Shown here in pieces: positions 1-45,897 of a stretch of DNA of 45,897 nt; within the stretch, counting starts at the first letter, position 1, and every line of letters starts with the position of its first letter. Location: NCBI GenBank assembly GCA_946532115.1, contig CAMNBC010000005.1:1-45897 (forward strand). The letters are read 5' to 3'. A program made the translations under genes and the position numbers. The stretch is from an uncultured Treponema sp. Its GTDB lineage: Bacteria; Spirochaetota; Spirochaetia; Treponematales; Treponemataceae. Below the pieces are notes generated by a model. That model saw only the letters and a program-made list of their open reading frames with translations. It was not told the origin of the DNA and made no database searches.

Positions 1-18
1 TAATAGTATAATTATTAT

Positions 19-125
19 GTAAGGTAAGGGAAGGGGAAACCCACGCCGATGAAAAATTATAGGCCCTTCACGGGATAAGTCAGAAATGGCGCAGGGAAGT
101 TGGGTTTCCTCCTCTCAAATCTTAC
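19..125 (+). ncRNA. Structured non-coding leader transcript 1
   Basis: A -10 box TATAAT lies at 7-12; its -35 would be outside the window. The transcript would open with the TGTAAGGTAAGG leader seen before other genes here, but no credible reading frame follows. Bases 33-43 (GGGGAAACCCA) pair with 101-111 (TGGGTTTCCTC), closing a long stem with a small CCC/GGG hairpin inside. I do not recognise an RNA family. Confidence 0.3.
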
Positions 126-179
126 AGATAAAAAAATCGGTAAGTTGAAAACTTCTAAAAATTATTATATAATAATAAT

Positions 180-395
180 GTAAGGAAGGGGTAAGAGGAA
201 TCAGCGACACAAGCAGAGGTTGGAAACGCTCCTAAAGAAATTGTAGCTGGATGAAATCCTCAAATTCAGCGGAAGCAATTCACCCCAACTTATCCGATGC
301 GCAAAGAAATGGTTCAAGGAACTAGCGGCGCGGTACCAAATAGGCTAAATCCTGCGGACTAACCCAACAACTTCAACGAACGGAAAGTTGAAAAA
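180..395 (+). ncRNA. Structured non-coding transcript 2
   Basis: Promoter TTGAAA (145-150), 17 bp, TATAAT (168-173), then the TGTAAGGAAGG leader. About 200 bases follow without an ATG frame that has a ribosome site. GTTGG near 213 can pair with CCAAC near 286, and CAACTT near 368 with AAGTTG near 382. The next promoter (TTGAAA near 385, TAAAAT near 409) starts the winged-helix gene. One frame is open if TGA is read as Trp but has no start codon, so I prefer an RNA. Confidence 0.25.
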
Positions 396-491
396 TCAAA
401 AAAATCATGATAAAATATATATGTAAGATAAGGAAAGGAAACCTTACGAACTCCGTAGAAAAAAAATAGAAAAGGAAAGGTGATTAAAACT

Positions 492-821
492 ATGGAAAAC
501 AAGATGACTCTGACTGACCGCATCAACGCTATCGACTTCGCTACTATCTCTGAAGATGACTTCGCATTCCTGAAGGAGCGCGCTCTGAAGTCCGTCCGTA
601 AGGGTGGAAAGCCGGCGGTTCGGAAGCCGAGCAAGGCTCATGAAGCCCTGGTCGCAATGATTCCGCAGGTGGATGCGTTCCTGGCTGACAATGACCAGAT
701 CTGCGCTGATGACCTGGGTATCTCCCCGCAGAGAATGACTGCGCTGGCTAAGGTCGCTGGCCTGGTAAAGGTTGACGGCACTGGCAAGGGCAAGGTCAAG
801 GTTGCCTACACTCGGGCCTAG
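492..821 (+). CDS. Small winged-helix DNA-binding protein (family member 1)
   Basis: 109-aa protein. The N-terminus is closely related to the leftward protein at 8016-8357: both have TERIN/TDRIN near residue 8, then D-x-DF, ERALKSVRKG and AVRKPSK. The C-terminal half has a helix-turn-helix pattern (DDLGISPQRMTALAKVAGLV) followed by a basic wing ending in VAYTRA. I start at ATG 492, preceded by GGAAAGGTGA; GTG 480 is in frame but lacks a site. Stop is TAG, and a strong terminator follows. The role is likely a sequence-specific regulator, one of five related small proteins in the window. Homology is from motif reading, not a search. Confidence 0.75.
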   Translation: MENKMTLTDRINAIDFATISEDDFAFLKERALKSVRKGGKPAVRKPSKAHEALVAMIPQVDAFLADNDQICADDLGISPQRMTALAKVAGLVKVDGTGKGKVKVAYTRA

Positions 822-836
822 TCCTGAGTTCCAAAT

Positions 837-866
837 AAGGGCCGGCGAAAGCCGCCCCTTTTATTT
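837..866 (+). terminator. Rho-independent terminator
   Basis: AAGGGCCGGC-gaaa-GCCGCCCCTT stem followed by TTTATTTTTT, directly after the winged-helix gene. Confidence 0.9.
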
Positions 867-911
867 TTTATAAAAATTATGGTATAATTATATTGTAGAA
901 GGGAAAAGTTT

Positions 912-1040
912 ATGAGATTGATTGATATAGCAGATGCTTTTGTGGCAATTGGGCAAGTGATTATGGTAGTTGGATTTTTCGCATTTATGTTTGGATTTTT
1001 GATGATGATTTGTGGTTGGATGATTGGGCATATTATATGA
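912..1040 (+). CDS. Small single-pass membrane peptide
   Basis: 42 residues, MRLIDIADAF then a hydrophobic stretch (VIMVVGFFAFMFGFLMMICG) long enough for one membrane helix. A TATAAT box lies near 890 and an AAGGGAAAAG site precedes the ATG. The TGA stop at 1038-1040 overlaps the next start as ATGA, the usual coupling arrangement, which suggests TGA is a stop here. If TGA were Trp it would add ten residues out of frame with the next gene. Function unknown. Confidence 0.55.
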   Translation: MRLIDIADAFVAIGQVIMVVGFFAFMFGFLMMICGWMIGHII

Positions 1041-1357
1041 GACCGATTGATGCGGATGCTTATTTAAAAAAAGTGTGTACATACAACGAAACGGGATGTG
1101 GTAGTTGTAAATTACAAACCAAGTGTCCTGTCGATGAGCCCACTATGGATGTAATGCCCATTAGATGGATACTTCTCAATGAAAAGGCCCCAGAGATTGA
1201 TGAAAGAGTGATCGTAATAACTCATGGCTATGATTATCATATCTGGGATTGTATGTCTAACAGAGGAGATGACTATTTTTGGGAAGATGAAGCAGGGTTA
1301 TATCACAATAAATATGAAGTTGTGGCTTGGTTACCTTTACCAAAGGTGGTATTATAA
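1037..1357 (+). CDS. MRPIDADA-type phage protein
   Basis: 106 aa starting MRPIDADAYLKKV, a hallmark of a small protein common in Clostridia phages and prophages, usually of unknown function. A cysteine cluster follows (ETGCGSCKLQTKC, residues about 17-30), possibly metal binding, then a beta-rich half ending VVAWLPLPKVVL. I start at ATG 1037, coupled by ATGA to the membrane peptide, rather than at the upstream ATG 1010, because the MRPIDADA start is the conserved one. Stop TAA. Confidence 0.75.
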   Translation: MRPIDADAYLKKVCTYNETGCGSCKLQTKCPVDEPTMDVMPIRWILLNEKAPEIDERVIVITHGYDYHIWDCMSNRGDDYFWEDEAGLYHNKYEVVAWLPLPKVVL

Positions 1358-1384
1358 GATTGGTTAATGCAGAAAGGAGAGACG

Positions 1385-1711
1385 ATGAGTGGTGATCAGA
1401 TGACATTTCCGAGTACATGGGAAGAATTTGAAAAAATATATGGTTTCACTGACACGGAAGAAATCTACACCAACGGATCGAGATTGATACAATCGTTCAG
1501 GGTGGAACAATGGTTGGAACATTTACAAACCGAACCTGTCAGACACGGGAAGTGGATATTTAATCCTAAAGATGGTATAGAAATGATGTTTACTTTGCCA
1601 AAATGCTCTGAATGCGGTGCAGAGTCGGCTGATGGTGGAAACTTTTGCCCAAACTGCGGAGCGAGGATGGATAAAGGAAGGGAAGATGATCATTATGAAA
1701 CCAACAGATAA
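1385..1711 (+). CDS. Zinc-ribbon phage protein
   Basis: 108 aa. The C-terminal half has RHGKWI, then CSECG and NFCPNCGARM, a two-CxxC zinc ribbon typical of small Bacillota phage proteins. The N-terminus (TFPSTWEEFEKIYGF) is also a common phage type. AAAGGAG at 1373-1379 sits six bases before ATG 1385; the earlier ATG 1367 lacks a site. It overlaps the next gene by about 25 bases in another frame. Role unknown; the ribbon suggests nucleic-acid or protein binding. Confidence 0.75.
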   Translation: MSGDQMTFPSTWEEFEKIYGFTDTEEIYTNGSRLIQSFRVEQWLEHLQTEPVRHGKWIFNPKDGIEMMFTLPKCSECGAESADGGNFCPNCGARMDKGREDDHYETNR

Positions 1712-2036
1712 ACAGTTAGCATCGGCTTTGCGCAAATATAACGAGATTATGTGGGATTTATGCAGAGAACATAATACGATCGGTACGAATCTTTCAGAAA
1801 ATACCGCAAACTGGAATCTTCGTGATATGGTAGCAGAATGTGATTACCAGCTTTCTACTTATTATGAAAGTGGCCATGTTAATTGTGATGAGCTGAAACA
1901 TGATGACTATAAGGCTTGGCGTTCGGAAACTGGAAAACTGAAACGGTTTATTGCGCATTGGGAACCTTATATTGACGAAATGGTTTGCGCCGAAGGGCAT
2001 TGCAGCAAATATGATAATGAAAAGAGAGGTAAGTAA
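1686..2036 (+). CDS. Hypothetical protein, charged and Trp-rich
   Basis: 116 aa from ATG 1686 (MIIMKPTDKQLASALRK); ATG 1695 is also possible. The GGAAGGGAAG run just upstream serves either start. Several conserved-looking Trp residues (IMWDL, TANWNL, HWEPYIDEM) and a Cys/His pair near the end (CAEGHC). No family recognised. Stop TAA, followed within three bases by the next ATG, so it is probably cotranscribed with its neighbours. Confidence 0.6.
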   Translation: MIIMKPTDKQLASALRKYNEIMWDLCREHNTIGTNLSENTANWNLRDMVAECDYQLSTYYESGHVNCDELKHDDYKAWRSETGKLKRFIAHWEPYIDEMVCAEGHCSKYDNEKRGK

Positions 2037-2039
2037 ATA

Positions 2040-2273
2040 ATGTATCCTGTATTCGCTAGAGTTAAGTATCTTGGAATTGAAAACGAAACAAAAACTGATG
2101 ACCTCTGGTTTTTTGCAAGTAATTATAGCGATGCCGCAAGCCGAATCGAAAAGTATTTTGGTGGAGATCTTCTGGGTTTCAGTATCTATATGTTTGAAAC
2201 GAATGATTTCTTGTATCAAGCCGATATGTTTAATATGGAAATGGAAGCTAAGAGGACTCTTGGTATCTATTAA
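2040..2273 (+). CDS. Hypothetical small protein
   Basis: 77 aa, MYPVFARVKYLGI, an alternating beta pattern followed by a short helix and an acidic, aromatic C-terminal half. GAGAGGTAAG precedes the ATG. The stop TAA at 2271-2273 overlaps the next ATG (TAATG). Not recognised. Confidence 0.6.
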   Translation: MYPVFARVKYLGIENETKTDDLWFFASNYSDAASRIEKYFGGDLLGFSIYMFETNDFLYQADMFNMEMEAKRTLGIY

Positions 2274-2356
2274 TGAATGAAACTCTGATTTTTATCTATA
2301 AATTGATACCTATTGTTGCAGTAGTGCTAGTTATATATGGAATGACTTTAGATTAA
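2273..2356 (+). CDS. 27-residue membrane peptide
   Basis: MNETLIFIYKL followed by IPIVAVVLVIYGMTL, one membrane helix. It starts in TAATG overlap with the previous gene and ends TAA two bases before the next ATG. The tight packing supports translation despite the small size. Confidence 0.45.
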   Translation: MNETLIFIYKLIPIVAVVLVIYGMTLD

Positions 2357-2357
2357 T

Positions 2358-2648
2358 ATGGATATGAGTAGGCTCTGGGCGCAGAGGGCAATGTATGAAA
2401 CGGCGCAAAAAACTGAAGAAGAAGCCATTAGAAATAGATTGTCGGCATACGATAAATTAGAGAGCATGGTATGGGAGACGGTATATAATTTTACGGACCG
2501 TGAACCAGAAAAAATGCTTGGAAAACATCTGTTTTTGGAAGATGATGGCAAGGTCGTGGTAATGTTTCTGTACCGTAAAAACTGAGATGAATCGGAGCAT
2601 ATTGCTATTGAAATTGATATAAAAAATAACAAAATTCGTTATATTTAA
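2358..2648 (+). CDS. Hypothetical protein with a TGA-Trp codon
   Basis: Reading the TGA at 2583-2585 as Trp gives 96 aa instead of 75. The extension (DESEHIAIEIDIKNNKIRYI) has an alternating strand pattern continuing the preceding VVVMFLYRKN strand, and ends at TAA just before a terminator. If TGA were the stop, an unexplained 60-base gap would remain. N-terminus MDMSRLWAQRAMYETAQ is helical. Function unknown. The recoding call is inference from sequence character. Confidence 0.55.
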
Positions 2649-2650
2649 TT

Positions 2651-2706
2651 GGTTTGCGCTGCTTGCTTAACCCGAACGGAAGAGCCTGGAGCGCAAACCT
2701 TTTTTA
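2651..2706 (+). terminator. Terminator with large loop
   Basis: GGTTTGCGC (2651-2659) pairs with GCGCAAACC (2691-2699), followed by TTTTTTT. Confidence 0.8.
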
Positions 2707-2765
2707 TATAGTTCATCTGGATTTTTATAATAAAAATAAATTGACCGTCTAAACGAGAAGACGGT

Positions 2766-2794
2766 TTTACATTACCAAAAATATATGGTATAAT
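2766..2794 (+). promoter_or_regulatory. Sigma-70-type promoter
   Basis: TTTACA (2766-2771), 17 bp, TATAAT (2789-2794). It follows a short hairpin (ACCGTCT / AGACGGT) near 2742-2765 that may be a second terminator. Confidence 0.7.
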
Positions 2795-2800
2795 ATATTA

Positions 2801-2915
2801 GAAATAATATAGTTCCAACGAGCTAAGCCCGGAGGGATTAGCGAAATTGGAGCGGTTTATCCCGAGCGTAGCGAGGAGATAAATCCGCATAGCGCCTTTG
2901 GCGCAGAGGAGAATT
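2801..2915 (+). ncRNA. Structured 5' leader
   Basis: About 115 bases between promoter and start codon with several stems: GCTAA/TTAGC, GCGGTTTAT pairing with ATAAATCCGC, and AGCGC-ctttg-GCGC immediately before the AGAGGAG site. The last stem could control access to the ribosome site. No known riboswitch class recognised. Confidence 0.4.
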
Positions 2916-2919
2916 GGAA

Positions 2920-3162
2920 ATGGCAATTAGAAAAGATATAGAAGATCTAACCGCTTCGGAAGTACAGCGATTTAGAGAAGAGTTATTAACCCCAGAGGAA
3001 TTAGCGCAGATTAAAGAAGATGTAATGGCGTTCTGCATTATTGAGATTCGTAAGTTCTGCGGGGAAGATATTTTTGAAAGAAAGAATGAAGAGTTGAAAG
3101 CTAAGGGTTTTGATAAAAAGAAAATGAAAGCGAGATTAACTCAAAATGGAAAAAAGAAATAA
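2920..3162 (+). CDS. Small basic helical protein
   Basis: 80 aa, MAIRKDIEDLTASEVQRF, strongly charged and helical, ending in a lysine-rich tail. AGAGGAG lies eight bases before ATG 2920; an in-frame TTG at 2914 is unlikely. It overlaps the next gene by 17 bases. Function unknown; the basic tail suggests nucleic-acid contact. Confidence 0.6.
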   Translation: MAIRKDIEDLTASEVQRFREELLTPEELAQIKEDVMAFCIIEIRKFCGEDIFERKNEELKAKGFDKKKMKARLTQNGKKK

Positions 3163-3409
3163 AAGAATAGTAATGCTTGACTATGCGGGGAAGCCTATCG
3201 ACTTATTCGGCAGCATAGAGGAGGCCTGCGCGCAAACCGGTTTTTCAGTAGAAGCTATAAATCGTTGTTTAAGATCTTCTGGATATAGTATTGGTAATCC
3301 CCCGAGGAAATTTAGATATGAGATCACTGCCGGCGAATTAAGGCAAGCCGCGCAAAGTAGAAGGAATAAGAAACTAAAAGAGAAATTGGAAAAAGAGTGG
3401 AAAATGTAA
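3146..3409 (+). CDS. NUMOD1-like DNA-binding protein
   Basis: 87 aa. Residues about 11-55 fit the NUMOD1-like pattern of modular DNA-binding domains in phage homing endonucleases: GKPIDLFGSIEEACAQTGFS, a helix, CLRSSGYSIG, then RKFRYE. No nuclease domain is present, so it is a free-standing DNA-binding module or a remnant. A basic coiled tail ends it. The start overlaps the preceding gene. The ATGTTTT/AAAACAT inverted repeat after the stop may be a weak terminator. Confidence 0.6.
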   Translation: MEKRNKRIVMLDYAGKPIDLFGSIEEACAQTGFSVEAINRCLRSSGYSIGNPPRKFRYEITAGELRQAAQSRRNKKLKEKLEKEWKM

Positions 3410-3477
3410 TGTTTTGGGTAAAACATGATAGTTTTTAGCGCAAACCCTTTATAAAAATTGAGAGGAGTAAAAGTATC

Positions 3478-3516
3478 ATGTTTTTTTGGGTAATGTATAT
3501 ATATAGACTTACCTAA
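3478..3516 (+). CDS. Possible 12-residue leader peptide
   Basis: GAGAGGAG lies about ten bases before an ATG that codes MFFWVMYIYRLT and stops at TAA. It sits just upstream of the TGA-containing gene. It has a good ribosome site but could be chance. Confidence 0.3.
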   Translation: MFFWVMYIYRLT

Positions 3517-3542
3517 AAATGCATTACATTTTAAATAAAAAT

Positions 3543-4241
3543 ATGGTTAAATTAAATAAAAAATATAGCGGGAAAGAGTTAGCAGAAGAACTATTTAACA
3601 TATCTGCTGGAACATTTAGAAATCAGAAACAGAAATATCTTGATTATATGTCAGAATTTTATGAATGACATATGGAAGGTAGTAAATATGTTCTTACTAA
3701 AGAATTAAAAGAATATATACCTAAAGCAAAAGGACGTAAGTCTACAAAAGAACAAACCTCTAATGATTATGAACATGCTGTGTATGAGCTACTCGTTGTT
3801 GAACCTTGGAATACCGGGGCAGGTATAGCCAGAGATATTACTTTTGGAAATCAATATATGGCTACAACATATCATCATAGTCCGAGAACTGCTTATAATT
3901 ATATATTACCTATCACTAAAGAAAAATATGATATTGTTGATAGACGTTGGAGAGCTTCTGTTGGTGGATCATATGAAGATATGAGCGATGATGAAATTCG
4001 AGAATGAAAAGGTTTGATGAACGCTTGCTTTGGTAATAATAGAGATATATCGTTAGAGCAGGACCTTGCAATTATGAAAGATATGGGAGATATTTCTGAT
4101 AGTGAATATAAAGATACTCTTGCAAAATTGAATGATAACAAATATCAAGCGGCTCTTGAGATGTGGGAGCTGAAATATGGATATAAACCTATTAGAGTTA
4201 ATAAATATGAACCGAAAATGATTGAATTTGCAGATGAGTAG
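3543..4241 (+). CDS. Recoded (TGA=Trp) hypothetical DNA-associated protein
   Basis: 232 aa with two in-frame TGAs (3666-3668 and 4005-4007). Reading both as Trp joins three segments that otherwise look like separate ORFs. The N-terminus (KYSGKELAEELFNISAGTFR) looks like a helix-turn-helix of a small initiator or regulator. ATG 3519 is an in-frame alternative start; neither has a clear ribosome site. Stop TAG, then a strong terminator. Replication or control role is inference; no family recognised. Confidence 0.6.
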
Positions 4242-4376
4242 ATAGTTTATCCACATTGGTTTTCTAAAGATCGTATCGAATATGGATGAAGTATTTGAAA
4301 TTAGATAAAGTATCATGAATTTTTTCAGAAGGTTTTTCCTAAAAAAACATGACAAAAATTTCAGAAAAATGGTTTG

Positions 4377-4424
4377 AAAAATTAACATCACTATGGGTTA
4401 AAAAAATGTTAATTTTTTACTAGG
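4377..4424 (+). terminator. Rho-independent terminator
   Basis: Perfect 12-bp stem AAAAATTAACAT (4377-4388) / ATGTTAATTTTT (4406-4417) with a T run. Confidence 0.8.
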
Positions 4425-4734
4425 GAAAATGATAAGGAATGGTGAGGGGTGGTGCCGGCCGGGCCTAGCCTATATGGGGTTCATTTTAAAAATCGGAGTC
4501 ACGACCATTCCCGGGGGCCCTCCTGCACAAAATCCCGGTTCAAAATCTCCGGGGTACCCCTAGCCGCACCCATCGCATGGATCTAGCAAAATCTCATTTG
4601 AAAATCCCGAGAGGAGATTTCCATATTTCGATTCAAAAATCATTCAAAAGTTAGTTCATATTGCCTTCTGCTTCTGAATATAAAAACTTTGTGAAAATTT
4701 TCACAAGTTTGACACTAGATAAAAAATATATTAC
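4425..4734. other. Non-coding stretch with G+C-rich palindrome cluster and an operator
   Basis: No gene seen. Bases 4450-4580 are much richer in G+C than the surroundings and hold several six-base palindromes (GCCGGC, CCCGGG, GGGCCC, GGTACC). A T-arm-like CGGTTCAAAATC occurs near 4533 but no cloverleaf forms. TTGTGAAAATTTTCACAA (4689-4706) is a perfect 18-bp palindrome matching other operator-like sites downstream. Confidence 0.4.
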
Positions 4735-4763
4735 TTGCATATAATAAAAATATATTGTATAAT
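4735..4763 (+). promoter_or_regulatory. Promoter of the 4796 gene
   Basis: TTGCAT (4735-4740), 17 bp, TATAAT (4758-4763), then the recurring TGTAAGGAAAGATAAGG leader. A TTGACA with an operator lies just upstream. Confidence 0.7.
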
Positions 4764-4795
4764 AATAATGTAAGGAAAGATAAGGTGGTACGGTA

Positions 4796-5296
4796 ATGAC
4801 AGATATTAGAGTATATAGTTACAAAGAAGGCTGGGCCAAACAGATCGATGAGCTTCTGGGTTTTGGTATTAATCGCAATGATATAGAAGGTGTTTTTCAT
4901 GATGTCGTAGTGGAACGGGAGCGCGTGTATCAGCAGGAGTATTTGCGCAAGGAGGCTCAACGAGAGGTATCTGCTATTGCTGAGCAGTATATGAAGGATC
5001 GCTATGGCGACGCGGCCGAGCGCAATTACTGTCAGAAAGACTATGACGCGTTGGCTATTATGCTTCTGGACCATATAGATAAAAGTATGGAAGAACTTCA
5101 GGAGCTGGAGAGCCAGGGTTACCGTAAGGTGGATGATTGGAGCGATGCGGAACTTGCGATGGATGGCATCCTTAGAGAGGATGGCGGCAACTCAGCTTGT
5201 AGCACCAATGAGGTTAGACGGCGTAGAGTACTGCCTAGCCGAGTCGCGCAGAACTCTCCTGAAAAGGTACTTGCGGATTTTGTAAAAAATCTGTAA
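4796..5296 (+). CDS. Hypothetical acidic helical protein
   Basis: 166 aa, MTDIRVYSYKEGWAKQ. Mostly helical and charged in the middle (coiled-coil tendency about residues 35-110), with a basic patch near the C-terminus (EVRRRRVLPSRVAQ). It has its own promoter and leader, the same architecture as the early array. Stop TAA, followed about 110 bases later by a terminator. Not recognised. Confidence 0.65.
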   Translation: MTDIRVYSYKEGWAKQIDELLGFGINRNDIEGVFHDVVVERERVYQQEYLRKEAQREVSAIAEQYMKDRYGDAAERNYCQKDYDALAIMLLDHIDKSMEELQELESQGYRKVDDWSDAELAMDGILREDGGNSACSTNEVRRRRVLPSRVAQNSPEKVLADFVKNL

Positions 5297-5404
5297 AGAG
5301 AAAATTTACAAAGGGTGAAGTGAGTATCGTTTAACTTGGTTTGACTTCGGAGTATTTAGTTGTGGTTTCTCCGAGGTTAATATATTTACCTTTCTTTTGG
5401 AATA

Positions 5405-5447
5405 AGGGTAGCGGTAAAACTTGTTTTTACTGCGCCCTCTTTTTTTA
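5405..5447 (+). terminator. Bulged terminator, possibly bidirectional
   Basis: AGGGTAGCGGTAAAA pairs with TTTTACTGCGCCCT with one bulge, then TTTTTTT. On the other strand the hairpin is followed by TTATTCC, so it may also end the leftward transcript from about 5530. Confidence 0.75.
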
Positions 5448-5571
5448 TGGATAAATGATATGCGCTTCTGGATTAAACCGATCGGTATTATTAAAAAGGA
5501 CTCGTTCGGCCAGAAGGGTCCCCCCATAATAATTATACTATATTTTAAATAAATAATCAACTTTGTGAAAA
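5448..5571 (-). ncRNA. Possible leftward short RNA
   Basis: A minus promoter (TTGATT, 17 bp, TATAAT; about 5530-5560) is overlapped by an operator-like TTGTGAAAAAATTCAC. It would give an RNA of roughly 125 bases ending at the 5405-5447 hairpin. A stem CTTCTGG/CCAGAAG encloses the palindrome CCGATCGG. The open frame inside starts at the transcript end without a ribosome site and looks non-coding. Confidence 0.3.
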
Positions 5572-5745
5572 AATTCACATATATATAATATATATCCCAT
5601 TATATTATAACATATTTTATTATTTTTGTCAATTTTGCGGCCGGAATAGTTGGAAATCCAAGGAATTTGTGAAAAAATTCACAAAATTGACAATTTTTTA
5701 AATATATGTTATAATAAAATGGGGATTATATATATAATATGACAA
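5572..5745. repeat. Mirror-image divergent twin promoters (imperfect inverted repeat)
   Basis: The right arm has TTGACA (5687-5692), 17 bp, TATAAT (5710-5715), then AATGGGGATTATATATA. The left arm read on the minus strand has TTGACA near 5630, TATAAT near 5605, then AATGGGATATATATTATA. The arms match over about 55 bases. The centre (5640-5685) holds AGTTGGAAATCCAA and the operator TTGTGAAAAAATTCACAA. Confidence 0.65.
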
Positions 5746-5775
5746 ATTTTTATAAAAAATTGTTGTTTTTTTTAT
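5722..5775 (+). ncRNA. Very short transcript, promoter to terminator
   Basis: The rightward twin promoter is followed within about 50 bases by CAAATTTTT-tata-AAAAATTG and TTGTTTTTTTT, a terminator. Only a 7-codon frame fits between. A tiny RNA or attenuated transcript is likely. Confidence 0.4.
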
Positions 5776-6225
5776 ATTATAACAAAATTTTTTAATAAAA
5801 TAAAGTAATTTTGCGAAAAAACTAGCGCGATATGATTGGTTTCGCAAGCTCAACCAATCGGAAAGGCGGTTTGTGAAAATTTTCACAAATAGATGCGAGA
5901 AAAACCGATCGGCATAAGGGTGTTTTTAGGAAAATTTTAGCGCGATATGAGGGCCACTTTTGCGAGCAAAAAAATCGCATATGCTAGTGCCGGCCGGAAA
6001 AACGGCCCAAGCCTAGCGCCCTCGGGCCGGTAAGCGCTTTCAGGAAAATGCAAAATTTTTCACTTTTTGTGCAATTCGCGCAGACTTTTTTCAGAAACTG
6101 TTTCCTTCGCAAAATCTCGTCGCTGCGGCAGTCAGCGACGAGTTCAGCAGTACTAAACTTTTTGTTTAATTCTGCTAAACCAGGAGCGCAAAAGAAAAGT
6201 TTAGCAGGGCTAAACTTTCTGTTCA
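5776..6225. other. Gene-free operator-rich region
   Basis: No gene seen. It contains TTGTGAAAATTTTCACAA (5871-5888, perfect), two copies of TAGCGCGATATGA (near 5823 and 5939), GATTGGTT pairing with AACCAATC (5834-5860), and CCGATCGG near 5903. It also holds the hairpin CTCGTCGCTG/CAGCGACGAG (6116-6142) and GTTTAN-type palindromes at 6141-6158, 6164-6180 and 6199-6215 (GTTTAGCAGGGCTAAAC). Confidence 0.5.
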
Positions 6226-6579
6226 CTACTTGCGGTGAGCCGTGAGGGTGAGGGAGTAGCGTACCCCATCAATCTCGAAGTCTACCACGCGCTCGGGGTT
6301 CGTAACTTTTACGTTATCGTACCCTGCGAGAGCCTGCGCAACCGTGGTAATTACCGCCTGCTTGGTCGGGTTGTCCTTCTTGGTGCGCTTGGCGGTTCCG
6401 CTTGTCTTGCGCGTTGTGGCGTTCGCAAGTTTGCGCTGATTTTTCAGTTGTTCGGGAGTGAGATCCCACTCTTTCGCAATTCCGCGGTCAACGTCCGCGT
6501 CATCCTGAATCAGGGCGATTGCCTCTTCTCGCGTGCAACCGAGTGTCCGCATGTGGTGAGCGATAGTTTTTTCGTCCAT
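6226..6579 (-). CDS. Small basic early protein with UBA-like N-terminus
   Basis: 117 aa starting MDEKTIAHHMRTLGCTREEA. The N-terminal helices (CTREEAIALIQDDADVDRG) resemble a UBA/CUE-like fold. A basic linker (TTRKTSGTAKRTKKDN) and a C-terminal strand region (DFEIDGVRYSLTLTAHRK) follow. It is a paralogue of the 9093-9467 protein. ATG 6579 follows GAGAGG. Own promoter: -35 TTGACA 6628-6633, -10 TATACT 6605-6610. Stop TAG. Probably regulatory or DNA-binding; no exact family assigned. Confidence 0.7.
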   Translation of the reverse strand: MDEKTIAHHMRTLGCTREEAIALIQDDADVDRGIAKEWDLTPEQLKNQRKLANATTRKTSGTAKRTKKDNPTKQAVITTVAQALAGYDNVKVTNPERVVDFEIDGVRYSLTLTAHRK

Positions 6580-6672
6580 ACCATTTACCTCTCTTTCTAT
6601 AAATAGTATAGCAAATTTTTTTAAAATTGTCAACAGGGAAATTTAGGGGCGGATTTCTCCGCCCCGTAGGGC

Positions 6673-7017
6673 TTAAATCTTGGTGAAGTAAGCCTTTCCC
6701 TTGACCATCTCACGAGAGACGCGGATTTCCTTCCTCATCTTCGTGACGATTGCCGAGACCTTCTGCGGATTGGCTTCCGCCAGTTCCGGCACGAGAGCCT
6801 TAATCTCGGCAATGGTGTAGGACTGGCCGTCCTGCATAGCATCATAGATGCTATCAGCGATAGTAGCGTTGGCTACCTGCTTTGCAGTCGGCTTTGTGGA
6901 GCGAGACGCGTTCTTCTTCTCCAGAAGAGCCATCTCATGGCGCAGGAAGTCCTTGTCTTCATCATGCGCGTAAGCGAGAATGCGGTTGAAGTAGTCCATC
7001 TTAGTGAGTTTTTCCAT
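6673..7017 (-). CDS. Small winged-helix protein (family member 2)
   Basis: 114 aa. N-terminal helical region MEKLTKMDYFNRILAY; linker RSTKPTAKQVAN; C-terminal winged helix with AEANPQKVSAIVTKMRKEI as likely recognition helix and a wing ending MVKGKAYFTKI. Nearly identical over the last 60 residues to the 9552-9899 protein but with different synonymous codons. Promoter TTGACA 7070-7075 / TATACT 7047-7052. ATG follows AAGGTAAGGTGAT. Candidate repressor for the nearby palindromes. Confidence 0.75.
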   Translation of the reverse strand: MEKLTKMDYFNRILAYAHDEDKDFLRHEMALLEKKNASRSTKPTAKQVANATIADSIYDAMQDGQSYTIAEIKALVPELAEANPQKVSAIVTKMRKEIRVSREMVKGKAYFTKI

Positions 7018-7075
7018 GTGTATCACCTTACCTTTCTTACATACATAGTATAGCATGGAATGTGTAGGCTGTCAA

Positions 7076-7150
7076 GAGGTTTTTTGAGATTTTTTTCGGA
7101 CGTCTCCGAGGTCTCTCTCCCTCCCTCACCTTACAGATACATTATAGCGG
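7076..7150 (-). ncRNA. Non-coding leader unit upstream of 6673-7017
   Basis: A TATAAT at 7141-7146 (minus) with a weak TTGTACA upstream gives a leader CTGTAAGGTGAGGG without a gene; transcription would run into the next promoter. The same arrangement (TTGTACA, TATAAT, TGTAAGGTAAGGG) recurs near 9950-10050 before the paralogous gene. Confidence 0.3.
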
Positions 7151-7202
7151 ATAGGGTGTACAAAAAATACGCCACCCGCAAATTTTTGGGAGAAAACTTT
7201 TT

Positions 7203-7288
7203 GTTTAGTGCTACTAAACTTGCCAGCGAAAAAATTTGGTGAAAGTTAGTCTTGACAAACTCTCGTCGTTGCGCCCCACAACGACGAG
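7203..7288. promoter_or_regulatory. Operator pair and G+C-rich hairpin
   Basis: GTTTAGTGCTACTAAAC (7203-7219) is a 17-bp palindrome. AGTTAGTCTTGACAAACT (7244-7261) matches the main operator family. CTCGTCGTTG/CAACGACGAG (7262-7288) is a perfect 10-bp stem. No -10 box follows the TTGACA, so this is read as operator plus hairpin, not a promoter. Confidence 0.55.
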
Positions 7289-7291
7289 CCA

Positions 7292-7336
7292 ATAAAAAAA
7301 TAGCGCCTGCCCCAAGGAGGAGGGAGGGCAGGTCGC
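7292..7336 (-). terminator. Terminator with anti-SD-like loop
   Basis: On the minus strand AGCGACCTGCCC pairs with GGGGCAGGCGCT, followed by ATTTTTTT. The loop reads CCCTCCTCCTT, complementary to Shine-Dalgarno sequences. A related loop recurs at 11,763-11,810. Confidence 0.75.
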
Positions 7337-7346
7337 TCAGTTGGCT

Positions 7347-7517
7347 TTAGTAGGTGTCGTACCCCAGAATGTCGGCTTCTTCGTCCGACAGGCAGTCCTG
7401 AAGCAGAGGTCTTGTGAAGTACATCTTGGCGATTTCGACGGCTTCCGCCTTGGTGTCTCTCTGAACGAAGAATTCTTCACCTGTTTCTTCATCGTAGAAT
7501 AAGTAGTTGTTTTTCAT
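7347..7517 (-). CDS. Acidic 56-aa early protein
   Basis: MKNNYLFYDEETGEEFFVQR, then a helix (TKAEAVEIAKMYF) and an acidic end (DEEADILGYDTY). It has the strand-helix look of small phage proteins that modulate host enzymes. ATG follows GAGAGGTAAGAAAG. Promoter TTGACA 7565-7570, TATAAT 7543-7548. The promoter lies inside the coding end of the next upstream gene. Stop TAA, then a terminator. Function unknown. Confidence 0.65.
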   Translation of the reverse strand: MKNNYLFYDEETGEEFFVQRDTKAEAVEIAKMYFTRPLLQDCLSDEEADILGYDTY

Positions 7518-7532
7518 CTTTCTTACCTCTCT

Positions 7533-7691
7533 TTACAATTCTATTATAGCATCTTCTGCGCTATTGTCAATACCTTTTTTGTAATTTCTTACGATATTTT
7601 TTATGATTGTGATTGCGATGCGAGCGGCAACGCCGCCGATTAAGCAACAGGCTATTTCGCAAACACAGACTATAATTGCTCTTTTGCTCAT
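7533..7691 (-). CDS. 52-aa membrane protein overlapping a promoter
   Basis: MSKRAIIVCVCEIACCLIGG and AARIAITII form one membrane segment with several cysteines; a charged tail follows. Its last 16 codons run through the -35 and -10 boxes of the 7347-7517 gene and stop in that gene's leader (TAA 7533-7535). GAGAGGTAACC precedes the ATG. Promoter TTGACA 7740-7745, TATACT 7717-7722. Confidence 0.6.
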   Translation of the reverse strand: MSKRAIIVCVCEIACCLIGGVAARIAITIIKNIVRNYKKGIDNSAEDAIIEL

Positions 7692-7805
7692 GGTAGGTTA
7701 CCTCTCTTTCATACGTAGTATAACATCTGCGCGCAGTGGTGTCAAGATTTTTTTAAAAAATTTTTGAAAAATTTGCGGTAAAAAAAATTTTTTGGTATAC
7801 TAATA

Positions 7806-7882
7806 ATGTACCTAATAAAGGGTACATCCATTCCATTTAAACTTTTTCTAGGGGTGCCGAGAGGTGCCCCACTTTTTTTTGG
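7806..7882 (+). ncRNA. Short rightward RNA with its own promoter and terminator
   Basis: Promoter TTGCGG (7773-7778), 17 bp, TATACT (7796-7801). The RNA has a TGTACC/GGGTACA stem, then an 8-bp stem GGGGTGCC-gaga-GGTGCCCC with a GNRA tetraloop, followed by ACTTTTTTTT. About 75 bases. The open frame through it is incidental: it has no ribosome site and runs through the terminator. Confidence 0.6.
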
Positions 7883-7917
7883 GAAAAAATATTTTTTAAT
7901 TTTTTGCGATTTTTTTC

Positions 7918-7981
7918 TTGACAAAAATTGCGGAAGGTGGTATAATGGCGAATTCTCGCCGGGACGCCCAGTCGCGGCGAG
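7918..7981 (+). promoter_or_regulatory. Rightward promoter with 5' G+C-rich hairpin
   Basis: TTGAC box at 7918-7923, 17 bp, TATAAT 7941-7946, then CTCGCCG (7955-7961) / CGGCGAG (7975-7981) and CCAATAAAAAAA. It faces the 3' end of the leftward gene at 8016, so its transcript would be antisense. Confidence 0.7.
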
Positions 7982-7988
7982 CCAATAA

Positions 7989-8012
7989 AAAAAGCCCCCT
8001 GTGGGGGCTTGG
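7989..8012 (-). terminator. Terminator of the 8016-8357 gene
   Basis: AAGCCCCC-aca-GGGGGCTTTTTTT on the minus strand. Confidence 0.9.
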
Positions 8013-8015
8013 GGC

Positions 8016-8357
8016 TTACTGCACCGCAGTGTAGAGCAGAACCCTGCCGACCTTTGCCTTGGCGACAGTGACAGCGCCAGCAACCACCATCTGCCTCAGA
8101 ATGGCGGAAGCCCTCTGCACGCTGATGCCGAGTTTAGCACCGACCTGCGCAGCGGTCATGCCATCACCGAGGATACCGAGAATCTGACCCTTGAAGCCCT
8201 CGTTCTCGACCTGCCTCTTGGACGGCTTGCGCACAGCGTTCGGATTACCCTTGCGCACACTCTTGAGCGCACGTTCGACGAGGAAGTCGAAGTCATCGCG
8301 AGTCAGGGAGTCGAAGTTGATGCCGTTGATTCTTTCTGTAATAGTTGTCTTTGTCAT
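8016..8357 (-). CDS. Small winged-helix protein (family member 3)
   Basis: 113 aa, closest to the protein at 492-821 (ERALKSVRKG, AVRKPSK shared). Winged helix at about residues 68-105: MTAAQVGAKLGISVQRASAI as helix-turn-helix, then a basic wing. ATG 8357 follows AAGGTGATAACTC. Promoter TTGACA 8430-8435, 17 bp, TATACT 8407-8412. Stop TAA, then a strong terminator. Likely regulator. Confidence 0.75.
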   Translation of the reverse strand: MTKTTITERINGINFDSLTRDDFDFLVERALKSVRKGNPNAVRKPSKRQVENEGFKGQILGILGDGMTAAQVGAKLGISVQRASAILRQMVVAGAVTVAKAKVGRVLLYTAVQ

Positions 8358-8370
8358 GAGTTATCACCTT

Positions 8371-8592
8371 TTACCTTTCTTGGGGCTTTGCCCTCTCTGT
8401 GATTTTAGTATACCATGCCCGCAAGGCTTTGTCAAGCACTTTTGGAGAAATTTTTTTGCAAGGTTTCGGAGGCTCCCTTTCATCTCCACCCTCCGCCAGA
8501 GTATCTCCGATACTCCCGGATGGAGTGTCACCGTGTTTCACGAGACATTTCAGGATTTTATGGGCATTATCCGGCTTTTGAAGGGCGACCAC
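8371..8592 (-). CDS. Doubtful ORF in a structured early transcript
   Basis: A GTG-start frame of 73 codons (MVALQKPDNAHKILKCLVKH) lacks a ribosome site and runs through the next promoter. The unit does have a consensus promoter (TTGACA 8671-8676, TATACT 8648-8653) and the TGTAAGGTAAGG leader. A nested stem (GAGTATC/GATACTC within CTCCA/TGGAG, about 8485-8530) argues for a structured RNA. The alternative ATG frame is 26 codons ending in TGA. Confidence 0.3.
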   Translation of the reverse strand: MVALQKPDNAHKILKCLVKHGDTPSGSIGDTLAEGGDEREPPKPCKKISPKVLDKALRAWYTKITERAKPQER

Positions 8593-8679
8593 TCTCGACT
8601 TACACTCGCGCTTACCCCGCCTTTGCTCATCCTTACCTTACATTATTAGTATAGCACAGCGGCCATACGTTGTCAAGGG

Positions 8680-8778
8680 GTTTTTGAAGTTTTTTTTCAA
8701 ATCTCTGCTTCGTTAACGTGTATCCGCAGAAGAGAGAACCGCTAGGGAATTTTATCTCTCCCCCCTTGACGATTATAG
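8680..8778 (-). ncRNA. Leftward structured RNA candidate
   Basis: Promoter TTGCAA, 17 bp, TATACT (minus, about 8778-8807). The leader TCAAGGGGGGAGAGATA has a good Shine-Dalgarno but no ATG follows. A CTCT-G-CTTC / GAAG-AGAG stem is present. A sister unit with leader TCAAGGGGAGAGATA lies at 12,310-12,425. Confidence 0.3.
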
Positions 8779-8872
8779 TATAGCAGATGTGCTACTGGAT
8801 TGCAATACTTTTAGGATAAAAGATTCTTATACTACTATTACAAAATTTTATAGAAAAAATTGCTAAATGTAC

Positions 8873-9080
8873 TTGACAACGAAAATCTCGCCGTGCCAGT
8901 TGTGCACGGCGAGGCGAGTTAGTCAAGACTAACTCGCAAAAAAATTTGTGAATTTTTTCACGGCACGCTAGGGTGCGTTGTCTGACCATGCACACAGATC
9001 CAGGCGTGCCGGATTTGCGGCACGCTGAAAAGCGTTGTCACAGATGACAACGGGGCCAGGTGTGCCATGAAAATTTTATG
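8873..9080. promoter_or_regulatory. Palindrome-rich control region
   Basis: Contains TTGACA with no -10, the hairpin CTCGCCGTG/CACGGCGAG (8887-8913), and a perfect 24-bp palindrome of the GTTAGT/ACTAAC family (8914-8937). TTGTGAATTTTTTCAC (8946-8961) follows. Then come repeated GGCACGCT units near 8962 and 9021, hairpin GCGTGCC/GGCACGC, and GTTGTCA-caga-TGACAAC. Confidence 0.5.
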
Positions 9081-9082
9081 AA

Positions 9083-9114
9083 AAAAGGCTGATTATTTTT
9101 CAGCCTTTTTTTCA
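9083..9114 (-). terminator. Terminator overlapping a stop codon
   Basis: AAGGCTGA-aaaataa-TCAGCCTTTTTT on the minus strand; the TAA of the 9093-9467 gene lies in the loop. Confidence 0.85.
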
Positions 9115-9467
9115 CGGTGTTCTGTAAGTTTTACAGTGTACTGCTTGCCGTTGTAAGTGAAACTGATTTCCGTTTCAGTCTTGACTGAAAGATTTTCAGT
9201 TTCTGCAAGAGCGGAAGCGATTTTTTCAATGAGCGCTTTCTTGTTTTCATTGACTTTTCTTTCACGCTTTACAGAACGCTTTTCAGCAGGATTGCGGTCA
9301 GCCTTTGTGATTTTCCGCACAAGTGCTTTCTGTTCCTTTGTCAGAGCGCCGTTTTCAGTGTTTCCATGGTCGATTTCATAGTCCCACTGTAAGATTTCAA
9401 GCGCTTCATCACGCGTGCAATGATTTGCTTTCATCTGCTTTTCAATTTCTTTTTCAGTGAATGTCAT
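9093..9467 (-). CDS. Paralogue of the 6226-6579 protein
   Basis: 124 aa, MTFTEKEIEKQMKANHCTRD: the CTRDEALEIL segment matches CTREEAIALI of the paralogue. A long basic middle (RNPAEKRSVKRERKVNENKK) and a C-terminal strand (YNGKQYTVKLTEHREKK) follow. ATG 9467 follows GGCAGGTGATACC. Promoter TTGACA 9516-9521, 17 bp, TAGTAT 9493-9498. With the next gene it forms a duplicated block. Confidence 0.7.
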   Translation of the reverse strand: MTFTEKEIEKQMKANHCTRDEALEILQWDYEIDHGNTENGALTKEQKALVRKITKADRNPAEKRSVKRERKVNENKKALIEKIASALAETENLSVKTETEISFTYNGKQYTVKLTEHREKKAEK

Positions 9468-9551
9468 CGGTATCACCTGCCTTTCTATAATAATACTACC
9501 ACAGAGCAGGGGCTTTGTCAACCCCTGTTCTGTGAAAGTTTTGTGAAAGAC

Positions 9552-9899
9552 TTAAATCTTTGTGAAGTATGCAACCCCTTTCACCATTTCCCGGGAAACT
9601 CTGATTTCCTTGCGCATCTTTGTAACAATTGCGGAAACTTTCTGCGGATTTGCATCAGCAAGCGCAGGAACAAGCGCCTTGATTTCGGAAATTCTGTAAG
9701 ACTGACCGTCTTTCATTGCATCGTAGATTTCATCGGCAAGTGTTGCATTTGCAATCTGTGCCTTTGTCGGCTTGTTAGAACGGTTTGCGTTTTTCTTTGC
9801 CGTGAGTTCGATTTCATGCTGAATGAAAGCAATTTCATCAGCGTCTGTAAGATGTGTCAGAATCTGGGAGAACATTTCAATCTTTGTCATTTTTTCCAT
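9552..9899 (-). CDS. Small winged-helix protein (family member 4)
   Basis: 115 aa, nearly the same C-terminal winged helix as 6673-7017 (ADANPQKVSAIVTKMRKEIR, ending AYFTKI), while the N-terminal helices differ. Codons differ at many synonymous positions, so the pair is old but protein-constrained. AAGGTTAAGGTGATT precedes ATG 9899. Promoter TTGACA 9952-9957, 17 bp, TAGTAT 9929-9934. Stop TAA. Confidence 0.75.
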   Translation of the reverse strand: MEKMTKIEMFSQILTHLTDADEIAFIQHEIELTAKKNANRSNKPTKAQIANATLADEIYDAMKDGQSYRISEIKALVPALADANPQKVSAIVTKMRKEIRVSREMVKGVAYFTKI

Positions 9900-9957
9900 A
9901 GTGTAATCACCTTAACCTTTCTATAATAATACTACCATGGTTTTTAAGATTTGTCAA

Positions 9958-10050
9958 CTATAACTTTTCAAAGAGCGCTGTTCGGTGGGATGTCTTCCCT
10001 TACCTTACACACTTATTATAATAAATACCCTGTACAAAAAAATGTACAGG
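9958..10050 (-). ncRNA. Non-coding leader unit with CCTGTACA inverted repeat
   Basis: TATAAT (minus, about 10,015-10,020) and leader GTGTAAGGTAAGGG without a gene. Just upstream, CCTGTACA-aaaaaa-TGTACAGG is a perfect inverted repeat. It is the counterpart of the 7076-7150 unit. Confidence 0.3.
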
Positions 10051-10123
10051 TAATAATTTTTGCTAATTAATTTTTTCACAAGCGGTTTCGGGATTTCACA
10101 AAATTTTCACAAAAATCTTTAAA

Positions 10124-10186
10124 TTTAGTCTTGACTAACTGGGGTGGGGTGTGGTATAATTTTTCGGCCCGTTAGCGGCAACTAAC
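10124..10186 (+). promoter_or_regulatory. Rightward promoter flanked by two operators
   Basis: The operator TTAGTCTTGACTAACT (10,125-10,140) contains the -35 TTGACT (10,131-10,136). An 18-bp spacer leads to TATAAT (10,155-10,160). A second operator GTTAGCGGCAACTAAC (10,171-10,186) lies just past the start site. A repressor bound to both would block the promoter. Confidence 0.75.
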
Positions 10187-10188
10187 TT

Positions 10189-10204
10189 TGTTTCATGTGA
10201 AACA
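10189..10204. other. parS-like 16-bp palindrome
   Basis: TGTTTCATGTGAAACA differs by one central base from the parS consensus TGTTNCACGTGAAACA of bacterial ParB proteins. No parAB is in this window. Function untested. Confidence 0.45.
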
Positions 10205-10218
10205 ATTTCAGGATTTGG

Positions 10219-10325
10219 AGTTAGTCAAGACTAACCGCGCAAAAAGCGGAAAAACTTGTGCATGTGATAACTTTCACAAATTTCGGACCGTTAGTGGAGA
10301 CTAACTCGTTTGTGAATTAAAAAGG
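10219..10325. promoter_or_regulatory. Further operators before the 10326 gene
   Basis: AGTTAGTCAAGACTAAC (10,219-10,235), TGTGATAACTTTCACAA (about 10,263-10,279) and GTTAGTGGAGACTAAC (10,290-10,305). No coding sequence. Confidence 0.55.
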
Positions 10326-10625
10326 CTAGCTCAGTGCCAGCCTTTTAATGAAGCCCACATGCGGAACACCTCGATGAAGTTCTTTCGGAATCAGACCCAC
10401 GAGACCGTCAAGGCGGTGATGCACCTCGAACCCTTTATCAATGAGTTCTTTACCGAAACGCTTTTCAGCCTTCCGTCTGTCCCTTGCCCTGTTGCCAGTA
10501 GATCGGAACATCTGGAGGTGAAGTTGTTTCATTGTTTCACCAGTTGCACGGTCAATTTCAAGCGATGTATCGAACACCATTTCACCGACAATTTCCGCAA
10601 GCGCTTTTCTAGAAATCAGCGTCAT
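10326..10625 (-). CDS. Small basic early protein
   Basis: 99 aa, MTLISRKALAEIVGEMVFDT. Rich in Arg/Lys (NRARDRRKAEKRFGKELIDK) with a likely C-terminal strand-turn. The RKALAEIVGEMV start resembles the helical start of plasmid or phage regulators. AGAAAGGGGATGAT precedes the ATG. Promoter TTGACA 10,672-10,677, 17 bp, TATAAT 10,649-10,654. The TAG stop lies inside a terminator hairpin (AAGGCTGGC / GCTAGCCTT). Unknown function. Confidence 0.65.
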   Translation of the reverse strand: MTLISRKALAEIVGEMVFDTSLEIDRATGETMKQLHLQMFRSTGNRARDRRKAEKRFGKELIDKGFEVHHRLDGLVGLIPKELHRGVPHVGFIKRLALS

Positions 10626-10679
10626 TTTATCATCCCCTTTCTACATTAATTATAAGCCTGTTGGATCGTTTTGTCAACA

Positions 10680-10846
10680 ACGATTTTTAGGATTTTAAGT
10701 TAGTCTTGACTAACTCAACAATTTGTGTATTAAACTTGTGAATGTGAAAACTTTCACAAACGTTGGTCGTTAGCGGTAACTAACTTGCGGCCAGCCGTTA
10801 AAGCCGAACGTTTAAGCCAAAAGCGCAAATTTCTTTAAAATAAGTG
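10680..10846. promoter_or_regulatory. Operator cluster upstream of the exonuclease
   Basis: AGTTAGTCTTGACTAACT (10,698-10,715, perfect), TGTGAAAACTTTCACAA near 10,744 and GTTAGCGGTAACTAAC (10,769-10,784). Two operator families alternate, as upstream of 17,378. Confidence 0.65.
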
Positions 10847-10904
10847 TTGACATGCTTTTGGATTGGTGCTATTATTAGTATGTAAGTTAAAGGAGAGATA
10901 AATT

Positions 10905-11588
10905 ATGAAGACACGCAATAACATCATGGTAATCGACACTGAAACAGTAGGAACATTCGGACAGCCGTTAGTGCATGACCTGGGGTACGTTATCATCGAC
11001 AAGGACTTCAACGTACTGAAGAAGGACAGATTCCTCACAAAGGAACTGCACGGTATCGGGCACTGGATTCTGAAGACGTCGGATTTCTACAAGGAATACG
11101 ATAAGGATTACAAGCACGCAAGGGAAACCGAAAAGGTGCTGAAGTGGGCGGACATTTCTAAAGCAGTCGCTGATGCTATCAAGGAATACAAAGTAAGTAC
11201 AATCAGCGCATACAATCTGCAGTTTGACTACAAGGCAATTCACTACACAGACGAACTGTTCAACGGAAAGCACCTGTCAAAGGTACTTGACCACAAGACA
11301 AAGAACCTGCTCTGCATCTACAATCTTGCTTGCGAAACAGTACTGAATACAGATGAGTACAGAAACTTCTGTTCTGAAAATGGCTACATCAGCGAAAGCG
11401 GAAATTTCCGCACAGGTGCTGAATTTGCTTACAGATACATTGTTAAAGATACTGAATACATTGAAAAGCACACAGCGCTTGCTGATGCTGAAGATGAAAC
11501 GGTGATTCTGAAGCACATTGTAAACACGGTCAAGGGTAAGCCGAACTATGGCCTGTATTACAACTGCTGGAAGAAGGCTCAGGGATGA
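10905..11588 (+). CDS. DEDDh-type 3'-5' exonuclease
   Basis: 227 aa. RNase T / DnaQ-like fold: motif I IDTET (D11, E13), motif II YNLQFD (D108), motif III H189-x4-D194 (HTALAD). It would hydrolyse single-stranded DNA or RNA from the 3' end with two metal ions. Paralogue at 15,718-16,401. Promoter TTGACA 10,847-10,852, 17 bp, TATTAT 10,870-10,875; AAAGGAGAGATAAATT precedes the ATG. It is the only clear rightward gene in the early array. It stops at TGA (11,586-11,588) inside its terminator hairpin, so here TGA is a stop. Trp is written TGG. Confidence 0.85.
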   Translation: MKTRNNIMVIDTETVGTFGQPLVHDLGYVIIDKDFNVLKKDRFLTKELHGIGHWILKTSDFYKEYDKDYKHARETEKVLKWADISKAVADAIKEYKVSTISAYNLQFDYKAIHYTDELFNGKHLSKVLDHKTKNLLCIYNLACETVLNTDEYRNFCSENGYISESGNFRTGAEFAYRYIVKDTEYIEKHTALADAEDETVILKHIVNTVKGKPNYGLYYNCWKKAQG

Positions 11589-11600
11589 GCCTTTTTTAAA
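11576..11600 (+). terminator. Terminator overlapping the exonuclease stop
   Basis: AAGGCTC-agggat-GAGCCTTTTTT; the TGA stop is in the loop edge. The next in-frame stop lies past the T run. Confidence 0.9.
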
Positions 11601-11606
11601 CTTTTT

Positions 11607-11733
11607 GTTTAGTCCTACTAAACGCGATTTTTGGGAAATAAATTTTCACAAAATTTTCACAAAAAATTGCTTGACAAATTTTCTGAATTATGCTTGTTGA
11701 CAAATACTCGCCGCTGCGACCCACAGCGGCGAG
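11607..11733. promoter_or_regulatory. Operator and G+C-rich hairpin
   Basis: GTTTAGTCCTACTAAAC (11,607-11,623) is a palindrome identical in form to 7203-7219. Two TTGACA boxes (near 11,671 and 11,695) lack good -10 boxes. Hairpin CTCGCCGCTG/CAGCGGCGAG spans 11,707-11,733. Confidence 0.5.
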
Positions 11734-11762
11734 CCCAGAAAGTCAAGGGGTAAAATAAAAAA

Positions 11763-11811
11763 ACCGCCGGGACAAGGAGGAGGGATCCCAAGCGGTTCAA
11801 GCGGTTTTTTA
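11763..11811. terminator. Bidirectional terminator with SD / anti-SD loop
   Basis: AACCGC / GCGGTT outer stem with T runs on both strands. The inner stem GGGA/TCCC shows a loop AAGGAGGAGG on the plus strand, CCTCCTCCTT on the minus strand. Confidence 0.65.
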
Positions 11812-11812
11812 A

Positions 11813-11878
11813 GGTGGGGGTGCGCGGAGTTGCACCGCGTTTTCACGTCCTGCGTGAAACTCTCAGCTTTCCATCCCC
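11813..11878 (-). other. tRNA-like fold
   Basis: On the minus strand GGGGATG can pair with CACCCCC. TTTCACG/CGTGAAA forms an anticodon-like arm. CGCGG-TGCAACT-CCGCG has the size of a T-arm and differs by one base from the usual TTCAACT loop; ACC follows. The element is only 66 bases and its D-arm is poor, so it is not a working tRNA by eye. The loop does not read UCA. Confidence 0.35.
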
Positions 11879-11907
11879 ATAGGGAGAGGGGCTTGCGCCC
11901 CTCGGCG

Positions 11908-12243
11908 TTAGTCCTTGATTCCGAAGGTAGCCTTGGTCTTACCCTTGCCCTCGGTCACCTTGACGAAGCGACCACTGCGGTTCAGAATCGCACTCGCTTT
12001 CTGATTCGACAGACCGAACGCAACCTCGACCTGTGCGCAGGTGACAGGAGCGCCCTGCTCTTCGATGTAGCCAACAATCTTGTCAGCCAGTTCAGCGTTT
12101 GCGACCTGTGTCTTGGTCGGACCAGTGCGCTTGCAGGACTTGCGCTTATCCAGCAGTTCAATCTGATGACCGCAGAACCCCACGATTTCAGCGTCATTTG
12201 CGCAAGCGTCCATAATTCTCTGATACATTTCTCTGTTTGTCAT
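11908..12243 (-). CDS. Small winged-helix protein (family member 5)
   Basis: 111 aa, MTNREMYQRIMDACANDAEI. It shares the KRTGPTKTQVANAELADKI linker with members 2 and 4. A winged helix follows (TCAQVEVAFGLSNQKASAIL) with a basic wing ending FGIKD. AAGGTAAAAGGTGATT precedes the ATG. Promoter TTGACA 12,304-12,309, 17 bp, TAAAAT 12,281-12,286. Hairpin GAGGGGC-gcaa-GCCCCTC follows the TAA stop. Confidence 0.75.
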   Translation of the reverse strand: MTNREMYQRIMDACANDAEIVGFCGHQIELLDKRKSCKRTGPTKTQVANAELADKIVGYIEEQGAPVTCAQVEVAFGLSNQKASAILNRSGRFVKVTEGKGKTKATFGIKD

Positions 12244-12309
12244 AATTTAATCACCTTTTACCTTTCCTTTTTACATTTACATTTTAGCATTTCTGCTATA
12301 ACTTGTCAA

Positions 12310-12425
12310 GGGGTTTTTTTATTTTTTTTCGAGATTTCTTTTAACCTTCGCTCATGGAGTGCGCGCCCTCGTAAGTTCCTCGGCTATCTCTCCCCTTGAC
12401 AATTATAATTATACTCATTTGCTAT
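12310..12425 (-). ncRNA. Leftward leader-like RNA candidate
   Basis: Promoter TTGACT, 16 bp, TATAAT (minus, about 12,410-12,440). Leader TCAAGGGGAGAGATA as at 8680-8778, but no ATG frame follows. It would read into the promoter of the 11,908 gene. Nothing else seen here. Confidence 0.3.
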
Positions 12426-12482
12426 TGGAAGTCAAGGGGTTTTAGGAAAAATTTTTAAAAAATTTTTTTTTGCAAAATTTGC

Positions 12483-12546
12483 TTGACAAAATGTGGCTGA
12501 GGTGGTATAATGAAAAAATCGCGTCGTCCGGGCTGTGGACGACGCG
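12483..12546 (+). promoter_or_regulatory. Rightward promoter with 5' G+C-rich hairpin
   Basis: TTGACA 12,483-12,488, 17 bp, TATAAT 12,506-12,511, then CGCGTCGTCC/GGACGACGCG (12,520-12,546) and CCAAATAAAAAAAA. It faces the end of the leftward gene at 12,564. Confidence 0.75.
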
Positions 12547-12563
12547 CCAAATAAAAAAAAGGG

Positions 12564-12719
12564 TTACCGCCACCCTTGGGGCAGTAACTCCGCATCTACG
12601 AGGTTTCTGCGGTCAACCTCCTGAACCATCCACGGCATCTCGTCGAACTGAACCAGCAGGCGCTGACCGTTGTCACGAATCACTGTACCGAATCCGAAGT
12701 CTACATTCCACACTCTCAT
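12564..12719 (-). CDS. 51-aa tudor/SH3-like protein
   Basis: MRVWNVDFGFGTVIRDNGQR, LLVQFDEMPW, then QEVDRRNLVDAEL. The FGxGxVI..G..LLVQFD pattern resembles the small tudor-like barrel at the C-terminus of PcrA/UvrD helicases, so it may contact a nucleic-acid enzyme. This is inference from pattern only. GAGAGGTAAAG precedes the ATG. Promoter TTGACA 12,772-12,777, 17 bp, TACAAT 12,749-12,754, lies within the coding end of the gene upstream. The stop TAA is inside the terminator GGGT/ACCC plus T8. Confidence 0.65.
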   Translation of the reverse strand: MRVWNVDFGFGTVIRDNGQRLLVQFDEMPWMVQEVDRRNLVDAELLPQGWR

Positions 12720-12738
12720 TTTCTTTACCTCTCTTTTT

Positions 12739-12993
12739 TTACAATTTTATTGTAATACATTCTGTCCCTGTTGTCAAGTCCTTTTTTGTCGGGATTACAT
12801 AATCATCATCATCTTCGTTCATTTCTTTTGCAAGATTGGTCGCCACGTTTGCGAACTCTTCAATGAAGATTTTTGCCATTGTGTTAGGGGTTACTTCTGT
12901 CCTGTATTCATAGAAATAGAATAAGAGAGTTTCAAGAAAATCCTGTCTTGCATACGTGCGCGCGTATTCGCGGAGTTTGTCTTCTGCTGTCAT
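12739..12993 (-). CDS. 84-aa helical acidic early protein
   Basis: MTAEDKLREYARTYARQDFL, then helices and an acidic run (EMNEDDDDYVIP). The last 14 codons cross the next gene's promoter and the TAA lies in its leader. AAAGAGGTAAATT precedes the ATG. Promoter TTGACA 13,044-13,049, 16 bp, TATAAT 13,022-13,027. Function unknown. Confidence 0.65.
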   Translation of the reverse strand: MTAEDKLREYARTYARQDFLETLLFYFYEYRTEVTPNTMAKIFIEEFANVATNLAKEMNEDDDDYVIPTKKDLTTGTECITIKL

Positions 12994-13057
12994 AATTTAC
13001 CTCTTTTCTTTTTACATTTTAATTATAGCATACTCTTGAAGAGTGTCAAGTGTTTTT

Positions 13058-13237
13058 TTAAGAAACTTTCCACTCTTCAATTGCGTACCGCTCGACAGTG
13101 TTGCCCCACCAAGCCTCGAATGTTTCTTGGCGTTCAGCGACGTATTTTTCAGCGTCGGCTTTGTTGCCGAACACTGCGACGTTTTCAGTTCCGCCGTATT
13201 CCTCTTCAACGATGCAAGTTACGATGTAGATTTCCAT
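13058..13237 (-). CDS. 59-aa early protein
   Basis: MEIYIVTCIVEEEYGGTENV, AVFGNKADAEKYVAERQETF, then a Trp-rich end (EAWWGNTVERYAIEEWKVS). The strand-helix-strand pattern with FGNKADAEKYV is common in small phage proteins. GAGAGGTAAATAAA precedes the ATG. Promoter TTGACA 13,286-13,291, 17 bp, TACTAT 13,263-13,268. TAA stop. Function unknown. Confidence 0.65.
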   Translation of the reverse strand: MEIYIVTCIVEEEYGGTENVAVFGNKADAEKYVAERQETFEAWWGNTVERYAIEEWKVS

Positions 13238-13313
13238 TTTATTTACCTCTCTTTACACTATTATAGTAACATGTTCCTCTTGGATTGTCAACACTTTTTT
13301 TAAAATTTTTTTT

Positions 13314-13351
13314 AAGAGTGGGAAACTACTCTGTGAGCATTTCCCACTCTT
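13314..13351 (-). other. Perfect 12-bp stem across a stop codon
   Basis: AAGAGTGGGAAA (13,314-13,325) / TTTCCCACTCTT (13,340-13,351), spanning the end of the 13,326 gene. No T run follows on either strand, so it is not a standard terminator; it may protect the mRNA end. Confidence 0.5.
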
Positions 13352-13499
13352 CCTGCGTGTTGCAGGAATAGGAGATCCAGCCTTCCTCTGGATCGAAGAC
13401 GTCCGCATACTTGAAGCCGCCGTCTTCATACCAGATCGCCCGATCGACCTTGACCGCAAACACTGTGCAGTATTCAGCGATGAGATTCATGTGTTCCAT
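13326..13499 (-). CDS. 57-aa acidic Trp-rich early protein
   Basis: MEHMNLIAEYCTVFAVKVDR, AIWYEDGGFKYADVFDPEEG, then WISYSCNTQEEWEMLTE. Two strand regions and an acidic helix. GGGAGGTAACATCT precedes the ATG. Promoter TTGACA 13,551-13,556, 16 bp, TATAAT 13,529-13,534. The -35 lies inside the end of the upstream gene. Stop TAG. Unknown. Confidence 0.65.
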   Translation of the reverse strand: MEHMNLIAEYCTVFAVKVDRAIWYEDGGFKYADVFDPEEGWISYSCNTQEEWEMLTE

Positions 13500-13541
13500 A
13501 GATGTTACCTCCCTTTCCTTACAATACCATTATAGCAGGTA

Positions 13542-13697
13542 TTAGTATTTTGTCAAGCCCCTGCAAGCATTTTTTGAAGATTTTTTCTTCTTATCTTCAA
13601 CAACCTTGTGTCCGAGTTTGCGCAGGTTGCGGTTGAGTTCCTCATTGCGCAGATTGTAGAATGTGACTGTTCCGTTTTCATTTCTCTTGGTTTTCAT
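13542..13697 (-). CDS. 51-aa basic early protein
   Basis: MKTKRNENGTVTFYNLRNEE, then a lysine-rich end (KVVEDKKKKSSKNACRG). AGAGGAGATAATACA precedes ATG 13,697; the longer frame upstream crosses the promoter and is rejected. Promoter TTGACA 13,744-13,749, 16 bp, TATACT 13,722-13,727. Its last codons contain the next gene's TTGACA. Unknown; the charge suggests nucleic-acid binding. Confidence 0.6.
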   Translation of the reverse strand: MKTKRNENGTVTFYNLRNEELNRNLRKLGHKVVEDKKKKSSKNACRGLTKY

Positions 13698-13729
13698 TGT
13701 ATTATCTCCTCTTACAATTATAGTATAAC

Positions 13730-13759
13730 ACAAAAAAAGAGTTTGTCAACTCTTTTTTT
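13730..13759 (-). terminator. Terminator whose loop is a -35 box
   Basis: Minus strand AAAAAAAGAGTT-gaca-AACTCTTTTTTT: a symmetric hairpin ending the 13,758 gene, with the TTGACA of the next promoter at its tip. Confidence 0.7.
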
Positions 13760-13994
13760 AAGCCATGAAGAGATTTTCTTCTGGTTCTTCAATTTCCCAT
13801 TCAAAGCCGTAGATTTCTTCCCACTGATTGAGAATTTCGCAGAACTTTGTTCGTGCGTATTCCTGCGCGCCCTCATAGTCATCTTCTTCAAAGCGTGCTT
13901 CATCATAGCCACCATCAGCAGAAATTGCAACACAGCACAGAGCGTCCATTAGAGCCGTAGCGAGTTCATTAGTCATCTTTACTTTTCTTTTCAT
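13758..13994 (-). CDS. 78-aa acidic early protein
   Basis: MKRKVKMTNELATALMDALC, then an acidic helical part (DEARFEEDDYEGAQEYARTK) and EEIYGFEWEIEEPEENLFMA. GAGAGGTAAGGAAA precedes the ATG. Promoter TTGACA 14,042-14,047, 16 bp, TACAAT 14,020-14,025. Highly acidic, as seen in DNA-mimic or host-takeover proteins; that role is speculation. TAA stop. Confidence 0.65.
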   Translation of the reverse strand: MKRKVKMTNELATALMDALCCVAISADGGYDEARFEEDDYEGAQEYARTKFCEILNQWEEIYGFEWEIEEPEENLFMA

Positions 13995-14060
13995 TTTCCT
14001 TACCTCTCTTTACAATACTATTGTATCATGTTTAGAATGAATGTCAAGCATTTTTTTAAA

Positions 14061-14110
14061 AGATCTTGCGCTTGGCGCTCAACCCGATCGGATTAAGCGC
14101 CTGGGCGCAT
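14061..14110 (-). terminator. Strong hairpin after the 14,117 gene
   Basis: Minus strand GGCGCTTAATCCGATCGGGTTGAGCGCC-type stem (given here as GGCGCT/AGCGCC) with CCGATCGG in the loop. Only a short TTTT follows. The same CCGATCGG loop occurs near 5484. Confidence 0.5.
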
Positions 14111-14116
14111 ACTCTA

Positions 14117-14236
14117 TTATTCAATGATGAAGTTAATCAGCGAGAGAATCGCTATTACCCACGCGCCGACAGTGGGATTAATGAGCATGATACCTGCGCC
14201 GAGTGCGAATCCTGCAAGTGTCAAAATCTTTTCCAT
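14117..14236 (-). CDS. 39-aa membrane protein
   Basis: MEKILTLAGFALGAGIMLIN PTVGAWVIAILSLINFIIE: two short hydrophobic segments joined at Pro-Thr, a holin-like or small inner-membrane hairpin. GAGAGGTAAAGAAAA precedes the ATG. Promoter TTGACA 14,286-14,291 in a palindrome, 17 bp, TATTAT 14,263-14,268. TAA then TAG. Confidence 0.6.
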   Translation of the reverse strand: MEKILTLAGFALGAGIMLINPTVGAWVIAILSLINFIIE

Positions 14237-14299
14237 TTTTCTTTACCTCTCTTTACACTATTATAATAGCATAGAAGAAAAGTGCTGTCAAGCACTTTT

Positions 14300-14458
14300 T
14301 TACTTTTCTTCTTCAATTTCCATGATGTTTTCATCTATTACGTCAATGTCATCGACTTCAATTCCTTCCCAGAATCCCTCGGTGGTCAGACGTCCTTTTT
14401 CCAGAAACCATGCATCATCTTCGTACTCTACAATCAGTGTTACAACAGCCTTTTTCAT
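14300..14458 (-). CDS. 52-aa acidic early protein
   Basis: MKKAVVTLIVEYEDDAWFLE, KGRLTTEGFWEGIEVDDIDV, IDENIMEIEEEK. Strands with a very acidic C-terminus. GAGAGGTAAGGAAA precedes the ATG. Promoter TTGACA 14,511-14,516, 17 bp, TATTAT 14,488-14,493. Its last codons (AGAAGAAAAGT) can pair with the spacer of the next promoter, enclosing the -35. Unknown. Confidence 0.65.
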   Translation of the reverse strand: MKKAVVTLIVEYEDDAWFLEKGRLTTEGFWEGIEVDDIDVIDENIMEIEEEK

Positions 14459-14534
14459 TTTCCTTACCTCTCTTTTCTTACAATACTATAATAGCAGAAG
14501 GGGTCGAACTTGTCAACCCCTTTTTTGAAGATTT

Positions 14535-14708
14535 TTACTCTTCATTAATGAATCCGCAGACAGGGCAGAGTTCTTTTTCAAGATCCTCCGCAGTCCAGTC
14601 GCATTCGTAGATAGGTTCACCACATTCGGGGCATTCGTAGAATCTTTCATCCCAGTCAACGTAACCACCATAGATTTTTTCAACGATACGAGCATTAATT
14701 TCCCACAT
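14535..14708 (-). CDS. 57-aa zinc-ribbon early protein
   Basis: MWEINARIVEKIYGGYVDWD, then CPECG at 26-30, C36 and CPVCG at 48-52: a zinc ribbon of the rubredoxin-like type. GGGAGGTAATACCT precedes the ATG. Promoter TTGACA 14,758-14,763, 17 bp, TATTGT 14,735-14,740. Stop TAA. Likely nucleic-acid or RNA-polymerase contact, unproven. Confidence 0.7.
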   Translation of the reverse strand: MWEINARIVEKIYGGYVDWDERFYECPECGEPIYECDWTAEDLEKELCPVCGFINEE

Positions 14709-14808
14709 AGGTATTACCTCCCTCTTACACTAATACAATACCACTTTTGGAGCGTGCTGTCAAGGGTTTTGGGATAAATTTTTTTTATAAAAAATTGCGA
14801 AAAAATGC

Positions 14809-14905
14809 TTGACAAAATGTCGGGGGTATGGTACAATGGAAAATTCGTCGCGCCTGGCCCGTGGGCGCGACGCCAATTGTATCATGGAACGAAACCAAAA
14901 GTCAA
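14809..14905. promoter_or_regulatory. Convergent promoters around a G+C-rich hairpin
   Basis: Rightward: TTGACA 14,809-14,814, 17 bp, TACAAT 14,832-14,837. Leftward: TTGACT near 14,900, 18 bp, TACAAT near 14,880. Between them CGTCGCGCC/GGCGCGACG (14,846-14,872), so the hairpin would be at the 5' end of both transcripts. Confidence 0.6.
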
Positions 14906-14965
14906 GTAGAAATTGCAAAAATAATTCTAAAATTTTTTCTCATTCCAAAATGGTAAACGGAAAAA

Positions 14966-15379
14966 TCAACCCCAAAGTTCGGCGGGGTCGATTGCAATAC
15001 CTTTCCAAGTCTTGCGGATTTCAGCGTTGTCATCAATCAGAATTGCGTTAGCAGAACCTTTCAGATTTTTGTTGTTCCCATACTTGCGATAAATGCGCTT
15101 TGTGATAGTGGGGAAGTACAGGTCAAGCCAACGATTTTTTACTTCTTCAACTCTTTTGCAGAAATCTTCATCCGCGCCTTTCGGGGTCATACTCAATACA
15201 ACGATTTCAAAATCAGAAGCAGGGTAGCGGAATCTGAGGTCATTTTCAGTAATGATTCGAAAATCACCCCAAAATACCGATTCATCACCCGAGAGCAATC
15301 TTTCAAGCCAGTTTTCGCGGTGATACAGGTCGAAGATTGTTCCATCCATGTCAAGGTATACTTTCTGTCTTTTTTTCAT
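14966..15379 (-). CDS. HAD-family phosphatase (5'-nucleotidase-like)
   Basis: 137 aa. HAD motif I YLDMDGTIFDLY (D10 nucleophile, D12), motif II VLSMTP (S63), a lysine-rich stretch near 94-105 for motif III and ILIDDNAE (D116, D117) as motif IV. It resembles small phage deoxyribonucleotidase-like or polynucleotide-phosphatase HADs, possibly acting on nucleotides. GAGGGAGGAAATAGAAA precedes the ATG. Promoter TTGACA 15,432-15,437, 16 bp, TATAAT 15,410-15,415. Stop is TGA (14,966-14,968) within a terminator (ACCCC/GGGGT then TTTTT). Confidence 0.8.
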   Translation of the reverse strand: MKKRQKVYLDMDGTIFDLYHRENWLERLLSGDESVFWGDFRIITENDLRFRYPASDFEIVVLSMTPKGADEDFCKRVEEVKNRWLDLYFPTITKRIYRKYGNNKNLKGSANAILIDDNAEIRKTWKGIAIDPAELWG

Positions 15380-15460
15380 TTTCTATTTCCTCCCTCTTGG
15401 TACAATACTATTATAGCAGTTCTAAAAGGAATGTCAATAGATTTTTGAAACTTTTTTAAT

Positions 15461-15658
15461 TTATTTATACAGATACCGATACTGATTTAAAATGTAATTA
15501 TCTTCAAAATTAATTTCATTTTTTAATTCTCGATTTTCATTCTCAAGTTCTTTAATTCTTAATTTAAGATTTCTAATTTCATCTAATGCATCTTCATAAT
15601 TTTGTCTATACAATTCACAATAATCAATTTTCGGTTCAGTTTTTATCCATTTTTCCAT
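15461..15658 (-). CDS. 65-aa coiled-coil early protein
   Basis: MEKWIKTEPKIDYCELYRQN, then a clear coiled coil with leucines and asparagines at heptad positions (IRNLKLRIKELENENRELKN). More A+T-rich than its neighbours. GAGAGGTAAGAATT precedes the ATG. Promoter TTTACA 15,702-15,707, 17 bp, TATAAT 15,679-15,684. TAA stop. Probably a dimerising adaptor. Confidence 0.65.
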   Translation of the reverse strand: MEKWIKTEPKIDYCELYRQNYEDALDEIRNLKLRIKELENENRELKNEINFEDNYILNQYRYLYK

Positions 15659-15717
15659 AATTCTTACCTCTCATAATTATTATAACATTTATTTTATTGT
15701 TTGTAAAGAAAAACTGC

Positions 15718-16401
15718 TCAATTTGCATAGAGCAGTTTTCTCATCGGCTTGTGTTGAGCGAAGCATTTTGCGGTGATTGCCACTTCAATCAGTACATCAT
15801 CCAGGCCCTGATGTTCTTCGTTGAACTCATTCTGTCCTGTAATGTAGCGGTACAGTGTCTGCGCGTCTGATTTCAACATACCTTTTGCGGTGAGGTATCC
15901 GTTTTTTTCGCAGAACTTGCGGTAAGACTTTTGTTTTACGATTGTATCGCGTGCCATTTTCAGTGAATCATAGACCGGAATGCCATACGGCAGGAAGTAC
16001 CGAGTTTTTGATTTTGTCACATAGCGGATTGTCTTTTTCAGTGTATTGTCATCGAATCTGCTGTTGTGGGCAATGATTGCCTTGACATTGTACTCTTTAC
16101 AGAGTTCAGCGACAATCTTTTTTGCGGTGTAGATACCGACCATCTGCCGAGTGCCCGCCTTGAGCGCTTTCTCATACTTTGGTAACTTGTCGGCGTAGTA
16201 TGCGCTCTTCATCAGTTCACGTTCGCCGCAGTAAATATCCGCGATTACCAGCGAACGAGTCGCATATATATGGCCGTGCTTGTCATGGACCGCCACCCCC
16301 AGGTCATAGGTCAGGGCGTCATTCATGTCATTCTTGCGAGTGTTGGCAGTTTCGGTGTCAATAGTCATGTAGTAGGTAATGCGCTTGTCAATCTTTGTCA
16401 T
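15718..16401 (-). CDS. DEDDh-type 3'-5' exonuclease (second copy)
   Basis: 227 aa, the same length as the 10,905 paralogue. Motif I TIDTET (D15, E17), motif II AHNSRFD (D117), motif III H197-x4-D202 (HQGLDD). Shared blocks such as YRKFCEKNGYL and the LYRYI/AYRYI segment show common origin. GGGAGAGATAAACACT precedes the ATG. Promoter TTGACA 16,451-16,456, 16 bp, TATAAT 16,429-16,434. It stops at TGA (15,718-15,720), which sits in terminator AAAACTGCT/GAGCAGTTTTT. Confidence 0.85.
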   Translation of the reverse strand: MTKIDKRITYYMTIDTETANTRKNDMNDALTYDLGVAVHDKHGHIYATRSLVIADIYCGERELMKSAYYADKLPKYEKALKAGTRQMVGIYTAKKIVAELCKEYNVKAIIAHNSRFDDNTLKKTIRYVTKSKTRYFLPYGIPVYDSLKMARDTIVKQKSYRKFCEKNGYLTAKGMLKSDAQTLYRYITGQNEFNEEHQGLDDVLIEVAITAKCFAQHKPMRKLLYAN

Positions 16402-16543
16402 AGTGTTTATCTCTCCCTTACAGATACTATTATACTACTTCTGGCAGTGGTGTCAAGCATTTTGACGAAATTTTTTTATGAAAATTTTTTCAGTGGCGCC
16501 TTTCGGGATTTGCGAAATTTTTTAATTTTTTTGCGATTTGCTC

Positions 16544-16690
16544 TTGACTTTTTTGCCTATGTGTGATACTTTTGAAAATCGCGCCGCCGGCCAGTTGCAC
16601 GCGCGTCGGCGGCGCGGCCGCGGCCATATAGGATGGCACGCTAGGACCCGTTGTTATTTCTGGCAGGGTATTGACCTCTTTTTCTCTCTA
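16544..16690. promoter_or_regulatory. G+C-rich hairpin and control region
   Basis: A weak rightward promoter (TTGACT 16,544-16,549, TACTTT near 16,567) precedes CGCGCCGCCG (16,580-16,589) / CGGCGGCGCG (16,607-16,616). Then GGCACGCTAGGACCCGTTGT, a repeat of the GGCACGCT unit at 8962. A leftward TATACTATAAT with -35 near 16,720 gives a leader without an obvious gene. Confidence 0.45.
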
Positions 16691-16748
16691 CAATTATAGT
16701 ATAACACAGATTTCGTATTTGTCAACACTTTTTTAAAAAATTATCGCT

Positions 16749-16877
16749 TTACAGTGCGATAATTTCGACTCTCGCTTTTGGGAAGCGTCTTGCGAGTTGA
16801 TCCCGCAGGTCGACTGCTTCGCCGTAGCGCTTGAATCTGTTCATGTATTTACCGTTCATTCTTACTTCGTATTTCAT
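16749..16877 (-). CDS. 42-aa basic early protein
   Basis: MKYEVRMNGKYMNRFKRYGE AVDLRDQLARRFPKARVEIIAL: strand, helix, strand. This is a type of small phage protein of unknown role. GAGAGGTAACACC precedes the ATG. Promoter TTGACA 16,925-16,930, 17 bp, TATTAT 16,902-16,907. The TAA stop is in the loop of terminator ATTATCGC/GCGATAATTTTTT. Confidence 0.65.
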   Translation of the reverse strand: MKYEVRMNGKYMNRFKRYGEAVDLRDQLARRFPKARVEIIAL

Positions 16878-16914
16878 GGTGTTACCTCTCTTTCCATAAT
16901 TATAATAGCACACA

Positions 16915-16940
16915 TTAAAAAGGCTGTCAAGCCTTTTTAC
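16915..16940 (-). promoter_or_regulatory. Terminator-promoter overlap (-35 in hairpin loop)
   Basis: Minus AAAAAGGCT-tgac-AGCCTTTTTA. The hairpin with its T run can end the 16,927 gene, its loop is the TTGACA of the 16,749 gene, and the TGA stop codon lies within that same box. Confidence 0.65.
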
Positions 16941-17052
16941 GAAGAATTTTTACGATTTTTTCTTCAATTGTCATCAGTGCCCAAGTGAGCAGAGCCAGCG
17001 GAGCGGCGATGATGATAATTCCGAAGTTGTGAGCGATTAACCAAGCGTACAT
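16927..17052 (-). CDS. 41-aa membrane protein
   Basis: MYAWLIAHNFGIIIIAAPLA LLTWALM then a basic tail (TIEEKIVKILRKKA): one membrane helix with cytoplasmic basic end. GAGAGGTAAAAAAAAT precedes the ATG. Promoter TTGACA 17,103-17,108, 17 bp, TAATAT 17,080-17,085. The stop TGA (16,927-16,929) is part of the next TTGACA. Confidence 0.6.
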   Translation of the reverse strand: MYAWLIAHNFGIIIIAAPLALLTWALMTIEEKIVKILRKKA

Positions 17053-17122
17053 TTTTTTTACCTCTCTTTATCTACTATTATATTATCATAGTTTTTAATT
17101 GTTGTCAACTATGAATTTTATA

Positions 17123-17345
17123 AGTTAGCCTTGACTAACTGCGCGCCAGCCCTGGTTAGTGTAAACTAACCCAGCAGCGCAAAAACTTGTGAAAATTATA
17201 ACTTTCACAAACTTTTGCTTTTGGATTAGTTGGATTTCCAACTATTTTCGGGAAAAAGTTAGTCTTGACAAACTCGCAATCTTGTGAACAAAAATTATCT
17301 TGTGAATTATTTCACAATTTTTTCGGATCGTTAGCGGTAACTAAC
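17123..17345. promoter_or_regulatory. Dense operator cluster, three families
   Basis: AGTTAGCCTTGACTAACT (17,123-17,140), GTTAGTGTAAACTAAC (17,155-17,170), AGTTGGATTTCCAACT (17,228-17,243, perfect), AGTTAGTCTTGACAAACT (17,257-17,274), TTGTGAATTATTTCACAA (17,300-17,317) and GTTAGCGGTAACTAAC (17,330-17,345). No gene in this stretch. Confidence 0.7.
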
Positions 17346-17377
17346 TTATAGCGTAAAAAAATGGCTTTAAGCCATTT

Positions 17378-17668
17378 TTAGATATCGTATGATGCGTATC
17401 CGATAATTACCGAGAACCCGTCGAACTGATATTCTTCATACAGGCTTTCGTCATCGTGATGAATTGCTTCTTTATCAAGCCATTTAACGAAGGCTTCCAT
17501 CATACGGTAGTTGACAATATCACGAATAATTTCATCGTTATTTTTGTCAAGTCCTTCATAGTCGTTAATCGTTACATCATAGCAGTTATCGCGCTTATAG
17601 AAATACAGGTCGTCGCTTTCTTCAAGTGTTCCGAGGAATTCATTCAGTGTCATTTCAGCGTTTGTCAT
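17378..17668 (-). CDS. 96-aa acidic early protein
   Basis: MTNAEMTLNEFLGTLEESDD, then YFYKRDNCYDVTINDYEGLD and a helical part (MMEAFVKWLDKEAIHHDDES); it ends GFSVIIGYASYDI. Highly acidic; strand-helix mix. GGGAGGTCATACAAA precedes the ATG. Promoter TTGTAA 17,719-17,724, 17 bp, TATATT 17,696-17,701. TAA in terminator AAATGGC/GCCATTTTTTT. Unknown. Confidence 0.65.
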   Translation of the reverse strand: MTNAEMTLNEFLGTLEESDDLYFYKRDNCYDVTINDYEGLDKNNDEIIRDIVNYRMMEAFVKWLDKEAIHHDDESLYEEYQFDGFSVIIGYASYDI

Positions 17669-17869
17669 TTTGTATGACCTCCCTTAACTGTCTATAATAT
17701 ACCACAGGTATAGGCTTATTACAATAGGTTAAGCGTAATTTATTGATTTTTTTTACGATTTTTTATAGAAAGTTATGAAACATTTTCAGTTTCTTACATT
17801 TTTTGAAAAAGTTTTACATTTTACTTCTGGGATTTTTATACTTTTTTGTGCTTTTTTCGCAATTTATCC

Positions 17870-17925
17870 TTGACTTTGTGAGCCGCATCCCTTATAATTT
17901 TTTCGGATCGTTAGCGATAACTAAC
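17870..17925 (+). promoter_or_regulatory. Rightward promoter with downstream operator
   Basis: TTGACT 17,870-17,875, 17 bp, TATAAT 17,893-17,898, then TTTTTTCGGATC and GTTAGCGATAACTAAC (17,910-17,925). It faces the 3' end of the 17,950 gene. Nothing coding follows on this strand. Confidence 0.75.
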
Positions 17926-17949
17926 TCTTTTTACAAAAAAAACTCTTTT

Positions 17950-18120
17950 TTAGAGTTTTCCTGTTTTGAGAAATCTTTCAGCCTGTTCCGGTGTTGCCCA
18001 GAAGATCTGCGGCTGGACTCTTTCGTTGAAGCCTTTTTCTTTTTCAGCCTGTTCTCTTGTTGTATAGATTACCTGTAATTCGTTTCTCCAGTATGTTGCG
18101 TATCCTTCAAGTCTTGTCAT
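17950..18120 (-). CDS. 56-aa early protein
   Basis: MTRLEGYATYWRNELQVIYT TREQAEKEKGFNERVQPQIF WATPEQAERFLKTGKL. Two strand-helix halves; the TREQAEK and TPEQAERF segments look like an internal duplication. GAGGAGAAAAAGAAA precedes the ATG. Promoter TTGCAA 18,175-18,180, 17 bp, TATATT 18,152-18,157. TAA in the loop of terminator AAAACTC/GAGTTTTTTTT. Unknown. Confidence 0.65.
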   Translation of the reverse strand: MTRLEGYATYWRNELQVIYTTREQAEKEKGFNERVQPQIFWATPEQAERFLKTGKL

Positions 18121-18284
18121 TTTCTTTTTCTCCTCTTCTCTTTACACTTATAATATACCATAGCCTATACTGTATTGCAACCCATGCGGCGCAATTTCTC
18201 TAAAATTAGCGTATTTTTTTAAGAAATTTATGAAAACTTTTCAGGATTTTTCAGAAATTTGTAAGCATTTTCATAAAATTGTTC

Positions 18285-18339
18285 TTGACTTCTGGTGTGC
18301 TATGCCTTATAATTTTTCGGATCGTTAGCGATAACTAAC
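18285..18339 (+). promoter_or_regulatory. Rightward promoter with downstream operator
   Basis: TTGACT 18,285-18,290, 17 bp, TATAAT 18,308-18,313, then TTTTCGGATC and GTTAGCGATAACTAAC (18,324-18,339). Same layout as at 17,870. Confidence 0.75.
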
Positions 18340-18364
18340 TGTGAACATTAAAAAAAGAAGATTT

Positions 18365-18553
18365 TTAATCTTCTTCTTCTACCTCATTCGGCAGAGTCCA
18401 GCCGCACAGGTCGATTGCATTATCCTGCCAGTCAGAGCGTTCTCTAACATCATTAACCTTGACGGCCAGTGAGAGAATAGAATCTTCGAGGACAACTTCA
18501 GCGTTCTGATTTTCAATTGCCTGCAGGCGAGTGATGAGTTCTTTAACTGTCAT
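18365..18553 (-). CDS. 62-aa early protein
   Basis: MTVKELITRLQAIENQNAEV VLEDSILSLAVKVNDVRERS, then DWQDNAIDLCGWTLPNEVEEED. The TVKELITRLQAI..NAEVVLE start is a common type of small phage protein of unknown role. AAAGGAGAAAATCAAA precedes the ATG. Promoter TTGTAT 18,609-18,614, 16 bp, TATAAT 18,587-18,592. The TAA overlaps terminator GAAGATT/AATCTTCTTTTTTT. Confidence 0.7.
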   Translation of the reverse strand: MTVKELITRLQAIENQNAEVVLEDSILSLAVKVNDVRERSDWQDNAIDLCGWTLPNEVEEED

Positions 18554-18719
18554 TTTGATTTTCTCCTTTATCTCTTTACAATTATTATTATACGCGTATT
18601 ATTGTAAAATACAAGTAGTACAAACAAAAAAATACTTTTTCCGCACATTTTTTAGAGAAATTTATGAAACATTTTTCAGGATTTTCATAATTTTGCAAAA
18701 ACTTTCATCAAATTTACGC

Positions 18720-18774
18720 TTGACTTCTGGAGGTATCTTGTGGTAAAATTTTCGGGTCGTTAACGATAACTAAC
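18720..18774 (+). promoter_or_regulatory. Rightward promoter with downstream operator
   Basis: TTGACT 18,720-18,725, 18 bp, TAAAAT 18,744-18,749, TTTTCGGGTC and GTTAACGATAACTAAC (18,759-18,774). Confidence 0.65.
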
Positions 18775-18793
18775 TTACTGTATTAAAAAAAAC

Positions 18794-18940
18794 TCAGAGG
18801 TGAATCCTCAGAGTTTCTTTTGTTTCTTTCTTGTAGATGTACATTGTGTTGTTCTTGATGATTCTCAGATATTTGTCGCTTTCTTCGTAGTGGATAATTC
18901 CTGTAAGTCCGTATTTCTTTGCGAGTTCCTGTACTGTCAT
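18794..18940 (-). CDS. 48-aa early protein
   Basis: MTVQELAKKYGLTGIIHYEE SDKYLRIIKNNTMYIYKKET KETLRIHL. The first 20 residues look like a short helix-turn-helix; the rest is strands. GAGGGAGGAACAAAAA precedes ATG 18,940; the longer frame upstream crosses the promoter and is rejected. Promoter TTGACA 18,990-18,995, 16 bp, TATACT 18,968-18,973. It ends at TGA inside terminator ACTCTGAGG/CCTCTGAGTTTTTTT. Confidence 0.65.
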   Translation of the reverse strand: MTVQELAKKYGLTGIIHYEESDKYLRIIKNNTMYIYKKETKETLRIHL

Positions 18941-19058
18941 TTTTTGTTCCTCCCTCTTTACAATTATAGTATAGCACACTTTTGGAGTATGTCAATACTT
19001 TTGACAAAAAAAGTTTTAGGAATTGCAAAAAAATTTTTAAAAAATTGTAATTTTCTGC

Positions 19059-19114
19059 TTGACTTTGCGGGCTGGGTATGGTAGAATTTTTTCGGACCGT
19101 TAGTGGTGGCTAAC
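19059..19114 (+). promoter_or_regulatory. Rightward promoter with downstream operator
   Basis: TTGACT 19,059-19,064, 17 bp, TAGAAT 19,082-19,087, TTTTTTCGGACC and GTTAGTGGTGGCTAAC (19,099-19,114, imperfect). Confidence 0.65.
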
Positions 19115-19141
19115 TCACAATGTAAAAAAAACCTTGCTTTT

Positions 19142-19447
19142 TCAAGCGAGGTTGTATTTCATTGTCTGATGTTCTCTTGCGATGTTTATTACTTTCTGTA
19201 CCTCTTCTGTGATCTCTGTGAAGTATCTTCTTATCTGTCCGGGTCTTGCGATGAGTTTTGTTATCATCTTGTGTGTTCTTTCGTTTCTGATAATGATTAT
19301 TCCTGTTGTTGTTATTGTGTGAAGTTCTGCTCCGTTTCTGTGTCCTCTGTCAACTCTTACTGTTGTGATTTCTTTTCCTGTACCGATCTGTCTGATGATT
19401 TCTTCTCTTGCTTTTCTATCTTCTGTGTAGTGTCTGCTCTGTGTCAT
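19142..19447 (-). CDS. 101-aa basic early protein
   Basis: MTQSRHYTEDRKAREEIIRQ, strands (EITTVRVDRGHRNGAELHTI), TTGIIIIRNERTHKMITKLI ARPGQIRRYF, then a helix. The ..II..N..THKMITKLIARPGQI.RY.. block is a recurring type in Bacillota phages, I believe without known function. AAGGAGAGATAAGAAG precedes ATG 19,447. Promoter TTGACA 19,494-19,499, 16 bp, TATACT 19,472-19,477. Stop TGA is in terminator AACCTCGCTT/AAGCAAGGTTTTTTT. Confidence 0.7.
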   Translation of the reverse strand: MTQSRHYTEDRKAREEIIRQIGTGKEITTVRVDRGHRNGAELHTITTTGIIIIRNERTHKMITKLIARPGQIRRYFTEITEEVQKVINIAREHQTMKYNLA

Positions 19448-19545
19448 CTTCTTATCTCTCCTTACACTTATAGTATAGCACATTCTCACGCAGTGTCAAT
19501 ACTTTTAGGAAAAAAAGTTTTTTGTGTTTTTTGCAAAATTTGTTG

Positions 19546-19602
19546 TTGACAAACTGTGGCGGCTTGTTGTATAATTTTTTCGGATCGTTAGCGAAGACTA
19601 AC
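19546..19602 (+). promoter_or_regulatory. Rightward promoter with downstream operator
   Basis: TTGACA 19,546-19,551, 18 bp, TATAAT 19,570-19,575, TTTTTCGGATC and GTTAGCGAAGACTAAC (19,587-19,602). Confidence 0.7.
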
Positions 19603-19630
19603 TATTGTTGTAAAAAAAAACTTGACTGTT

Positions 19631-19783
19631 TTAGTCAAGTTCTGCTAATGTAGTTCTCAATTCTCTCAGAGTTTTGTTCAGGCTTCTTACTACATCTGCT
19701 CTGTATCCGATTTCTGCGCATTCTTCGTACATGATTGCGTTTTCTACTTCGGCGATTCTTTTAACTAATTCTTCTCTTGTCAT
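19631..19783 (-). CDS. 50-aa helical early protein
   Basis: MTREELVKRIAEVENAIMYE ECAEIGYRADVVRSLNKTLR ELRTTLAELD: a long amphipathic helical hairpin, likely dimeric. AAGAGGTAAAGAAA precedes the ATG. Promoter TTGACA 19,835-19,840, 16 bp, TATAAT 19,813-19,818. TAA in the loop of terminator ACTTGAC/GTCAAGTTTTTTTTT. Unknown. Confidence 0.65.
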   Translation of the reverse strand: MTREELVKRIAEVENAIMYEECAEIGYRADVVRSLNKTLRELRTTLAELD

Positions 19784-19884
19784 TTTCTTTACCTCTTCCT
19801 CTTTACACCTTTATTATAGCATGGATGCTGTACTTGTCAATAGGTTTTTAAAAATTTTTTTTTATTTTTTTTAGGAAAAAATGC

Positions 19885-19944
19885 TTGACAAACCAAGTCG
19901 AGTGTGTTAGAATTAAATAGGTCCAGGCGCCTTGCGCCTGGACC
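19885..19944 (+). promoter_or_regulatory. Rightward promoter with 5' G+C-rich hairpin
   Basis: TTGACA 19,885-19,890, 17 bp, TAGAAT 19,908-19,913, then GGTCCAGGCGC-ctt-GCGCCTGGACC (19,920-19,944), an 11-bp perfect stem. A degenerate GTTAAC half-operator follows near 19,951. Confidence 0.7.
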
Positions 19945-20000
19945 AGAGGATCGTTAACGAAATTTAAAACTAATACCAAAATAAAAAATGGCATCAATTC
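19920..20000 (-). ncRNA. Leftward short RNA ending in the same hairpin
   Basis: Promoter TTGACA 20,025-20,030, 17 bp, TAGAAT 20,002-20,007. No ORF. The transcript would reach the 19,920-19,944 hairpin followed by TATTTAATT, a plausible terminator, giving about 80 bases. Confidence 0.4.
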
Positions 20001-20067
20001 CATTCTACCACAGAAAAGAAATGGTGTCAATACTTCAAGTGCATTTATTTAATGTAAAACAGGTTGA

Positions 20068-20283
20068 TTATCTCCGCCCGAACAGGACTCTGACAGGATA
20101 CTCACCGAAGAAGTAGACTGTAACTTCATCTCCTTCATTCAAGTCATCAGCACAAATCTCATACTGTTCATTGTTTACTTCAATAACATACAAGTCGTTG
20201 TGTTCACTGTATCCTTCATAGACCTCTTCAACGACTGTGCCGTGCGCTATTGTAAGCAGTATAGTTAGCAGTATCTTTAACAT
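20068..20283 (-). CDS. 71-aa exported protein
   Basis: MLKILLTILLTIAHG is a short signal peptide or membrane anchor. The rest is a small strand-rich domain (DLYVIEVNNEQYEICADDLN EGDEVTVYFF) with an OB/SH3 look, ending VRVLFGRR. This layout is common among small Bacillota phage proteins. AAAGAGGTAAAGAG precedes the ATG. Promoter TTGACA 20,332-20,337, 17 bp, TATACT 20,309-20,314. It acts at or outside the membrane; role unknown. Confidence 0.7.
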   Translation of the reverse strand: MLKILLTILLTIAHGTVVEEVYEGYSEHNDLYVIEVNNEQYEICADDLNEGDEVTVYFFGEYPVRVLFGRR

Positions 20284-20382
20284 TCTCTTTACCTCTTTTT
20301 ATAATAATAGTATAACAGACCAAGAGAGTAATGTCAATACCCTTGCGCAAGTTATTTATTTCACAAGCACACAAATGTTGTA

Positions 20383-20512
20383 AGTTAGTCTTGACTAACT
20401 AAAGTGTTTGTGCTACACAAAATTTTTTTATTTTTTTTGGGAAAAAGGTATTGACAAGCGTTGTGCTATGTGTTATACTATTATTATAGCTAGGCGCCTG
20501 TGGCGCCTAGCT
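20383..20512. promoter_or_regulatory. Operator, rightward promoter and hairpin
   Basis: AGTTAGTCTTGACTAACT (20,383-20,400, perfect). Promoter TTGACA 20,451-20,456, 17 bp, TATACT 20,474-20,479. Hairpin AGCTAGGCGCC-tgt-GGCGCCTAGCT (20,488-20,512), which also ends the leftward 20,507 gene. Confidence 0.7.
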
Positions 20513-20617
20513 TAGGTCGTCAACGACTATCACGTTGTGCTGTGTTGTGTAGTACTCCCGTACTATTGTCTGCGCGCGTGCACTTTTGCGCGCAGGGCAG
20601 TGAGTCTTTGTGCGCAC
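20507..20617 (-). CDS. 36-aa basic early peptide
   Basis: GTG start after AAGGAAGG: RTKTHCPARKSARAQTIVRE then YYTTQHNVIVVDDLS. TAG stop lies in the 20,488-20,512 hairpin. Promoter TATAAT (minus, about 20,642-20,647) with a TTGGTA -35. A CTGCGCGC/GCGCGCAG stem lies within the frame. Moderate support. Confidence 0.45.
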   Translation of the reverse strand: MRTKTHCPARKSARAQTIVREYYTTQHNVIVVDDLS

Positions 20618-20686
20618 AATACCTTCCTTGTACGCCAACTCTATTATACCACATGAGGATTGTTTACCAAGTATCTTCTGCTCTTG

Positions 20687-21030
20687 GTTAGTGCACACTA
20701 ATTACTTACTGTTACTGTTAGTGTTAACTAACTGTACTGTGCTGTGTCATGCTACTACTGGTAGGTGGTGGGTGGGTAGGGTGCCCTGCCTAGGTAGGTA
20801 GGTACACTACTAGTGTACTACTACTATGTATGTGTGTCTTTGTTGTGTGTTGTGTTGTTGTTGTTCTCTTGTTATGTCTCTGTCTCTTGCTGTTGGCTGG
20901 CTAGCGCTTCCTGCCCTGCCTGCTTAGGTGCCTGCTGGCAAGGCATCAAGTCCATTGTATCACATCACATCAATTGTGTCAATACCACGCTGAAAAATAA
21001 TTGACAAAAATTTTTATAATTTTTTTAACA
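20687..21030. other. Low-complexity non-coding stretch
   Basis: No convincing gene. Operators GTTAGTGCACACTAAT (20,687-20,702) and GTTAGTGTTAACTAAC (20,717-20,732). TACTG, GGTAG and TGTTG tracts, and the palindrome GTACACTACTAGTGTAC near 20,803. A leftward promoter TTGACA/TACAAT (about 20,957-20,985) reads through it; a 24-codon frame after it has no clear ribosome site. Confidence 0.45.
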
Positions 21031-21037
21031 ATAGGTA

Positions 21038-21145
21038 TTGACACATTGTGTACTGTGTGATACAATAGAGGTGAGAGAGACTACTACTACTACAACATTA
21101 CAAGAAGGTACCAAGTCCATTATACCACAGCCAGGAAAGCGTGTC
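21038..21145. promoter_or_regulatory. Convergent promoter pair
   Basis: Rightward TTGACA 21,038-21,043, 17 bp, TACAAT 21,061-21,066. Leftward TTGACA, 17 bp, TATAAT (about 21,119-21,147). Start sites are about 45 bases apart. The leftward RNA begins GGACTTGGTACCTT, much like GGACTTGATGCCTT at about 20,950. No gene between. Confidence 0.5.
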
Positions 21146-21294
21146 AATAGATTGGTGTAAACTTTTTTACGTAAAGTAGGGTACGCGCCAGGGTAGAGTA
21201 CCATGGGTAGTGGCATGCGTGGTGTAACACAGGTGCGTCGATGTGTCAAGCATTTTAGGAAAAAAATTTTTTTAAAATTTTTATCAACTTTTGC

Positions 21295-21590
21295 TTGACA
21301 AGTTTTGCTGTATGTGCTACTGTCGCAAACACGCTCCGCACGATACCATCGCGCTCATGTGCGGAGCGACGTATGTGTTTCGGGGGGCCCGGGCTCTTGT
21401 ATAGTGTCTCTACCTCTCGCATTTTGTCGGACCCTCAACATACTGTGTCTGTTTTATTGAGAAGAAACCGGGGGGTGTATTTTGGGATAGTTCCAACTAA
21501 CCGAGACCTAATCGTTTTGTGCTGCCCCTCCCTCCCACTCAAACCTTTTCTGCATCAGTCCTACGGCCCCACCCCTTATTACGGGATTTC
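21295..21590. other. Non-coding region with structured RNA candidate
   Basis: Rightward promoter TTGACA 21,295-21,300, 17 bp, TACTGT 21,318-21,323, followed by CGCTCCGCA (21,332-21,340) / TGCGGAGCG (21,360-21,368) inside an outer AAACAC/GTGTTT stem. GGGCCC and CCCGGG occur near 21,388. The open frame through it has no ribosome site. Confidence 0.4.
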
Positions 21591-21593
21591 TTT

Positions 21594-21615
21594 AAAAAAG
21601 GGGACCCTAGTCCCC
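21594..21615 (-). terminator. Terminator of the folD operon
   Basis: Minus strand GGGGAC-tagg-GTCCCC followed by TTTTTT. Confidence 0.9.
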
Positions 21616-21626
21616 AAATTTCCGTA

Positions 21627-21890
21627 TTAGTCCACTTTTATAAAAACGTGCCATACCATTCCCATATCATCTTGTAATGTAGCCTTATGATCATAATGCC
21701 GCAATGTATCTAAATCAATTTCCTGACCTGTCATAAAAAATTTGCAATCAACTTTACTAATCCTATGTTTATTATCACTCACCACAGCCCACATTACAAA
21801 TTCTCCATTTTGAATTTGTACATCTAGAAGTTCTACCAAAGGAAGTTCTAATACTTCTCCTTCTACCAACTTATACTTCCAAATTTTCAT
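21627..21890 (-). CDS. Small IWKY-type phage protein
   Basis: 87 aa, MKIWKYKLVEGEVLELPLVE LLDVQIQNGEFVMWAVVSDN. It matches a short beta-rich family widespread in phages (IWKY start, P.....L.VQ.QNG...MWA.V, late GxxW pattern), to my memory of unknown function. It overlaps the folD end by 20 bases, so it is cotranscribed and probably coupled. TAA stop just before the operon terminator. Confidence 0.7.
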   Translation of the reverse strand: MKIWKYKLVEGEVLELPLVELLDVQIQNGEFVMWAVVSDNKHRISKVDCKFFMTGQEIDLDTLRHYDHKATLQDDMGMVWHVFIKVD

Positions 21891-22704
21891 TCTGATTATT
21901 CCAAGCCTCCACTACATTTTCCAAGAGTGCCGCTCTTGTTAACAATCCAACTCCTCCCGGCACAGGAGTTACCTTACATCTTGCGTTATCTTCTTCATGC
22001 GCGAAGCAGTCACCTACCAATTTCCCATCAACAAAATTCGTACCAACATCAATTACCGTGCACCCAGCAGGCACCTGCCGCAAATCCAAAAACTCAGCTT
22101 TCCCCACGGCGCAAATAATCAAATGTTTTCCAAGTAACTGCTTCCATAAATCCGGACTCTTACTATGCGCGACAGTAACAGTCCAATTCCTATCCAATAG
22201 CATCTTTGCTACTGGTCTTCCAACGATCTTGCTTCTGCCAATTACCAGCGCATTTTTACCGCTGCCATCTCCCAAACCTCTGCCTTCCAAAAACTTAATA
22301 ATTCCCTTTGCGGTGGCAGGACTATAAGGACTTCCGGGCATAAACCCATCCACATCTTTCCAAATTGTCGTATATTTTAAAGCCTTATCTGCATCCAAAT
22401 AATCCGGTAATGGTAATTGAATCAATAACCCATCAGTCTCGCAATTATAAACAATATCTTCTAATCCAACCTGATCAATACCACTATTTTCTGGAATCCT
22501 AAATAAATCTACTTGAATACCAACTTCTTTACAATCCTTAATCTTATTATCTACGTATTTCGTACTAGCTGGATTATTACCGACCTGTATAATTGTTAAT
22601 GTTGGGGGTTTGCGCCCAGCCGCTCTTCCGGCCGCTACTTCTGACTTTAATTCCGCCTTCCAATTTCTTACAAAATCTTTTACTTCAAGCAACTCTGCTC
22701 CCAT
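21871..22704 (-). CDS. folD: Methylenetetrahydrofolate dehydrogenase / cyclohydrolase
   Basis: 277 aa, the usual FolD length. It interconverts methylene-, methenyl- and formyl-tetrahydrofolate with NADP, supplying one-carbon units for thymidylate and purines in the cytosol. Motifs: VGNNPASTKYVDNKIKDC with Y50 and catalytic K56; GLLIQLPLP (92-100); KDVDGFMP with D119; VIGRSKIVGRPVA (cofactor loop); VTVAHS; VIDVGTN; TPVPGGVGLLTR. All key residues are present, so it is probably active. It overlaps both neighbours. Trp is written TGG and the stop is TAA. A phage copy would raise nucleotide supply. Confidence 0.95.
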   Translation of the reverse strand: MGAELLEVKDFVRNWKAELKSEVAAGRAAGRKPPTLTIIQVGNNPASTKYVDNKIKDCKEVGIQVDLFRIPENSGIDQVGLEDIVYNCETDGLLIQLPLPDYLDADKALKYTTIWKDVDGFMPGSPYSPATAKGIIKFLEGRGLGDGSGKNALVIGRSKIVGRPVAKMLLDRNWTVTVAHSKSPDLWKQLLGKHLIICAVGKAEFLDLRQVPAGCTVIDVGTNFVDGKLVGDCFAHEEDNARCKVTPVPGGVGLLTRAALLENVVEAWNNQNENLEV

Positions 22705-22874
22705 ACCTCATCCTCATCTATTGGTTCGCGCACTCGCCGCAAACTAATCGCCATTTTTGTGTCATTATAATATTCGTTAAATAGCCCTCTAATAAAAATT
22801 AGTGCGCTATTTAAGCCAACCAATTCCCCCACTTTTCTATTATCAATAAAAATTTCGTATTTTTCTTCTTCCAT
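22680..22874 (-). CDS. 64-aa first gene of the folD operon
   Basis: MEEEKYEIFIDNRKVGELVG LNSALIFIRGLFNEYYNDTK, then strands and an acidic end. The ..IDNRKVGEL.GLNSAL.FI.G.F.EYY pattern suggests a small alpha/beta protein. ATG 22,874 follows GAAGGAAATTG. It overlaps folD by 25 bases. Driven by the leftward half of the divergent promoter. Unknown. Confidence 0.65.
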   Translation of the reverse strand: MEEEKYEIFIDNRKVGELVGLNSALIFIRGLFNEYYNDTKMAISLRRVREPIDEDEVWEQSCLK

Positions 22875-22893
22875 AACAATTTCCTTCAATTTT

Positions 22894-22946
22894 ATTATAG
22901 CAAAATTTTTTAAAACTTGACAACTGCGGAAAAAATCTGTTATAAT
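22894..22946. promoter_or_regulatory. Divergent promoters with overlapping -35 boxes
   Basis: Rightward: TTGACA 22,917-22,922, 18 bp, TATAAT 22,941-22,946 (late operon). Leftward: TTGTCA on 22,918-22,923, 18 bp, TATAAT 22,894-22,899 (folD operon). The two -35 hexamers share five bases, so one polymerase should exclude the other. Confidence 0.8.
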
Positions 22947-22977
22947 GATAGTGTAAACAAGCTGGGAGGAAAAGAAT

Positions 22978-24030
22978 TTGATTAAATTAGATTATACTTT
23001 AAACTCTCCGCAAGAAAGATTAGCCCTAGTAAAAAAGATACTTGAAGAAAACCCCAATCCCAATTCTGCGTATCTTGAAATACTAGCCGATTACCTAATT
23101 TTCTGTATGGAGAAAGAAGAGAAAAAGGAGAAAAAAATTCTTACTGAAAACCGCTTGGCAACTGTTAATAAAAGAGAAACCTCTTATGAGGGACTTGTCT
23201 CGCAATTTGAAAATGGCGAAGATGGAGTTTATAATATAACTAACGAAGATAAACATGTAATATTTCAACCAAAGATTTCAATAACAAAAAAAGATAGAGA
23301 AGAAATACCTGAACTACAACAAACTGACGAATCCATTGCGGCCTGGGACTACCGGGTGCGCCATAGCGAGGGTCGTGACGCTTTTATAGCAAAAAAAGCC
23401 TTAATAGAAAGTCGTAAGGACCAGTATGTAATAAAACAGCATAGAAATCCACCAGTGCAATCAATGCATCTTGTTCATTCAGAGCATCATATTGAATTAC
23501 CATGAGAAACAAAGATTGACGAAGAAGGAAACGTTGATACTACTGGATTATCTCTATGTAATCCAAAAGTATGTTCTGCAATTTTAGTAAACTATTCTAA
23601 ATTGCGCCAAAACAGCTGGGGTGATTTTATGGGAGATACCTGATTTCTTATGGAAGAATTCGATAAGGTGAGTATGATTGCGCTAAAAGATCAACCTCTC
23701 TTATACAGAATTGTTGAGTGTAAAGTGGATGGAATGCAAAATTCAGAAATTCGCGATGTAATTGAAGAAGAATTTGGTATTAAGCACAGTCTAGAATATA
23801 TTTCATCTTTATGGCGTAATAAGATTCCTAATTTAATTGCGTCCGCAGCAGAAGATGAATTCCTAGATTGGTATTATTTAAATGAAGAAAAGGGCAAATA
23901 TAAGAGATGCTCTCGCTGCGGAAAAATTAAACTGGCTCATAATAAATATTTCAGCAAAAATAAAACTAGTAAAGATGGATTTTATAGTATTTGTAAAGAA
24001 TGCCGTAATAAAAAGGACGAAAATCTGTAA
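22978..24030 (+). CDS. Late-operon zinc-ribbon protein (recoded)
   Basis: 350 aa with TGA=Trp at 23,503-23,505 and 23,641-23,643. TTG start after GGGAGGAAAAGAA. The C-terminal part has a helix-turn-helix-like segment (EIRDVIEEEFGIKHSLEYIS SLWRNKIP) and a zinc ribbon CSRCGK...CKECRNKK. It is the first gene of the late operon and lies two genes before TerL, so it may recognise packaging DNA, as small terminases do; that is inference. Stop TAA. Confidence 0.75.
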
Positions 24031-24072
24031 TTTGAGGCAATTGCGTGGTAAATATTTAAAAGGAGGTAGTTT

Positions 24073-25308
24073 ATGGATAATGTAAAAAATGATTTAATCT
24101 TTTGTGAAAAATGCCATAGAACATTAAAGAGAAGTGAGTTTTATCTATCTAATAATTTAGAAAAATATCCAAACGGTGGAACTATCCCCATTTGTAAAAA
24201 ATGTTTAACAATGCACGTAGATAATTGAAATCCAGATACATATTTATGGATTTTACAAGAGGTTGATGTACCTTACATTCCTGATGAGTGAAATGGACTT
24301 TTAGCTCGATATGGAACCGATCGGAAAAAGGTTACAGGTACTACTATTTTAGGAAGATACCTTTCTAAAATGAAACTTAAACAATATAGAGATTGGCGCT
24401 GAAAAGATACGGAATATCTCCAGGAGCTAGATCACAAGAAGGTGCGCGAGGCGCTTGAGGCGAACGGCGCAACAATGCAGGAAATTGATCAAGCGTTGCG
24501 CGAAAGGACTTTTGAGATTCCGGAAGGGGAATTGCGCGAGCCCGATCACACGGTCGGATTACCTGCCGGCGCAGATACCTATGAAACATTTACATTTGAA
24601 GAACCTGCTGAATCTGCTGATGAATTGGGTTTGACAGATGAAGATGTAACTTATCTTAAACTAAAATGAGGAGCGTCTTATAAACCAGCAGAGTGGGTAT
24701 GGTTAGAGCAGTATTATAATGATTTTATGGATTCTTATGATATTCAAAGTGCTGGTCATAAAGATACTCTTAAAAAACTTGCGAAAACCTCTCTTAAACT
24801 AGACCAATTAATTGATTTAGGAGATGTTGATGGCGCGCAAAAGACCCAAAAGATGTATGACAGTTTAATGCGCTCAGGTAAGTTCACTGCGGCGCAGAAC
24901 AAGGCAGAATCTGGTGAAGCTGTTGATTCAATTTCAGAAATTGTAATGATGTGTGAAAAAGATGGTTTTATCCCACGATATTATACCGATGGCCCGCAAG
25001 ATAAGGTTGATAGAGTTCTTCAGGATTTACAAGAGTATACTCATTCTTTAATCACAGAAGAAACTAATATTGGTAATCTTATTGAAAATGCGGTTAAGCA
25101 GATTGAAGAAGATAAAATTCGTGAAGCGCAAACCGAAGCAGATGCGGCAGGAGATGAAGACATTCTTGAAGAAGCGTTATTCTCTAATGACATTAGTTAT
25201 ATTTCTGACGGTGAATTTGAAGAATTTAATGATTTCGAAGATGATCTAGCAGATAAAGATAATGCGCTATTGGAAAATCTAACAGATTATACGAAAGCTG
25301 GTGAGTAA
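24073..25308 (+). CDS. Zinc-ribbon protein upstream of TerL (recoded)
   Basis: 411 aa with four TGA=Trp codons (24,226; 24,289; 24,400; 24,667). N-terminal ribbon CEKCHRTLKRSEFY...CKKCL, then VDNWNPDTYLWILQEVDVPY IPDEWN, where TGA falls on Trp positions I recall in related phage proteins. A later KWGASYKPAEWVWLEQYYND also has Trp at TGA. The C-terminus is acidic. AGGAGGTAGTTT precedes the ATG. Probably the small terminase or a packaging factor; in such phages this gene directly precedes terL. Confidence 0.8.
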
Positions 25309-25309
25309 T

Positions 25310-27094
25310 ATGGCTTTACAAGATTTATTAGAGATTTCAAAAGATAGGAAAAAGATTGGCTTATCAGAAGAGCGTTTGGAAAAAATTAAACCAGAATTGC
25401 GCCAATATATAGCATATTGGCGAGAGTACCCAGATATGTTTGTAGATTTTTTACAAACTGGAAAAGATGGAGAAATTCCAGAAAATGGACTCCGCTTTTT
25501 CTTTTATCAACGAGTTTTCTTACGAGTAGCAATGCGGTATAAATATGTTTATGCTGTATTCCCTCGTGCTTACTCTAAATCATTTTTATCAGTATTAATC
25601 TTAATGTGCCGATGCGTTTTATACCCAAGAGCAAAGTTATTTGTTACTTCTGGTGGTAAAGAGCAGTCTGCTGGTATTGTTAAAGAAAAAGTTAATGAAA
25701 TATGTACTTTGGTACCAGCTTTTGATAGAGAACTTGATCGCAGACCTGGTAAAACAAGAGAAGGTAAGGACTATGTTTGTTATATGTTTAAAAATGGTTC
25801 TTTCTTCGATAACCTTGCGGCCAGTGAGAAATCAAGAGGTAAGCGTCGTCATGGTGGATTAATGGAAGAGTGTGTTGGTATTGATGGTGAGATACTTTCA
25901 CAGGTAATATTACCAATTATGAACGTCTCTCGATTATGTATGGATGGTAGTATGCATAATGAAGAGACTTTAAATAAATCACAGTTATTTATTACAACAG
26001 CAGGATACAAGAATTCATTCCCTTATGATAAACTTATTCAGTTCTTAATTTGGATGATAACTGAACCAGATAAAGCGTTTATTATGGGAGGAACTTATAG
26101 GATTCCTGTTCTCGCAAAACTTCTTGATAAAAACTTTATTCAAGATCTTAAACGAGATGGTACGTTTAATGAAGCATCATTTCAGCGTGAATATGAGTCA
26201 AAATGGTCAGGAACAACTGCTGATGCGTTCTTTAATGGAGATGCGTTTGATAGAAATCGTTCACTCCAAAAGCCGGAATATGAACATTCTGGTCGGTCAA
26301 GTCTACAGAGTTATTATATTCTTTCTATGGACGTTGCGCGACAGAATACTGGTAAAAATGGATGTGATAGTGTAATTACTGTATTTAAGGTAACTCCACA
26401 GAACTATGGAGAAGTATCTATAAAATCATTGGTAAATCTTTATGTTTTAGAAAATATGCATTTTGAGGACCAGGCTATTTGGGCAAAACGTTTATTTTAT
26501 AAATATAAGGCAAGAAGAATTGTAATAGATGCTAACGGTCTTGGTACAGGCTTGGTTGACTTTATGGTAAAACCACAGACTGATCCATTAACTGGAGAGG
26601 AGTATCCAGATTTTGGTGTTATTGGCGGAACATCAGAGGGAATCGAGCAAGAATATAAAAAATTTAAAACGAACGTTACAGAACAAGATGCGATGTATTT
26701 GATGAAAGCAAATGCGCCGATTAACACCGAAGCGCATTCAAACGTACAAACACAACTTACTTCTGGAAAAGTAAAATTCTTAATTGACGAAAGGGTTGCA
26801 AAAAATAAACTCCTTGGAACTCAAAAGGGTAAACAAATGACACCTGATGAAAGGACAGATTATTTAAAACCCTATACCTTAACTTCTATATTAAAAGAGG
26901 AGATGTTAAATCTTCGCGAAGAAAATGAAGGATTTAACATTATTTTAAAGCAGGCTAATCGTAGTATTAAAAAGGATAAATTTTCTGCATTTGAATATGG
27001 ATTATGGTATATTAAACAAGTTGAAGATAGTAAGCGTAAAAAGAAGAAAAAATTTAATGCTGCGGAATGGCGATTCAGCTCGCATTTAGGATAG
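25310..27094 (+). CDS. terL: Terminase large subunit
   Basis: About 594 aa. The motor that cuts and pumps DNA into proheads. ATPase: variant Walker A PRAYSKS near residue 88, Walker B region GGLMEECVGID, coupling motif FITTAGYKNS. Nuclease: ILSMDVARQNTGKNGCDSVI with the first Asp, IVIDANGLGTGLVDF with the second, and FLIDERVA. ATG 25,310 is preferred over GTG 25,301, which overlaps the previous stop. It contains no TGA, only TGG. TAG stop. Confidence 0.9.
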   Translation: MALQDLLEISKDRKKIGLSEERLEKIKPELRQYIAYWREYPDMFVDFLQTGKDGEIPENGLRFFFYQRVFLRVAMRYKYVYAVFPRAYSKSFLSVLILMCRCVLYPRAKLFVTSGGKEQSAGIVKEKVNEICTLVPAFDRELDRRPGKTREGKDYVCYMFKNGSFFDNLAASEKSRGKRRHGGLMEECVGIDGEILSQVILPIMNVSRLCMDGSMHNEETLNKSQLFITTAGYKNSFPYDKLIQFLIWMITEPDKAFIMGGTYRIPVLAKLLDKNFIQDLKRDGTFNEASFQREYESKWSGTTADAFFNGDAFDRNRSLQKPEYEHSGRSSLQSYYILSMDVARQNTGKNGCDSVITVFKVTPQNYGEVSIKSLVNLYVLENMHFEDQAIWAKRLFYKYKARRIVIDANGLGTGLVDFMVKPQTDPLTGEEYPDFGVIGGTSEGIEQEYKKFKTNVTEQDAMYLMKANAPINTEAHSNVQTQLTSGKVKFLIDERVAKNKLLGTQKGKQMTPDERTDYLKPYTLTSILKEEMLNLREENEGFNIILKQANRSIKKDKFSAFEYGLWYIKQVEDSKRKKKKKFNAAEWRFSSHLG

Positions 27095-27104
27095 GAGGAA
27101 AATT

Positions 27105-27461
27105 ATGAGGGCAAGTAGAGGAGAAATAAAAATTGAAGATATTCTAACTCAAGCCGGACTTAATTTTAAAATGGAACTATCTTTTGAAGGATTGAATAGC
27201 CCGAACGGGAAACCATTAAGATTTGATTTTGTGGTGTTTGATGATGATGGCAATATAGATTTTATAATTGAATATCAGGGTCGTCAACATTATGAACCTA
27301 GTAGTAAATTTGGTGGAAAACGTGGATTTTATCAGCAGCAATTTAATGATGCTAAAAAACGTAGATTTTGCGCTCTTCATGATATTAAATTAATAGAAAT
27401 TCCATATACTGATGAGAATATTATTGATTATGATTATATTATGAAAAAAGCAGGCTACTAG
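27105..27461 (+). CDS. Vsr/EDxHD-like endonuclease
   Basis: 118 aa. MRASRGEIKIEDILTQAGLN, then RFDFVVFDDDGNIDFIIEYQ GRQHY, matching the PD-(D/E)XK-type core (D ... E-x-Q-G-x-QH) of small phage endonucleases such as Vsr-like and EDxHD homing types. A final ..IKLIEIPYTDE strand is also typical. AGGAGGAAAATT precedes the ATG. It sits between terL and portal; it may nick or resolve packaging DNA, or be a selfish nuclease. No TGA. TAG stop. Confidence 0.75.
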   Translation: MRASRGEIKIEDILTQAGLNFKMELSFEGLNSPNGKPLRFDFVVFDDDGNIDFIIEYQGRQHYEPSSKFGGKRGFYQQQFNDAKKRRFCALHDIKLIEIPYTDENIIDYDYIMKKAGY

Positions 27462-27472
27462 GAGGTGGGACT

Positions 27473-29083
27473 TTGGAAAATAAAGATAGACAAGACGCCA
27501 TTAGAGAAAAAGGTTTCGCCTTTAATGGTAATGGTACCACTGAGTATGGAAAAATTAAAGTAGGCGTAAAAACTTTAGAAGATGCTATTATTAATTTAGG
27601 TTCCTATAGAAAATTATGAGATAAACATGAACATGTCCGGTTTTATGATAAATTTGAAATTTTGCGCGCAATTGCGGAAAAAGATTATCATAAAATAAGA
27701 GTAATATCTGATTTCTTTTATCGGACAAATGGTATATACCAACGTATTGTAAACTATTATGCTACAATGTATCGTTGGGATTGGTATACAATACCTACAA
27801 TTTTTGATGATAAAATTTTAGAGAATGAAGAAAAAGGTAAAAAGGTAATTAATGAGTTTTTTAAAGCCTTAGATTATTTAGATAATACTCATATAAAAAA
27901 AGTTTGCGGAGATATTACTTTAAAAATCATTAAATATGGAGTTTGGTACGGCTATGTAATTGAAGGTGATAATGGGATTTTATTCCAAGAGTTGCCTGTA
28001 GATTATTGCCGGAGTAGATATATGGTAAATAATTTACCAGTTGTTGAATTTAATATGTCATATTTTGATCAACATTTCCATGATATTAATTATCGTATGA
28101 AAGTTCTCAAAATGTTTCCAAAAGATATTCAACGTGGTTATTTGCTTTATAAAGAACGTAAACTTCAGCCAGATTTTGAAGGTGATATGGCTTGCTGGTA
28201 TGCGCTAGATCCAGGAGCGGCTGTTAAATTTTCACTTGCGGGCGCAGGAGAATTACCGCTATTTATCAACGTTATTCCGCATTTATTGGACTTAGATGCG
28301 GCGCAAGATCTCGATCACCGCAAACAGATGCAAGATTTATTAAAAGTAATCGTGCAGAAATTGCCTATTGATAAAAATGGCGATTTAATTTTTGATGTTG
28401 ATGAAGCAAGAGATATTCATAATAATGCGGTTGCAATGTTACAACACGCTATTGGAACTGATGTTATTACAACATTTGCTGATGTTGATTCTCTTGATTT
28501 ATCTGATACTTCTAATGTAGACACTGATGATCTTGAAAGAGAAGAACGTTCAGTGTACAATGCAGCAGGTGTGCCTAAAAACTTATTCAATTCTGATGGT
28601 AATATTGCACTAACAAGTTCTATTTTACAAGATGAAGGTGTAATGCGAGACTTAAAGTTGCAATATGAAATTTTATTTGATACAATAATTCAGAGAAGAA
28701 TTAAGAATAAGAAGAAGTATACATTCAGATTCTATATTCTTGATACTACACAATATAACTATAAAGAACTTTCTAAGATGTATAAAGAGCAAATGCAGAT
28801 TGGTTTTGGTAAGATGTTTGCGCAAATTGCGCTCGGACATTCGCAGAATTCAATTATGAGTACTGCCTACTTCGAGAATGATGTTTTAGGATTAAGTGAA
28901 GTTATGATTCCTCCTATGATGTCATCTACTATTGGTAGTGAAGATATTCAAAATTTGGGCAAAAAGAATAAAACTCAAGCCACTGAAACGCAAACTACAT
29001 CAGAAGGTCAAACTGGCAGACCTCAAAAAGAAGAAACTGAACTAAGCGATAAGACTATCGCAAATAGGGAAAGTCAGAAATAA
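27473..29083 (+). CDS. Portal protein (recoded)
   Basis: 536 aa, a usual portal size. It forms the dodecameric DNA channel at one capsid vertex. TTG start after AGGAGGTGGGAC; one TGA=Trp at 27,617-27,619 restores the N-terminus (SYRKLWDKHEHVRFYDKFEI). Portal-like features are the early YQRIVNYYATMYRWDWYTIP segment, VYNAAGVPKNLFNSDGNIAL and a long amphipathic region near the C-terminus, with a polar Gln/Thr tail. Position after terL supports it. Stop TAA. Confidence 0.85.
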
Positions 29084-29094
29084 GGAGGATTACA

Positions 29095-30372
29095 ATGGAA
29101 CATACAAGTATAGCAGTAAATTCTCCAATAGAAATAATTGATGTGACTCCTTTGAATCCTCTTATTTCAAAGTGCCAGATTAAGGTGTGCTATGTGGGTG
29201 ATGAGCCAAATCGTAACGGAAGCGTAATTACTAAGGCAGTAGCGATGGATATGGCGAAATCACTCCCTGGCTGCCCGATTGTTGGCTTTTACAATGAAAC
29301 CAAGGGAGATTTTGAAGCACATAATCAAATCATTGATGTTTCTAATGGTGAATGGCGTTTTAAAGATACAACTCAGGCTTATGGATTTGTTGATTTAAAC
29401 GCAAAAGTATGGTTTCAGAAATTCATGGACGACGGCGTTGAACATGAATATTTAATGACAGAGGGTTACCTCTGGACTGAACAGTGGCCAGAAGCCAAGA
29501 GGGTTATTGAAAAGGGAAATAATCAATCTATGGAACTTTATGAACCAACTTTAGATGGATTTTGGTCAGAAAGTGATAATGGAGAACCAAGTTTCTTTAT
29601 TATAAATGAAGCATTAATCTCTAAGTTGTGCATTTTGGGCGAGGACGTTGAACCTTGCTTTGAAGGCGCGCAAATCACAAGAGTGCAATTCTCATTTGAT
29701 GAAGGGTTCCAGACAAAATTATTTAATATGATGGAACAGGTCAAGGAGATGACTAAAGAAGGAGGTACAGATTCTGTGGAAGATGTAAAAGCACCAGAGA
29801 TGGACGAACAGGTTGTTGAAGAAGAAATTGTTGAAGAGCCTGAAGTCGTTGAAGAAGAGGCTCCTGAAGTTGAAGAAGCTCCAGCAGTTGCTGAAGAAGA
29901 AGTAGCTCCAGAAGAGGCTCAGCCTGAACAGGTAGACGAGCAGCCTGAACAGGAAGTTGAGGACAAAAAAATTGAATATAATCTTGAAAAAGTTCAAGAA
30001 TATATAGAATTACAGTCTAAGTATGAAGATTTAGAAACAAAGTATAACAATATGAAAGCTGAATATGAACAGCTCGTAGAATTCAAGAAAGTTGCTGACC
30101 GCAAGGAAAAGCAAGAGATGATTGATCGCTTCTACATGCTTACAGATGAGGAAAAGAAAGATGTTATTGATAACATTGATTCTTACTCAGTCGATGATAT
30201 TGAAGCTAAGCTTTCTGTAATTTGTGTTCGTAACAAGGTAAGCTTTGACCTTGATGATGATAAGGATGAAAAACCAACAAATACTTTCAGCCTACAGGAT
30301 GATGGAATTGTTGATGACATGACACCTTCATGGATTAAAGCAGCTCTTGCTACGAAGAGAGAAATGGAATAA
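29095..30372 (+). CDS. Prohead protease fused to scaffold domain
   Basis: 425 aa. Residues 1 to about 215 look like a serine prohead protease: GSVITKAVAMDMAKSLPGCP, His76 in DFEAHNQ and Ser145 in GNNQSMELYE, as in HK97-type S78 enzymes. Residues about 220-300 are an acidic Glu/Val/Pro-rich linker, and 295-345 a coiled coil (YIELQSKYEDLETKYNNMKA), as expected for a scaffold. It cleaves itself and capsid during head assembly. AAGGAGGATTACA precedes the ATG. No TGA. Confidence 0.8.
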   Translation: MEHTSIAVNSPIEIIDVTPLNPLISKCQIKVCYVGDEPNRNGSVITKAVAMDMAKSLPGCPIVGFYNETKGDFEAHNQIIDVSNGEWRFKDTTQAYGFVDLNAKVWFQKFMDDGVEHEYLMTEGYLWTEQWPEAKRVIEKGNNQSMELYEPTLDGFWSESDNGEPSFFIINEALISKLCILGEDVEPCFEGAQITRVQFSFDEGFQTKLFNMMEQVKEMTKEGGTDSVEDVKAPEMDEQVVEEEIVEEPEVVEEEAPEVEEAPAVAEEEVAPEEAQPEQVDEQPEQEVEDKKIEYNLEKVQEYIELQSKYEDLETKYNNMKAEYEQLVEFKKVADRKEKQEMIDRFYMLTDEEKKDVIDNIDSYSVDDIEAKLSVICVRNKVSFDLDDDKDEKPTNTFSLQDDGIVDDMTPSWIKAALATKREME

Positions 30373-30390
30373 TATAGGAGGAAGACAAGA

Positions 30391-31116
30391 ATGGCTAAAA
30401 CAAGATTAAGTGAAAAAGCCACATATGTCGCTCGCGGTTATGGCCAGGTAGAACCAAACCATCTATCAGCTCAGAAGACTGCTCAAATCTATGCTCAGTT
30501 ACCTGCGGCAGCAGATATTGACATTCTTGAGAATGGACAGTTTGCTACATATAACTATGCTGCTGCTGATGGCGGTGCAGTTGACTTTGAAGGCGCTGGC
30601 GAGTGGATGATGGTCTTTAATGAGATCAAGCTATATCGTGACTTTGAACAGGATTGCGATTTCGCAATGAAGAAAGAAGACTATGTTGCTCGTGTATACA
30701 GCCCAATTGATGGAACACAGGCTTTAACTGAATGGCAGGCTCGTTTCTACGGAGCTAAGGATTCCGAAGGTAAGGACAATGCTGAGCGCGTTACAAAGCC
30801 TGCTTCTCCATACGAAGTTGATTCTACAGACGACCCATTCAAGGTTGTTGAAAATTACAAGAAACCAAAGTTTATGCCTGAAGGCACAAGAATGGTTCCA
30901 CGTCTATTTAAGATTAATATTGGCGACATTTGGACAACAAATACAATTAAGGCTGAACCAGGTAGCCTTGAAGTTGGTATGACGCTAACTCCAGATACTG
31001 ATGGTTATTTAAAGGTTGGCGAAGGCGCAGATGCTCTTCATCCAACAATGCAGATTGTTAAGGTTTATACAATGCCTGACATGCAGCCAGGTGTTAAGGT
31101 TATGCGCATTAAGTAA
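30391..31116 (+). CDS. Virion protein, possible capsid decoration
   Basis: 241 aa, MAKTRLSEKATYVARGYGQV. A structural-type protein between scaffold and capsid with phage-typical segment ENGQFATYNY and GEWMMVFNEIKLYRD. Strand-rich C-terminus. TAGGAGGAAGACAAGA precedes the ATG. Codons differ from neighbours: GCT/GTT-rich and no TGA, as in the capsid gene, so it is probably made in large amount. Exact role unknown. Confidence 0.7.
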   Translation: MAKTRLSEKATYVARGYGQVEPNHLSAQKTAQIYAQLPAAADIDILENGQFATYNYAAADGGAVDFEGAGEWMMVFNEIKLYRDFEQDCDFAMKKEDYVARVYSPIDGTQALTEWQARFYGAKDSEGKDNAERVTKPASPYEVDSTDDPFKVVENYKKPKFMPEGTRMVPRLFKINIGDIWTTNTIKAEPGSLEVGMTLTPDTDGYLKVGEGADALHPTMQIVKVYTMPDMQPGVKVMRIK

Positions 31117-31134
31117 TAGAAAGGGGTAAGGGAA

Positions 31135-32238
31135 ATGTTAGATAAGAAAAATTTCATTACATTAGCAAAAACTGTTGCTAAGGCTGATCCTAAAGCTCCT
31201 AAAGCGTATAGCTATAATGGACAGGATTTCAGTTATTCTGAGTTAAATGAAACTCTACGTAGAGAGTTCCAGGAAATCGCTGGTACATACGCTCTTTATC
31301 GTGAAAATAAGAACCTTGTATTCTCTATCATCGAAGAAACATTAACAGATGTTCTTCCTCAGAGAGTGGTTCAGAACTACGGTCAGTTCGCAGAAGTTAA
31401 GACTTTTGCGCAGGGCGATCGTCCAATGTTCCGTAGAAAGATTGATGGCACAAATCGTGCTAAGCAGTTCATTACAAGAGTAGGTCTTGCTGGTAACTAT
31501 GAAGTCTTCAAGCTTGCTAAGAGTTCTGAAAGCTTCGAAGTTCCTACAAGTGCTATCGGCGGAGCTGCACAGATCGGATTCGAAGAATTCCTTGATGGTC
31601 GTGCTGACTTTGCTGAACTTGTTAATATCGTCATGGAAGGTATGGATGACCTCATCTATGAAGAAATTGGCAAGGCTCTTGAGGGCGCTATTAATCAGCT
31701 CCCAGCTATGAACCGTGTTGTTACCAATGGCTTTGATGCAGCTTCTTTCGATGAACTCGTTCGTATGGCTGAAAGCTATGGCAATGTAACAATTTACTGC
31801 ACAAATGAATTTGCAGTTAAGATGATTCCTCAGGAAGCTTGGAGATACACAGAAGCAATGAAGGACGAACTTTACAGAACAGGTCGTCTAAGTGGCTATC
31901 GTGATAAGAATGTTGTTATTCTTCCAAATGCTTACAAGGATGTTATTGAAGGTAAGGAAAAGGTTATTGATCCTTCCTTCTGCTGGATTATTCCATCTGG
32001 TGCTGATATGAAGCCAGTTAAGGTTGCGTTTGAAGGCGATACATTAGTTGATGAGCGCGCAAATCGTGACTGGAGCCGTGAGATCCAGGTTTATAAGAAG
32101 GTCGGCGTTATCTGCATGATGAACAATGCTATCTGTGTTTATAAGGATACATCTCTATCCAAGGAAGGTGCATTCAATTTAGCTGATACAGTTCATAACG
32201 TTGTTGTTGTCGATGATGGCGAGACACAGAGTATCTAA
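31135..32238 (+). CDS. Major capsid protein
   Basis: 367 aa, HK97-fold type. The N-terminal helical region is followed by an E-loop-like part (MFRRKIDGTNRAKQFITRVG), a long spine helix (AELVNIVMEGMDDLIYEEIG), and a P-domain end (DSFCWIIPSG-type, with RDWSREIQVYKKVGVICMMN). GAAAGGGGTAAGGG precedes the ATG. Trp is only TGG. TAA stop, then a terminator. Position and composition strongly support capsid. Confidence 0.9.
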   Translation: MLDKKNFITLAKTVAKADPKAPKAYSYNGQDFSYSELNETLRREFQEIAGTYALYRENKNLVFSIIEETLTDVLPQRVVQNYGQFAEVKTFAQGDRPMFRRKIDGTNRAKQFITRVGLAGNYEVFKLAKSSESFEVPTSAIGGAAQIGFEEFLDGRADFAELVNIVMEGMDDLIYEEIGKALEGAINQLPAMNRVVTNGFDAASFDELVRMAESYGNVTIYCTNEFAVKMIPQEAWRYTEAMKDELYRTGRLSGYRDKNVVILPNAYKDVIEGKEKVIDPSFCWIIPSGADMKPVKVAFEGDTLVDERANRDWSREIQVYKKVGVICMMNNAICVYKDTSLSKEGAFNLADTVHNVVVVDDGETQSI

Positions 32239-32258
32239 TAATAGATAAGCTAAAGATA

Positions 32259-32296
32259 AAGGGGAGTTAGGGGTAAATCCCCTCTCCCCTTATTTT
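32259..32296 (+). terminator. Terminator or processing hairpin after capsid
   Basis: AAGGGGAG (32,259-32,266) / CTCCCCTT (32,284-32,291), with inner AGGGG/CCCCT, then TTATTTTC. Likely partial, since genes downstream have no clear new promoter. Confidence 0.7.
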
Positions 32297-32329
32297 CATT
32301 AAATGGAGAAAAAGGAGATATTTGATAAA

Positions 32330-32887
32330 ATGGCAGATTATGTAACAGTTGAAAATCGGAGTGCTGGTAAAATTGTTTATCAGATTCCAGATAGACATAT
32401 TCGTAGAGAACTCGCTCCAAGACAGACTCTTAGAGTACCAAAAGAAGAAATTGAAGCACTAGCTTATACTGCTGGTGGACTAGACTTAATCAGAAACCAC
32501 CTCTTGGTAAAAGATGAGCAGGTTTTAGATGAATTAAATATTCATAGAGAACCTGAATATTATATGAATGCTGATAATGTCGCTGCTTTAATTAAAACTG
32601 GTTCTATGGATGAGTTCTTAGATGCGTTGGATTTCGCACCAGAAGGTGTAATTGATATGATTAAAGACCTTAGTGTTCAGATTCCTTTAAATGATTTTAG
32701 CAAACGTCAGGCTTTGAAAGCAAAGACTGGATTTGATGTTGATGCGGCAATTGCGCATGATGTAGAAAATAGAACACCAGAGGATGGAGAAGCAGTTGCG
32801 CCAAAAGAGCAGAAGGTGCGCCGGGTGCAAAAAACCGCTGGCCGCAGAACTTCTGGTGCCAAAGTAATTAAGAAAACTGCAGAATAA
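32330..32887 (+). CDS. Conserved virion-associated protein
   Basis: 185 aa from ATG 32,330 (MADYVTVENRSAGKIVYQIP); an upstream in-frame ATG 32,303 is possible. The opening ADYV.V.NRS.G...Y.IPD.......P.....V type occurs after the capsid gene in many Bacillota phages, often with a basic C-terminal tail as here (RVQKTAGRRTSGAKVIKKTA). Probably a head-completion or decoration factor. TAA stop. No TGA. Confidence 0.65.
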   Translation: MADYVTVENRSAGKIVYQIPDRHIRRELAPRQTLRVPKEEIEALAYTAGGLDLIRNHLLVKDEQVLDELNIHREPEYYMNADNVAALIKTGSMDEFLDALDFAPEGVIDMIKDLSVQIPLNDFSKRQALKAKTGFDVDAAIAHDVENRTPEDGEAVAPKEQKVRRVQKTAGRRTSGAKVIKKTAE

Positions 32888-32913
32888 TAATAACGGAGAA
32901 AGGAGAGTATATT

Positions 32914-33504
32914 ATGGGAACGCAGTTCACAGATATATATAATCGCTTTCTTGGTAAAATCACAGATGATATGTACATGGAATTAACTCCAGAAGATACA
33001 ATAAGGGACCTACGGTCCCTTTTAATTGATGCAATTCCTGGATTTGAGTTTCCTCGTAAAAGATTAGATGACTACTCTATTGAAACTTTGGTAATCAGAG
33101 AAGACCTGGTTCAGGAGGGGGATTTTGTTATCGGAGTTGTGTGGAACACTCCCGATGAAGAAGAAGACGAGGAAATTCCAGATGTATATGTCGAACGCTC
33201 GCATTTTGATGCAGATTTAACGAGTGAAGAGATTAATATTCTTGCATTGTTAATGATGTGTGCTTGGCTACAACGACAAGTTACATCTATTGAAAATACT
33301 CGCATGAAGTATAGCGGCTCAGATTTTAAAATGACTTCACAAGCGAATCATCTTGCCAAATTATTAAATTTATTAACAGAATGTCAAAGACAATCTTTCC
33401 ACATGCAGCGTTTATATAAACGTAGACGCACAAATGATGAAGGGTATATTGAATCTAACTGGGATGTGTTTAGAAATGGCATCTACGGTGACTACAAAAT
33501 ATAG
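32914..33504 (+). CDS. Head-tail connector-like protein
   Basis: 196 aa, MGTQFTDIYNRFLGKITDDM. Helical; the YxRFLxKITDDMYxELTxEDT start and gene position after the capsid cluster suggest an adaptor of the head-tail joint. A central acidic turn (NTPDEEEDEEIPDVY). GAAAGGAGAGTATATT precedes the ATG. It overlaps the next gene by 29 bases. TAG stop. No TGA. Confidence 0.65.
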   Translation: MGTQFTDIYNRFLGKITDDMYMELTPEDTIRDLRSLLIDAIPGFEFPRKRLDDYSIETLVIREDLVQEGDFVIGVVWNTPDEEEDEEIPDVYVERSHFDADLTSEEINILALLMMCAWLQRQVTSIENTRMKYSGSDFKMTSQANHLAKLLNLLTECQRQSFHMQRLYKRRRTNDEGYIESNWDVFRNGIYGDYKI

Positions 33505-33787
33505 TTTTGAAATACCTGTAGAGAGTCTTAAGTCCGATATAAACAGACTTACAAACCAGTTATGAAAATTAATACCTATGCGAGAAAATGAAGAAGATTG
33601 GTTAGAGCAGTTAAATAGTGTATTAGTAGAGATTTCTGGATTGGGGGAAATTTTTAATTCTAACGAGAAATTTTTAATTTTATTAAGTAAGCTTGAAGGA
33701 TTAAGAATTACAGAAATTAATTTTGCTACATATAGAAAAACTGTATTTGAATCAATTTCTTTATTAAGGGAGATTTTAAATGACTAA
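33476..33787 (+). CDS. Small neck-region protein (recoded)
   Basis: 103 aa; TGA=Trp at 33,563-33,565 (NRLTNQLWKLIPMRENEEDW). Without recoding the start would be a less likely ATG at 33,578. Helical. It overlaps the upstream gene at its start and the next gene at its end. TAA stop. Function unknown. Confidence 0.6.
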
Positions 33788-34763
33788 TTCTCAATTTGGT
33801 GGAATAAATTTAATGGCAAAAAGATTGAATTTGCGCGGAGGGCAGCCGCAGCAGAATAGAATGATAAAAGATAAAAGATGGACATTAGACCATGCAACTA
33901 AATATTCTTATCAAGCAGCTAAGATTAGACATACTGATGCTGAAGATAAGGAAGAAGCGCCATCTTTAATTAATCCTGATAAAACAAAGCAGGATTATGA
34001 TGACAAGATACTCTCTGTTGGATATGAATATAAATATAAACCAGGAGATGTATTTGATTGGATGAATACTGGCACTAAATGAATTATTTATTTACAAGAT
34101 TTAACTGAATTAGCTTATTTTAGAGGAGAGATTAGGCGTTGTAATTATACTGTCTCTTGACTAGATGAAGACGGGAATGAACATATGCAGTATCTTGCAG
34201 TTAGAGGGCCAGTAGAAACAAAAATTAATTATATTCAGAAAAATGGTATAAGTGTTGATACGCCGAACCATTCATTAAATATTCTTATGACTAAAACTCC
34301 AGAAGCTTTGAAATATTTTAGAAGATATTCTAAATTTTATTTAAAAGGTATTGAAGAAGAAGATAAAAATATTTGTTGAAGAGTTGAGGCAAATGATAGT
34401 ATTAGTATGCCGGGTATTTTACAAGTTGTTGCTGTTGAATACTTTGCGAATGAAACCAAAGATGACAAAGATAATTCATTAGTTAATGGACTTGTAATGA
34501 AACCTGTTGATCCAAATGAGGAAGCAGGTACTGGAAACTTAATTCATGGAGAAACATTTATTAAACCTAAAACTGAATATACTTATTTTTATAGAGGAAA
34601 AGAAGTTGCGAAATGGACTATTGAAGGAAAAGCGCCAGTTCAAATTGTTTCACAGACTAATAAGAAAGTTGTTTTAAAATGAATTTCTAATTATCATGGA
34701 CAATTTGTACTAAAACATGGAAATGATTCTTCAAAGACCATCGTTGCAGAATCTTTATTTTAA
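33780..34763 (+). CDS. Neck / head-closure protein (recoded)
   Basis: 327 aa with four TGA=Trp codons (34,080; 34,158; 34,377; 34,680). The order RMIKDKRWTLDHATKYSYQA, DVFDWMNTGTKWIIYLQDLT ELAYFRGEIR, LAVRGPVETKINYIQKNGIS, NICWRVEANDSISMPGILQV is that of a virion protein I recall from Bacillota phages. TGA replaces Trp in WIIYLQDLTE and ICWRVEA. Likely a head-closure or stopper protein. TAA stop. Confidence 0.7.
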
Positions 34764-34781
34764 AGGAGAAAATGGAGTATT

Positions 34782-35378
34782 ATGATAATTAAAAACTATA
34801 CAATACCGCATTCATCATTCATGGCGGTTGAAAAAGATTTAAATATCATAACAGAATGAATGATGAAAAATAAAAATCTGTGTAAAATGTTATATTATAC
34901 AGATAGAGATGCATTGGATAGGCCAAATCTTACTGATGAACAACGATTAGGATTGTTTGGAAAACAGATAAAGATTGTTCCTAAAATTTATGTGGATGGT
35001 AGTGTATTGGCGTATGTTATTATTAGTTTTGATAATTTTACTCCAAGTTCTAGTCCACAATTTAGAGATAATATAATTACTTTTGATATTATATGTCATT
35101 TTGATCAATGGCATTTAAAAGATTTTCAACTACGTCCATATCGTATTGCCGCAGAGATAGATTCTATGTTTAATGAACAGCATCTTACTGGAATTGGTGA
35201 ATTACATTTTTTAGGAGCTAGTCAGATTATTCTTAATGATGAATTTGCTGGATTAACGTTAATGTATGAAGCTATTCACGGCGGTGAAGATAAGAAATCT
35301 ACGCCTAATCCAGATGATGAAGAACAATTTATAGCTGATTTTAATGAACTATATAATCAAAGTTATAGAAAACCATAA
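34782..35378 (+). CDS. Tail-terminator or neck-like protein (recoded)
   Basis: 198 aa; TGA=Trp at 34,857-34,859 (LNIITEWMMKNKNLCKMLYY). Strand-rich middle (VDGSVLAYVIISFDNFTPSS, ITFDIICHFDQWHLKDFQLR PYRIAAEIDSMF), as in small neck/terminator proteins. AAGGAGAAAATGGAGTATT precedes the ATG. It ends in TAATG overlap with the next gene. Confidence 0.65.
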
Positions 35379-36100
35379 TGAAAGATATAGACCTCGCATT
35401 ATTTACTGGAGTTGATATTCCAATTCCAGAATGTCAAATTGTTGTTCATCAACCAACAATCAAAGAAATATCTATGATAGGAGAAAAGCAGTTCTTAACA
35501 GGAGTGCAAATTTTATGTATAGATAAAGATACGTTTAAAGAGGGCGGAAAGGATTTATCAAATACTTCCAATTTTCAAGTATTTATGACAGTAATAAGCG
35601 CTGAGGAGATGAAAGAATCCAAAAAGGCAGTTATTGAAGCAATGTCTTTAATAGTTCCAAATAGTAAGATTACTTTCACTCCAAGGTCATTATTGTTAAA
35701 TTATAATGATACAAACATCATTATAGATGAAGGAAATTTTGAATATTTTCAAGAGATTTTACGGCAAGTTTTTTGTCTAAAGAGTAAAGAAGAAGATTTT
35801 AATCCAGTAAATGCACAAGCTGCTAAGATAGCTGAAAAAATGAAAAAAGCAAAAGCTAAAGTTGCAAAAATAAAAGGGGATAGTGTAGGTAGTATATATG
35901 CTCGTTATATATCTACATTAGCTGTTGGATTACATTTAGATATTCTTGATATAATTAATTATACGATATATCAAGTTTTAGATCTTCTTGAGAGATATGG
36001 TCTTTGGACAAGTTGAGATATAGATATGAGATCTAGGCTTGCTGGGGCAGACGTTAAAGGCAAGCCTGAAGATTGAATGAAAAATATCCACAAAGATTAA
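35378..36100 (+). CDS. Tail chaperone-like protein (recoded)
   Basis: 240 aa with two TGA=Trp codons (36,014 and 36,074), giving the C-terminus RYGLWTSWDIDMRSRLAGAD then EDWMKNIHKD. This ending is a recognisable type (D.D...R.AGA....W.K.IH) of phage tail-assembly proteins; without recoding 28 residues are lost. Helical middle with a lysine-rich coiled part (KIAEKMKKAKAKVAKIKGDS). ATG overlaps the previous TAA. TAA stop. Confidence 0.7.
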
Positions 36101-36122
36101 TTTTAGAAGGAGGAAAAAGCCC

Positions 36123-37250
36123 ATGAAATATGGTGTTCGTGACGTAGTTGACGTTGTGTTAAGAGCTAAGGGCACAATGGACTTAGGTAACAAGCGTTTT
36201 TATAAGAATGAACCTGTACTATATTTTGATACGCTAACTACTTCAACATTAGAAGGTGCTTCCACAACTGTTTATGCGCAGGGTGGTAAAGGTAATGCTC
36301 GTTTAATGGCTTGGGAAGGTGAAAGAACAGTTACCTTCACAATGGAAGATGCTTTAATCTCTCCAGAAGGATTAGCTATTTTAACTGGTGCTGGATTAGT
36401 AGAAGCTTCTGACACTAAGCCTATTTATCAGCATATTGTTGAATCTACTGATGATTATACAATTAATCAAGCTGGCAATGAATTAACATTATTTGTTGAT
36501 AAAGAGCCTTTCTTACCAAATCCTGTTGCTGATGGCGCAGTTGAAAATGAGAACTATGCTTGTGTAATGTTTACAAGAGATGGTGAAATTGTTTCTGAGC
36601 CTTATATTGTTAGCCAGATTGGTGAAGATGGTGTAGCTTTTGCAAATGGTATGTATGCGGCTGCGCAGAAAGATGCAACAACTGGAAAATATAAGATGGT
36701 TATTAAGTCTCATGAATGTAATTTTGGTCAGAAACTTGATTGCCATGAACCAGGTGATGAGGGTACTTATGTTCCAGCAGACTTGGCGATCGACAAAGCA
36801 AAAGCTAATGCAATTCTTGTAGATTACTATACCCCAGTTCGTTCTGGTGGTAAGCAGATTGAAATTGATGCTGAAAAGTTCGCCGGTTCTTTCTACTTAG
36901 AAGGTTCTACTCTATGGAGAGACACAAACGGTGTTGATCACCCAGCCGAATTTATTATTCCTAACTGCAAGATTCAATCTGCATTCACATTTACAATGGC
37001 TGCTACTGGTGATCCATCTACATTCACATTTACAATGGATGCGTTCCCAGGCTATACAAGATTTGATCATGCGCACAAAGTGTTTGCGGTTATCCAGCTT
37101 ATGGAAGGCCAGACAGCTGCTTCTGACGCTAATAACGACTTACATCGTGGTGGTTCTTGGCATGAGGAAGGCTTTGCAGGTCTTGAAAGTGAAGGTAATG
37201 CAACTGACAACCATGATACAAGACCAGCTAATGCCGCAAATAACGGTTAA
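36123..37250 (+). CDS. Major tail tube protein
   Basis: 375 aa, MKYGVRDVVDVVLRAKGTMD. Strand-rich, with LYFDTLTTSTLEGASTTVYA and ERTVTFTMEDALISPEGLAI near the front, common in tail tube proteins of this phage group. A possible duplicated FTFTM block (36,985-37,035). It polymerises on the tape measure to form the tube. AGAAGGAGGAAAAAGCCC precedes the ATG. No TGA, GCT/GTT-rich codons, so highly expressed. No sheath gene is seen, which suggests a siphovirus. Confidence 0.8.
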   Translation: MKYGVRDVVDVVLRAKGTMDLGNKRFYKNEPVLYFDTLTTSTLEGASTTVYAQGGKGNARLMAWEGERTVTFTMEDALISPEGLAILTGAGLVEASDTKPIYQHIVESTDDYTINQAGNELTLFVDKEPFLPNPVADGAVENENYACVMFTRDGEIVSEPYIVSQIGEDGVAFANGMYAAAQKDATTGKYKMVIKSHECNFGQKLDCHEPGDEGTYVPADLAIDKAKANAILVDYYTPVRSGGKQIEIDAEKFAGSFYLEGSTLWRDTNGVDHPAEFIIPNCKIQSAFTFTMAATGDPSTFTFTMDAFPGYTRFDHAHKVFAVIQLMEGQTAASDANNDLHRGGSWHEEGFAGLESEGNATDNHDTRPANAANNG

Positions 37251-37264
37251 TAGAGGTATAAATT

Positions 37265-37441
37265 ATGTTTTCTCGCTCTAGTAAAACAAGAAAAGTAGTT
37301 AAACCAGCTACTGTTAAAGTTATTAAACCTGAGCAGGAAGAAAAGCCAGCTTTAGATTTAACTAAAGCTAAAATTACTATTATCAAACCTGATGCAGGTT
37401 TAAAAGTTATGGTTGAAGAAAATGAAGGAGAGGGCGAATAG
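37265..37441 (+). CDS. 58-aa basic protein after tail tube
   Basis: MFSRSSKTRKVVKPATVKVI KPEQEEKPALDLTKAKITII, then an acidic end. Two V/I-I-K-P repeats (KVIKPEQ, TIIKPDA). TAG stop in the loop of a terminator. Possibly a minor tail protein or chaperone; unknown. Confidence 0.6.
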   Translation: MFSRSSKTRKVVKPATVKVIKPEQEEKPALDLTKAKITIIKPDAGLKVMVEENEGEGE

Positions 37442-37457
37442 CCCTCTCCTTTTTTTA
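37427..37457 (+). terminator. Terminator
   Basis: GGAGAGGGC-gaata-GCCCTCTCC then TTTTTTT; the TAG stop spans the loop. Confidence 0.9.
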
Positions 37458-37481
37458 GTTTTAGAAGGTAGGTGTAAAGAA

Positions 37482-38687
37482 ATGAGCGATCTATCTTTCA
37501 ATATACAAAAAGAATGAAAAAAAGATAATTTTGATTTACAGCAAGTTGTAGAAGAATTAGAAAAAATGGTAAAAAAAATTCCGAAAGAAGATGCAGAATT
37601 ATTTCGAGCAGAAATTAATGATAGTGAGTTTATAAAAAATTTGAAATTATTTGCTAGAGGGTGTGAAGCTTTTCAGTTATTTTTAAATAAGGCACAAAAA
37701 ACACAAACAGGATGAAATTATAAAACATATGGAAAAAATTCTCCATATAAAAATAGAGAAATTATTCGACGAGGTACTGCTTTAATATTTCAATTAAGAA
37801 CATTTTTAACAGGGCATAAAATAACTTTTTTGATTGGTGGTACGGCAGGTAGTAATACATTAAAAGAAAAAGAATATAGTCAAGATTTATTATTCGGAAA
37901 TGACTTATCTAATTTATACATAAATTTGAATAAAGGCGAGGTAGAATTATCTTCAGCTTTAGAAAAATTGAATAGTTTAGAAGATAGTAATGGAACTTTG
38001 AGTCAACAATGAGCTAATATTATAAACTATGCTTTAGTAAAAAATTATAAGACAGAAGGAGAACCATACGGTAGTTATGAAAGTTCTTCTTCAGGTTCTG
38101 ATGAAAATAAGCAACATATAGTTTATAAAAAGAGTGAAGCAGATATAAGTGTTTATTATAAATGGGTTAAAGATAATAAAAAAAATAGACTCGATTATTA
38201 TTATAATTTTAAAGAGCATTTTTCACAAATAACTTCTAAAAAAGATTTTCAAGATATGCGAAGCTATGATAGAGGATGATTATATCAATGAGGTAAAATA
38301 AAAGAGCATGAAGATAATTTAATTATTGAAACTGGACTTAAACCATTGCATGAATTTATGAAAACTTCTTTTAGAGAGAATGTTCCTGGTATTCGAGGTG
38401 GAGACTATATAAAAGGAACTTTAAACGAACAATATAAATATACAAGTAATTCAAGAATTATTACAATTACAAATATTAAAAATTTGCTAAACGGTGGAGG
38501 ACGAGGTAGTGCATCTTTTATTGGAATAATACCCTCTATTAAAAATTTTTTAAATGCTAGTGGTAAAGAAGAACAAATTGAAAATTTAAGTTCTTTATTG
38601 GTTGATTTTACTAGTTATAATAAAGAAGAGCTAACAAATTTTGTTAATGAAAAAATTGATGGTTTATTAGAAATATCAGAAAAATAA
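37482..38687 (+). CDS. Unknown recoded protein, TGA-rich
   Basis: 401 aa with five TGA=Trp codons (37,515; 37,713; 38,010; 38,277; 38,289). MSDLSFNIQKEWKKDNFDLQ, then charged helices and a TGWNYKTYGKNSPYKNREII stretch. The C-terminal third has SYDRGWLYQWGKIKEHEDNL and VPGIRGGDYIKGTLNEQYKY. A+T-richer than neighbours and no family recognised, so it could be a cargo gene inserted between tail tube and tail chaperone. GAAGGTAGGTGTAAAGA precedes the ATG. TAA stop. Confidence 0.65.
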
Positions 38688-38716
38688 ATTATTTTATTTT
38701 AATGAAAAATTTTTGT

Positions 38717-38722
38717 TATAAT
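38717..38722 (+). promoter_or_regulatory. Possible extended -10 promoter
   Basis: TGTTATAAT (TG at 38,714-38,715 and TATAAT at 38,717-38,722) with no good -35, 27 bases before the tail chaperone gene. Confidence 0.4.
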
Positions 38723-38748
38723 ATAAGAGAAAAAGGAGGTCATTTTAT

Positions 38749-39273
38749 ATGGCAAAACCAACATATGCAAAGCTTAAATTATCTTCTGAAATTGCTCCAA
38801 AAGAATTAGAATGGGGTGAGCAAAAGATTGAAATTAAACAGTATATATCAATTCAAGATAAACTTACTCTTATCGGGGATGTATTAAATTTAGCCGCAGA
38901 TGAAAATCGTTTTTATAATGCAGGAAAAGTTAACATGTTTTTTGCATTAAAGGTATTAGATTATTATACAAATCTTTCTATTACTGAAAAGCAAAAAGAA
39001 AATCCAGTAAAATTATACGATGAGATTGTCGCTTCTGGATTTTATGGCGTAGTATTTAAATTAATTCCAGAAGATGAGATTGGATTTGTTTATAATACCA
39101 TGATGGAAACTGTTGAACAGATTTATAAGTATCAAAATTCTGCTTATGGAATTATGGATGCTATGAATAATGATTATAATAATTTAAATTTTGATATTGA
39201 GAAACTTACCAAAGATTTAGGCAATAAAGAGAATGCACAGTTTCTTGATGAAGTATTAACCAAACTTGGTTAA
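38749..39273 (+). CDS. Tail assembly chaperone
   Basis: 174 aa, MAKPTYAKLKLSSEIAPKEL EWGEQKIEIKQYISIQDKLT. Helical protein directly before the tape measure, the normal place of the chaperone that coats it during tail assembly. Size fits. I see no obvious slippery site or -1/+1 extension ORF; a terminator follows. AAAAGGAGGTCATTTTAT precedes the ATG. No TGA. Confidence 0.75.
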   Translation: MAKPTYAKLKLSSEIAPKELEWGEQKIEIKQYISIQDKLTLIGDVLNLAADENRFYNAGKVNMFFALKVLDYYTNLSITEKQKENPVKLYDEIVASGFYGVVFKLIPEDEIGFVYNTMMETVEQIYKYQNSAYGIMDAMNNDYNNLNFDIEKLTKDLGNKENAQFLDEVLTKLG

Positions 39274-39321
39274 TTAATCTATAAACTTCTTAAAATATAA
39301 AGAAGAATAGACATATTAAGG

Positions 39322-39360
39322 CCCTACGAGGATTAATTTCTTCGTAGGGTTTATTTTTTT
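39322..39360 (+). terminator. Terminator before tape measure gene
   Basis: CCCTACGA (39,322-39,329) / TCGTAGGG (39,342-39,349) followed by TTTATTTTTTT. It may adjust the ratio of tape measure to chaperone. Confidence 0.8.
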
Positions 39361-39386
39361 ATATTAGGAGAGAAAGGAGCGGAAAT

Positions 39387-42300
39387 ATGCCAAAACAGAT
39401 AAATGTTAAGCTGGGATTTGAGGCTGATACCAGTCAAGCTAAAAAGCAGATACAAGATTTGCAAAATAGTTTAAATAAATTATTGCAAAATTCTGCAAGT
39501 AAAAGCCCGTTCCAAGAGATGGATAAAGATATATTAAAAGCAGAGCAATCTGTTGCAAAATTACAAACTGCTATTAATAATTCTTTAAACATGGATACTG
39601 GACGATTAGATTTATCAAAATTTTCTAATCAATTAGGACAGGCAGATTTATCAATTGATTTGTTGGCTAAAGATTTATCTGCTCTTGGAGCAGATGGACA
39701 AAAAGCTTTTTTAAATTTGGCAAATAGTGTAATTACTGCCCAAAAGCCTATGCATGAAACTAATAAGCTGTTAGATGGAATGTGAACAGCTTTAAAAAAT
39801 ACCGCAAGATGGCAATTATCTAGTAGTATTCTACATGGGTTTATGAGTTCATTACAGGGCGCATATGGTTATGCTCAAGATTTAAATGCTTCATTAAATA
39901 GTATTAGAATAGTTTCTGGTCAATCTGTTGAACAGATGGCAAGATTCGCGGATCAGGCTAATCGGTCGGCGCAAGCGCTTAGTACAAGTACTTTGGCATA
40001 TACTGATGCCGCTTTAATTTTCTATCAACAAGGCTTAACTGGCGATGCTGTTACTGAGCGTGTTGATACTGTATTAAAATTATCTAATGTAACTGGAGAT
40101 AGCGCTGAACAAGTTTCTAGCTACATGACTGCCATTTGAAATAACTTTTATGATGGTAGTGAATCTTTAGAATCATTTGCAGATAAAATTACAGCATTAG
40201 GCGCAGCAACTGCTTCAAGTTCTGCCGAAATTGCGGCAGGTTTACAGCAATTTGCAGCTATTGGTAATACTGTTGGTTTAAGTTATGATTATGCTGCGAC
40301 AGCTTTGGCTACGATTGTCGCGCAAACACGTCAATCAGAATCAACTGTTGGTAACGGTTTAAGAACGGTCTTCGCTAGATTATCTAGCTTAAAACAGGGT
40401 GGTACTGATGAAGATGGTACTGATTTAACTAAATATACTAAAGCTCTTGCTGAGTATGGCGTACAAGTTAAAGACCAAAATGGAAATCTTAAAGAAATGG
40501 ACCAAATTCTTGAAGAAATTGGTGCAAAATGGCAAACATTAAGTCAAAATCAAAAAGTTGCTTTGGCACAAACTGTTGGCGGTGTTAGACAATATGCCAC
40601 AATTATGGCATTGTTTGATAATTGAGATGATTTCCAAAGAAATTTGGCTGTTACTCAAGGAGCAGAAGGCACATTACAAGAGCAAGCTGATATTTATGCT
40701 GAAAGTTGAGAGGCTGCGCGTAAAAGGGTACAAGCCGCTTGGCAAGCTATTTATCAAGATTTAATTGATGAAAAATTCTTTATTGGTATAGCTAATGGAA
40801 TTGAAACTATTTTAAAAGGCGTTGATGGATTAATAGATTCTATTGGTGGTTTGAAAGGCGTTTTGACAAATGCTGGCGCAATTATTACTACAGTATTTGG
40901 AGCTCAAATGGTTTCTGGGATTCAAAAAGCTCAACAATCTTTAAAAATATTTACTGGAGTAGCTGCTGCTGAAAGTGATGCAGTAGCAGTTCAAACAAAA
41001 CAAGCTATTGAAAATATGGCTATTGAAGCTCCAGATACAACACAAGCAGTAGAAGTAAATGCTTTAAAAGATAGGTTAAAATTAACCTGAGAACTTAGAG
41101 ATGTTTATGATGAACTTTCTTCTGGTCAGCAAGAATATACTCAAACTTTATTAAAACAAGTAGAGTTATACCAGCAAGCTACAATTGAGGCAAAAAAAAT
41201 GCAAGAAGCTGCAAGTGAAGAATATTTGTCTCAAGCTAGAAAAACAAGAAATTCTTTTATCGGTGCCGAAAATTTTGATGCTTTTGATCAATATACAAGA
41301 GGTCAAGGCAGAAATGAAAAAGGTCAATTTGTAGGTACTACTCAATTCGAATATGATGTTAATCAAGTTGGTCAGTTAACAAAAGGATCAAAAGAATACG
41401 AAGAAGCTTATGATAGATTATTAAAGAAAATTTATGACGTTACAAACGCGCAAGACAAACAAAAAGAATCTATTCAAGCTATGGTTGCAGCAAGATTAGA
41501 AGAGATTGAAGCTTCAAAAAAATTAGAACAAGCATCTGATGCTGAACAACAGAAATTGTCTCAAGTTGGTACAGAAATTCAAAAATTAAAAGAGCAGAAG
41601 AAAAATGGTATTAATGTTACCGAAGAACAAATAGCAGCTTTAGAGAAAGAGATGTCTCAGCTTGATGAAAATAGTGAAGCATATAAAAAGTATGCTGCAG
41701 AAATCGCGAAATTAAAATCTTCTCAAAATAATGGATTACTTGGAGCAAATGCAGATAAAATTGTAAAAGGCGCTCAAGCTGTTTCTCAATTAACTGCAGG
41801 AATAACTTCATTAACTTCTATTTGGGGAATATGGTTTGATAAAGCTAATGAATCTATTCCAGCTGGTGAAAAGTTAGTAAAAACTCTTGTTGCAATTTCA
41901 GCTGGCCTTCCAATGGTTATAATGGGGATTAAAACTTTAGGAATATCATTAACAAAAGCCGGAGTAGAAGGAGCTGTTGGCCTTGGAGTGTTAAAAGGTG
42001 GCATAGATGGTGTAACAGTTTCTATTTTAGGAATGGAAGTCGCATTAGGATCACTATTATTAGCAATTGTTGGTATTGCAGCAGTTGTTGGAATAATTTG
42101 AGGATTATCTAAAGCTTGAAATAAAGCAGCTGATGATGCGAAAAAAGCAAAAGAGGCAGCGGCAGAAGCGAAAGAAGAGTATGAAAAACTTAATTCTGAG
42201 TTTAAAGAATTAGAATCTTCTTTAAATAGCTTAAAAGATTCTCAAGATGTATTAGATCATTTAAGAGAAGGCACTGATGAATGGAAAAAATCTGTACAAG

Positions 42301-45300
42301 AGTTAAATGATCAAGTAATGGATTTAATCACTAAATATCCAGAGCTTGCTCAGTATGTACAAAATATCAATGGTAGCTTGCAAATATCTGAAAAAGGCAT
42401 GCAAGAATATCTTAATCAGCAATACACTGAAAGACAAGAAGCTTATGCTGAAATGATATCTGCTCAAGGAAGTAGTGTTGAAACAAATTTAAAAGATAGC
42501 GCTACTAATTTATCAAGAAAATTTACATTTGATACTGGCGATGGAAATTCATTTTCTATGGCAACAGCAGAAGACTTTATTAAAGTTGCTGAAGCATATA
42601 AAAAAGGCAATGATATTTTAGGTGGAACTTCTGAACAAATAAATCAAGCATTAAAGGATATAGGTATTAATTCAGATTTTGCACGACAAGCAATAATGGA
42701 TAATACTGAAGAAGTCCTTAAAATGTGTAGAGAGTATGCTAATGGAGTAAATTCAGTTAATGCTTTATCTGATGCTTTTTATCAATCCAACATTGAAAAT
42801 GAAGTTGGAGATAAAATTCGTTCTAATTTAGGAGATAATCAAGCTTATTTATTATCTCCTATAGAAGGAGCTCTTGCTGATCGAGCGCAAGAAATTGCTG
42901 CTGATTATGAAAAAGAAGGGTTTAAAGCTGGTGAGGCATTTAATAAAGGTGTTGAGGATGCTTTAAAAGAATATAATAAAGATCCAGATGCTTGAAGTAG
43001 TAATGCTGAACGTCAAGCTAAAGGCGAAATTGCGGCTGGGCTTGGTGCAAATGCTGGTGTTCAAATTGATGAAGGTGAATTTGATAATTTCTGAAATAGT
43101 TTGTCTTCTGAAGAAAAGCAAATACTCATTGAAGTTGGTATTGACGAAGAAAAATCTTATGCAGATATTCGTGCGACGCTTGATAGATTAGAGGAAGAGC
43201 GAGATAATTCTTATCAGATAGATTTTAAAATTGATGAAGATGTTGATGAAGAAGAATTAAATAATCTTACTAATTATATTCATGATCACGCCGATGAATT
43301 AGATGGTTTTTCTGAACATTTAACAAAATGCAAAGAAGAAGCCGCGCATTTAGCTCATGCTATTTTGAGATTTGATGATGCTATTCAAAATGTTACTGAT
43401 AATTATGAAGAATGAATGGATATGCTCAACAGTGGAGCTATTCAAGATAATGCAAAAGCAGCAGAAGAGTTATCGGAAGCTTATGGTGATTTATTAGACA
43501 TTGATGGTTCTGTTTTAAGTGGAGATTTTACTGAAAATACTGAAAATCTTGAATTAATGAAACAAGCTATTGAAGGTAATGAAAAAGCTTATGAAAGATT
43601 GCAAGAATTAGCTAATCAAGATATAATTGCGCAATGTGATTTAGATACAACAAAATTTGATGATGCTAGCCAACGACTTGATGCTGAATTAGCTAGATTA
43701 AATTTTCAAACATTAGAAATAGGCGCTGATTTAAATACAGATGCTGCTTTACAAGCAATGACAGATCTGGTTAATGCTGCTAATATGACAGCAACTCAAG
43801 CACAAGCCTATTTAGCAAATATGGGTATTGATGCGACTGTTATTGAAGAAAAAAAGACGGATACTGATACCCAAGAAACTCCAGATTTTGAAGCACATTT
43901 AATACCTAAATCAGAGACCGCAGATATTCCTTATATGCAAGGAATGACTGGCGAATATGGTATTGCACATCCATCATATACTGTTTATGGAGTAGAATAT
44001 ACGCCAAATCCTAGTGAAATAACTACTACTAAAGAAACTACTGCAACAGCTTTACGAGTAACATCTGCTCACAAGGCTGCTGGAGGTGCTATTAAGCATC
44101 AACACTCTAATAGTGGCGGCGGAGCTAATGGTAAAGGTAATACTCGTGGTTCTGGTGGTAAAGGTGGAGGAGGTTCCTCTAAACCTAAAAAGAAAACAGT
44201 TAAAGAACACAAAAAGCCAGAGAAAAAAGAAGATCGTTATCACGATATCAAAGAACGTATTGAAGATTTAAATACAGAACTTAAACGTCTTGCAAAAACT
44301 GAAGATAGAGTATATGGTAAGTCAAAACTCAAGTATATGGATCAAGAAATTGAAAAACTTGAGAAACAAATTGAACTTACTGATGAATATATTAAAGAAA
44401 TTAAAAAATATGCGGCAATTGACCAAGCCAATCTTCGTGGTATTAATATGGGTGCTACGTTTGATGAAAATGGACGCCTTAATAACTATGAACAAGTATT
44501 GGCAAATATTGTAAACACATATAATGGCGCGGTGGCTGCATATAACGGTGCCGTAGATAATTTTAATGCTAGTGCGCAAGAAGATGCGGATAGTGCAGCA
44601 TTAGAAGCAGCAGAAAAAACATTAAGTGCGGCTAAAGAAACTTATGATGAACGTTTAAAGATTCTTAACCAATATGAAGATACATATAATCTTCTTCAAC
44701 AGAAGATGGATGAACGTATTGACCAAGTATGGGAATTATTTGATAAGCGTTTAGAAAAAATTACTTGACGCATTGAATTTGAATTAGATTGAAATGAAAA
44801 AGAATTGGATCATTTTGATTGATTATTAAAGTATATCGGTAAAGATGCTGACCACGCATCAGATGCTATCGCTAATTTAAGTAAGCAAATGGGCATTTAT
44901 GAAGAAAGTATAGATTGAGCGAAAAAAGGTATCGCTGATATATTTGATTTACATGGTGTTGATTTTGATTTTGATAATGCCGATCCAAATTATTTATATG
45001 ATCGTTTATTAGATTTCATGCATCTCCAAGGCTTAGAGTCAGAAATGACTGAAAAAGAAGCCGAAGCATTGATTAAATATATGGACGTTTTAAGAGATTC
45101 TTATGACGGTATGTATGACGCTTGAGAAGAAGCTCATGAACATATGATGAATGCTTGGGATGAATGGAATGAGCGCATTGGTGATGCAATTTATGATATC
45201 CAGCAATATGGTGAAGAATTAGAAAATATCCAAAAGATTGTTGATTTAACTGGTAGGAAACTCTTAAAAATGAGTACTCAAGATTTGAATAAAATGAATC

Positions 45301-45897
45301 AGACAATCGTTGTAAATGCTCAGGAAAACTTACGGGCAACTAAAGCACATTTAGATGCAATGGAACAAGCCGTGGCAGATTCTGCAGCAGCGTATCAAAG
45401 ATCATTAGAACAAAATCTTGCCGAAGACGTTCAAAATAAATTATATGAAGAATGGCGTCAAATGAAAGAGGATTATGATGATGCTCTTAATGATTATTAT
45501 AACGCTTGAGAAGATACCTTACAAAAAGGCGAGGATGCTTTCAAAAGATATATGGAGGCGTTAACTCAAGATTATAATAATTCATTCGGTCAAATGGATT
45601 TAGATTATATGATAGACCAATTTGACCGTCAGAAAGAAGTTAGAGATTTATATCTTGATGATTACCAGAAGTATCATGAATTAAATAAAACAGCTCAAGA
45701 ACTTAATAAGAGTTTAGCGGCTACTAATAATGATTTAATTCGTGGTAAATTACTTGATTTACAAGACGAGATAAATGCATCAATGCAAACTGGAGTTCAA
45801 ATATCTGCGGCGCAGGCTGAAATATATGCGCGCAGAGTTGCTTTATTACAAGCTGAAGCTGAGCTTTTGGATGCGCAAAATGCTAAGAACGCAGTTA
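39387..45897 (+). CDS. Tape measure protein (recoded, runs off the window)
   Basis: At least 2170 aa, open to the right edge. It sets tail length and may help DNA entry. Sixteen in-frame TGAs (39,783; 40,137; 40,623; 40,707; 41,088; 42,099; 42,117; 42,993; 43,092; 43,413; 44,766; 44,790; 44,820; 44,916; 45,123; 45,507) join a dozen ORF pieces in one frame. N-terminal TMP block: PKQINVKLGFEADTSQAKKQ, AYTDAALIFYQQGL, SSYMTAIWNNFYDGSESLES. Hydrophobic helices near residues 820-910 and long coiled coils beyond 1600. GAGAAAGGAGCGGAAAT precedes the ATG. Confidence 0.9.

Follow-up and report, generated by a model that had tools for sequence, protein, structure and literature searches.

Two meanings of TGA in one phage genome family, with candidate parts of a code switch in its relatives

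Gene layout of the window

The window, i.e. the whole stretch of 45,897 nucleotides analysed here, holds blocks that differ in composition and strand. The features discussed below are the following.

3519 to 4241, plus strand: recoded gene left of the array, with two in-frame TGA codons
6226 to 20283: host-promoter array in the standard code, 30 genes on the minus strand and one on the plus strand
10905 to 11588, plus strand: exonuclease-like gene (phrog_20187), TGA in the 3' arm of its own terminator
14966 to 15379, minus strand: 137-aa gene, TGA in the 3' arm of its own terminator
15718 to 16401, minus strand: exonuclease-like paralogue, TGA in its own terminator
16927 to 17052, minus strand: 41-aa gene, TGA within TTGACA (16930-16925), the -35 box of the following promoter, and in the terminator loop
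18794 to 18940, minus strand: 48-aa gene, TGA in the 3' arm of its own terminator
19142 to 19447, minus strand: 101-aa gene, TGA in the terminator loop
22917 to 22946, plus strand: perfect host-type promoter (TTGACA-18-TATAAT), preceding the putative late regulator
22978 to 24030, plus strand: putative late transcription factor (PHROG 5767, 'sigma factor'), in-frame TGA at 23503 and 23641
24073 to 45896, plus strand: virion block (terminase, portal, structural genes, tape measure) assigned by PHROG matches, TGA read as Trp
39387 to 45896, plus strand: tape-measure gene, 16 in-frame TGA codons, running off the contig

The array genes have their own sigma-70-like promoters, and many also have their own terminators. 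Such promoter sites number 100 in the array (5900-21600), where shuffles give 29.3; the late block has 82, its shuffles 75.1. This excess, taken with general knowledge of phages, suggests that the array is early. A comparison of the array DNA with the phage collection gave no match. Longer GTG frames for two of the genes were dropped in favor of ATG starts with a ribosome-binding site, giving 18794-18940 and 19142-19447.

TGA as a stop codon in the array

The 31 array genes end in TAA (22), TGA (6) or TAG (3), and all six TGA stops lie at or inside the gene's own terminator or the next promoter. The earlier note had placed five of them (10905, 14966, 15718, 18794 and 19142) in or beside the terminator hairpin, with the next in-frame TAA or TAG past the T run; stops, hairpins and coordinates are as it described, and the measured distances (+24 to +42 nt for the next stop, +3 to +13 for the start of the T run) agree with it. 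From the first base of the TGA of the 10905 gene, the T run begins at +6 nt and the next TAA or TAG at +24 nt; the corresponding distances are +3 and +39 nt for 14966, +7 and +24 nt for 15718, +4 and +24 nt for 18794, and +13 and +42 nt for 19142. For 16927, the TGA indeed lies inside the -35 box TTGACA, but the argument that readthrough would leave no stop is weak, as an in-frame TAA follows just 12 nt past the TGA, at the extreme end of the T run. The ATGA overlap claimed for 912-1040 is likewise present, although it is not evidence for an obligatory TGA stop: this frame lies in the left plus-strand block, in which the gene 3519-4241 has TGA as a Trp codon, and readthrough would add just a 9-residue tail before a TAA. 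A homologue search for 912-1040 among the relatives found none.

Judged from the relatives, the array TGAs are real stops, since the homologous frames close at the corresponding aligned residue, whether by TAA, TAG or TGA. At 63 array places in five relatives scored as reading TGA as Trp (at least 35% identity, alignment reaching within 5 residues of the end), the first stop within 8 codons is TGA at 22, TAG at 18 and TAA at 19, with none at 4; inside these alignments we counted 64 TGG and no in-frame TGA. The homologues of 14966-15379 carry TGA at the same position in five relatives (G002, G004, G005, G016 and G017), and TAA one codon later in G003. TGA also stands one codon past the aligned end in the homologues of 10905-11588 (G003 and G016), within one codon for 16927-17052 (G005), and at the same position for 19142-19447 (G002, 64% identity). 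The paralogue 15718-16401 has homologues ending in TAA at +0 to +2 codons (G004, G016, G018 and G007), and a search for 18794-18940 among the relatives found no homologue. Proteins extended by TGA readthrough in the array were rejected as a reading, because the homologues stop at the same residue.

Behind the six array TGAs the backup in-frame stop is near, with 3-13 codons between, whereas those of the others spread widely (Mann-Whitney P 0.02). The near backups could reflect a tolerance of readthrough.

TGA as tryptophan in the virion block

At the late-block TGA codons of the window, the relatives show TGG 461 times and TGA 132 times, and across 80 relatives Trp faces 286 of 339 aligned TGA codons. 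By these alignments the late-block TGA is tryptophan, as the earlier note had proposed. The homologues of the recoded gene 3519-4241 hold 1 (G005), 3 (G002), 3 (G016) and 2 (G004) in-frame TGA codons.

Internal TGG and TGA number 35 and 0 in the 31 array genes with ribosome-binding sites, and 54 and 35 in the 18 frames of the virion block and regulator (Fisher P 1e-6), a contrast that is partly by construction, since TGA was taken as a stop in delimiting the array genes. Two TGAs, one at 27617 in the portal frame and one at 36078, were excluded from these codon counts because they lie upstream of likely starts, the PHROG matches beginning later; those at 34857 and 23503 were kept, although they are unconserved in the relatives. 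In the late block the end of 17 frames is visible, and it is TAA (14) or TAG (3) and never TGA, again partly by construction, as these frames were read with TGA as Trp. The TGA share among stops does not differ significantly between array and late block on its own (P 0.08).

Two marks of a dual-coded phage with TGA as Trp (code 4) are found here: virion genes with in-frame TGA where Trp is conserved, and a separate standard-code gene set with TGA stops. The split of code between the array and the virion block is solid, and close relatives likewise use TGA in both senses. Within one genome family, TGA is demonstrably a stop in the one block and Trp in the other. Of the switch between early and late infection put forward in the earlier note, the two senses of TGA within one genome, and likewise in relatives, hold, but the separation in time is only what we infer.

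A tRNA(UCA) cassette in the relatives

A tRNA with a UCA anticodon lies after an Hsp20-like gene (86-100% identity) in all 18 relatives that hold that gene, namely the 17/17 loci of one survey and G002. A host-type promoter precedes the cassette in 16 of 17 scored relatives: with a threshold of at least 10/12 matches, 15 of 16 scored loci pass, and G002 has 12/12. The cassette carries no TGA of its own.

The window itself (45.9 kb) yielded no tRNA and no Rfam match, and the Hsp20-like gene was not found in its bin. The parts of the switch seen in relatives are here transferred to the phage of the window, which presumably also has the cassette. A relaxed ARAGORN run gave low-score tRNA candidates.

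An intron interrupts the tRNA(UCA) in 14 of the 18 relatives. Within the insert, a helix corresponding to P7 of a group I intron pairs in 11/11 sequences, and one of its pairs covaries as C-G, G-C or G-U. The inserts of L321 and L323 had no match to Rfam Intron_gpI at E 0.1. A literature search at the level of titles found no paper on introns in suppressor tRNAs.

In one relative the tRNA(UCA) has a second anticodon arm, CCA. The two-anticodon tRNAs of G003 and G012 match RF00005 with 62.0 and 61.6 bits, and neither copy matches RF01852 (tRNA-Sec), so that a selenocysteine tRNA was rejected as their identity. Three further genome-contig matches to the two-anticodon pattern were judged by eye to be chance-like and not tRNAs. 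No tRNA with two anticodon arms was described in the papers that our literature search found.

Among 19 relatives tested for an RF-1 family release factor, it is absent in 18 and encoded by one. Genes for tmRNA occur in G002, G004, G006 and G012, with tags ending in TAG, TAG, TAG and TAA, respectively.

The putative late regulator

The first late gene (22978-24030) owes the label 'sigma factor' to PHROG alone. Its product gave no match in Pfam or NCBIfam, sigma-70 domains included, and no solved Foldseek match at E 0.001. The best structural rows are to the phage 21 Q antiterminator, at Z 7.7-7.9, where chance arrangements also score; the missing sigma fold among these rows is not counted as evidence.

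Most relatives have a near-consensus promoter at the same place before this gene (the scoring control covers the window only). Of 65 aligned relatives, 55 have Trp where the window has the TGA at 23641 (42 TGG, 13 TGA); the TGA at 23503 is unconserved. Every recoded locus that holds the gene has at least one recoded stop in it, and unrecoded loci have none. In the lightly recoded L063 (G012), the gene has the sole credible in-frame TGA of the late block, and in L065 it has 4 of the 5 (P 0.001, binomial). These two alone stand out, and no enrichment of recoded stops over all relatives is claimed. The counts differ among close kin (none in L064, one in L063, four in L065), so that the gate is not a constant feature of this sub-group.

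Discussion

That recoded phages switch code in the course of infection is an existing hypothesis for which little mechanism has been offered. Borges 2022 reportedly described stop-recoded gut phages and proposed an early/late switch.

We favor, with a probability of about 0.72, a two-dialect genome with a feed-forward gate, built from array TGA stops, tRNA(UCA), a gated regulator and TGA-rich virion genes. Host RNA polymerase would transcribe the array at once from the sigma-70-type promoters, at a time when host release factor 2 still terminates at TGA, leaving array genes free to use it as a stop. The tRNA(UCA), expressed from its host-type promoter in a TGA-free cassette, would build up and read TGA as Trp. 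The regulator mRNA would also be made from a host-type promoter, but because of its in-frame TGA no full-length protein could arise before the tRNA is available; the completed regulator would then activate the virion genes, which are rich in TGA codons and have TAA or TAG as stops. The sequences themselves show that TGA has two meanings, where the cassette and its promoter lie in relatives, and that the regulator gene holds in-frame stops; from these we infer the timing, the charging of tRNA(UCA) with Trp, and the turning on of late transcription by the gated gene. In a more tentative form, which we regard as somewhat unlikely, the timer would be built of RNA: a spliced anticodon loop, or a two-arm tRNA with UCA for decoding and CCA for the tryptophanyl-tRNA synthetase, would let translation of the late regulator, whose gene holds the recoded stop, run to its end. 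Such tRNAs, if this is true, would be a kind that separates charging from decoding and, if functional, would bear on charging by one arm and reading by another.

A constant, leaky suppression, in which tRNA(UCA) and RF2 compete always and nothing switches in time, would explain the near backup stops behind the six array TGAs, as the array would tolerate readthrough through short tails or through clearance of nonstop products by the phage tmRNA genes found in four relatives; a tRNA(UCA) with a host-type promoter may, moreover, be made early. We nevertheless consider it improbable, since TGA as the first stop at 22 of the 63 array places in TGA=Trp relatives is above what would be expected if suppression were leaky and costly, and TGA is found at 0 of 17 visible late ends, a count partly fixed by construction. 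That the host itself reads TGA as Trp, so that the array TGAs are not stops, would fit a phage with TGA-rich genes and the RF2 of the window's bin (the candidate host), which was seen as fragments only; however, those RF2-like fragments, read by eye, themselves speak against it, none of the 20 tRNAs found in the bin has UCA, and homologues of array genes stop at the matching residue with TAA or TAG, which makes this reading very remote. We give as little credit to a chimeric contig joining a standard-code element to a recoded phage: the differing composition and strand of the blocks would suit it, but single contigs of G002, G003, G004 and G005 hold relatives of both blocks, and it was rejected on this ground.

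What could be new here, judging from sequence comparison, is the tRNA(UCA) cassette with its promoter and the regulator gene with recoded stops as candidate parts of the switch. The relatives point to a tRNA(UCA) cassette under a host-type promoter, to processing of the RNA in most copies and to one regulator gene whose in-frame stop could gate all late genes, and in this way the known idea of a code change gains concrete, testable parts.

An early/late code switch in phages has already been proposed (Peters 2022, PMC9523058). The portions of that article available to us describe gut phages with recoded virion genes and other genes in standard code, a split like that of the window, and propose a temporal switch that guards late genes; proteomics there supports late recoding of TAG. 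Those tested phages read TAG as Gln, whereas the window reads TGA as Trp and keeps TGA as an active array stop as well, and a candidate gated regulator and tRNA cassette are named here, from relatives. A synthetic leak dampener, as excerpted from PMC7969014, likewise makes the expression of a regulator depend on a suppressor tRNA in a feed-forward manner, but it was engineered in E. coli, whereas the relatives offer a natural candidate. Excerpts of PMC10879173 describe theta ribozymes at phage suppressor tRNAs and propose RNA processing at the suppressor tRNA in the code switch; these are 3' ribozymes, in contrast to the intron with a group I-type core in the anticodon loop of the relatives. 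The Zeta crAss-like phage Lera is similar by description, with TGA=Trp, tRNA-SUP-TCA and mostly structural genes recoded (PMC12386605); the available portion of that text calls Lera crAss-like, and no passage on TGA as an early stop was met in it. Finally, phAss-1 of the proposed Phassvirus group, as far as the excerpts of PMC10607447 go, has about 136 kb, suppressor tRNA genes and recoded virion genes, but uses TAG, in contrast to the TGA of the window and of its nearest relatives. The terminase of the window is 42% identical to that of phAss-1.

The split use of TGA

As the earlier note observed, TGA serves as a stop in the array of small genes with host-type promoters and as a Trp codon in the late (virion) block. 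The observation is real, and the split is as firm as sequence allows. A switch in time would be compatible with all of the parts. The general idea of a code switch is already known; what is new is that parts have been found in relatives, which opens the idea to direct testing.

The DNA is a whole contig from a bin of 284 contigs (2.45 Mb, 72.7% complete), and PHROG matches on the + strand from 22978 (putative regulator, terminase, portal, virion genes, tape measure) describe a large siphophage. A terminase search found 108 IMG/VR stretches, 80 of which were kept; named phages at 30-48% identity have Bacillus, Geobacillus, Enterococcus, Lactococcus and other hosts. A FolD-like gene (THF dehydrogenase/cyclohydrolase, Pfam 8e-41) at 21871-22704 adjoins the late block, and the 402-kb relative G010 carries an RF-1 family release factor gene (22886-23212).

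TGA as a stop in the array

The array (6226-20283) holds 31 genes with ribosome-binding sites, including 10326-10625, added by eye; 20507, 21627, 22680, 8364 and the + frames except 10905 were left out as likely spurious or outside. They end in TAA (22), TGA (6) or TAG (3). The six TGA stops of 10905, 14966, 15718, 18794, 19142 and 16927 were confirmed, each at or in a terminator hairpin, that of 16927 also within the -35 box of the next promoter. The proposal that the next in-frame TAA or TAG falls past the T run held for five of these genes; in 16927 it lies at the run's end. Gene 912-1040, previously cited for its ATGA coupling, falls outside the array and is weak evidence. Palindromes like GTTAGCGATAACTAAC recur by eye at 10137-19600, many directly after + strand promoters between array genes and opposite to - strand genes; they are possible operators.

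The search of each array protein against stretches from 16 relatives read TGA as Trp, which let alignments continue past the codon. Where gene 15718 ends in TGA, four relatives have TAA, at +0 to +2 codons; for 14966, five relatives show TGA and one shows TAA; and relatives have TGA in place of the TAA stops of 20068, 9093 and 9552. Places were counted at identity of at least 35% with the alignment reaching within 5 residues of the end, taking the first stop within 8 codons. Five TGA=Trp relatives, G002-G005 (assigned by late genes) and G016 (solely by a recoded 3519-type gene), gave 63 places: TGA 22, TAG 18, TAA 19 and none within 8 codons 4. Those alignments contain 64 TGG and no TGA codons. 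G017, outside the count, resembles them (TGA 4, TAA 4, TAG 3, none 2). Three TAG=Gln relatives gave TAA 8, TGA 7 and TAG 0 in 15 places; in this small sample, TAG=Gln phages therefore seem to avoid their own recoded codon as an array stop, whereas TGA=Trp phages do not.

TGA as tryptophan in the late block

Opposite the late TGA codons of the window, relatives have TGG 461 times and TGA 132 times; most of the other residues come from four sites with poor conservation, two of which precede likely starts. TGA codons aligned in relatives face Trp in 286 of 339 cases and TAG codons face Gln in 706 of 1391, so the family includes members of three kinds: TGA=Trp, TAG=Gln and standard code. None of the relatives' loci compared aligned over the tape measure, and its 16 TGA codons are thus supported by the PHROG match and the open frame.

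AAAAAT-N4-6-TATAAT, a possible late promoter type, occurs nine times in the window, where shuffles give 0.18; the left + block holds four of the nine. Sites on the + strand include:
157, +, AAAAAT-N4-6-TATAAT
872, +, AAAAAT-N4-6-TATAAT
2777, +, AAAAAT-N4-6-TATAAT
4746, +, AAAAAT-N4-6-TATAAT
38705, +, AAAAAT-N4-6-TATAAT

The putative regulator gene

The first late gene, 22978-24030, a candidate gate for the late block, has in-frame TGA codons and is preceded by a perfect TTGACA-18-TATAAT promoter, whose form is conserved before the gene in most relatives (scores without a control). Wherever a locus that is recoded in the late-block comparison includes this gene, the gene contains one or more recoded stops; the non-recoded loci L015-L018, L064, L066, L069, L078 and L079 have zero, and L064 has no TGA there. 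In L063 (contig G012), 15 late frames are 110 codons or longer, and the sole credible in-frame TGA in them is in the regulator gene; two in a second frame, located at its very beginning as they are in L065, were treated as lying ahead of the start. Of the 5 aligned TGA codons in L065, 4 are within the regulator gene. PHROG labels the product a sigma factor. The best structural row for its AlphaFold2 model (mean pLDDT 76.9) is the phage 21 Q antiterminator (Z 7.7-7.9), which is not decisive.

The tRNA(UCA) cassette

The window contains no suppressor tRNA. In relatives' DNA, searches with Rfam (18 records) and ARAGORN (stretches) found large tRNA sets and solitary tRNA(UCA) genes in G003 and G006, both located behind a gene that resembles Hsp20 (Pfam E 0.003, which misses the cut-off). 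G002 and G004 have the same gene with an interrupted tRNA(UCA). A wider search yielded 17 loci at 86-100% identity, including G003, G004 and G006, all with a tRNA(UCA) behind the Hsp20-like gene (plain 3, two-anticodon 1, interrupted 13); with G002 added, 14 of 18 are interrupted. In G012, whose Hsp20-like gene is distant (39%), no tRNA(UCA) directly follows that gene; the tRNA(UCA) sits elsewhere. Of 16 loci scored in the wider set, 15 have a cassette promoter matching 10 or more of 12 positions. Promoters upstream of the cassette in four relatives are:
G003, TTGACT-17-TATAAT
G004, TTGACT-17-TATAAT
G006, TTGACT-18-TATAAT
G002, TTGACA-18-TATAAT

Relatives also carry tmRNA genes (L140 398-752, L144 9277-9626, L146 10746-11055, L153 987-1411) whose tags end in TAG or TAA, an OLE RNA (Rfam RF01071, 109 bits; L153 5822-6158, phage contig G012) and, in G004 (L144 5984-6064), an odd tRNA-Trp(CCA)-like gene, by eye apparently without a normal D arm.

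Two-anticodon tRNAs and introns

In the tRNA(UCA) of G003 and G012, the variable region is replaced by a second arm whose 7-nt loop carries CCA, as in tRNA-Trp. ARAGORN labels such genes tRNA-SeC; in Rfam, the copies in G003 and G012 match ordinary tRNA best. Since the anticodon is important for recognition by TrpRS, the CCA arm may serve charging. Genes with this arm include:
L176 913-1007, tRNA(UCA) with second, anticodon-like CCA arm
L153 8971-9066, the same
L209-L231, the same

The both-arm pattern matched 23 IMG/VR stretches; in genome contigs, 257 billion bases in all, it had three matches, none with tRNA context. A second pattern, with the extra arm optional, matched 105 stretches, 80 of them among the matches listed. 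The loci of both scans (L209-L300, 86 matches) have 49 unique long variable regions among the matches listed; the extra-arm loop reads NTCCANN in 31 of these regions and not in 18. Of the 18, we take 17 for tRNA-Sec; the other, L289, is in our reading Trp-like and lacks CCA. For the second pattern alone, CCA occupies loop positions 3-5 in 27 of 45 unique long regions among the matches listed, one of the 27 probably being tRNA-Sec. The extra-arm stems vary widely and are mostly paired, a few having a mismatch adjoining the loop. Among 21 other records with two-anticodon tRNAs, three hold a terminase relative, with 2, 3 and 1 in-frame TGA.

The interrupted genes are split in the anticodon loop (CTT/CAA) by an insert that we take, from its core motifs, to be of the group I intron type:
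L323, intron with group I-type P7 in the anticodon loop of tRNA(UCA)
L321, the same
L326-L337, the same
L340, the same

The inserts of L321 and L323 had no group I match in Rfam. The P7 helix pairs in all 11 aligned copies, one of its pairs varying between C-G, G-C and G-U.

What the first reader, a model, noticed from the sequence alone, without database searches (positions are those of the whole stretch)
22978..45897. TGA is read as tryptophan throughout the late operon
Nine late genes need in-frame TGA to be complete: I count 36 such codons, 16 in the tape measure alone, and no late gene ends in TGA. TGA falls where Trp belongs, for example VDNW-NPDTYLWILQ, MTAIW-NNFYD, YAESW-EAARKRVQAAW and ICW-RVEA. 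Glycine (the CPR-bacteria meaning) would not fit these spots. Known: TGA and TAG reassignment occurs in gut phages whose hosts use the standard code.
Basis: partly seen in the sequence, partly recalled or inferred. Interest (0 to 1): 0.9.

Follow-up and report, generated by a model that had tools for sequence, protein, structure and literature searches.

The report
Phage late genes read TGA as tryptophan
A large gut-type phage reads the stop codon TGA as tryptophan in its virion genes but still uses TGA as a stop in its early genes, and its close relatives carry the tRNA that makes this possible, usually hidden because a self-splicing-type intron cuts its anticodon.

Summary
Confirmed. In 22978-45897, frames of the structural genes are closed only by TAA/TAG and carry about 33 clear in-gene TGA codons (37 in the longest frames; 4 are upstream of, or ambiguous at, the real starts). 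At 12 columns with homologues, relatives have TGG 456, TGA 105, other residues 61 and no glycine. The phage belongs to a family related to phAss-1 and Geobacillus phage E3 in which different members read TGA (Trp), TAG (Gln) or neither. TGA reading is confined to the late operon plus one gene at 3519-4241. In the early half TGA still ends genes. Replication-strand genes hardly use it. The four (near-)complete TGA-reading relatives all encode a tRNA(UCA) of Trp type at the late-operon end, behind a small Hsp20-like gene, with its own sigma-70-type promoter. In 16 of 19 readable loci that tRNA is interrupted between U34 and C35 by a covarying group I intron, which hides it from ordinary tRNA finders. 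No phage TrpRS or release factor was found in the TGA readers. The recoding is of a known kind; the intron-split suppressor tRNA and the TGA=stop / TGA=Trp partition are the new parts. The window ends before the tRNA, so that step is inferred from relatives.

The parts
22917..22946 (+). sigma-70-type promoter of the recoded late operon, TTGACA-18-TATAAT
   Evidence: 12 of 12 consensus match; the equivalent promoter is present in G002 and G009
22978..24030 (+). first late gene (PHROG label 'sigma factor', not confirmed by Pfam or PDB; C-terminal CxxC..CxxC motif); TGA at 23503 (mixed column) and 23641 (Trp column)
   Evidence: PHROG 5767 E 3.5e-49; no Pfam or PDB support; columns
24073..25308 (+). 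late gene with 4 TGA (24226, 24289, 24400, 24667), all Trp columns (24226 also Phe in some relatives)
   Evidence: PHROG 3314
25301..27094 (+). terminase large subunit, no TGA in this phage
   Evidence: (phage TerL relatives)
27473..29083 (+). portal protein frame; its only TGA (27617) lies upstream of the conserved part
   Evidence: PHROG 2739 E 1.7e-77
29095..32238 (+). three head-region genes (29095-30372, 30391-31116, 31135-32238) without TGA; the second and third also avoid the recoded codon in TAG-reading relatives
33434..34763 (+). two genes (33434-33787, 33780-34763) with TGA at 33563, 34080, 34158, 34377, 34680, all Trp columns
34782..36100 (+). virion structural protein (34782-35378; TGA 34857 ambiguous) and 35378-36100 with TGA 36014 and 36074 (Trp columns)
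   Evidence: PHROG 6123, 4051
37413..38687 (+). late gene with 5 in-frame TGA, no homologues found among the fetched relatives
39348..45897 (+). tail tape measure protein, runs off the contig end, 16 in-frame TGA, 10 TGG
   Evidence: PHROG 4211 E 7e-47
3519..4241 (+). recoded gene outside the late operon: TGA at 3666 and 4005, read-through conserved in G002; TGG at the second in G003
14966..15379 (-). early gene in which TGA is the STOP codon (G009, G002, L020 also TGA at the same place; G003 TAA); sigma-70-type promoter at 15437
15718..16401 (-). early gene ending in TGA (G009 homologue ends in TAA); promoter at 16456
10905..11588 (+). early gene ending in TGA (G003 homologue also TGA)
19142..19489 (-). 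early gene ending in TGA (G002 homologue also TGA)
1..22000 (.). promoter-dense region of small genes, likely early/host-takeover: 17 near-perfect sigma-70-type promoters on both strands
   Evidence: 17 observed vs 0.06 expected from first-order shuffles; 0 in 23001-45897

Best explanation
This is the left end and virion operon of a large tailed phage that translates UGA as tryptophan late in infection, in a host that uses the standard code. A phage tRNA-Trp with anticodon UCA, charged by the host TrpRS, reads UGA in virion mRNAs. In relatives the tRNA gene sits at the end of the late operon in its own unit (promoter, small ORF, Hsp20-like gene, tRNA). In most of them the tRNA is cut between U34 and C35 by a group I intron that must be removed first. 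Early genes are translated before enough suppressor exists, so they still use UGA as stop. Shown by sequence: UGA sits at Trp positions; the early/late partition; presence, synteny, promoter and covariation of the split tRNA in relatives. Inferred: that this phage has the tRNA (its contig ends first), that it is spliced, charged with Trp and active, and the order in time.
For: Trp columns: 456 TGG of 517 sense codons, no Gly. Conversely, relatives' TGA codons fall on window Trp 245 times, next Tyr 17. Full relatives: late strand 697 TGA / 522 TGG, replication strand 55 / 534 (Fisher p about 5e-94, sequences not independent). Early families end TAA 22, TGA 16, TAG 13; late genes TAA 50, TAG 18, TGA 0 (p about 3e-7). 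tRNA(UCA) in all four near-complete TGA-reading relatives, always 26-38 bp behind the Hsp20-like gene. Group I intron: Rfam RF00028 E 4e-7 in G002; 58 pairs, 97.6% paired, 25 pairs with compensatory change against 17.6 in shuffles and at most 7 when slid. Removing the intron of G009 gives the same anticodon loop CTTCAAC as the intron-less tRNA of G005. Promoter with at least 4 of 6 matches in the -35 box and a TATAAT or TATACT -10 box in 17 of 18 loci. TGA seen independently in 99%-identical contigs from other samples.
Against: The window holds no tRNA and no other contig of its MAG has the Hsp20-like gene, so the decoder of this very phage is not seen. Two near-complete TGA readers (G003, G005) have an un-split tRNA, so the intron is not essential. 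A few apparent replication-strand frames contain TGA, some probably not real genes. No RNA or protein data. Trp charging is inferred from the Trp columns and the tRNA's resemblance (A1-U72, G73), not tested.
Confidence: 0.88

Rival explanations
1. The host itself reads UGA as Trp (code 4), and the phage merely follows it.
For: Only prfA, not prfB, was found in the MAG that holds the contig.
Against: The MAG ends 26 of 199 long frames with TGA, with a median read-through of 12 codons to the next stop, and is only 73% complete. The phage's own early genes end in TGA and replication genes avoid it as Trp; under a code-4 host Trp TGA would be spread evenly. The relatives carry their own tRNA(UCA).
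Confidence: 0.04
2. UGA is read as Trp by a phage or host tRNA-Trp(CCA) able to misread (Hirsh-type), without a UCA tRNA.
For: TGA readers G002, G003, G005 also encode tRNA-Trp(CCA) of unusual acceptor sequence.
Against: All four near-complete TGA readers have a UCA tRNA in a conserved place.
Confidence: 0.04
3. UGA means glycine or selenocysteine here.
For: Both meanings of UGA exist elsewhere (general knowledge).
Against: No Gly and no Cys among 517 sense codons at the 12 columns; Sec machinery was not searched for; ARAGORN's 'SeC' label is only its name for a UCA anticodon.
Confidence: 0.01
4. The TGAs are assembly errors or marks of decayed genes.
For: Genes look broken under the standard code.
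Against: Same pattern in independent contigs, Trp columns, no TAA/TAG or frameshifts, strong period-3 signal.
Confidence: 0.01

Closest known systems
crAss-like phages with TGA=Trp or TAG=Gln in late genes (Yutin et al. 2021, PMC7886860)
   Same: Late-gene-only recoding, closely related members with different codes, phage suppressor tRNAs, some recoded phages without a detectable suppressor
   Different: Unrelated phage group by terminase; here a group I intron lies inside the suppressor tRNA itself, whereas that paper's introns are in protein genes; here the detectability problem is partly explained by the intron
phAss-1 group (PMC10607447)
   Same: Related terminase (42% identity), large genome with many tRNAs, no phage aaRS, recoded virion genes
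   Different: That paper reports TAG=Gln with CTA tRNAs only; the present clade uses TGA=Trp with a UCA tRNA in its own transcription unit
Lak megaphages with tRNA introns (Devoto et al. 2019, PMC6784885)
   Same: Recoded gut phage with introns in tRNA genes
   Different: TAG=Gln; introns described as enigmatic, in Thr and Tyr tRNAs among others; no group I assignment or suppressor tRNA intron found in the text passages I read
Theta ribozymes beside suppressor tRNAs (2024, PMC10879173)
   Same: A ribozyme in the maturation path of a phage suppressor tRNA
   Different: HDV-like ribozyme at the tRNA 3' end, code 15 only (no code 4 case with tRNA-Sup); here a group I intron in the anticodon loop of a UGA suppressor
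[quoted passage not shown]
   Same: Small group I intron in a tRNA anticodon loop (position from general knowledge)
   Different: Host gene, sense tRNA; a 2014 review states that all phage group I introns then known lay in protein genes (PMC3984707)

Membership tests
Phages with TGA=Trp (code 4) recoding of late genes | In-frame TGA at conserved Trp positions of structural genes | tested here: met
   456 TGG of 517 sense codons at 12 columns
Phages with TGA=Trp (code 4) recoding of late genes | TGA not used as stop by the recoded genes | tested here: met
   Window late genes end TAA/TAG; relatives 0 of 68
Phages with TGA=Trp (code 4) recoding of late genes | Recoding absent from early genes | tested here: met
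Phages with TGA=Trp (code 4) recoding of late genes | Phage-encoded tRNA(UCA) | tested here: inconclusive
   Absent from this partial contig; present in all 4 near-complete close relatives
Phages with TGA=Trp (code 4) recoding of late genes | Standard-code host | tested here: inconclusive
   MAG that contains the contig is standard, but binning of a phage contig does not prove the host
Group I intron (in relatives' tRNA) | Conserved core with P3, P4, P6, P7 pairing and a terminal G | tested here: met
   RF00028 E 4e-7, below Rfam's gathering score; covariation incl. P3 and P7; invariant G before CAA
Group I intron (in relatives' tRNA) | Self-splicing activity | not testable with these tools
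   needs in vitro splicing
tRNA-Trp | A1-U72 and G73 | tested here: met
   Most UCA tRNAs: A1-U72 in 12 of 13 distinct rows, discriminator G before C(CA)
tRNA-Trp | Charged with tryptophan | not testable with these tools
   inferred from Trp columns
crAss-like phages (Crassvirales) | Closest terminase relatives are Crassvirales | tested here: not met
   The listed nearest records are phages of Geobacillus, Enterococcus, Alicyclobacillus, Brevibacillus, Bacillus, Lactococcus and phAss-1, no crAss-like phage

The most novel reading that the evidence does not exclude
The group I intron in the UGA-suppressor tRNA is a timing switch: the unit is transcribed early from a host-type promoter, but UGA stays a stop until splicing delivers mature tRNA-Trp(UCA), so an RNA splicing step sets when the phage changes its genetic code.
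Probability: 0.2. Interest if true: 0.88.

Novelty: new variant of a known kind. Interest (0 to 1): 0.72.

Why it matters
It has been puzzling that some recoded phages lack a visible suppressor tRNA (noted in PMC7886860). In two of four near-complete relatives here the suppressor exists but is invisible to a default tRNA search because a group I intron cuts its anticodon; re-scanning other 'suppressor-less' recoded phages with intron-aware models is a direct test. The same genome gives TGA two meanings, stop in early-type genes and Trp in late genes, which makes the idea of a timed code switch testable. The family holds TGA, TAG and standard members, including a near-identical set (L071, L072, L073) caught at the start of TGA use, so code change can be followed codon by codon.

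Tried and rejected
Host code 4: rejected by MAG stop usage and by TGA stops and avoidance in phage early genes. Glycine: rejected by columns. Phage TrpRS and RF2 in TGA readers: none by Pfam profile; the only RF found is an RF2-type (SPF motif) in the 402-kb TAG-reading relative G012. Default ARAGORN gave no UCA tRNA in G002 and G009; lowering its threshold gave only noise; allowing introns solved it. Search for other pieces of this phage in its MAG with the Hsp20-like gene: none. Rfam on the window: nothing credible. First gene as a sigma factor: PHROG says so, Pfam and PDB do not support it, so I do not build on it. tRNA with UCA by DNA pattern elsewhere in viral contigs: 12 un-split cases, several with higher code-4 coding density, so a plain UCA tRNA is not new. 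Borges et al. 2022, the main paper on this phenomenon, is not in the library; anything said about it rests on memory.

Full report
What is in the window. The window is the whole of contig C5 (45,897 bp) of a 2.45-Mb, 73%-complete MAG. Its right half is the late operon of a large tailed phage: terminase (25301-27094), portal (27473-29083), virion proteins and an unfinished tape measure (39348 to the end). Nearest named terminases belong to phages of Geobacillus, Enterococcus and other Firmicutes and to phAss-1, all below 60% identity. IMG/VR holds over 100 relatives, three of them 99% identical over the whole terminase.

The observation. Reading TGA through turns the broken late frames into ordinary genes that end only in TAA or TAG. 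I count 37 TGA in the longest frames, 16 in the tape measure. Three (27617, 34857, 36078) lie at or before the real starts and one (23503) falls in a variable column, so about 33 are clear.

What TGA means. Twelve in-gene TGA columns have homologues: 456 TGG, 105 TGA, 61 other residues (mostly Phe and Tyr), no Gly. In the faster-evolving tape measure and the 3519 gene the columns are TGA 28 and TGG 9, other residues at most 4 each. Read the other way, TGA codons of relatives fall on window Trp 245 times, next Tyr 17.

A family with three codes. Of 90 relatives scored, 24 read TGA, 52 read TAG (opposite Gln 807 times, next Glu 161) and 14 use neither. None clearly uses both. A quick terminase tree needs nine code changes (two is the least possible; the careful tree did not finish). 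L071, L072 and L073 have near-identical terminases (L071 and L073 align at up to 96% DNA identity); L073 has TGA at five Trp codons, L071 at one, L072 at none. Four of the five lie in the first late gene, which may mean that recoding starts there; one case, not a rule. Two head genes (30391-31116, 31135-32238) avoid the recoded codon in both TGA and TAG readers, as expected if suppression costs yield; that reading is inference.

Where TGA is and is not Trp. Four near-complete relatives were read whole. Late strand: 697 TGA and 522 TGG; replication strand: 55 and 534. The few replication-strand TGAs sit in a handful of frames, some probably not genes. In the promoter-dense left half, conserved small genes end TAA 22, TGA 16, TAG 13 times across window and relatives, whereas late genes end TAA 50, TAG 18, TGA 0 (Fisher p about 3e-7). 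For the family of 6673-7056 and that of 9552-9899 the stop at the same column is TAA in some copies and TGA in others. So one genome gives TGA two meanings. A recoded gene also lies at 3519-4241, outside the late operon. That the left-half genes are expressed early is inferred from their promoters and small size, not measured.

The decoder. No tRNA lies in the window. In G005 and G003 a tRNA with anticodon UCA was found directly at the end of the late operon; in G002 and G009 it appears only if introns are allowed. In all four it follows an Hsp20-like gene (Pfam HSP20, E 0.002, below cut-off) by 26-38 bp. A scan for that gene gave 20 loci. Nineteen have enough sequence behind the gene: 16 show the intron, 3 do not (ARAGORN labels several of the split ones Cys(gca) because it places the intron boundary elsewhere). 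Alignment fixes the splice sites: exon ...CTT, intron ending in G, exon CAA..., that is between U34 and C35. Joining the exons of G009 gives the same anticodon loop as the un-split tRNA of G005.

The intron is a group I intron. Rfam RF00028 matches the G002 copy with E 4e-7, below the family's gathering score. A structure of 58 pairs including tRNA stems and P2 to P9 is kept in 97.6% of cells; 25 pairs show changes on both sides (shuffled 17.6, none of 500 as high; slid versions at most 7). P3 and P7, pairs that define the fold, both show compensatory changes. The core sequence occurs in 14 of 2.9 million viral contigs; 12 are contigs already found by the Hsp20-like gene, and the two others, L232 and L236, also have it inside a UCA tRNA.

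Its transcription. The unit (small ORF of 58-73 aa, Hsp20-like gene, tRNA) has its own TTGAC[AT]-17/18-TATAAT promoter in nearly all loci; in most, a hairpin with a T run precedes it. The late operon itself also starts with a perfect promoter of the same type (22917-22946), so a promoter class alone does not separate early from late. TAG suppressors (CUA) of relatives sit instead among the tRNA arrays.

Model. Host polymerase transcribes the small unit; the intron leaves; tRNA-Trp(UCA) is charged by the host enzyme (no phage TrpRS) and competes with RF2. Early proteins made before that stop at UGA; virion genes are read through afterwards. The order in time, splicing and charging are inferred. 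The split state of this phage's own tRNA is unknown: its clade contains split (L013, L046) and un-split (L016, L021) members.

Known or new. Late-gene TGA=Trp or TAG=Gln recoding is known from crAss-like phages, which also switch code over short distances and sometimes lack a visible suppressor (PMC7886860). TAG recoding is known in the related phAss-1 (PMC10607447). Introns in phage tRNAs were reported in Lak phages (PMC6784885) and counted in recoded jumbo phages (PMC13037316), without group I assignment or link to a suppressor in the passages I read. A ribozyme next to suppressor tRNAs is known for code 15 only (PMC10879173). A 2014 review stated that all phage group I introns then known lay in protein genes (PMC3984707). 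In the held literature I found no group I intron inside a UGA-suppressor tRNA. The library lacks Borges et al. 2022, so this is not exhaustive.

Noticed in passing
window 1-22000: About 20 kb with few long genes but 17 near-perfect sigma-70-type promoters on both strands (0.06 expected); relatives G002, G009 and G003 have the same. Looks like a host-takeover region of very small genes or small RNAs.
   Followed up: partly
L218 (G003 58412-58506) and L137:8971-9066 (G019): UCA tRNAs with an extra hairpin in the variable region that resembles a second, CCA, anticodon arm; in G019 it sits next to tRNA-Trp(CCA). Could be a fusion or duplication of Trp tRNAs.
   Followed up: no
G002 138397, G005 132745, G009 147276, G019 987: Phage-encoded tmRNA genes in or next to near-complete tRNA sets (20-28 tRNAs).
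   Followed up: no
L253 / L143 (G012, 402 kb): A 402-kb TAG-reading relative encodes an RF2-type release factor (SPF motif) and duplicated tRNA arrays, each with two CUA tRNAs.
   Followed up: partly
L071, L072, L073: Phages with near-identical terminases that differ in having TGA or TGG at Trp codons; G019 (L071) has only sparse TGA along its late operon, like a code change in progress.
   Followed up: partly
L228, L229: The group I intron carries an extra insert of about 115 bases in a peripheral loop.
   Followed up: no
window 21871-22704 (-): FolD-type methylenetetrahydrofolate dehydrogenase/cyclohydrolase gene in the phage, next to the late promoter.
   Followed up: no
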